This document shows, in pieces, positions 1 through 43,464 of a stretch of DNA of 43,464 bases. A program made the translations under genes and the position numbers. How positions within the stretch are numbered: position 1 is the first letter of the stretch; each line of letters begins with the position of its first letter. The stretch is taken from the NCBI GenBank assembly GCA_023231475.1, contig JALJEE010000636.1, forward strand, positions 1-43,464. Direction: 5' to 3'. The stretch is from Seison nebaliae (lineage: Eukaryota > Rotifera > Pararotatoria > Seisonacea > Seisonidae). The notes under the pieces were generated by a model. It was given only the letters and a program-made list of their open reading frames with translations. It ran no database searches and was not told the DNA's origin.

Positions 1-69
1 ATCGACCGTTTCGTCAATGACAGAGTCTGGGAAAGCGAAGATGGCCACGAAAAGTACTGGCCAAACTGA
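1..69 (+). CDS. Possible 3' end of a protein gene (partial)
   Basis: The first 69 bases are clearly richer in G and C than the following DNA and read without a stop in frame 1, ending WESEDGHEKYWPN and TGA at 67-69. An AATAAA at about 161 could be its polyadenylation signal. A second open frame (frame 2) runs to about 117, so the choice of frame is not secure. The 5' part lies outside the window and I do not recognise the family. Confidence 0.3.
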   Translation: MDRFVNDRVWESEDGHEKYWPN

Positions 70-188
70 TAAGACTCGATTCCTCTGTAAATTTTGGAAA
101 ACAAAAATCCAGACATGACAATCCTATACAGTTATATACTGTTTTTTACTTATTTTCAATCAATAAATTTCAGAAAATCAAAGTCTGC

Positions 189-297
189 GTGGCTCTTTTG
201 TCCGTGGCTCTTTTGTCTCGTGGCTCTTTTGTCCATGGCTCTTTTGTCCCGTGGCTCTTTTGTGCCGTGGCTCTTTTGTCTCGTGGCTCTTATGTCC
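189..297 (+). repeat. Minisatellite, 7 copies of a 15-17 bp unit
   Basis: Seven head-to-tail units of the type GTGGCTCTTTTGTCC, differing mostly in the last two or three bases. It is preceded at 172-188 by AAAATCAAAGTCTGCGT, and the same leader followed by the same unit is found again near 21340. A short open frame across it is only the translation of the repeat. Confidence 0.9.
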
Positions 298-422
298 TAG
301 ACTCGATATGAGAATATCTCATTGAAAAGATCAATATTTAATGAATTGTTAAAAGATTATTGAGAAAATTAATCAAATTGAAACGAATAAATTTTAAAAG
401 GAGAAATTTATTCCGAAGTTTT

Positions 423-453
423 GGACAAAAGGGCCATGAGACTAAAGAGCCGC
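423..453 (-). repeat. Inverted partial copy of the 189-297 minisatellite
   Basis: Two degenerate units of the GTGGCTCTTTTGTCC repeat are present in the opposite orientation (GGACAAAAGGGCCATGAGAC and following bases). Together with 189-297 they could fold into a hairpin. This suggests that 170-455 is one element with inverted repetitive ends, or a rearranged array. Confidence 0.6.
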
Positions 454-772
454 AAATAATTTATTGTTTTGTTGAGAAAAAGAGAAAAAAATTAATTTTC
501 AACAAAATTTCCCCCAACACAAAATAAAAGCGAGAAAAAAATAAATACAAATTTATCAATCCTTAAGAAAGTTAATAGAACGATTAATAAACATTTACAA
601 TTGTTTACACAACCATCACTAATATGACAATTCTCTTAAAAATGTAATCAATTACATTTTGTCACTCATTTCCGTTTATGTCAATCAATCGATTTTCTTA
701 TAAATAAATCGATATATAAACCCAAAATAAAATAAGTAACTTGCTCCAAATATTAAATATTTTTCTGATAAG

Positions 773-925
773 ACGTTCATCATACATAGATACATTTGAC
801 GAAGTAGAAAAAGAGACAATTTTAGTCATCAATGATAGACGTTGAAATAATACGCACATGAACATGAAAATGAAGGGAGGAAGGACACGAAGAAACAATG
901 AGTGAAGAAACTGAAATCAGAAACT
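773..925 (+). CDS. Candidate terminal exons of an unassembled gene
   Basis: Acceptor AG at 771-772 is followed by an open stretch 773-840 that reads like protein (RRSSYIDTFDEVEKETILV). A GTT donor at 841 and an AG at 891-892 give a 52-bp intron of the type seen in the other genes, and the joined frame continues MSEETEIRN to a stop at about 923-925. The family is not recognised and no upstream exon could be linked, so this may be chance. Confidence 0.22.
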
Positions 926-2790
926 AACATTTAAAAAAAAAGAAACTTACATGACTTTTTATTAAAATAAGAGATACTGATTTGACTGTGATAACATTGG
1001 AGAAAATATTTTGTATATATTTGTAATTTGAATTTAAACAAACTTTAATGATTCCTGGTTTATCGAAAATCTACTTTTATCATGAACCATATAGCATGAC
1101 TCATTATTTTCAAACAGTAAACGAAAAGAACATTAAATCATTCAACATAATCTTTCTCATTGCGTCCCACACCATCCTATAATTGGCATCTGTTCCAAAT
1201 ACCATTCATACAAGATGATCAATCTTTTAAAACGAACATTATTTTCAATGAGCAATCATTCATTATCAAACAGTCCATAATATTATCTTTAAACATTCAA
1301 TAAGACTCTTCTTATGACGTATTCAATTACTTCATTATATATAACATTAAGAAATTTATTATTTCTAATTTTCCACAACCACAAATACATGCCAATATAT
1401 AACTGCCGTAACGACAGAACTATTAATCAGATCATGATCAGGCAAATATTATACCTAAAATTGGGATGACGTAGTTACTTATTTATCATTGCACGATGAC
1501 CTCAAACTATAGAGTTCTACATATTTTTTGTTCCACATGACTGGTTATGACGATGCATTATGTAGGGCTAAATATATTATTCATTTTCATTCAGTTTCTT
1601 ATTAAAAACCAAATATTTTTTGTAGTTAGAAACCGCAAAAAAACCACAGGAATTATGTTGTGATAAGAATTAACATATTAATTGTCTTTCAATATCAATT
1701 ATAAACATTATGAGCAAAAATTAGAAGGTAGAGTTGAAATTTGACGACCTTACTTATTTGACGATTTGAAAAAGATAATAACAGTAAAATGAAGAAGAAA
1801 ATTACTGTTATCTAATTTAGTTATTGTAAAAGAAATTTTTCCACAAAATTAAAAATGATGGAGAAGGAACCTAAACTTCTTCGGGAGTAAATGGTATAAA
1901 CTATAATTCGTCTCAAATGCCAAAACAAATAAAAATAGTAAATAATTTATTTCAACGATCTTTTAATTCGTTTCTCCGGTTTTCTTTTACATACAGTAAT
2001 TACTAATGACCCTAAAAGAAATTACGTAAACTTAAATTTCCTTTTTTAATTTATTTTGTTTTTGAATTTCCGTTTAGTTCAATCTCTTAATTAAACTTTA
2101 ATTTCTTGCACTTTATATCATATGTGATTATGCGATACCATCATAAAATTCAAAAATTTCTTAGAATTTCTTTGAATATATTTCTACTAAATGATTCTTC
2201 ACATGAACATGTTTAGGAAGGACTATTACCTCTTTTTGGTCATTAGCATGTTAGAATTATCATTTGTACGTTGGAAGAATGTTCAATAGATTTCTGAAAA
2301 ATATGAGATAAATTTGAAACATATAAGAAATTGAACTATAGAAGAACCTTGATAAGATGATTGATAAGATATTGATTAGGTGATGAATATCACCGAATGA
2401 GCATAAATTACATTTATACCATAAACATTCTACATAGATTTTCTTTCAATATTTAGAAGAAAAAAAAAGAAATCAGATAAACAAGAAATGATATAGAATG
2501 AATGATTGATGAATTTTATCATGCACAAAGTCGTTGAAATTTATATGTAAATATCATATATTTGAAAATCGTAGTTCTCTTATGATGAAAGGTAATTTAT
2601 TTCAAATGAACAAATGTAATTCGATTTAGAAAGTTCTCGAAAAAACGTACAGTTTTGATGCATGCCAATTTCGTTAGATACGTCCAGGAATTTTATCATT
2701 CGATGATGAGTCAAGGAGGGAAATTTCAGCACATGAACCTTTAGAAACATAATTAGCAAAAGCTTCAATCAGTTCCATAAACAAATCCTT
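926..2790. other. Long AT-rich stretch, no gene assembled
   Basis: No open frame longer than about 60 codons, no tRNA-like or rRNA-like sequence and no clear repeat. A few short coding-looking pieces occur, for example 1626-1670 on the plus strand after a pyrimidine-rich acceptor, but none can be joined in frame to a neighbour. It may be intergenic or hold introns of an unassembled gene. Confidence 0.5.
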
Positions 2791-2838
2791 GTGGTTCCTT
2801 CTTCTTCCACACAATCATTAAATGCTTTTCTCATTCAG

Positions 2839-2983
2839 CAAGGTCATTCCAATAGAATACTCGATTCATCAAATTGGAACAATTTTAAATTTATCAAAAT
2901 TTACTCCAGAAAATTTTGGTGTTCCAATTCCTCCAAATTTGCTTCTCAACACAACATTGGTATATTATTCATATCGTACGTAG
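2839..2983 (+). CDS. Candidate exon, unassembled
   Basis: After the acceptor CTCATTCAG an open frame reads KVIPIEYSIHQIGTILNL and PENFGVPIPPNLLLNTTLVY before a TAG at 2981-2983. A GTT donor in phase 0 follows the glycine codon before VPIPP. The amino-acid composition looks protein-like, but another frame across the same bases is open as well, and I could not join this exon to others. No family recognised. Confidence 0.2.
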
Positions 2984-3344
2984 CAGTAGGTGACTAGTTC
3001 AAATTTCCCTCATTAAAGACAAATGTTACCAGTTATTCAATTATTTGTTATGATATAAAATATGGAAATTTATTTTATTTAATATTATTCAAATATTATT
3101 AACAATTAAACAATCGATTGAAATTCAAATATCATTGGGCGGATTAAGTAATGATCGATTTGGATTAATGGTGACGATAATAATGACAACCAATCGTTTT
3201 CTAGTATTATATCAAATTATTGTAACAATTGAAGCGCACTTGAAAAAATTAAATGAAAAATGAATTAAATAATTCATATTAGATGGATATAAAAGGAATG
3301 ATTATTTTAGGTTAATTCATATAATTCTTAAATGTTAAATTAAG

Positions 3345-3610
3345 GTTGATTATTATGATGATGGCGCGTTAGAGAAAATGTTATTTCTTTTTATAATTTC
3401 TTATTTTTATTCTAAAATCTTTTTTTTCTTCTTCTTAGGATCCTACCAACTAACGCGCCATCGTTACCTAATAAGCCCTGGAAGGCACTCCGGGAAATGG
3501 AGAAAAGTGTCGATGATGGAGATATTGGAGGAGGAATAATTCTCAGGAATTATTCGAATTCAACTACTTTGAGGATAATTTACTACCAAAGACGATCATT
3601 ATCGAATTGA
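3345..3610 (+). CDS. Candidate last two exons of an unassembled gene
   Basis: Exon 3345-3379 and exon 3439-3610 are joined in frame by a 59-bp intron with a GTT donor and a pyrimidine-rich CTTCTTAG acceptor. The joined peptide is about 67 residues, starts VDYYDDGALEKMILPTNAPS and ends RRSLSN before TGA at 3608-3610. The sequence is richer in G and C than its surroundings. The preceding exon must end in phase 0; an open stretch at 3054-3250 is possible but needs a non-GTT donor. Family not recognised. Confidence 0.4.
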
Positions 3611-4441
3611 TAATATACTAGACAGTACTAGATTGGTATACTAAAAAGTGGTCACAAATTTAAAATTCATTCAGATCATCAAACTCCATTTAGATCATCG
3701 AACTCCATTTTTTCAAAAAAATACTTCAAATATTCTCACTAATCAAAAATTTAATTCTAATAAATTTTTTTAAAAAATTCCACTCATAATTGGTGCATAA
3801 ACAGATGGAATTTTGATAATTCAATTTAAAAAAATTAAAATTTAAATGTCCTAATTGTGCGCTAAAACAATTCCATTGGAAACGGAATTATTCTGTTTCT
3901 GATTATCACTTTCTGAAAATCACTTGGAATTTCAAAATTAATTTCTGTTTAGTTTAATCTCGTGGCTTCAATTGAATGTTAAATGATTAGACCCCGATTC
4001 TTAAACAAGAGGATTCTAATCAGAAGATTTAGAACTTCAAATAAAGATACAATCGTAATTTTTTCGAAGTTTAGTTATTTTTAATATTTATGAATTCCTA
4101 AAATATTTCATGATGAATAAGTAAAAGGTCTGAGATGATATATATCTGAGTTGTTAAATTCCATTTTCCTATTTAACTAAAGAAACTTTAAGTAGAGTAG
4201 ATGAATAACTTGAAGTGAATAAGAAGGAAATGGATAGATTGGAAGGGAAATTCCACTGAAGTATATTCAGGTAATTTCATTTGATTTTATAATGAAATGG
4301 AATTTTAATGAATTTTCCGGAAATACTCAACAAATATCTCGAATGACTAGAAAATTTCGAATCTGATAATAATATCTAATTCCTGTAAATTTTCATGAAT
4401 AATTCACATTTCAATATTAATTTTTTCAATTTCTTTTTTAG
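3611..4441. other. AT-rich non-coding stretch
   Basis: I see no supported gene. A short coding-looking piece at about 4205-4270 could be spliced to the exon at 4442, but only with a GTA donor, which is unlike every placed intron in this window. Confidence 0.5.
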
Positions 4442-4541
4442 ATACCTCAAATTTTACAACGGTTGAGAAATCGGATTTCGAGAGACATTGACGAGAAAAT
4501 TAATTTCCTTCACATTGGAGAATCGAAAAAAAATTATTGAT
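4442..4541 (+). CDS. Candidate terminal exon, unassembled
   Basis: A strong pyrimidine tract ending TTCTTTTTTAG is followed by an open stretch. In one frame it reads IPQILQRLRNRISRDIDEKI and continues to a TGA near 4540; in a second frame it reads TSNFTTVEKSDFERH to an earlier stop. An AATAAA lies at about 4565. It may be the last exon of the gene whose other exons are suspected upstream. Frame and partner are unknown. Confidence 0.28.
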
Positions 4542-4701
4542 AAAACGAATTTTATGTAATGTTAAATAAAAGAGTAAAAATACGAAAAAAAATCATTCCA
4601 TTATAATGTGATAATCGGAGGAAATTCCAATTTTTTTTTTGAAAATATTAAATTAGAACAATGAAATATATATTTGGAAATAATTTTTATACAATTAAAA
4701 T

Positions 4702-5829
4702 TCAAGTCCGTTTCGGTTTCATTTCATTCATACATGGTCGAATGTAAATTCTTGTCTTGTTTTTATTCGGATTGAAATGTTCGTAGCCCTAAAATAATAA
4801 GTTGATGTGAAATAGAAGGAAAAGATAGGAGATAACTTTTGACCAATCGTAACCAGAAGCGAAAGCTAAAACTCGACCAGAAGGATCGATTCCACATGCC
4901 GTTAATGGTTGATCATGTACTGGATCCGATCCCTTCAATTTTGCACGTGCATCTTTATCCCATAAATTGTATCGTCCATCTGAACCAATAGTACAGAAAG
5001 TGGATGTCAATGGATGGAAAGCGACACCATTGACCGCATATAAATGAATGTTCCGATCGTCGATAGTATTTCGATGACATTTGAAAGTAAAACATCCTTT
5101 CTGATTTGAAGGATCAACTAATTGAATAGCCATTCTCGCTTCGATACTTCCCAAAGCATAACCGATGGGATTCATTCGAGTTTGTGGAGATTCACGTGGA
5201 TCACAAAATATGGAAATACATCGACTTTGCATTCTCAACGGTGTTTGAATTGATGAATGTAATGTGGGTCTGGGATCCATATTAATGACGTGAATCTTCT
5301 TATCACTTGTCGCTACTACTCCCATATTATTGATGGCATCGGCACAATATGATTTACCTGACAAATTCAACGTTTCTAAGGGTTGGGGAGATCTTAAATC
5401 CCAAAATTTGACAGTTTGATCCCATGATGTTGTCATTAGACAATTGAATGTCGGTCGTTCTATCCAATGAACTGTACGGACAGGAGCTTCATGTTTCGCC
5501 ACTTCTACTAACTGATTGGATTGTAAGTCCCAAACTCGGCCACTAACGTCGCTTCCAGCGATGAAGATTTTCGTGCCATCATTATGCCAATTACAATGGA
5601 GCATCGGAATATTGGAGGGATTTGAGATCGATGATTTGGGGATGACTTGTCCATTTAAATTCAATTCCCATACACGAACATCTCCCGCCCATGACGTGGC
5701 CGCCATAAATAATTGATTCTCATTATAAGGAGAAAAGGAGAGTGAAGAGACTGTGTCTTCTGGAGCATTAGCCACTTCTATATCTCCTTCATTCGGATTT
5801 TTCGTTTGAGCGACTGTATTATTAAACAT
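4702..5829 (-). CDS. RAE1: RAE1 (Gle2) mRNA export factor, WD40 protein
   Basis: Two coding exons, 4837-5829 and 4702-4788, joined by a 48-bp intron with a GTT donor, give 359 residues (human RAE1 has 368). The protein is a WD40 propeller that binds nucleoporin NUP98 and acts in mRNA export at the nuclear pore and in mitosis. Family-typical stretches are present: DIEV near the N-terminus, SWAGDVRVWEL, TSWDQTVKFWD, YCADAI, ALGSIEARMAI, FTFKCHR, YAVNGVAFHP, GSDGRYNLWDKDARAKLK and YDWSKG followed by EHFNP. The final exon supplies GYEHFNP and a basic end. A 43-bp intron (5832-5874, GTT donor) just before the ATG lies in the 5' UTR, which supports the start at MFNNTV over an earlier ATG within it. 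Confidence 0.95.
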
Positions 5830-5875
5830 TTCTAATAGAATAAAAAATAGTCGATTAGTATCTTCACAAATAACC

Positions 5876-6620
5876 AATATGTCTATCTAAATTACAAAAG
5901 AAATATGAAAAGACATTTTTATTTTGGCTTTGTAAAATTGGGAAAGTTTCATAATTTCTTTTATTTTTACGCAATTCCCTTCACTCGTTTACAGAGCTTA
6001 AATTTAATATTACCTAAATTATCATTCTTTAAGAATTTCTTTAACAAACTCCATTTACCAAAGTTATCATTAAATATAAACAATTTCAAAAAACTATAAA
6101 GAAATATATTTTCTAATACATATTATTATAAATTATTACATTATGTCGTTTAAATTTTAAATAAAAAATTTTGTATTACAAATTTATAAGAGTTGAAAAT
6201 ATTCTGATTACAATGTAAGTTTAATATCATTTCTCGAAATTCTCCAAAAATAATTGTAATTTCCTGCTACTACATATACACAAAATTTAAATTGTTAAAA
6301 AAAATGATTTGGGATCCATTATACTTATTTTTTCGTATTAGAATATACTTATTAGATGTAATAACAAATTAAAATTTCATAAATTTAGTTATTCAATATT
6401 GAATATATTTGAAACAATTTTGAATGAATTTTGAAGACAGAAATATATTTAATATTATCGAGATTGTAGTGAATTTCAAATTTAATCGCTTCTTTTAAAT
6501 TTCAAAAATTGTAATATTTAATCAAAATATTTAATCATTTAATTTTTAAAAAACTCATAGTTCGGGCGTTAAATTTGAATTTGAATCTTGTTCAAGTGAG
6601 AAGACAATTCATTTAACAAC
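5876..6620. other. AT-rich intergenic spacer
   Basis: Spacer between the divergent RAE1 gene and the snoRNA host gene. It contains only short AT-rich open frames and no recognised element. Confidence 0.6.
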
Positions 6621-6628
6621 TATAAAAA
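6621..6628 (+). promoter_or_regulatory. TATA-box candidate of the snoRNA host gene
   Basis: TATAAAAA at the right distance upstream of the first likely exon of the snoRNA host transcript (start expected near 6650). Position and sequence only; no other promoter element seen. Confidence 0.4.
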
Positions 6629-6896
6629 ATAGGTTACATCCATGTTACTTATAACATGTGTATTATTGTAGCACATGTCTATTCTCAAGTTCCTAGTAAA
6701 CATTAGTTAGTTCATTTCATTTCTTATCAAATAGTTACTTTGTAAGATTTAACAATGATTGTTTCGTATCTTGTAAAAAAAGATATTTAAAGATTTGTAT
6801 CTTTAATTCATTCCAAATATGGGAGATTATTGAGATGAAAGAATTATCGTGGTGATTTATGTCGTTAGTGTTTTTCAATTACGAATATTTAGATTA

Positions 6897-6971
6897 GTTT
6901 TATGATGAAAAAGTTCTGGAGTTACCGTATGATCTCATATGATTCCAACTGCGGCTATATGTCTGAAATTA
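6897..6971 (+). ncRNA. Box C/D snoRNA, copy 1 (18S 530-loop guide)
   Basis: Box C ATGATGA at 6902-6908, guide CTGGAGTTACCGT at 6916-6928, D' box ATGA at 6929-6932 and box D CTGA at 6963-6966. Bases flanking C and D can form a terminal stem (TAGTTT with AAATTA, one wobble). The guide pairs over 13 bases, two of them wobbles, with the conserved 18S rRNA sequence GCGGUAAUUCCAG. The fifth base upstream of D' selects the U of GGU, which by alignment corresponds to Um627 in human and Um578 in yeast, the site of SNORD65 and snR77. Target assignment is from memory of the rRNA. Confidence 0.75.
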
Positions 6972-7127
6972 TAATTATTGATTAATGATACATATTATTC
7001 TTATACAATTTCATCAATTCCCTCTTCAATTCTTTTCAGATATATTTCGGCCATTTAATTTAAGATATTGTTTTCGATCGCATGAAGGAACGTTGTTAGT
7101 TTTTTTTATCTCATTTATACTTGTAAT

Positions 7128-7207
7128 ATGTTGTGATGAAAATAAATACTGGAGTTACCGTATGAATATGTTAATGATTCGAAATATGGCTAAATTTACT
7201 GAATTGA
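7128..7207 (+). ncRNA. Box C/D snoRNA, copy 2 (18S 530-loop guide)
   Basis: Box C GTGATGA at 7133-7139, the same guide CTGGAGTTACCGT at 7149-7161, D' box ATGA at 7162-7165, a C'-like AATGATT, and box D CTGA at 7199-7202. The stretch between C' and D is unlike copies 1 and 3, so only the D' guide is under constraint. The terminal stem is weaker than in the other copies. Confidence 0.75.
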
Positions 7208-7373
7208 AATTTTTAAAAATTTTACGAAATTATTCTTCAAACAACTTTTATTCATAATTTTATTTTATTTTTATAGATTGAATAAGAATTCTCGACTTTG
7301 GATGTTTATTCTGATTAAATGCCAAATTGTTTACTTCTATGTTAGTTTACTTTCTTATTAATATTATTGGAAT

Positions 7374-7453
7374 TTGTGTGATGAAAAACAATGACTGGAG
7401 TTACCGTATGAATATGTTGATGATTATACAGTTCGGCAGAAAAAACTGATTTA
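7374..7453 (+). ncRNA. Box C/D snoRNA, copy 3 (18S 530-loop guide)
   Basis: Box C GTGATGA at 7378-7384, guide CTGGAGTTACCGT at 7395-7407, D' box ATGA at 7408-7411, a good C' box TTGATGAT shortly after, and box D CTGA at 7446-7449. AATTT before C and AAATT after D form the terminal stem. It is the most canonical of the three copies; spacing from copy 2 is about 245 bp and between copies 1 and 2 about 231 bp. Confidence 0.78.
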
Positions 7454-8005
7454 AATTAAGAAAAATTTTATTTATAAATCTCTTTCATTTCCTGTTTGAT
7501 GGTTAATTGATTTTTCCTTTTTTTCTAGATTTTTATCGATGAAATCGATGGTAGTGGTATTAATGGAAAATAAGTGACTGTTAGTGGAAATTTATTTCAT
7601 GAATTAGTGATACTATCCTATTATCGAGTATATTCTTAAACCTTATTCTTATTTATTACGGAGAAATAATCAATAAATATTGATCGATTTTTATACAATT
7701 TTCTTCCTTTTCCATTTTTCAGATTTTGTGAAGGAAAATGTCTTGGAAAGGAATATATATATATATGGAATAACGTGAAACAACTTCCACTTGGTCCGGT
7801 ATACGATATATGAAATTAATCTTTTATATTTTCAACAACTTTTAACAGAATAAAAATTATGATTCTTTATTGATAGTGTGCGTGATATCCTTCATTATGC
7901 ATTCATGCAATCTGATATGTTCACATCATCGTCTATTTAGGAAGAGAATAACTTTAAGCTATTAGTTGTCCATGTCGAGAGAAAGATGAAAGGAGATTAC
8001 TATTA

Positions 8006-10200
8006 ATGTTGTGGAAGAAATTCTTAAAATTTGTTAGTTCAAAAATAAAAAAATATTTCAATCGGAAAGAAATGGAATCGTCATCGATGAATTTTGATGG
8101 TTATCCACTCCATTATGAATCGATGAGTGCCGTGGATGATGAAGTGAAGAGGAGAAATCATTTGATAGACAATCTGATGATAGAAAGTCATTTGGCATAT
8201 CCCATCAGCAAATACATTTCAAATTCATTAAACGTTTTTTCCAATTTGTAATTTGTTAAGAAATAAATTAAATTTTGAAAGAAACCATTTGAAGAAATAT
8301 CATTGTTGCTGAGATTTAGAACAGTAGCAAATTTGATTGTCATGTTATTGAGATTCGTCCAAACAATTTTAGCATACGCGAAGTTGATTCTCCTTTTCAT
8401 CTTCTTCATTAGTTTCATTCCATTTCTTAGACGATATTCACCAGATTTCGATAGTAAAACTTTCTCTATCGTCGGTCAGGATGTAATGATGACGGAAGTG
8501 GATAATGTATTAATCTTAGGCAATAATTTGACATTTAACGCGAAATTTTATCGAACCGATCCTCAAGTTCGAGTTTTTCATTTTCTCTTTTAACCGTTTT
8601 CCGATTGTGAAGTCCGTTTTCGATGACCATATTTCCCACGTCTTATCAATCGCTCCATGTCTCAGGAATGAGATTGACAATCATTTGTCATATGAAAATC
8701 TTAAAAAAATTTCATCTTTCAATCATTATCCCGAATTCATACAACGTCGACTCTCCAAAATTGTTTCACTTCAAAAGTTCATTTTTTCTTCTCATTTTCA
8801 AATTCAAAATTTTCAAATTCTCATTCAGATTAAATCGTGGACGAATCGTTCTGAGAGAGGGTCATGAAGCTGATTCATTTTATTTCATTAGTTGTGGTAA
8901 AGTAGAAGAGAGTATTAGTAATGAAAATGGAGAATTGATAGTTACCAGAATTTTGAAATCAGGAGATTATTTTGGTGTTTGAATTTCTCTAAAAATTTCA
9001 AATTAACATTTCTTTCAGGAAGAAGATGTTCTGATGAAACGTCGACGTCAATATACTCATACGACGTTGAATAATGTCGAGTTGATTGTGGTGAAAGGAG
9101 AAGAGTATGAGAAATTATTCATCATTCCATCACCAGTCGTTCGAACGGATTTGTGTTCGTTACACACAATTTATTTATTGGAAGAAAGAGAAAGGAGTAA
9201 ATCGAAAAGAATTGATGGTTTTGGACGAAGAGTGAATGAAAGGAAGAAATCTTTTTATAGTTATTCGTCAAATTCATCAGGATTTTCAGTCAATTCTCTC
9301 ACTGATTATCAAGAAGTTCCTGATTATTTGAAATATGTCAAGTTGATTTATCTTCCAATTATTTTTATTGATAAATAAATATTTAAATATAATCGATATA
9401 AAATTAGAAATTTGAAATATTTCAAGAAACTTCCATTAGAATTATTCATTGAAAATCGCGAGAAATTCTATGTTAATTATTACAAGTTAAGAAAATTTCA
9501 ATGAAAATTTTCCGTTTGATCGTTTTCTTTCTAGAAATGATTGTATCATCAATTATGATGTTTTCTCATCGAAATTCATTTATCTTTTGAGAAATGGAAA
9601 TGGTCGAATTATAAAAAAATGTGATAATTTCAGTGAAGAAACATCAGCGTGGAAATCGGCGTCAACTACAACAATTGAAGATCCGTCAAGATTAGAACGA
9701 TTTCCTTTTTTCGTTAAATTAGCAAATGTTTCATCTCATCAATTAATAGTTAAAATTTTTTAAAATTTAATTTTCATCTTCATAATAATTTCTTTCAGAA
9801 TATTCATGATATTTGTTACGAGGAAACTGATAGTCCAAAATATGAGAAATGCATTTTCGTGAGTGAAGGATGTTTGTGCATTCTAGTGGAGAAGTCGTTC
9901 CTAGCTCAACATTTCGACACAAATATGAGAGAATTATTAAGGGCTGATTGTACACCTCTTCCATTCCTCTACGAATTCAACACTTCATTACGAGAAATTG
10001 TTGACTGGAAAGTTTACAAAGAAGATTTCATGAAGAATTGTCAATTGACGAAAAATTTAGAGAAAAGTAAATGTCCGAAGAAATTAATCCGAATTTCTGA
10101 TATTGAGACGATGTTAGTTACTAACAATAATTTATCAATTTGGAAACAGAGAGAATTGGAAAGGAAAGCAAAAGAGAAATTATCAAATGAAATCAAATAA
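8006..10200 (+). CDS. CNBD2: Cyclic-nucleotide-binding-domain protein, CNBD2-like
   Basis: Eight exons (8006-8233, 8282-8566, 8613-8776, 8829-8976, 9019-9341, 9408-9485, 9535-9748, 9799-10200) encode 613 residues; all seven introns begin GTT and are 42-66 bp long. A basic N-terminus and a hydrophobic stretch in exon 2 are followed by a cNMP-binding fold across exons 3 to 5: YPEFIQRRLSKIV, then REGHEADSFYFISCGKVEE, SGDYFGEEDVLMKRRRQ and ELIVVKGEEYEKLF. The SFYFI and GDYFGE stretches are typical of CNBD2, a protein needed for sperm flagella in mammals. The canonical phosphate-binding Arg-Ala pair is not obvious, so nucleotide binding is uncertain. The C-terminal third is family-specific and lysine-rich. 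The start is the first ATG after an in-frame stop. It converges with ATR, with 188 bp between the stops. Confidence 0.75.
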
Positions 10201-10388
10201 TGAAATTTGTATTCATAAAAAATTTTAAAGAATAATTATTAACTGTATAAGAAAATATTGAAAAAATATCGATGAAAAAAAAAAGATGAATTTTTAACAG
10301 AAATTTAACATAATTTTTTTTAATATTTTTCTCATCATCACAATTGAATTGTTGATTAGAATAAATATAAAATTTTTTTTGTAATCCA

Positions 10389-13300
10389 TCATATGAATGG
10401 TGCCCATCCATGGAACATTTTACTTAAATTGTCATAACTCGTCGCTTCGTCGATGAGATGTTGAATTAACTTTTCTGATGGAAATTCGATTGATGATAAT
10501 TGTTTATCTATTTTTCCATTTAATCGATTCTCTACATTCGTCACAAATTCTTTCGCTAATTCATTGCCAATCGTTGCGACATTATTCGTTTGATTCCTTC
10601 CTTTTTTACTCTTCCAACCGATACAAGGATCATAAATAAACGATCGAAGAATCGTTAGAATTGCGTCGTCATTCTTTTCCATCAATTCAAATGTTCGTTC
10701 AGCTGTCGATCGAAATATTCCGTTATAACCCGTACATCCAAAAGCGTCCACTAAATTATGTGTCAAACGAAATGGAACACATTCCGGTACGGGTAAATCA
10801 TTTGCCTTTAAAAATGAAAAATAAAAAAATGAGAAATTTGAAAAATAAAAAAATGAGAAATTTAAACGGCATTAAACATACAACTAAAATCCACATGAAT
10901 CACTTGACCTGTCACTGTATCTAAGAGAATGTTGGCTAAATGACGATCGCCCAAACCACCGATATATCCCATAATCGAAGTAACCGCACATGTATAAGTG
11001 AATCGACAACGGAATGAATACCATTTTTTCGGATCGTCAAATAATTCGAAAAACCAAATCGGTAATTGTGAGGGGAGGAAATGTGGGAGAACTTTCGTCA
11101 AAAATTCTATTTTTCTTTGTCTTTTTTTTAGTTAAATTTTTCAAATGAGAAATTTTATTAGAAAAATAAAATGAACTTTTCAGGTTTTCGTTCCAAATCC
11201 GTCATTCGCATAGCTCCGAAACTTGTCGCATTTGGTATTCCTACATCCAAATATTTTGCGTCCAAAATCGTTTTTAACGTTTTCAAATTATAGATCCATT
11301 CAATTAATCCCGAATTATGATCTATAAATATCACAGCCTTTCGAATATAATTAAATTTATAAAAATTTTTTAATTTAATTTCATTTAACATAGACACGGA
11401 GTGAGAGTGCTCGTTTTCGACATTCATCGTCTCGTTGGAAGATTTCATTCATCATATAATTCACTTCGATTTGACGATGATCCGTTCGAATACCTTCATC
11501 TTTCTTACATAAATAAGCGTACTTGTTTCCGTCACTCCCAATAAATTTGATACGTTTCGGTCGAGCTAAAGACGAAAGGACACTAAACTTTTGATGAAAA
11601 AATCGAGAATTAAAAATTTGAATAATAAAATTGTAAAACTTTCTCTTCGACTCCATTTATATAAATGGGATTACTTAATGGATGTGTCAATTGATGGAAA
11701 TTAGGAATTATTATTTCCGGTAGCCAACTAAAAAGATGGAAAAATTTGAAACAAAAATTTGAAAGAAAAATTTTAGAAAAAATTTCCAACGAAAATTTTA
11801 GAAAAAATTTTATAATAAATAAAATAAAAAATAGAATATTTAGTATAGTGTGGAATAAAACCTTCGGTTTAATGATTTGTAAATTTTTCCGAATTTGACT
11901 TCCATCGAGAATTGTCGCGCAGCAATATCAGATATTGCTAGTTGTTTCAGATGTTTACTAATCTCATAAATATTTAAATGTTCTTGTTTGATTTGTGGAT
12001 GTTTTTGTCTTTAGATAAATTAGGAAAATAAAAGAAAGTATTGAAGAAACTAACATTAATTTGGTGAGAATTGATTGTTGTCGAGTTTTGATGAGGGTGA
12101 TCTTCGAATAATTCAAACTGACACAAAGCCAAAGAGTTTGTTGTGTCATTTCTTTGTATAACTTTAAAATGAAATGATAGAGAAGAATTTTGAGAGGTTT
12201 GAACATTTATGAAACTTTCGACATATAAATTGCAATCACTTCAAAAACTCGATGTAAGGGGAATTTGAAGCGAGAATTGAGAATGGAAACTGAATGGATA
12301 ATTGTAGTTGATGGTATTGAGTCGATTTGTTTCAAGAAGATATCACGACAATCAACGAGAAATTTGTATTGAGGGAAATTTATTAATCGTTGTTCTTGTC
12401 CTTTCAAATCCATAACGAGCGTTTCTTTCAATAATACATCCGTTTCTAATTTCTCCTGAATGAATTCTTCGGCGATTTGGAAGAAGATGTTGAATGCTTT
12501 CATAATACAATCTTTAGCGAACGTATCTGATGTGATGGATAATGCTTCACAATAATTTTTTATTCCATTCAAATAATATGTACTTGGAATTAAAATAGAA
12601 ATTGTGAACAAAAGGAAAAAAAAATGAAACTATTTCTCATCTTTACAATCTGATTCTTCATAAATTCGTGCGATCTTCTCGTGATATTTAGCAAAAATAT
12701 ATTTCGTCTCAACATTCTTCCGATCCATATTCACTGCCGATTCATATCGATGGAATACTTCATCGAAATGACAATTGGACAAATTACTCATATAATCACC
12801 AAGGAGAATGTGAATCTATTTTAAATATTATTTAAAAATACAATTTTATTTGAGATTATTTGTAAACTTGAGAAATTTGTTTGGAATATTCTTCATCTTT
12901 TAACATTTCTTCTGTTATCTCCTTCTCGATACGTCCCAATTCATTTTTCAATAAACTTATTGCTTCATTTTTTTTATTCTGAAAAAATTGAATAATTTCT
13001 AATTTTAAAGAAATTTTTCAAAATAAAATGGAACTTGACTGAAATAACATTTGGCGATTAGAATTGATTTTTTCAAGAGAATAATTTTCGAATCCGATCT
13101 GATATTTCTCAATTTTTTTAAACATAATTCCTGATGATTTGACAATCGATAACTTTCACTTAATCTCAATTGTGTTTCACCTAACTGAAATTGAATGAGT
13201 TGACTAGTCTCGTTCGATTCTCTCAAACAAATGAGAAGACATTCATGAACATTTAATATCAATTGTCGACTATACATAGAAAGTGGGAGATGAGAAGATC

Positions 13301-16300
13301 GATAATTCCAAGTGGAAAATAATTCCTTCAAATTCTCTTCCTTCTTCTCTTCAATTGTTGATATTGTATCAAATAATTTCATATCATAAATCAAATGAGA
13401 ATTAATGAGTAATTGTTGATGAATAGTAATATATTTTTGATCGAAATTTTCTAATTGAGAATTTTGAAAATCGAATAAAATTCTCGTTTTCCATTCTTGG
13501 AAAATATCTTCTTTTTTCTTCACATTTTCTTTCTTATAATAAATTTGAATTAATTTTCCGATTATTATATCAATGGAGGGATTGGTTATACATTGGAAAT
13601 TCTCTTTGAGTAGATAAGGAATATTATTTGATTGCCATGTTGATCGAATGAATTGTGAATAGAGATTAGTGGAATTTCTGGTGAAGGAGACGGCGATCGC
13701 TGAACGTTCGGATCTGATGAGACAATCAGCTAATAATGATTGAATTGTATCGATAGTTTTATAATTTCTTTCATTTTGTAATCGATTATCGAACCAATCA
13801 GTTAAGTCATTAAAATTTTTCACTTTGAGAACGAGGAAAGAAGGAAAAATTTCTTCAGTTTCCAAATGATCATCATCAATGGATGTCTGATGAATTGCGT
13901 CATATTGATTAAGTGACGAATAAATTTTATATAAATTCACTTCATTCATTCCATCCTCCTCCATTACTATTCCATCCCAACATTTGAATTGGAAAGTGGT
14001 GAATTTGAGACGAAGAATTTTAGATTGAATCCATCCACTAAAATAATGTGTGCCCAATAGATGAGTGAAATGGAAATGAGACCAATTCATTCGACTTCGT
14101 AATTTTTCAAAAATCATTTTATGATATGTCTCCAGAACACGTTGACGACAACCCAATTCATTGAAATATAATGCTAATTCATAATTGTGGATGTGGAAAG
14201 CGGATTTCATTAACAAATCCAATGGAATTCCACTCACAAATTTGGCGATTCGGATGAAAATTTTCGATTGAAATTGTCGTTGAAAAATACGAGAATATGG
14301 TAATACTTTATCATCTTCATTCCAAATCGTTTGTAATTTACGAGTATCATCTTTTGCTTTACTTTCTCTTCTTATCCATTTCAAATGGAAAAGAAAAGTA
14401 TTTTGGACCATTCGAATTTCATCAATTTTCTTCATATGATCCCACTCTAAAATTGAACTTAATTTCTCTCGAATTGAATCGATATTTTCATCCGATACAT
14501 ATGACGATGAAAGAAGATGAAAAAAAGAATATGGAAATATAAAATGGAAAAATTTCAATTCTTCTGACATCAATACTACTGTATCATTCAAGATGAGTTT
14601 AAACGAATCACTACTATCAAATAAATCGATGTATTCCAATACATAATCTTCCACTTTCTGCGAATCATCTACTTCGAATTGGGATGTTAATAACGGAAAT
14701 AATTCATCCCAATCATGTACATTTCTTTTTAATTCATTCAATTTCAACTTATCATCATTCATAAGAGCGTCATGATATCCGAAATCTTTCAAAATCTCTT
14801 GAATCGAATAACGTGCTAAATATCGAACATTAATTGAATTATTCTGATAAGATTCTTCAATAAGAAAATTGAGAATTTCTCCCAAAATTTCAGGTGATTC
14901 ATTCAAATTTTCATATGAATGTAAATATGGAAATTTTTCCATTTCCATTTCCACTTCTTCCGTCAACTCTTTTACATTTTCTCTCACACTCATTTCCATA
15001 TATCCGATATGTCCGATCGTTTCAATTGCATGAAATTTGGTCGATTCGTCCATTCTCTCCGAACATAATTCGACGAGACGTTCATGAATTTGATGGAATT
15101 CCATCGAATATAAATTATCTTTGTCTAATTGAAATTGATGTAGTGATTCCATCAGATATGTCATGATATGTTTATAAATCTTTTCATATTTCCGATCGGT
15201 GAGAATGGAGAGAATTGTACGTTCAAGAATTGATTGTGGAATTTCCAAATGTTTCATCAACTTCTCTAAATAACAATCGATTTCTTTCGTCCATTTGATC
15301 AAATGAAATTGAATTAGACAATTCCTCTCCAATTTCTTCCAATTATTTTTCAAATAATCCAACAATAATTCATAGACAATTCCAAGATTGGGTTGAGTAA
15401 AATAGAAATTGGCTGAATAAAAATATTCAAAAATGAAATTTTCCGAATTCTCTTCAAATCTAACGAGATATTTTCCAAATAATTCCCACAATTCCAAAAT
15501 CTCTTCCGTCTTTTTTTGAGATGTCAATAATTGTAAACATGAAAATAATTTACCTTTTGAAATTAAATTAAATTCATTCTTCTCATCTAAACGAATGAGA
15601 GATGAAAGTGAAAAAATCACATAATCTTTCCCATATTCACAATCACCAACGACCACCGACACTAAATGAATGAGAATTGCTGAGAAATTATATTGAAGGA
15701 ATTTGACGATATTATCTCGATTCTCTTCGATTGTATTTGATGAGAGTAATTGGAAGAAAATATAAATGATCTTTTCATTAAATTTAATGTGAAGAATTAA
15801 TTCTTGGAGAATTGGAATGAAATATTTTTGAATGATTTGCACGAAAGAAATCATCAATAACCGTTTGATGATTAATGGAATTCGATCGAATTTCGATTTA
15901 TTTGAAATAATCAAATGAATTAATGATCTCATGAACCAAAATGATAAATTTGAAATCGATGTCTTCAACATAAAAATGCATAAAATATATCGAATTAGAC
16001 TCTGATTTCCATCTGTCTCACTCAACAGAAACATCGACAATTCATTTAACAGATAAATCGATTGACGTTCCATTGAGTAGAGAGTTAAATAAATTTTCAA
16101 ATTTCTCCAATACTCTTCCACCGTCACGAAATGTTTATTGAAATTTAAGACGATTAATAAATCCGTTAAATTTTCCGTTTGATGATAAGGTAATTTTTTG
16201 AAATCATTTTCGAATTCATATTCATGACAAATTAATAATTGACGTTCCATCGGAATATTCCATTGGAATCTCTTCAATTGTTCCTTCGATATTTCCTCAA

Positions 16301-18113
16301 TCGATTTCTTCTCGTTTTGACGGATTTGATGGAATGAAAATTTCATATCGGAAATTATCAATTGTGCAAGAAATGGAGAAATGTTTTTAAATAATTCTTC
16401 AGTTGATTTGAATTGCCATCGATCTTTTAATTCATCGATTAGACTCATTAGATAGAATGAAATGAATTGACATTCTAATCTCTCGAAACGTTCATTCGTC
16501 ACATGAAGTTGATAAGTTGTCAAATAATAATGGAGAATATAATGAAGAAATATTTGAACTACAAAGAAATTGGAGAATGATAATAAAATTAATCGAATCA
16601 TTCTCAATTCTCTCTCCAATTTCTCTAATTCGATTTGATCACCATATTTTTTGAGTTCTCGATGAAAATTTGCGAAAATTTTCATTTGACGCAATTTTAT
16701 ATTATCCAAATTATCATCAGATGATTTCGCCATATCTTTCAACGTTTCCTGAAATTTTCGTTTTGATATTATCCAAATAAATTTAATGGAACATAAAGAA
16801 TTTGTGGAATTTCGATCTCGATTTAATTCATCGATTCTGGAAATTATTCCAAATAATATCGGTAGGAAAATGAGAATTTCATTAAATTTCTTCTCTTTCA
16901 CAATCATTTCATTCTCCATATTATTATCCTTCTTCTTGATTAGTAACAACATTTTTATTAATTTCAAATTTATTCGATTCTCCAAATTCACCGAAAATTC
17001 ATTCAATTTTCCAATTAATTTCCTGATGAGATTTTCATTCTTTTCTTTTTCAAATAGAATATCGAGAATTATTGATTGAAATAATTGAAGAATCGATAAT
17101 TGATTAGAGAAATCGATAAAATTCAAATTTTTTGAAAACAATTCCAGGAAACAATCAATTGAATAAAATTTTTGATTAGTTGAAAAACGATCGAAATTTG
17201 AAGTTAAAAGAATTTGAACAATTCTCTCGATCGTTTCATCTTTCTCTAATTTACATTCCATTTCAACCGTTTCTGATTCAGATGAAGATGTTGAAAGATG
17301 AATTTGGAAATATTTCTTCTTTTCCATTTCCACATTAACACACATATTTTCATCTTCCAATAAAACGAAATCAATGAGAATATTGGAAGAATTATCGAAT
17401 TTATTCTTCTGAAATTTTGAGACATATCTCAATTCTTTTTGGATAACTGTCCGATTTCTTATTAGTAGAATGAGATGAATTATTGAAAGTGAATATTTCT
17501 CTTGTAACATTTCCAGTAAATTGTTCATTAAAAAATGGATTAAATCATCTCGGTAAAAGTGAACGATATTCGTCAATCGCATAATGAAATGAAGAAGAAT
17601 TCCATATCTCTCCTCCCCAACCATCATCCATTGATCTAATGAATAGATTGTGAGTAAACGGAAATAAAGAATTGAATCTATTTCTAATCGATGAAGACAT
17701 TTCAATAGTAAATAATCGAATGCAAATCGATTAGGAAGTGTGGACCATTCATTCTCCAAATTCTCAAAATCATTGTCCAATTGAGAATTTTGGGAGTTCA
17801 ATAACCGTTTTATCCATTCATTTTCATTCGTGACTAATTGATGATAAATTCGTTGTATTCCAAAATGAATAATCATATTAGCAATTTCTTCACTTTTCTC
17901 TGTTCTTTCCGAAAGGAAAAGCTCATGCAAATAATTTATAATTCTCTCAAATCTCTTCTCATTATTTCTCCCTAATGAATTCTTTAATTCCTCCAAAATA
18001 TTATCATCACTCAACTCAATATCAATTATTCTACGACGTTTCTCACACGACTCATTCGACGAACCATCATATAATCGACGATGTTTCCCTTCGGTCGTTC
18101 TTCTGGAACTCAT
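10389..18113 (-). CDS. ATR: ATR checkpoint kinase (PI3K-like kinase)
   Basis: Eleven exons (13035-18113, 12868-12978, 12631-12815, 12216-12582, 12055-12161, 11862-12008, 11640-11727, 11390-11587, 11177-11337, 10868-11120, 10389-10805) encode about 2370 residues; human ATR has 2644. ATR senses RPA-coated single-stranded DNA with ATRIP and phosphorylates CHK1. The first exon, 5.1 kb, covers the diverged HEAT and UME region and part of the FAT domain. The 3' exons match ATR closely: QQTLWLCVSLNYSK, SDGNKYAYLCKKDEG with the ATP lysine, GLIEWIYN, GLGDRHLANILLD (catalytic loop, with LA in place of the usual GE), HVDFSCMFN (metal-binding DF), VPFRLTHNLVDAFG, and a C-terminal FATC ending LSKMFHGWAPFI. 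All ten introns begin GTT (46-134 bp). In-frame stops exclude reading through them. Confidence 0.93.
10816..10863. repeat. 24-bp tandem duplication inside the last ATR intron
   Basis: The unit GAAAAATAAAAAAATGAGAA plus four bases occurs twice in a row. It makes up most of the 62-bp intron 10806-10867; without one copy the intron would be about 38 bp, close to the smallest seen in this window. Confidence 0.85.
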
Positions 18114-18672
18114 AACGATTTCATCTTTTGAAAATAACTTTTAAATAAACACCAGTTTTTGAATGAGTGCCAAAATTCTGCATATAATTTTGGAAAGATC
18201 AAACGTTCTCAAACCAGAAGCACTAAATGAAAAATTTAATTGTAATTTTTTCAAATAGTATCTTTTCAAAAGTTAGGCTTATACTTCCGAATTTCCTTTT
18301 CACCGTGTATCAAATTAGAAAAATTGCTTGTTCTACTCTTAAAACTTTCTTTTTATAGTATTAACTTATAAAAGTATTTTGTATTTAATTCTAACAATTT
18401 TGTAAGAAAGTTTTCGTAATTTCAAAATAAAATTTTTCAGAGTATTCCTGGAAAAAGTTTAAAGAATTAAAATTATGTAAGTCAATTTAAAATATGATAA
18501 ATATTTAAAATGATTGAAATCGTTACACCAGATAGAATTAGAGAATAGCATTTAATGGAAAACACGTTGTACGTAATTGATTTCGAATGAACGCGTCATA
18601 AAAAGGAATCGGATAAAAGAAGTTTCCTTAAAAGCGAATCGCAATTTAATTTCAATTTTCTTTTAAGTGGAA
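18114..18672. other. Divergent spacer between ATR and FAHD1
   Basis: AT-rich, no open frame of note. It should hold both promoters of the divergent pair; I see no clear TATA box or repeated motif. Confidence 0.6.
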
Positions 18673-19461
18673 ATGACTTGGAAAATTAGTGATTGTCGTA
18701 AGATTTATGGAATTGGTAAAAATTTCGTGTTAATATATTATTTAAGTTATTGAAGTTAATTTGAACGAAATTTACAGAGGAAGTCCGAAGGAACTGAGTA
18801 AAGAAACACCTCCACCTCCCATTATATTTATGAAACCAAATACAGCATTGATTGAGGAAAATGAAAAGATAAAAGTTAATTTATAATTTAATAATTGTTT
18901 AGTGCGAATTTGATTAGTTGCCGAATGATTCGATTGAATTACATCATGAAATCGAACTGGGTGTTATTATTAAGGAGAAGATTCCATTCAAAACATTTGA
19001 TGACAGATCAATGAACAAATACGTTAAAGGATATGTACTTGCTTTAGATATGACGGATAGGAATGTTTTGAAGAGATTATTAGACAATTCCCATCCTTGG
19101 CTATTAGCTAAAGGTTTCGATAATGGATGTCCCGTCTCCAAATTTATCGATTATAACAAAGTTAGATACCATACAATATGTTTATGATATAATCATTAAA
19201 AAGATTAAGAATACGAACAACGTTCAATTAAAGTTAAAGATCAATGGGAAATCACAACAGGATGGAAATACAGAATGTATGATCTGGAAAGTGAAGGAAT
19301 TAATGAAATATCTTAATCAATTCTTTACTTTGGAAGCGAATGATCTCATTCTCATGGGAACACCCGAAGGAGTATCTGCAGTAAAAAGTGGAGACGAATT
19401 ATTTGGTGAGATGTACGAGGATAATAAATTAATAACTTCAATGAAATTCTTTCTTGAATAA
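18673..19461 (+). CDS. FAHD1: FAHD1-like acylpyruvase / oxaloacetate decarboxylase
   Basis: Four exons (18673-18728, 18778-18874, 18918-19160, 19204-19461) give 217 residues; human FAHD1 has 221. Family role: a mitochondrial fumarylacetoacetate-hydrolase-fold enzyme that cleaves acylpyruvates and decarboxylates oxaloacetate, using Mg2+ or Mn2+. The metal ligands are visible as HHEIELGV (two Glu) and ALDMTDRN (Asp). Other family stretches are FMKPNT, PWLLAKGFDNGCPVS, DGNTECMIWKV and LMGTPEGVSAVKSGDE. The lid segment GKNFVGSPKEL keeps the Glu of the catalytic His-Glu dyad but has Ser where human FAHD1 has the His (GRNYADHVRE). That change depends on the intron 1 acceptor; using an earlier AG adds about eight residues and still no His. 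All introns begin GTT. Confidence 0.9.
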
Positions 19462-20378
19462 AATATAATTAAAATAAGTTTTATTTCCCGTCATAACTGC
19501 CATTGGTTCAATGATCACTGATGATCAAACTTCAAAGTTGAATTAGATTGCCGGAAATACTAAATTGAATGTGCGAAAATCTCATGTTGTTATTAGAAAA
19601 AATCGATGATTCTAAGAAAAAAACAATTTTTTCTGTAACGAGACAATTTCAATTCCTCTTACCGAAAAGTTTGAGGGAAAAATCGATAAGGGAGTTTATA
19701 TATAGAGGAATATACATATAAGTATAGATAAAGTATACTTTCCATTCTCAAAATCGAACCAAATTATCCTTCAAACCAAATTAACTGTTAGCCGGATATC
19801 TTCTACCGAAATTGTTTGCCATCGAAATATTCTCACAAGGTTCTCACTATATAGTATATAGTTTATAAGCATATAGTTTTATTCCATTAAGAATATAGTA
19901 TATTTATTTTTTTAGTAAAGGATTAATCTTTATTTCATCCAATTCAAAATTAGACATTTTGTCGAATAAATCCATCGTGTTATAAGTATCTGCAGTATTA
20001 TTGATGTTAATGTATATTTGGTCATTATTATGTATTTCGTCGCATCTTTTCTAAAGGAGAGATTTATTAGCCAAAATTAATTTTTTTTTATTGAAATTTT
20101 CGTCTGGATAAATTGAAATTTTTTTGATTATATAATATATATATATACATAGAATTATACAATAAAGTCTACGAATGTTATCACAAAAACATTATAAGAA
20201 CAGTGGAGAGATTCCTAGTAGTTTTATTACATCAACTGACAGAGGTAATTGCTAGATATCATTTGGAAGAGGAAAATGAGTAGTTTCTAACATATTCTAA
20301 ATAGTATTAAAACTTTCCCGTTCTCTCTATAATCTTGTTCTAACGCTCCATTTATTCTTTCATAGAAATCTTCCTCAA
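19462..20378. other. Spacer upstream of the secreted-protein gene
   Basis: AT-rich, no supported gene. TTTATATATAGAGG at about 19696 looks like a TATA box but lies almost 700 bp before the next start codon, so it would need a long leader or an unseen transcript. Confidence 0.5.
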
Positions 20379-21002
20379 ATGAACATGATAATTTTTATGT
20401 ATCTGATGGCTTGTTTCATGTTTCTTTCTTTGTCTATGGTCGAAATTCGCGAATTCGAGAATGAACATTACTCTCTAACTGTACAACTGAAAAACGTTAA
20501 CGATTTGACGACTCCAAGAAATTTGCCGGAACGATGTTCAGAAAATACGAATGGAATAAATAAACCTTTGACATTCTATAGCACAACTCTTATTCAGCAT
20601 TTCAGAGAATTCAGTAATAGTGGGGCTTTTGGAATTGAACGACGCAATGATAGCTTCTATTGGGCAGATAGATTTCAAACTAAAATTAATAACAATGAAT
20701 CTTGTAACCTGTGGGCTCAACATAAGCCAAATCTTGATGAAAAATTTATTATTATCCGCAGTAAAAATGGGAAATTTGCAGACAATGATAATGTACCAGG
20801 TTTTTTTTGTATGAAGTTCCAAATGAAAAAATTATCATTCAAATTAAACACTCGAAATGAAGAGTATAATGAGTTGAACCGTAAGAGAGTCATTAATATT
20901 TTATACAATCTGAATTCAATCGATCCAAAAATTCTTTTCGAGTCTTCAACTTGTTACGAAAAACGGATGATGATTGGCGATTATGAATACATAAAAATAT
21001 GA
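20379..21002 (+). CDS. Orphan secreted protein
   Basis: A single-exon frame of 207 residues. The first 20-25 residues are a hydrophobic signal peptide (MIIFMYLMACFMFLSLSM), followed by a hydrophilic mature part with four cysteines (in PERCSEN, ESCNLW, GFFCMKF, STCYEK), enough for two disulfides. There are no further membrane segments. I do not recognise the family. A coding role is supported by length, by the correctly placed signal peptide and by codon-like base use. It sits at the edge of the repeat-rich region and may be lineage-specific. Whether a 5' UTR intron precedes it is open (AG at 20364-20365). Confidence 0.6.
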   Translation: MNMIIFMYLMACFMFLSLSMVEIREFENEHYSLTVQLKNVNDLTTPRNLPERCSENTNGINKPLTFYSTTLIQHFREFSNSGAFGIERRNDSFYWADRFQTKINNNESCNLWAQHKPNLDEKFIIIRSKNGKFADNDNVPGFFCMKFQMKKLSFKLNTRNEEYNELNRKRVINILYNLNSIDPKILFESSTCYEKRMMIGDYEYIKI

Positions 21003-21117
21003 AATTATATCGATAATTTACCATAAAGAATATATTTATTAATACCGAAAGATTTTTGAATTAATTTGTGTTTCATATTTTTTAGAAATTGTTTCGTATC
21101 GTGCGCACCATTCTTTC

Positions 21118-21225
21118 CTTACTTCTCATCTATTCCCATTTCTTTAAATTTTTCTTTCATTGTCTTTTAATTTTTTTTTCTTTTCTTTTATTTTTCTTTC
21201 TTTTTTTTTTATTTTTCTTTATTTT
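21118..21225 (+). repeat. Long pyrimidine-rich tract
   Basis: About 100 bases consisting almost only of T and C, in irregular TTTTC runs, directly before the module shared with 133-188. Low-complexity; open in one frame only because it lacks purines. Confidence 0.7.
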
Positions 21226-21333
21226 ATGTATACTGTGTTTTACTTATTTTACTTCAATTTTAGAGGAATCATTCCAATTCATGACAGGAGTCGGTTCAAA
21301 TCATGAAACTGACTTTTTATGTTTCTGCTGTTC

Positions 21334-21490
21334 GAAGAAAATCAAAGTCTGCGTGACTCTTTTGTCCCATGGCTGTCTTTTCCGTGGCTCTTTTGTCCGG
21401 GGCTCTTTTGTACCGTGACTGTTTTTTCCGTGGCTATTTTGTACCGTGGCTGTTTTTTCCATGGCTATTCTGTACCGTGGCTGTTTTTTC
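21334..21490 (+). repeat. Minisatellite, second copy of the GTGGCTCTTTTGTCC family
   Basis: The leader GAAAATCAAAGTCTGCGTG is followed by about nine diverged units (CTCTTTTGTCC, CTGTTTTTTCC, CTATTTTGTACC types). Leader and unit are the same as at 171-297. Upstream, TATACTGT and TTTTACTTATTTT are also shared with 133-156, so the repeat is a dispersed element and not two independent arrays. Confidence 0.85.
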
Positions 21491-21494
21491 GGTA

Positions 21495-21780
21495 TGCGGT
21501 GATTTCGTCACCCTTTTTTTTTCCACTCTCATTCGGACAGTTCGCCACCCTAATAATGGACAGTTCGCCACCCTACTTATGTATTTTTGGTGTTTTCGCC
21601 ACCCTTTTGTATAAATCTGAGCTTCATTTTCTTAAAATAGACAGTTCGCCACCCTGCTTGTATATTTTCGGCGTCTTCGCCACCCTTTTATACAAATTTA
21701 TATGTATTTTCGGCGTTTTCGCCACCCTTTTATACGTATTTGTAGGTATTTTTGCCGTTTTCGCCACCCTTATATACAAA
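21495..21780 (+). repeat. TTCGCCACCCT repeat, 8 copies
   Basis: Eight copies of TTCGCCACCCT (the first is TTCGTCACCCT), some preceded by GACAG and others by GGCGTTT, separated by 12 to 45 bp of TATACAAAT-rich filler. Spacing alternates between short and long, so it is a higher-order array. An open frame of 155 codons spans this and the preceding repeat; it is a by-product of the repeat units. Confidence 0.88.
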
Positions 21781-21786
21781 TCATAA

Positions 21787-22617
21787 CTGCATTTTCCGAT
21801 CATATTAATACGAATTCTTACACATTAATGCATTGCCAATTCATTTTTCTCAATTTTTTAATATAGAAAAAAAAGCGATTCTGAAAAAATTTGGAGTTTG
21901 GTGTTGAACGACAAAGTCTCCTCTCTAATTCTCCTACCATTATTACTCAACTAATTATTGCTTTCACTTGATGAGAAGTTATCGGCGAAATAAAATTTCG
22001 ATTTTTTTTCCATATTACTTTCGACATTCTGATCAACTAACTTCCCATGAAGCCAAATGAATTGAAGACGAGTCAAGACGCTTAGGAGAGACCGCTGCAA
22101 TATTTGAGTTAATTGACCTTCGAAAATGGGAAAGAGAGTGAATTCCTGTCGATAAATGATGATACTGAATCGAAACATAATATGTTGACATTGACATAAT
22201 GAATTAAATCTATCCCAAGATTAATCCAAATAAATTTATATTGTTGTGACTTTATTTGGATGTATGTATGAAGTTGATCTAGGGTGGCTTCAATATAAGG
22301 TTGACCAACACAATCACAAAAAGATTGTTATCAATTTTGTCTTAATTAATCTATCGTTGATGTTTGAGACAAGTTGAGTCGAAGTAATACTTTCTTGCTG
22401 TACATAATGCTCGTCAATCTATTCATTTCTCACACAACACATAAATATTTAAATGATCGTTTTTGAACTAAATCTAATATAGAGATGTATATTATGACCT
22501 AACTCATGGAGTGAAGATCGCTCCATCTAACATAAAGATGAAGGTATACCGTTTAATGTATGTATTTGCTCGTATATTTATCCAAGTTACCTATGTGCGA
22601 ATATTATGAATTGACAG
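21787..22617. other. Spacer, nothing recognised
   Basis: AT-rich with only short open frames on either strand (for example a 75-codon minus frame at 21951-22178 without family resemblance). No repeat of the two neighbouring families is seen. Confidence 0.5.
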
Positions 22618-22635
22618 TCGTTCGTATACGAACGA
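22618..22635. promoter_or_regulatory. 18-bp perfect palindrome upstream of ORF 22720
   Basis: TCGTTCGTATACGAACGA reads the same on both strands. It lies 84 bp before the ATG of the 319-residue ORF and could be a binding site for a dimeric regulator. Inference from symmetry and position only. Confidence 0.3.
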
Positions 22636-22719
22636 ATATATTATTATGATTAAAATTTTCAACAATTCATTAAACATTTAAAAAGAAAATCAGAAGTTTC
22701 AAACATTTAATTCAAAAAA

Positions 22720-23679
22720 ATGATGGCAGCAGTGGCAATAAAAGCTGCCATAAAAACTATTTTGAAGGAAGTGATTAAGTCGTTTGCGTTCGAAGGATTA
22801 TTACATTACGTTGACGCATATATTAAACCCTATTTCACAAGTAATAACATGGAGGAAACATATGAAGAAGAAAAATCAAAAGCAGATACATCAAATGTAA
22901 ACATCGATGGCCCGGATACTGAGGAACGCTTGAAGAAGTTGTTGGATGGAATAGGAAATCGAATTAACGAGTTAGAACGTACAATCGAACGATATGAACG
23001 AATTATGGAAGATCAACAAAAAAAAGAAAAGTATCAAAAATTGAATAATGAACTGAACAATTTTAATGGAAAAGGAAGTCAAGTTAAATATGGTGCTGCC
23101 AAACCAAATACTAAACTCCCTACTGGTTTAAATGAGAATGATTGCTTTCTATCGGTACAAGGCTTTCTCCGCAAAGTTCGTTTGATAGATATAAGAAACT
23201 ATGCATTTGAAAAAGGAATTGAAGTCAAACAAATTTCAGTAATCGATAAATTTCCGGACGGGACACCAATGACTGATAAATTAGGTAAAATTATTATTCG
23301 TATGAATATAATAAATTTCAATAAAGCATTCGACGAAACCATATGGCCTGAGGGGACAATTCTTGAGAAGGTTCCAAAAATTTCCAAACAATTTATGTCA
23401 ACTCGTTGTTCTAATTGTTTCCCATTGTCGGAAACACTTGACCGACAAAACATTTTTCAACAAACAAAAAAACAAGAGGACGATAGTGATATTTACAGTG
23501 ATAGCGATTGTGATTTGATGGAAGAGCCTTTGTGGTACTTCCATCGAAACATACTTTCCGATTATAAAGATATGTTGAACAATCCACTTCATGGAAAAGA
23601 AAGTAAAATAAATCGACCAGAAGTTCGGGTCAAACCCATTATTAAGACTACAAAATTTCAACTTAAAGGTGATTGGTAA
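22720..23679 (+). CDS. Intact ORF of unknown family, coiled coil plus globular domain
   Basis: A single-exon frame of 319 residues beginning MMAAVAIKAAIKTILKEV. An alanine-rich amphipathic N-terminus is followed at about 60-110 by a heptad-like coiled coil (RLKKLLDGIGNRINELERTI), then a globular part at 140-230 that includes DETIWPEGTILEKVPK, and an acidic patch (EDDSDIYSDSDCDLMEE). It has a single CSNC motif, not a zinc knuckle. Layout and the WPEG stretch recall ORF1/gag-like proteins of non-LTR retrotransposons, and a decayed LINE reverse transcriptase follows on the same strand. A phosphoprotein of an endogenised RNA virus is another possibility. Neither is proven. AAATAAAA lies just downstream. 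Confidence 0.6.
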   Translation: MMAAVAIKAAIKTILKEVIKSFAFEGLLHYVDAYIKPYFTSNNMEETYEEEKSKADTSNVNIDGPDTEERLKKLLDGIGNRINELERTIERYERIMEDQQKKEKYQKLNNELNNFNGKGSQVKYGAAKPNTKLPTGLNENDCFLSVQGFLRKVRLIDIRNYAFEKGIEVKQISVIDKFPDGTPMTDKLGKIIIRMNIINFNKAFDETIWPEGTILEKVPKISKQFMSTRCSNCFPLSETLDRQNIFQQTKKQEDDSDIYSDSDCDLMEEPLWYFHRNILSDYKDMLNNPLHGKESKINRPEVRVKPIIKTTKFQLKGDW

Positions 23680-24195
23680 TTAGTTTTCATTTTTTTCAGT
23701 TTAATGATATTAAATTTAGAGCAGAAAAATAAAACAGTAAACAAATGTTCTTTTTTAAACTCTAAATTATGGATGTCAAATTCGGAGCAAGAAAACAAAA
23801 ACAGAATGACGTCAATATTCTCTTCGTTCCTCTCAACTTGAGATACATGGTCTAAACATAAGTTTGATATACAGATTTCTGCTAAGTTTTTATGTTCTCT
23901 TGGTTTACTTACATTTTGCTAAATTAAACCATTTCATTATACACAATTCGTTATTGAATAATTGACTGTCGATAGTAACTTCCAATTTAGTTTTCTTCGT
24001 CCATATCGTTTTTTCCCCATTGAATGGTTTGATTTCTAATTCCTGAAGAATTGATTCGAAATTTTGACAATTTCTGGCATTAATCATGACATGATGTATG
24101 AATCAGATATTCCCACCGAAAGCAATGCTTTTGCCACTAATAATTATTAGTGTTATAAAGATTACAATCATTGGGTTCCTATTTCACTTTAGGAA
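23680..24195. other. Spacer with a diverged direct repeat
   Basis: Contains two related pieces, AAATTTAGAGCAGAAAAATA at about 23714 and CAAATTCGGAGCAAGAAAAC at about 23778, each followed by ACAG. No gene supported. A 60-codon minus frame (23905-24087) has protein-like composition but no recognised family. Confidence 0.4.
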
Positions 24196-24700
24196 TTGAC
24201 GTCTGCTATCGCTTTAATTGACAACCGAAAAGCACATGGGTCCGACAATCGTTGTATGAGCATCATTGCACGCTTAAGTAAAACGAATCTCCAAATAATA
24301 ATGAACGAGATAAATCGAATTATTCTTGATGGAATTGTATCTAAATCATTGTTGACGTTTTTAGTGACACATGACGGGTGGTAGAATTTCGGTATTTAAA
24401 GGTGCTTCAAAGATCCTTCATGTGTCAACTCGTATCGTCCGATACATATGTATATCCAATTCAATTGTTAAAATCATTGAAACAGTAATTTTACTTCGCT
24501 ACACTATATTCAAGTGACTACCAATTCGCATATCGATCTTCCTACTTGCTCGTACTTATTTTGTTTTTCATAACATGCGCACGTAATTCAAATGAGAAAA
24601 TTATTATGTGCCTACTTGATCCATCGAAGGCATTCCATTCAGTAAACATCAATAATGGTATTCGGATTTTACGTAATTCTGGGGTAATTCTCGGTTGATG
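24190..24700 (+). pseudogene. Decayed LINE (non-LTR retrotransposon) reverse transcriptase
   Basis: Two blocks of reverse transcriptase are recognisable. At 24205-24384, IDNRKAHGSDNRCMSII followed by NEINRIILDG corresponds to the LINE motif with a KAPGxD core and a following IxNxIxxxG helix. At 24600-24690, LLDPSKAFHSVN followed by GIRILRNSGV corresponds to motif A, normally LDxSKAFDxVxH with L.xxGV after it. The catalytic Asp after KAF is replaced by His and the reading frame is broken between the blocks, so the enzyme is dead. The element's endonuclease and catalytic YxDD block are missing. It lies between two intact ORFs. Confidence 0.72.
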
Positions 24701-25335
24701 TTCCAGTGCCGATTAAAGTATCTAATAGTTCTTTATTGCACTAGATGATATTCGCGAACATTCGCGACGATTTTAGAATTTTTTTTAACATTTATTTTAG
24801 CTGTTCGTTATTGACTTCTTCTACTGAATTCGATTGCGTTGTATCATAATTTTTTCTTGATTAGAATTGAAAATTATCATAAACATAAATTTGTAAGGTC
24901 AGATACGAATAATACCATACATGTAGGCAATTTTCCAAACAACTTCCAAAAAAATCCATTTTGTGTTTTTTAAAGAATCATTTAAACGTTCATTTGATGT
25001 ATACGTATACCAGTGGTGACTAATTAGCAAATTAATGATTGATTACCACATGAAAGGATAATAATATACATCTCATATACATCAAATATAAAGACTTTTT
25101 TTCTTGTCAGCGAAATACACAGCAATCGATAATGAACTGATTGAATCTTAATGCTTAGAAATGGCGTTCCGGTCAAGCTAACAATTTTATAGATCCAGAT
25201 ATTTTGAAGTTTGCGTACTACTGCTTTTGTATTCAATTTAGGTCATTGTGAGTTTATTATAAATAAGAAAGAGTGTAGTGGAATAAGAAAGAGGAAAGAG
25301 TGTAATTCGTTAAAACTTTTCTTTCTATTTTAAAT
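24701..25335. other. Spacer upstream of ORF 25336
   Basis: No supported gene. A 12-bp palindrome GTATACGTATAC is at 24999-25010. A 70-codon minus frame (25024-25236) is probably chance. Confidence 0.45.
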
Positions 25336-26697
25336 TTGAGTTTCCTTTTCTTTCTAATGGATTTCTTCACATTTAAGCATGAAACTATGCAAAACCAAAG
25401 AACCTTTCTCAAAGGATTTGGACAGGTAATGCATATCATGGGAAATGATAACGATAACCTGATAAGTTGTTGTGAAACAAACATCATATTTTCCATGCTG
25501 ATAGTGTCTCAGACATTTTTAGATCTTATATATCATAGAATGAATACTTGTCCTGATAAACGTTTCACAGGTAACACTACCGGAACTATTAAGGACGAAG
25601 AGTTATCATATATATTGTTTAAAGCTCTTTTTGATGCAAATAGTGGTACTACTCGAGATGTCATGAAATTAGCTGAGAATGAATGTGTTAATAAAGAAAA
25701 TACAGCGGAAAAAAAAAAAGAACTATGTTATATGCCAAACGAATTATCGTCCTATTCAGCAAAATATTTACCAACATATTTTCCTCCATATGTACACCTC
25801 AATACAGTAATTTCAGATCTTGTCACAGCCACTGCCGAATTCATGGAAATGCCAGAACTTAATTTCCGGTCTGTGTATTATCCTATGCTAAGGGTGTTTA
25901 ATTTGGAATTGGGACTAAACCGTATGAAAAGTGATGGGATTAAGACTATAAAATTCTATCGCGATTATTATGACCAAATCGGTCAACACACTATGGGTCC
26001 ATTGCGTCATTATATAATTGATAAAAAAATTAAACCTAAAACGATTCAAATATCTTTCCGGGAATCAATTATTTTGCGCATTCATGAACGAACTTATCCC
26101 TCCTTTGTTGCATTCATAAATACGTTCATTCTAGATGGAATTGAGGCATCGCCAATTCCTGATTTTAAAGTATTTTTAGAAACCCCACGGTTTACTATGC
26201 CAAGTTTGACAGAAAATTCCATTATTGGTTACCCATTCCCTAGCGACCAAGGTGATACATTCTATCCAATGATAGGTATGACATTTCGAATTAGTGAACA
26301 ATTTGAATATCAGATGGGAGCTACGAACACATTAATGGTCGAATCAGACGTATTGCTCTGTGTTGAAAAAATCCGCATTATAACCAAAAGGTACTTCAAA
26401 ACTCCTGCAGAATCTGAGTTTCTGGATCTATATGTCAGAAAATATGTTGGATATTTCCAATCACTTTGCGCTAAAATATTTTTGTCTTTTGCTGAATATA
26501 ATATTGATGTTAATCAAGAGAAAAAGTTTCATAGATTTGCTGTTACTAATCTCTTAGGAAAATGGCGTTTGATGGACGATCAATATTCCTTCGTCGTTGG
26601 TGATATCCAAACAGTTTTCTCCTACATGGAGAATTTAGTTATTGATTCTGTTCTACTTGAAAATAATGATATCGATGTTAACAAATCCAATATATAA
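25336..26697 (+). CDS. Intact ORF of unknown family, possible endogenous viral element
   Basis: A single-exon frame of up to 453 residues; the more likely start is one of two downstream ATGs (25360 or 25387), because the first ten residues are merely hydrophobic. No signal peptide and no membrane span after that. The composition is that of a globular, helix-rich protein; landmarks are FRSVYYPMLRVFNLELGLNR, RDYYDQIGQHTMGPLRHYII and LLGKWRLMDDQYSFVVGD. I recognise no cellular family. Size, single exon and isolation between a dead LINE and repeats would suit a captured capsid or nucleoprotein gene of an RNA virus, but this is inference. Two AATAAA signals follow the stop. The long undamaged frame suggests recent arrival or selection. 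Confidence 0.6.
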   Translation: MSFLFFLMDFFTFKHETMQNQRTFLKGFGQVMHIMGNDNDNLISCCETNIIFSMLIVSQTFLDLIYHRMNTCPDKRFTGNTTGTIKDEELSYILFKALFDANSGTTRDVMKLAENECVNKENTAEKKKELCYMPNELSSYSAKYLPTYFPPYVHLNTVISDLVTATAEFMEMPELNFRSVYYPMLRVFNLELGLNRMKSDGIKTIKFYRDYYDQIGQHTMGPLRHYIIDKKIKPKTIQISFRESIILRIHERTYPSFVAFINTFILDGIEASPIPDFKVFLETPRFTMPSLTENSIIGYPFPSDQGDTFYPMIGMTFRISEQFEYQMGATNTLMVESDVLLCVEKIRIITKRYFKTPAESEFLDLYVRKYVGYFQSLCAKIFLSFAEYNIDVNQEKKFHRFAVTNLLGKWRLMDDQYSFVVGDIQTVFSYMENLVIDSVLLENNDIDVNKSNI

Positions 26698-26904
26698 ATA
26701 CGAATTAGTTGAATAAAAATCATTTGTAAAAATAAACAAGTATATCGTGAACAAATTTAAAAAATTATAAGTATTTGATGACCTACATTCTTGGTGACAT
26801 ACTATAGTATATTACACCTAGAATTCACTATATTAATGGTAAAATTATATCCGTCTGGAATAAATTTTAAAAACTGTTTTGGCTTGTAAGTTTTTAGTCG
26901 AAAT
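26698..26904. other. 3' spacer with polyadenylation signals
   Basis: Holds AATAAAA at about 26714 and AATAAAC at about 26731 for the preceding ORF; otherwise AT-rich filler. Confidence 0.4.
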
Positions 26905-27180
26905 AAAAACTTCAGTTTAAACTTAAAATAAAAACTTGGTAAAAGTCTGTTGAACGCCACAGAAAAAAAAAAATTTTTTTTGTCTGAAAATAAACGTATA
27001 GGCCTTTGAAATCTAAATTGAAATTTTAAAAACACTATCATGTTCAGAATAGTTTCAAAGGACTTTATTCAACAGACTTTTATGGTACTTTATTTTACCA
27101 AGTTTTTATTATAAGTTTTCTGTGTAAGTTTTTATTGAGTTTTTATCAATCGACTTTGTGAGTTTAAACTATTAGTTGAT
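26905..27180. repeat. Imperfect fold-back (inverted repeat) element
   Basis: AATAAAAACTTGGT followed by AAAAGTCTGTTGAA (26927-26954) is mirrored by TTCAACAGACTTTTAT (27068-27083) and ACCAAGTTTTTATT (27097-27110). An inner stem pairs CCTTTGAAA (about 27003) with TTTCAAAGG (about 27053). AGTTTAAACT occurs on both outer sides. The region can fold into a long interrupted hairpin, as old MITE or fold-back elements do. No clear target-site duplication. Confidence 0.6.
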
Positions 27181-28276
27181 ATATGGATAAAAACTACTAG
27201 ACTTAAAAGAAAAAAAAGTTTCTATTAAAAAAACTAGTTTTCATCGAGCAGTATTCTGCTGTCACCTACTAGATCATTGTCGATTATTTCTTATTTTTAT
27301 TATTCGATCATCTTCCCATCTCTCTTGTAATTTCGAGCGCATCCTGACCCAACTCAAGGATTCCTAGTCTATAGAAGTACTGCAAACACCGTACATATTC
27401 CAATTATTATTTCCTCTGATTGAACAACAAGCTACATTTTTCGATGTCTCCATCACTTCGATCAATATGACTATCTCCGTCACGTAACAGTTATCTCGGA
27501 TGGAAAATTGTTCATGCTCAACAATTTTTCATCGGCAATTGCATCGGCCTACTCTTCAATTTCCAATTTCTCCTTTATCTCTCATCTCAAACGTCGTGCC
27601 ACGCTTTCTTTTAAAAACATTCGACACACTCTTTCCCAATTCAATCATGAGTCCTAGTTAGAGTCACGTAAAATTTTTCAAAAGTCTCTGAGAAACTGCA
27701 TTAAAGATGACTTTCATATTTCTCTTCATGATTTCAAAAATTTCATATTCTTATACGATTCGACATCGAATCTAGGAGCGGAACTCACCACCTTTCCAAT
27801 TTCCGGAGTGGAAATCACTCTAATTTCGGAACGAAACTCACTCTGTAAAAAAAGGCTAAATACTGCAATTCGGACGGACACTCACTCACTATCAATATTT
27901 CGTATAGGAAATTACCCAGTATTATCATTTGGGAGAAGAACTGACTCATTTTTTTCAATTTCAAAGTGGAACTCCGATGGAAGGTTATTTCAATGGATGG
28001 ACGACGAAAATTTCCTTTCTTTTTTATTCTAAATTCAGTCTCCAATTTATTACATAATAATAATAATATTAAAAAATGAATAAAATCATTTCAAAGTAAT
28101 CACTTTAATTATATACTGTAAAAGACCAATACAATATCAATATGAGTATTGAACTACGTCCAAAATGAAACTTACTAACATGAATGAATAGTTAAAATAA
28201 CTTGTTATTAAACTTAATAATAATAATGAAAAGAATAACAATATAATAAAGGAGGAAAAGAAAGAAATTTGAACAA
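27181..28276. other. Spacer with degenerate ACTCAC repeats
   Basis: From about 27775 to 27985 a loose repeat of the type CGGAACGAAACTCACTC recurs four to six times at roughly 30-50 bp. The rest is AT-rich without a supported gene. Confidence 0.4.
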
Positions 28277-29941
28277 TTATCCATAAACCGGTTTGCCATG
28301 AACACGAACACGATAAATACAAGTGAAGCGTTCATTACCATAATTGGAAAGGATTTTCACTTTAATATATTGAAAGAGTGGTGATTCCATTCCTTTCTTA
28401 TTCTCATTCGAAAGTTCAATGGGAAGTTGAATATCGAAGAATTGGATATATTCCAATGTATTAATCTGATATTCGAATTCACCTAAAAAATATTCTTTCG
28501 TTTCTTCGTTGGAGTGTTGAGGCGAATGGAGTAATGACGATGTTCCTGTAAAGAATTCTTCATAAGCAAACACTTGGAATGTTCTCAAAGCAGAAATGAT
28601 TTGTCCTTCCAAGGCAACACTAATCGGTATGTGTTCGATACTGATGGATTTGATGATGGATTTTAATGGTAATTTAATGACGACAAATCCTTGATCTCCA
28701 TTCATTGCCCAACAATCACCAGGCATCGAATTCGGTTGGAGAATTGTCTGTACAGATCGTAATTCTGTTGATTGACCATTTGTGATGAAGTTCAATAATT
28801 TGCCTCCTTGTCCTTTATATGATTGAGAATGTTGGATGACTTGTCCTCCCGATGTACTCATTGCCAAATCGGGTAAACCGGTTTTATCCGCATTATATTG
28901 ATAGAGTGCTAATCGAATTAGATTTTTCATATTCTCATTATCATTCGATGATAATAAATTGAAGAATTTACTCAATTTATTTTTCGAGTTCTTCAACAAT
29001 TTCTTTCCCGTGACGAATTGAGAATGTAAAAGAAACGGTAAATCTGATGAAGAGCAGATTTGAGGTGATTTGTCTTTAATTAATTTCTCCATTTGTGAAA
29101 TTTTCGAACGAAGATCTTCTATCGACAATTGGACGTTATCTTTCTCATTTTTATTCTGAGAATTTTCATTATCTAAATTCCATCTTCTGTTATCATTATC
29201 AGAAGTTTTAGTGAAAACTGAAGAAATATAATTAATGAGATTCGGTGTATCATTAATGATAGCTGTATTTATTTGTCCTCTTCCATCATTCATTCGACCC
29301 ATATAATCACTGAGACGATTATTCAACATTTCATTTTGTTTTTCTAATACTTCCAATTTCTCGTTAATTAATTGATCTCGTTCTTTCATCTTCAACCATT
29401 TACAATTAGATTCTTTCGTATTTCCATTTTCTTTAGGTTGTGATCGAATAAAATTCGACATCGACCGTTGATTCTCATGCATCTGATGGAATTGAGATTG
29501 GAGATATTCGATTCGTTTATTCATCTGTTGAATCCTACCCGTTATTAGAGACACATAAGAATTAAATGCTTCCTCTATTAACTTCTCGCATGTCTTCTCA
29601 TTCATTCGAGTCATATTAGTCGAATGTTTCGACCGACTTAATAAGAAGGAAATCTTCTTCCGAATTCGTTTCAATATCTTTATCAACGTATCTTTCGCTA
29701 AAGGTGGTATAAAACGTTGTTGCCATGACGACGGGAATAAAGTGAAGGATGTGGCTGTCTCCAAAGGAGAATAAGGTAACATCAACTTGAGATTATCATC
29801 TCCAATATCAGCCATAGGAGTATCCAATATCCAGGAAATGGTGGGAAAAGCGAAAAGATAAACGAAAAGAAACGCACACGATATGTAAACTATCACCCAT
29901 ACACATGACGGTTTCGGATGTGAACGATGCAATCTCGACAT
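28277..29941 (-). CDS. SUN-domain inner nuclear membrane protein
   Basis: A single exon of 554 residues. SUN proteins sit in the inner nuclear membrane and bind KASH proteins in the lumen to form the LINC bridge. A membrane span at about 14-33 (VWVIVYISCAFLFVYLFAF) is followed by coiled-coil segments (about 135-225) and a C-terminal SUN domain (about 345-554). SUN landmarks are ALYQYNADKTGLPDLAMSTS, ILQPNSMPGDCWAMNGDQG, ISIEHIPIS and TCIYRVRVHGKPVYG. The two cysteines that form the domain's internal disulfide in human SUN2 (in GNCWAF and YTCLYR) are both kept. Only 13 residues precede the membrane span, far fewer than the nucleoplasmic tail of SUN1 or SUN2. An upstream coding exon cannot be excluded, because an AG (CAATAG) lies in frame six bases before the ATG. 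It diverges from the CEP72-like gene. Confidence 0.92.
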   Translation of the reverse strand: MSRLHRSHPKPSCVWVIVYISCAFLFVYLFAFPTISWILDTPMADIGDDNLKLMLPYSPLETATSFTLFPSSWQQRFIPPLAKDTLIKILKRIRKKISFLLSRSKHSTNMTRMNEKTCEKLIEEAFNSYVSLITGRIQQMNKRIEYLQSQFHQMHENQRSMSNFIRSQPKENGNTKESNCKWLKMKERDQLINEKLEVLEKQNEMLNNRLSDYMGRMNDGRGQINTAIINDTPNLINYISSVFTKTSDNDNRRWNLDNENSQNKNEKDNVQLSIEDLRSKISQMEKLIKDKSPQICSSSDLPFLLHSQFVTGKKLLKNSKNKLSKFFNLLSSNDNENMKNLIRLALYQYNADKTGLPDLAMSTSGGQVIQHSQSYKGQGGKLLNFITNGQSTELRSVQTILQPNSMPGDCWAMNGDQGFVVIKLPLKSIIKSISIEHIPISVALEGQIISALRTFQVFAYEEFFTGTSSLLHSPQHSNEETKEYFLGEFEYQINTLEYIQFFDIQLPIELSNENKKGMESPLFQYIKVKILSNYGNERFTCIYRVRVHGKPVYG

Positions 29942-30319
29942 CCTCCCCTATTGTTCTATATTTGAATATTTTTCCTTAAAAATTAATTATTTCTTTCACA
30001 AATACAATCTTTTTCAAATTTACTACTATACTTCAAATTGAAACATACGTTGAAATAATAAGATTAAGAATAAAAAGAAGAAATTTTAAATTGTTTGACA
30101 ATTTGAGATAATCTTATGGCGATACAACAAAAAATGTGGAAAGCTTAAATTTGAAAAACTGCAAAAAATCTGATTGTTTAGTTTATCTCCATCAATATTT
30201 CTTCCGTTGCCATGACAACTGTTACTACTCATGTAAAGGTATGCGGAAATTCATTACCAGGTGAACGGAAAATAGTCAACATCAACACAATACCGATATT
30301 CTCATATCATATTCACAAC
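29942..30319. other. Divergent promoter region, SUN gene and CEP72-like gene
   Basis: 378 bp between two start codons pointing away from each other. AT-rich; no clear TATA box. It must hold both promoters. Confidence 0.5.
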
Positions 30320-31976
30320 ATGCAAATTGATAAAGAATGGATTTTCCAAAAAACAGGACTCTCCTCAGAGAATAGCGGTTTGGTCTAGTTTCTTCGAGTT
30401 TCACTTTACTTTTTTCAATGTAGAAAATGTCAAGTGTCTTTCGTTGCCTGGTTCTTATTTGGAGAAGATTGAAGATTTAGGACAGTCGCTAGAATCGTTC
30501 TCTCGCATAAAAGAATTGGACCTCTCAAACAACTCCATCCAAAATTTGACAGTTTAATATTTTCTATTTTATTTCGAAAATTCATTGGGGGGAAAAGTCT
30601 CTTGGTAGTTTGGAATATTTAGAGAAACTAAATTTATTTTATAACAACATCCGTCATCTGAATGAAATAAAGAAATTAAATAAATTGAAAAATTTAAGAG
30701 AACTCGATTTGCGATTAAATCCAATTAACACATATGACAATTTATATCGGAAGAATATTCTTCGCTTAATTCCTTCACTTCAACTGTTAGACAATCGGGA
30801 AGTTACGAAAGATGACCGAATATTTGACGAAGAAGTTGATGAATTACTGACAAAAAATAGTAACAAATGGACCTCAAATGAGAGTAGTTTAGGAAAATAT
30901 GATAATTTATCTCCGAAAGTATTAGAATTGGAGAAAAATGATCAAAAAGAAAATTCGATGAGAAGGGACGACATCAAATCGTTTCCAACAGAACGTCAAT
31001 TTGCTCCGAAAATTCCATCAAGAAATCCAACTGATAGCATTACTGATTACGATAATATTAATTTCATGACAATTGAGAAACCATCGAAGCATGAACGAAA
31101 AAAATTGGAGAACAATAATAATTTGTCAAAATATCAACGATGTAAATCGTTATATGATATCAATTATCGACCACATTTGTCAAATGTACAAGTAGTTTCC
31201 ACTAATCAAGATAAGAAGTTAAATGACGAAATATCAAACCAATTCACCTCAAACACTTTAGAGAAAACTGATTTAATAGATAGATCATATCGAATGACTA
31301 ATGGAATTTCAGATGATTCTTATTCAAATAATTTTTCATCAAGATATGACAATTCCCCATCATTCCATGAGAAGGATATTAATGGAAATGTTCTTCATAT
31401 CGATACATTAGAAAAAGATCGAGATAACCACCAGTCAATGAATAATCATTTGAATGATGATATTGAACATGATTCCTTTAATTCTTTTAATACGGAAAAT
31501 AGTGTTATCAAAATAATTTCCTTAATCGATCGATATTGGAAAGGAACAAACAGTCTCAATTCAAATCCTTCATTCATCAGTTAATATTATAAATTAATTT
31601 ATATTTTTAAAATTTTTTTTTAAAGATAAATTGGAAAAAGTTCTTCGACCGTTTGAAAAGCATGATCAAAATTTCAATGCATTTGATGTGCACAGAAATC
31701 ATTTGAATGATAATAATAGTTCTTCTCAATTATCAGCTTTCTTCTTCATTTTTCTAGTTATATCATTGGAAAACGAGAGATTAAAAAAAGAAATTGAAGA
31801 ATTAAGAAAAAAGTTGGAGGAGTCGAAGAAATACTCGAAACTTTCAACTATGTTGGAGGAGAGTCATCAGTTAGTAATTGATAAAAACGTTGAAAATTTA
31901 ATTCTGCTTCAGATCTTTAATCTCAACTAATGAACATTTATTATCCCAACTACTTCATTTTCAACGAATGAAATAA
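30320..31976 (+). CDS. CEP72: CEP72/LRRC36-like leucine-rich centrosomal protein
   Basis: Six exons (30320-30377, 30424-30551, 30598-31579, 31626-31718, 31758-31869, 31913-31976) encode 478 residues. CEP72 is a centriolar-satellite protein that recruits gamma-tubulin complexes and CEP290. The N-terminus carries leucine-rich repeats (VKCLSLPGSYLEKIEDLG, IKELDLSNNSI, LEKLNLFYNNI) and the LRR cap RELDLRLNPINTYDNLYRK, all with CEP72 spacing. A low-complexity Asn/Ser-rich middle follows. Near the end IISLIDRYWKGTNSLN matches the conserved CEP72 LVDRYWNGSGSL block, followed by a coiled coil (LENERLKKEIEELRKKLEES). All five introns begin GTT; the fourth is 39 bp, a multiple of three without a stop, and is called an intron because it would otherwise insert AFFFIFLV. 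The last splice replaces an early stop with a coiled-coil tail ending FQRMK. Confidence 0.88.
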
Positions 31977-32433
31977 ATTTTCGATGTAGAATCATCAAAC
32001 ATCCATTTAATGACAAATAATGACAATGTTTAAATGTTAAAATTTTTCCAGTTTTTTATCGAAAAATTTTTTTTTCAATTATTTTTTAGGAGAAACTTTT
32101 TTCGAGTTATTTGCATAGAATTTATTGTTGAATAAAAACTGTGAAAGAAATAATGAAATTTTTTCTTATTTTCCTGATGCAACAAATATTTTGGGGAAAA
32201 TGAAGTTTTTAGGAAGGGGTTGTACTTTGGCGGTTTGTTTGACGATTCGTTTAAATGATTTAAGGCGATTAAAATATTGGAAAATGATGAGAAAGCACAA
32301 CACATGTAAACTGATAAGGAAAACCGAGATAGAGAAAAGCGAAATTGAATTGAAGCAAAACGATTGCTATGAGATTTCAATACTTTTCTTTCAAAAATAA
32401 AAGAATAACAAGAGGCATTGAATGGCAGGTGAA
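31977..32433. other. Spacer between convergent genes
   Basis: AT-rich 3' region between the CEP72-like and NUP43-like genes. Open frames of 91 and 138 codons on opposite strands overlap each other and the NUP43 end; neither resembles a known protein. Confidence 0.5.
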
Positions 32434-33579
32434 TTAGCTGGTGGAGAAGGAATTTGGTTGTTTGCACGAAATATTTAAGAAATGTACACAATTGTTATCA
32501 GTTGCGGAGATAAGTTTATGTTGGAGGAATGATGAACATTTTACATCGATCGAATTAATAGCGAGTGGTAAGGGAGGAATCAGATGTGACGGTGTAACAG
32601 TTGCATCTCCAATTTCCCAAATGAAAAGTAAACCATCTTCTCCACATGAATATAAATGGTCGGAATTAGCGAAACAAATATCCCAGACACAATCCTTATG
32701 TCCATGAGAATTATTTGTACCGAGAGTGGTGACAGGTAAGTCCAATTGTCGAATGTCGAATAAATGGATGGGACCGGTCATTGCTGCTACAGCCATTAAA
32801 TTCGAATTAATTGGATGTACATCGAGTTTAATAAATGCATCTTTTATAATATTTCTATCCAATTGATGATATTGATTTGGTCGATGGAATTTTTCACTAG
32901 TTCTTTGTCGTTTATCAAAAACTAAAATATTTCCGTCATTATTTACACCGTAAATGATGAAATTATTATCATTTGAATAATGAATGTCGTTAATGGAACA
33001 AGTACATTTCACACCATTCTCATCATTCTCTTTCCATTCGTGAATAACATTTCTTTGTCGAAATAAATCTAAAACTTTTACTTGACCGTTCACTCCGGAA
33101 CAAACTGCCGTATCCTCCACCAATGGAGATGTGGCAATCGCTTGAACACAACAACCTTTCATCATATTAAAATAATATTGATCATCATATGTGAGTGATC
33201 GATCGACATTTTCAAATGAGAATAATTTTGACCAATAAGAAATCGTATCGATAACTCCTGATCCGTTATCACCTTTTCCAATGGAGAACAAAGTAACCGA
33301 ACCGTTCGTTGAACCAGTAATACAAAAATCACCATTACCTAACCAATTCATACATCGGACTCGACCTGAGTGTGAAGCTGAAGATAATTTATCAAGGAAT
33401 TCTTCATTTTCACTCATCTCCCACAATGTCACTTCACTCGCCTCCGTCCAACTACCTGTTAATATTCTCCTCTCATTCAGCTTTGGAGACCATTTTATTT
33501 GATGAATTATATCTTTCGTTGTATTTGTTTGCACTTTGTTAATTTTAAAGAAATCATTCCCACCACAATCCTCCTCCAT
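32434..33579 (-). CDS. NUP43: NUP43-like nucleoporin (WD40, Nup107-160 complex)
   Basis: A single exon of 381 residues (human NUP43 has 380). NUP43 is a WD40 propeller in the Y-shaped Nup107-160 scaffold of the nuclear pore and at kinetochores. Family-like features: an N-terminal RRILTGSW block with EVTLWEM, CITGSTNGSVTLF, VCSGVNGQVKVLDL, VHPINSNLMAVAAMTGPIHL with FDIRQLDLPV, CVWDICFANSDHLYSCGEDG with LFIWE, and the C-terminal pattern LPLAINSIDV matching human LSVNTLDV. Overall divergence is high, and a different WD40 protein cannot be fully excluded, but the length and the conserved last blade favour NUP43. Confidence 0.75.
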   Translation of the reverse strand: MEEDCGGNDFFKINKVQTNTTKDIIHQIKWSPKLNERRILTGSWTEASEVTLWEMSENEEFLDKLSSASHSGRVRCMNWLGNGDFCITGSTNGSVTLFSIGKGDNGSGVIDTISYWSKLFSFENVDRSLTYDDQYYFNMMKGCCVQAIATSPLVEDTAVCSGVNGQVKVLDLFRQRNVIHEWKENDENGVKCTCSINDIHYSNDNNFIIYGVNNDGNILVFDKRQRTSEKFHRPNQYHQLDRNIIKDAFIKLDVHPINSNLMAVAAMTGPIHLFDIRQLDLPVTTLGTNNSHGHKDCVWDICFANSDHLYSCGEDGLLFIWEIGDATVTPSHLIPPLPLAINSIDVKCSSFLQHKLISATDNNCVHFLNISCKQPNSFSTS

Positions 33580-34968
33580 TGAACAAAGAAAAACAAATTG
33601 ATGTCAAATGAAAAATTATGTGATCGAAATAAAAATCACATTTGATTGATTATACTCTGTAATTCAACTAAAATACAACACCTTTCTTTATCTGTAATGA
33701 GAAATAAAGAAAAGAAAAAATTCTCATCAAAAATTATTTTTACGAACTTTTCAATTTTCAAATGTTAAGCTTAATTCAAATTTTCACTATTTCCAATCAA
33801 GAAGAGACGATAAATAACAACATGTTTAAATTCATCATTAATGTGCATGGGTGAAGATTAATGTGTGGATGAAATACATTTCCATACAATAAATAGTAAA
33901 TTACAATTAAATTGTCAGTTACAATTTCCATACGCTAACTACTTCATTTTCTAATGTTTGTGTCATTTCATCCAAAGTTTAAGTAGTAATATCGATAAAA
34001 TATGCATACGCACTTCAACTTCCATTCTTCGTACGAGTCTGTATGTATGTAAATTAGAATGCTAATTCAATTATGTCAGACAATGAAATTATTGGATATT
34101 GTTCTCTTCGTTGGTGATGTTGTTGAATGGAGTGAAATTCGAATAAGACAAAGCTAAAATTTTGAATTAAAATTTTTTTTTCTCTCTTTCCCCTTTCTCG
34201 TAATCGTTCCATTTGTTTATTAGGAAAGTAATTCACCAAGAAAATAATCAATACAGATATAAAGCTTTCTTTCATTGAACCAACATACGGAATATACACG
34301 ACTTTTACTTTTCGAATACAGCTTTATTAATCTCTTTTATTTTTCTTTTATTTCTATTAATCTGTTTAACTGTTCACATTATATTGTTCTCCCTACCCAA
34401 TAATAATGCTTCATGTGCAAATATATGTAGAGAAGAATTAATATATTCATTCTCCCTCTCATTTCGGCATACGGGAACAGATTGATTTCTATCTTTCTAT
34501 CTTCCACTCCTCAATTATTACTACAGAAAATGTGGTGGGTAGTATCTGTCTTTCTTCCCTAACCATTCTCTCATTATGTGGATAGAATTCGAATAAGACC
34601 TTCTTTCAACACCAATTTATTGAATAGACATCAAACAAATTTTCAATTTATTTATTACACTCCACTAAATGTTACATGTCTTCAATTCCCATTCACATAA
34701 AAGCACACTTATAGACGCATATGTCAGAGTTATTTGAGGATTTATTAATTTTTTTATTCGAATTAATTTCATTCTGTCGGAAAGACCGTACGTTAAATTG
34801 TCTATTAGATTAGAGGAATAAATTGACAAGATCTTCTTTTGACTTTCCTCTTCAATTACATCAACTTGTCTTTATAAATTCTTCTCATTTTATTTCTGTA
34901 TTCTCCCAACAAACTTCATTCCTTCACTCATAGACATTTTGTGCGTGTGTCTTTCATTTTGAGGCACG
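33580..34968. other. Long spacer upstream of casein kinase 2 alpha
   Basis: 1.39 kb of AT-rich DNA with no supported gene; it should contain the divergent promoters of NUP43-like and CK2 alpha. CTTTATAAATTC at about 34870 is a possible TATA-like site about 100 bp before the CK2 ATG. Confidence 0.5.
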
Positions 34969-36546
<1,578 letters not shown>

Positions 36547-36724
36547 TTCATTGAATGACATAAATAATTCTTTTATTAATTTCTCTATTGGAAAATGGAA
36601 TTACTTCATAATATTTTATTAATGACTTTTGGCTATTCCTTCCCACTCTCTACAATCACGTCACCTGATAATTTGAATAATTAACATAATTTGGAATGTT
36701 TGGGAAATTGTAAAATTATTCATG

Positions 36725-36870
36725 TGGGATATTTCGCACATGGGAATTTATTCATCTGGGACATTTGGTATATGGGAATTGATTAATTTGGGACATTTGG
36801 TCAATTGGAAAATATTAATTTGGGACATTTGGTACATGGGAAATAATTAATTTGGGACATTTTACAATTA
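36725..36870 (+). repeat. Degenerate tandem repeat, about 38-bp unit
   Basis: About four copies of a unit like GGGACATTTGGTACATGGGA followed by AATTNATTAATTT. It lies 180 bp downstream of the CK2 alpha stop codon. Confidence 0.75.
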
Positions 36871-37798
36871 ATTTTATTTGGCATTTTACAGATGCAGAAA
36901 TGAGCCGTACAAACGAATCTGTAAAATAATTCTTGTTATTTCGTATCATCAAACGTCTATGTATTTGATTTTTGAAGATTTAGTAATTTTTTGTTGGAGA
37001 AGTATTGAAAAATATTTTGATAAAATAAATTTTTTTCTTCAAATTTTTTATTTCTCTCATTTCTTCCTGAGTCTCGTTGACATTCTTTTCAATATCAGTC
37101 CTCCTTAAATTTGCTTATATTCTCGATTACTGTCCGCTTCTTAAAACGAATTAAATTATCTAACAGTCTTTCACCAAATTATTATTGTCAAATAAAAATT
37201 GTCAATTTCCTGATAATTATTAAAGGCTTGTTTATGAGTTAGATAGATAATTTAATTCATTTTCAGCACTACAATCTAATCATGTTTATTTAATATCATT
37301 TCCTTTAAATATCTCATATGTAAATAAGTGTTTAGGAAGGAAATTTCTCGTTTTGACCTTTCCCCTTTGTCCAACATCTACATGTTGAGTAGATACAACA
37401 ACAAACAGAGTACAAGTCGTCTCTGTTGTGAGTTCATGTATATATCTGTTCTAATATAACTTTAAATTTATTTGGAGAACATGAATTTTATTAGTAGATA
37501 ATCAATCAAGAGTAGATAAATACTTAGAAAGTGGGGAAAGTTTTTAATAAATTTCCTTCACGCAAACACAAACAATCTCATCTTTTCCTACTTACAAAAA
37601 CGATCTAAACATCCTTCGAATTTTTATTAGATTTTTAATGGAAAAATTTTAGGGAAATTAACGAAATTATTCCAAATAAAAACGACATTAATTTGTTGAA
37701 GAGGAATTGCCTCTATCGTTCTAATTCGGAATTCTTATGCTCCTAAATATGATATTACTATGACAATGATGCATCATTAATGCAATTCATCTTCCAAT
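36871..37798. other. Spacer, nothing recognised
   Basis: AT-rich. A 76-codon plus frame (36878-37108) runs out of the tandem repeat and looks like chance. Confidence 0.5.
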
Positions 37799-39940
37799 AT
37801 GATACGTATTTTCAAACTATCCAATATTTCCTTTTACCTTAAGGAACTATTAGAAAAGATTGGATTTCCTTTCAAAATAATTGTACGTCCAAAGAGAATA
37901 TCATATTATCTTCTAACTATCATCATATTAGTAGTGTTGTTGAATTATTATAATTATTCATCAGTCAATCATATACACATTTCCCACTTATCAGAACATG
38001 GTTAATTTCCGTAATCTTTCTCGTGTTTAATTTACCGTCATCGTCTAGAATTTCCATGTATCAATAACGAAGAAAGTTGTTGTTTGCCTCAAATGAAAGA
38101 ATATGATAAATTATTCAATCATCTTCTTATCAATTTAAGATCTACTTCCAATTGTCCATCTTCAAAACCTCCTCCAATTCAATTGATTCATGAAAAATTT
38201 ATTTATAATTATCCATCTGATTGTCGATTAATTGAAGTTATTTTTAAAATTATATATTAAAATATCAAAATTTTTAGATAACTCAAAATAGTAAAGATAC
38301 TTTCCAGTACAAAAGGTCAGATGGAAAAAAATATGAAAATTATCAGGAAATTGATTGGAATGACTGGGAGCGAATAGAAAATGGAAGTAGAATCAATGTA
38401 GAATCGGAAGTGATTCAAATTGAATGCAAGAAGAGAAGCCAAATAATTTTCCATAAAATCTTTCCAAATATTTATAAAAAATTCAATCGACGAACTCATA
38501 GGAAGGATGAAAAGAAGTCAAATATTATTTTATTAGGAATCGATTCGATTTCCCGATTGAGTTTTCGAAGATATTTAAAGAAATCTTTCAATTTTCTAAT
38601 GAAAGAATTAAATGGAATCGAATTTAAGAATTATCATCGAATAGGTAAAACTTCGATATCGAACATATTTCCATTATTAACCGGTTATTCTACACGAAGT
38701 GCATCTTATAAAAATTATTCAAAAAATTTAAAATTTGATCAATTTCCATTATCTTTTTTCCAACTTTTTACCACATCTCATTTCACTTTATATACCGAAG
38801 ATTGGCCTCGATTCAATACATTTAACTATCTACAAAATGGATTTGAAAATGCTTCGTCTATTTTTTCATTATATTTCCGTCCTTTCTGGTTGGCGGTTGA
38901 GCGAGAACATTTATTAAAATCTCAAAATTATAATTGGCACGAAAACATCATTCGACCAATTCAAAGTTTTTTCAATGATAAACTTCAACGCTTCACCATG
39001 ATTCAACCAAGTTGGCGTGAACATTGTTATGGAAATCGATGGAAATTCCAAATCCATTTCAATATCGTTTTGGAAGCGCTACATCGTCTTCGAGAAGAAG
39101 ATTTAGGAAATGGATTATTTTTCGCATTCCTCAACGAAATAGCTCATGAATATCCATATGCTGTTCAATTAGTCGATGATCATTTATTGAAATTCCTTAA
39201 AGATTTTAAAGAAAATAAATTCCATCAAGACTCTTATCTCATATTGTTTAGTGATCATGGTAGTAAATATGGAAAATTTCGAGAAACATATCAAGTTTTC
39301 TTTCTTTCCTCTTTTTACAATATCTCATGTTTAATTAAAGGGATTTCTAGAAAGTTTACTTCCCACATTAATTATCGTTCCTCCCAAAAATATTGAACAA
39401 GAAAAATTGGAGAATTTGAAAAATAATCAAAAATTAGGAAAATTTCTTAATCTTTTTGACGTCCACGAGACTATGAGGGAATTACTCAATGTCACAACTT
39501 CAACTACTCGAGACGTTATTGGTACTTCATTAATATCGAAACTCATTCCAGTTCAACGACAATGTGCCAATTTCTCTATTGAACCATCTGAATGTGCATG
39601 TCAACGCATAATGGAGGAAGATTACCAGAATTGTCAAAATATTAAATTGACAAAATTATTAAAGACGATTCATTTAGATTTTGGAAGAAAATTGATTGGA
39701 AGTCAATGTAAGAAAGTGAAGTATCGATCTATTCAAATCGAACATGTGAAATTCCTTCCTAAAAAACAAATTTGGTTAATGATAGGTAAAGTTTCGAATT
39801 TGGATATTCTCTTCGAAGTCCAATTGACTTGTCATCAGTTTTATAATCGGTTACCATTGACCATTAATCGCATAAATAAATATGGTAATAATTCCTGGTG
39901 TACTAATAATTATTCGTTGAAACATATTTGCGTGTGTTGA
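37799..39940 (+). CDS. DUF229 membrane-anchored alkaline-phosphatase-fold protein
   Basis: Four exons (37799-38000, 38049-38236, 38278-39294, 39341-39940) encode 668 residues; the three introns begin GTT. A short basic N-terminus is followed by one membrane span (YYLLTIIILVVLLNYYNY, about residues 40-58), so the bulk faces the lumen or the outside. DUF229 (Pfam PF02995) is related to sulfatases and phosphatases and is common in nematodes and arthropods; substrates are mostly unknown. Visible landmarks: the nucleophile region ILLGIDSISRLSF, FPLLTGYS, YTEDWPRFNTFNYLQNGF, FRPFW, HEYPYAVQLVDDH and the metal site FSDHGSKYG, then GFLESLLPTLIIV and the conserved FDVHETMRELL. All expected metal-site residues are present, so it may be catalytic. 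The C-terminal part is Cys-containing (SECACQRI). Confidence 0.92.
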
Positions 39941-40086
39941 GAATGACAATTGTTTTTTTTTTAATCCAATCACTTTTTATTACGATCTCTTATAATCTTT
40001 AACATAACAATGTTGGTAAGCTAATGGTTGGTGCTAACAAAATGGTTATCAATAAATTTAACGACCTATATGACAAGTTATGAAAA
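39941..40086. other. Short spacer before the inverted-repeat element
   Basis: 146 bp of AT-rich DNA between the DUF229 stop and the element; no signal seen. Confidence 0.4.
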
Positions 40087-40378
40087 TATAGGGTTATTCA
40101 TTTGGTTATAGACCTTTATTCGGATTTTGAGGACTTTAATTTATTTCATTCGGACTTTTATTCATCGGATATAGATTTCTATTCATCAACTAAGGACAAC
40201 TGGTCATTCAATCTGGATATCTATTCATTTTCTAACGACTAATATTCAGTATTAATAAAGACAACTATTCATCGTGAACGGACTACTATTCATCCCTTAT
40301 GCACCATTATTCTTGTCATCCGGACTTAAAGTCCTCAAAATCCGAATAAAGGTCTATAACCAAATGAATAACCCTATA
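40087..40378. mobile_element. MITE-like element with perfect 53-bp terminal inverted repeats
   Basis: The arms 40087-40139 and 40326-40378 are exact reverse complements over all 53 bases (outer ends TATAGGGTTATTCATTTGGT). The 186-bp centre contains six or more loose copies of a GGACAACTATTCATC-like motif in about 22-bp steps. There is no coding capacity. This is the structure of a non-autonomous DNA transposon or fold-back element; the lack of any mismatch between the arms suggests recent movement or gene conversion. No convincing target-site duplication is seen. Confidence 0.85.
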
Positions 40379-40906
40379 ACTCAAACTTCTTTTTACCAAT
40401 TTATTAGTAGAAAATTTTTAAGAATCCTATCAAGATCTTTCTCAATTGACAAACATTCATTAATTATATAAAATTATATTTGATTATTATAATTAAATTT
40501 TGTTCATTTATTCGAAAATTCTTTTTATATTCCAAAAAAAAAATAAAAAATTATTTCTTTTTATTATAATAAATATTTATAATCGTAATTACTTCTATCT
40601 AAAATTCTTTCTATTTGAAGAATTATTATTGATAAAAAATTAAAAAAATATTTTTTTGAGAAAAAGTTCGAAATGTCGAACATATTATTAAGAATTGACT
40701 ATGGAAACACAACTGAAATAGAATTGGGTGACTTGATTGATTTTTAGATAAGGAAATTGTTTAATAAAAATTTATTATTAGATTAGATTATTAGAATTCA
40801 TTGTAAAATGTTCAGATAAGAGATAAAATTCGAACAGTTTTTCAGATTCATAAAATATTCGGACAATATTTTTTCCTAAACTCTTTTCATTCACATCAAC
40901 ATTATC
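40379..40906. other. AT-rich spacer upstream of the C2-domain gene
   Basis: No gene or repeat recognised. Confidence 0.5.
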
Positions 40907-43277
40907 ATGGAAGAACGTCATAGTACTCATGCTTCGAGTGACGTGCCGAAAGCTGAATTTGAATCGTTTAAATCATTTCGTTTGAAACGGAAGAATAATC
41001 AGGATAATGGAGTACTACCGATATCATATGCAGGTGAATCATTTGCTCAGTTGATAGATTTGAAGATAAAAATGAGTCAACAATTGAAAGATATTCAAAC
41101 ACGACTCTATGATTCCCCACCATTCGGATCGAACGAACGTTTAACAAAACAATTTAGGAATAGTCTGGCTCCTCTCTTTCTCACACCTTCGATAACACCA
41201 GAATTTGTCATTCCGCCCACATTGAAAACATTGCAAGATAGAATCTCTCTTCGATTTCCAAATCATTATCAACCGAGATATGCTTTTCGGGATGAGGAGA
41301 AGAATGATATAAAAATTGATGTGAGTAAAATTTTGACAGATGAAAAAGAAGAGATGAAAAATGAAGAAATTGAGGGAAATCAATTGAAGATAACATCATT
41401 TGTTCGATCGATTGGTCGTATGATTGGAAGTCGAATTGGATCACATCGAGCTTCTGAAGTAGAGACGAGAGACGTTATTGCTTTGAATACGGAGAATGGG
41501 AAACCGATAAATTTTCCAACGATTCATGTAACTGAATGGAAGAATAAGAATAAAAATGATGATAATATGGATGAATCACGTAGTATGATTATGTCATCAA
41601 ATGGAGATAATTTAATGGATCAATTAAATGTAAAAAAGAAATTTTATTCTTTACTCGACGTTTCCACACATCTCTATCAATTGACATATTCAGGAAATCG
41701 AGATCGATGTGAAACAACGAAAGAATTTCGTCAAACGTCCAGATGTTCACTTTGTGAACATACTGGTATTGGTCAGACGATAAAGAAATCTATTAAACGA
41801 AATCGACCATTATTCAAATTCCTCATAACACCACAACTACAAATTTTAGATAAACCGATTTTGTTCAAATGTTTCAAAAATGATTCATCACTCAATCAAA
41901 TTTCATCTTTGATCTCTATCGAATTAGATATCGGAATCGAATTGAAATGTATCAATTTCGACAGTTTCGTAGCAACACAACATTTCGATTGTTTTAAGAA
42001 AAGTTGTTTCGTTCGTTTATTACAATGTCGTCATTCGATTTTATCGGAATTAATACCCAAATTACTAGTGATAACATTCGAACGGAAATGTGTTCCTCAT
42101 AAGAAGGGTAGATTGGAACGGCAAATTTTCGCTTTACCAAATGCTCAAGATTATTGTACTCAGAAATTTCTGATTGATAATGAGAATTATCTCTTCTCCA
42201 ACGATTTAATGGCAAGATTCGATTTGATTACTGAAGATACGATAAAATTTTCAAAAATTTTAGTCGAACTCGTTTTCTTCAAAGAATTAAAACAAACAAA
42301 AGTGAACACATCAAATTGTTCAGATTCGGAGAAAAATAAATTTGGCGGTTCTCCCTTTTCTATTTATGATATGGAGAAAGAGAAATCTTTCTTTTCTGAA
42401 ATGCATCATCATCGACAATGTACTTCGTATGGACAATTTGATAAAACTTATCAGAATTATATTCGACGATTGGAAGACATTTTAGAAAATAATTTAATTG
42501 TCGCATCAACGACAGTTCCATTAATGGAAAATAAAGAATATGGGTCAACTATTCAATTAACCAAAAGTAATCGTCATATGTTCATTACAAAAAATTCGGA
42601 AATTCGTTTTCTTTCCATTAAAAATGTTAAATTTTCTCCATAAATTTTTCTTTCTAATTTTCAATTTTTTCAGACATCTCTCGAATTGATGAGAGAACAT
42701 TCGATTAGTAATAATAAACGATTTACTGATTCTACAACCTGCACCATCCGTTTATGTCGTTTCAACACTTTCATTAAAATTACGAAAATTTATATTTCAA
42801 ATTTAAAGAAACATCTAATATATGGAAAACCAGGTTCCGTATATTTTTTCGTCCTTTATTCATTCTTTTTTAGACACATTCCTCTTGATTCAAATTTATC
42901 ACAACAGAAAATTCAGAAACGAATTTCAAACATCTATTTGTATGGAAACATCGTCACCGCAATGGAGAGATGATATTTTAATTCCGATACAAAGTTTCGT
43001 TCACACAAAAATCGTCGTCAAATTATATGATTGTACGGTGACTAATATATTGTGGAAGAAATCGGACAGTATCGATGCAAGCATCTTGAGAAGAATTCGA
43101 AGGAAACAAATTAATTTAAACGACGCTCAGAAACTTTATAATTTCGGAAGAATTATCAAAGAGAAAACCGCCCTATTCTTAGGACAGATCAATATCGGAA
43201 AATCAGTACTCTCAAATCTATCACCTTGTAAGGCAGATAATAATATTTTGGAACTAACTAAAATATTAAGGAATTAA
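40907..43277 (+). CDS. C2-domain protein of uncertain family
   Basis: Three exons (40907-42625, 42674-42833, 42874-43277) encode 760 residues; both introns begin GTT. The last 190 residues contain a C2-like fold: ITKIYISNLKKHL, TFLLIQIYHNRKF, then TSICMETSSPQWRDDILIPI and TKIVVKLYDC, ending FLGQINIGKSVLSNL. The SPQWRDD block is the classical NPxWNE site of C2 domains, but the calcium-binding aspartates are not all there. A Cys pair in SRCSLCEHTGIG and further cysteines in the middle could bind zinc. The N-terminus (about 300 residues) is charged and probably disordered. The C2 block has weak similarity to the ciliary protein CC2D2A, but the rest of that protein is missing, so I leave the family open. 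Confidence 0.65.
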
Positions 43278-43464
43278 ATTTAATTTCATGAAAAACCACC
43301 CATCAAACTATCATCATTATTCCATTGTGACATAGATATTTCTTCAGTTTCCCCCAATATTTCCAGAGAGAATGAAACATATGAAGATAATTTTGCTCAT
43401 TCAGAAACTCATATGGATTATTAGTTTTTTTCTAAACTCTCATTAATAACTTTCTTCTTATTCT
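43278..43464. other. 3' flank of the C2-domain gene
   Basis: AT-rich, no feature; the window ends here. Further exons of the gene beyond a GTT donor in this stretch are not supported. Confidence 0.4.

Follow-up and report, generated by a model that had tools for sequence, protein, structure and literature searches.

Usual introns begin GTA or GTG (GTR, with a purine at +3). In a 43,464-nucleotide stretch of contig JALJEE010000636.1 (the window) from Seison nebaliae (Seisonidea, Rotifera), a tiny marine rotifer relative, an earlier note had placed 39 introns in eight genes, and every one began GTT. Is GTT the donor rule in this animal, and has the machinery that reads donors changed to match?

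In the same eight genes we placed 30 introns, all GTT after one correction; nine of the 39 were not recovered. The 39 came without coordinates and are compared by per-gene numbers only, which put the nine in the RAE1 5' UTR (one), CNBD2-like (four), CEP72-like (two) and DUF229 (two). The evidence is unequal among the 30. Half were set by splice-agnostic protein alignment, in which GT was required (GC allowed at a penalty) and AG required throughout; these lie in CK2 alpha, RAE1, FAHD1 and the ATR kinase region, with a margin of at least 5 in 14 of 15. The other 15 come from a gene finder whose donor profile had learned GTT; eight of these keep the same border without donor preference and seven do not. 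The introns are as follows, with a slash at the exon border.

4789-4836, minus, RAE1 intron AAA/GTTATC..TTTTAG/GGC: homology-forced, margin 86.5; NCBI protein SNEBB_008507 spliced alike
8977-9018, plus, CNBD2-like intron GGT/GTTTGA: gene finder; border same without donor preference, margin 2.3
9342-9534, plus, CNBD2-like intron CAA/GTTGAT: gene finder; border same without preference, margin 8.6
9749-9798, plus, CNBD2-like intron ATA/GTTAAA: learned-profile gene finder only; without preference border 9728, also GTT, margin 0
10806-10867, minus, ATR intron GCC/GTTTAA: homology-forced, margin 12
11121-11176, minus, ATR intron AAA/GTTCAT: homology-forced, margin 39
11338-11389, minus, ATR intron TAT/GTTAAA..CGAAAG/GCT: homology-forced, margin 23; border at 11389 replaces a gene-finder GTG donor at 11397 (GTGTCT), overruled by ATR homology
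11588-11639, minus, ATR intron AAA/GTTTTA: homology-forced, margin 26
11728-11861, minus, ATR intron AAG/GTTTTA: learned-profile gene finder only
12009-12054, minus, ATR intron AAT/GTTAGT: learned-profile gene finder only
12162-12215, minus, ATR intron AAA/GTTTCA: learned-profile gene finder only
12583-12630, minus, ATR intron ATA/GTTTCA: gene finder; border same without preference, margin 2.8
12816-12867, minus, ATR intron CAA/GTTTAC: gene finder; border same without preference, margin 3.7
12979-13034, minus, ATR intron CAA/GTTCCA: gene finder; border same without preference, margin 3.7
18729-18777, plus, FAHD1 intron CGT/GTTAAT: homology-placed, margin only 4
18875-18917, plus, FAHD1 intron AAA/GTTAAT: homology-forced, margin 67
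19161-19203, plus, FAHD1 intron AAA/GTTAGA: homology-forced, margin 31
30378-30423, plus, CEP72-like intron GCG/GTTTGG: gene finder; border same without preference, margin 0.7
30552-30672, plus, CEP72-like intron ACA/GTTTAA (weak): learned-profile gene finder only; without preference 30485-30608, a GTC donor, margin 0.1 nat
31580-31625, plus, CEP72-like intron TCA/GTTAAT: gene finder; border same without preference, margin 1.7
35064-35120, plus, CK2 alpha intron 1 GGG/GTTCTT: homology-forced, margin 104; GTT with free donors too
35233-35289, plus, CK2 alpha intron 2 AAA/GTTTAA: margin 71; GTT with free donors too
35392-35451, plus, CK2 alpha intron 3 GTG/GTTTCA: margin 12; GTT with free donors too
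35563-35712, plus, CK2 alpha intron 4 AAA/GTTATA: margin 90; GTT with free donors too
35797-35866, plus, CK2 alpha intron 5 AGA/GTTACA: margin 57; GTT with free donors too
36080-36132, plus, CK2 alpha intron 6 CAA/GTTTTC: margin 90; GTT with free donors too
36234-36278, plus, CK2 alpha intron 7 AAG/GTTTCA: margin 75; GTT with free donors too
39295-39340, plus, DUF229 intron CAA/GTTTTC: gene finder; border same without preference, margin 0.1
42626-42673, plus, C2 protein intron AAT/GTTAAA: learned-profile only; without preference a single GTT intron, 42606-42873, instead
42834-42873, plus, C2 protein intron CAG/GTTCCG: learned-profile gene finder only

Does the pattern extend beyond the window? 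From 19 protein alignments, 11 of them against a whole human reference, 49 homology-forced introns in 17 genes were retained, 14 in the window and 35 elsewhere; a GTT (12050) and a GTC (11899) that the aligner placed in a poorly conserved part of ATR were both left out. T stands at +3 in 44 of the 49 (14/14 in the window, 30/35 elsewhere). The exceptions are two GTA, one GTG and two GTC introns, so that the purine at +3 of major U2-type introns is found in only three of 49; all three have G at -1. The GTT pattern is thus confirmed as real and genome-wide in the sample, at about 90%, and as a strong preference in place of the universal rule first proposed. The accompanying figures of about 6/39 for G at +5 and 24/39 for exon-final A are corrected to 12/49 and 26/49. 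A remains the commonest last exon base, with G second, and -2 is A in 29/49. With GT..AG borders and T-rich 3' ends, the introns fit the major U2-type on their GT start; the minor U12-type donor GTATCC occurs in 0/49, in a search where AT donors could not show, GT or GC being required.

U1 is the RNA that recognises intron starts, its position 6 pairing with +3 and its position 9 with -1, and this donor-pairing end is treated as among the most fixed of eukaryotic sequences. Four U1 genes were found, scoring 112.9, 112.4, 108.0 and 97.4 bits against the RF00003 cut-off of 69.5, and all four match the full Rfam model (positions 1-166). Only one, L002, has the canonical 5' end, AUACUUACCUG. The other three read AUACUAACYUG, with A and not U at position 6 (L001 and L003, AUACUAACCUG; L004, AUACUAACUUG), so that by gene number the A6 form makes up three quarters of the U1 genes found. 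One A6 gene also has C9 changed to U, a partner for A at -1; the other two keep C9, a partner for G.

The altered copies look like genes. All three carry in stem-loop II the AUUGCAC that we take to be the U1A-binding motif, which is absent from L002, the sole canonical-ended copy of the four. The four share a common fold with 41 predicted pairs; for 15 of these, at least one copy preserves the pair by a two-sided change, though for 14 one copy shows a break or a gap. L001, L004 and the U5 gene carry an identical 3' box, AATTAAACTTT, which L003 matches with one mismatch and L002 with two; the control (about 248 kb, one strand) held no exact occurrence and 22 with one mismatch. An 18-base element upstream of U5 (-78) recurs at -80 in L004 with one mismatch, and nowhere within three mismatches in the same control; it was not recognised in L001, L002, L003 or U6 (7 to 10 mismatches).

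U6 and U5 take over the donor after U1. The single U6 gene found has an unchanged ACAGAGA and the single U5 gene an unchanged loop 1. The zinc finger of U1C is kept, as compared with the human sequence, and a METTL16-like family match is present. The earlier note had attributed the donors to a change in U1, U6 or a donor-recognising protein, and had suggested that U1 and U6 be searched for compensating changes. That interpretation is supported, and it is U1 that carries the change (A6 in three of four genes, U9 in one); U6 offers none, and a canonical-ended U1 persists.

The change of U1 base 6 from U to A restores a Watson-Crick pair with T at +3. Averaged over the 49 donors, the canonical end forms 4.20 Watson-Crick pairs of nine, the A6 end 5.06 and the A6/U9 end 5.27. 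An A6-type end fits best for 46 donors and the canonical end for two, with one tie; the two GTC introns pair with neither type at +3. With most donors GTT and a matching change in three of four U1 genes, both partners seem to have been altered in one part of a splicing code that is normally almost invariant. On the sequences in hand we think it highly probable that one position of the 5' splice site has been rewritten in Seison nebaliae, donors and U1 having co-evolved while an old-type U1 was kept. The introns remain short, GT..AG and of the major type, with T at +3 in about nine of ten. The base change itself is seen in the gene sequences; that the A6 RNAs are made and used we infer. By the likely route, additional U1 copies let one mutate, and introns then drifted to GTT under its recognition, the old-end U1 being retained perhaps for the few GTA and GTG introns or for non-splicing tasks.

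What else might explain these observations? One might think that the borders are wrong, with true donors elsewhere and GTT an artefact of placement, since they were set by alignment and gene prediction, and some gene-finder calls used a GTT-learned profile. We give this very little credence. Forbidding the donor in CK2 alpha costs 12 to 104 score units, and GTT is still chosen when every dinucleotide is allowed. Donors were left free for CK2 alpha, RAE1, CLPX, FAHD1, PI4K2, calcineurin-like and U1C: all seven CK2 alpha introns and those of RAE1 and CLPX still start GT, the outcome is mixed for FAHD1, PI4K2 and calcineurin-like, and no intron was found in the U1C alignment. The NCBI U1-70K and RAE1 proteins imply the same borders: the aligner's U1-70K product, with three GTT introns and one GTC intron removed, is identical to SNEBB_005901 over 250/250 residues, and SNEBB_008507 implies the identical GTT intron. 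An NCBI protein search returned no Seison CK2 alpha protein at E <= 1e-200, so that the seven CK2 alpha introns are without independent annotation support. The gene finder ended at GTT 84/92 from a uniform donor profile and at 80/89 from a canonical GTRAGT profile, with log-odds going from 6821 to 7338. Given no donor preference it called GTT in 85/104, in 42/47 at a margin of at least 2 nats and in 17/17 at a margin of at least 4, so the GTT share rises with border certainty; in the window that run gave 14 introns, 12 GTT, one GTG and one GTC. Equally improbable, in our judgement, is that T at +3 simply follows from AT-rich DNA and very short introns, with no special recognition. GC is about 31% in the sampled sequence, GTT heads the GTN trinucleotides in any case, with 41% (241,702 bases counted), and T is frequent at +7 and +8 (29 and 27 of 49). 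Against this, T falls from 44/49 at +3 to 20, 13 and 20 at +4, +5 and +6, the excess over the 41% background has a binomial p of about 1e-12 with introns treated as independent, and composition leaves the matching U1 change unexplained.

A stronger competitor, though still an unlikely one, is that the A6 genes are silent or minor and canonical L002 does the work, the +3 mismatch being tolerated with help from proteins or from the pairing of U5 loop 1 with the exon. L002 scores 112.4 bits to the best A6 copy's 112.9, and the A-rich exon ends could favour U5 loop 1. Splice sites are reported to have shifted without U1 change in Saccharomycotina (PMC10581693) and Fritillaria borealis (PMC13326754). 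Yet the position-6 change is common to three otherwise much-diverged U1 genes and matches the donors, the 3' boxes of the A6 genes are nearer to that of U5 than is the box of L002, and it is L002 that lacks AUUGCAC.

The donors and U1 of Seison can be set beside canonical U2-type introns, which share GT..AG, T-rich 3' ends, U1, U5 and U6 genes, the U6 ACAGAGA and U5 loop 1, and differ at +3 and at U1 base 6. In the literature as far as it was covered we found no case of such a matched change; in the parts drawn on, comparative studies of shifted splice sites sought compensating U1-end changes and reported none (PMC10581693, PMC13326754), the nearest cases having unchanged U1 ends. Fritillaria borealis is another animal whose introns mostly depart from the normal splice-site rule. 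There the departure is in GT/AG itself, the U1 5' end does not differ between the two versions, and a role is proposed for U2AF paralogues and m6A (PMC13326754), whereas Seison keeps GT/AG and has altered U1. The +4 A-to-U switches of Saccharomycotina likewise change preference at one position near GT, but there the U1 ACUUACC shows no variation across the 236 species in which it was found, and the switch accompanies METTL16/SNRNP27K loss (PMC10581693), whereas Seison has a METTL16-like match and an altered U1. Human variant U1 snRNAs are also donor-end-changed paralogues beside a canonical U1, described in the passages used as minor, up to about 20% (PMC13172311, PMC5159530); in Seison three of four genes are changed and fit most donors. 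The diplonemid S. specki likewise has a second U1 gene with an altered 5' end, a C run whose pairing to canonical donors is judged comparable to that of normal U1, with no donor switch as in Seison (PMC12621601).

Do the U1 genes divide the introns among themselves? One spliceosome might hold three U1 flavours, A6/C9 for G/GTT, A6/U9 for A/GTT and the old type for residual GTA and GTG introns, a tentative idea that we would not favour at present. If true, this would be a case in nature of a donor code that was first rewritten and later split up, through duplication of U1 and compensatory changes of base. With both halves of the pair changed, Seison lets one ask in a natural setting how a code used across a whole genome can drift. 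The donor rule is directly checkable from published S. nebaliae RNA-seq (PMC8351084). Exons of this species, and perhaps of its relatives too, will be misplaced by gene predictors whose training donors are GTR.

Is the GTT donor of the window a property of the genome at large? Introns were placed by a custom-written protein-to-DNA aligner that permits them anywhere, with a GT start (GC at a cost) and an AG end, and that is blind to the third intron base (+3). Its references were PDB proteins, one protein from the database search that gave the SNEBB hit, or human proteins. The window is contig C204 of the genome searched, which comprises 36.0 Mb in 846 contigs; the sample consisted of 20 stretches of it, all 10 kb long except one of 8.2 kb, five further stretches of 10 kb, and the loci of family searches. 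The raw yield was 67 introns in 19 alignments covering 18 genes. We dropped ten gaps (five GTT, one each of GTA, GTG and GTC, two GC) that might be insertions, since they are in frame and open; two introns in a poorly conserved part of ATR (one GTT, one GTC); five, all GTT, with a margin (the score lost if the chosen donor is forbidden) below 5; and one GTG of PI4K2, the product of a reference without a linker. Realignment of PI4K2 with the linker put a GC border (margin 3) in place of that GTG, and this was left out of the count. After these exclusions 49 introns in 17 genes were retained: 44 GTT, two GTC, two GTA and one GTG. GTT makes up 0.41 of all GTN in the sampled sequence, and against that background base composition is rejected as the cause of the 44 of 49 (binomial p ~1e-12, introns treated as independent). 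Minor U12 introns are rejected on the donor motif only.

Retained non-GTT donors, all placed by homology (slash, exon/intron border)
IFT172, AAG/GTATAT, margin exactly 5
Peroxidase, CCG/GTAGTA
PI4K2, AAG/GTGAAT
MAPKAPK2-like, AAA/GTCTTC
U1-70K, GAA/GTCGAA

These five donors look real, and the claim of the earlier note that every intron begins GTT is therefore reduced to about nine in ten genome-wide; it held for all 15 introns that the aligner kept in the window. Those 15 lie in RAE1, FAHD1, CK2 alpha and the kinase region of ATR; a single placement among them has a low margin (4). All seven CK2 alpha introns are GTT, the cost of forbidding the chosen donor ranges from 12 to 104, and the aligner still returns seven GTT introns when every dinucleotide is permitted as donor. 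A further 15 window introns, in ATR and the CNBD2-like, CEP72-like, DUF229 and C2 protein genes, come from a gene finder whose donor profile had already learned GTT; eight kept the same border when the donor preference was removed. All 30 introns placed are GTT, and by the numbers per gene nine of the 39 counted in the earlier note were not recovered. The window's RAE1 product matches SNEBB_008507 of Seison nebaliae (Rotifera, family Seisonidae) with 100% identity, and this public protein implies the splicing found here, GTT included. Likewise, the public U1-70K protein matches the aligner's spliced product at 250 of 250 residues, implying its GTT introns and the GTC exception. A protein search with CK2 alpha at E <= 1e-200 returned no Seison protein, only a nematode kinase. 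The retained introns are very short, with a median length of 53 bases and 46/49 no longer than 75 bases, and are T-rich at +7 (29/49) and +8 (27/49).

The gene finder agrees with the aligner. It is a hidden Markov model that learned from the long open frames of 32 sequences totalling 311,450 bases and that required no more of a donor than GT. In its first pass 71 of 89 introns were GTT, rising to 84 of 92 once the splice profiles were re-estimated. Started from canonical GTRAGT, it went from 31/63 to a final 80/89, the log-odds increasing from 6821 to 7338. With a learned acceptor profile and no donor preference, GTT accounted for 85 of 104 introns overall, for 42 of 47 when a shift of the donor cost at least 2 nats, and for 17 of 17 at four. 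Eight of the 92 calls in the final uniform run were non-GTT. Five of these were compared with homology, which upholds three as non-GTT (IFT172, PI4K2 and peroxidase, though for peroxidase it sets the border 3 bases from that of the gene finder) and contradicts two (ATR, calcineurin-like). Allowing any dinucleotide as donor made the gene finder uninformative, only 6 of 68 introns then starting GT.

What might recognize such donors? A search of the genome with the Rfam U1 model found four U1 snRNA genes, a number to be taken as a lower bound because scoring covered only 41 of the 293 candidates from the first look.

U1 snRNA genes found with the Rfam U1 model
L001 and L002, contig C208, 1.5 kb apart
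L003 and L004, on two other contigs

The 5' end of L002 is AUACUUACCUGG, the Rfam consensus; that of L001 and L003 is AUACUAACCUGG, and that of L004 is AUACUAACUUGG. In standard numbering, U1 base 6 lies opposite intron +3 and base 9 opposite the last exon base (-1). The earlier note's inference of a changed U1 is borne out in three of the four genes, which carry A6, a pairing partner for U at +3. At base 9, the U of L004 can pair with an A in exon position -1 (26/49 donors), and C with a G there (16/49); an A6-type end is the best fit for 46 of the 49. A genome scan for ATACTNACYTGGC returned the four U1 genes and one stray non-U1 match. L035 is one of five exact matches to the 13-base pattern but was rejected as a fifth U1, as cmscan gives no U1 there; the reversed control gave six matches, and the pattern by itself is therefore no proof of U1.

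The U1 fold is common to the four copies: of its 41 predicted pairs, 15 survive changes on both sides in one or more copies, and 14 show a break or gap in one copy. AUUGCAC is retained in stem-loop II of all three A6 copies, which have a AATTAAACTTT box nine bases downstream, exact in L001 and L004 and with one mismatch in L003; U5 carries the same box twelve bases downstream. An element upstream of U5 recurs, with one mismatch, at nearly the same distance from L004, and was not recognised at L001, L002, L003 or U6. Fold, AUUGCAC, 3' box and upstream element are signs of snRNA genes and do not prove expression. L002 (1501-1664) is without AUUGCAC in stem-loop II and has two mismatches in its 3' box, the weakest of the four; the role of this canonical-ended copy may be shifting or on the way to being lost.

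The change of donors, as far as homology fixes them, and the U1 gene sequences are demonstrated here at the level of DNA. We propose that the A6 copies would be the U1s in actual use, that U1 would have been duplicated before the donors switched, and that L002 would serve the remaining introns. It is quite improbable that GTT donors are merely tolerated by an unchanged U1, an explanation that would leave the matching change in three U1 genes unaccounted for. Alteration of U6, an alternative raised in the earlier note, was rejected on the intact ACAGAGA box of the one U6 gene found. The one U5 gene found keeps its loop, GCCUUUUAC, and PRP8 is a single open frame of 2395 codons. U1-70K was found at one locus, as was LUC7 (G000:C540:21603-22771); humans have three LUC7 paralogues, and LUC7 proteins may affect donor classes. 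A zf-U1 gene was found, from which a 24-residue protein stretch was read, and the METTL16 family, which also matches some bacteria, gave one match.

The literature describes comparable cases. Most introns of Fritillaria borealis break the GT/AG rule; according to the authors, the 5' ends of its two U1 versions are identical and evolution there did not go by way of a divergent U1 (PMC13326754). In Saccharomycotina position +4 has switched, yet ACUUACC is invariant in the 236 species with a U1 found; that study considers a pseudouridine-to-adenosine change in U1 as one way to compensate, and did not find it (PMC10581693). In a diplonemid, a second U1 has a C-rich end (PMC12621601), and humans express minor variant U1s (PMC5159530, PMC13172311). 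Published RNA-seq of S. nebaliae amounts to 22.9 million pairs (PMC8351084); the excerpts of that paper mention GENSCAN and Augustus and contain no donor analysis. Among open-licence PubMed Central papers, none was found that treats splice sites in Seison or a U1 carrying A6.

Other features of the window deserve mention. Three C/D-box snoRNA-like copies sharing CTGGAGTTACCGTATGA occupy 6890-7450, with a spacing like that of introns in a non-coding host gene; the single snoRNA-like match when the window was scanned with Rfam was the third copy against snR77 at 32.9 bits, below the cut-off. Short repeats of the gtggctcttttgtcc type occur at 181-300 and 21350-21480, and two long open frames of unrecognised kind, 322 and 463 codons, lie within 22711-26697.
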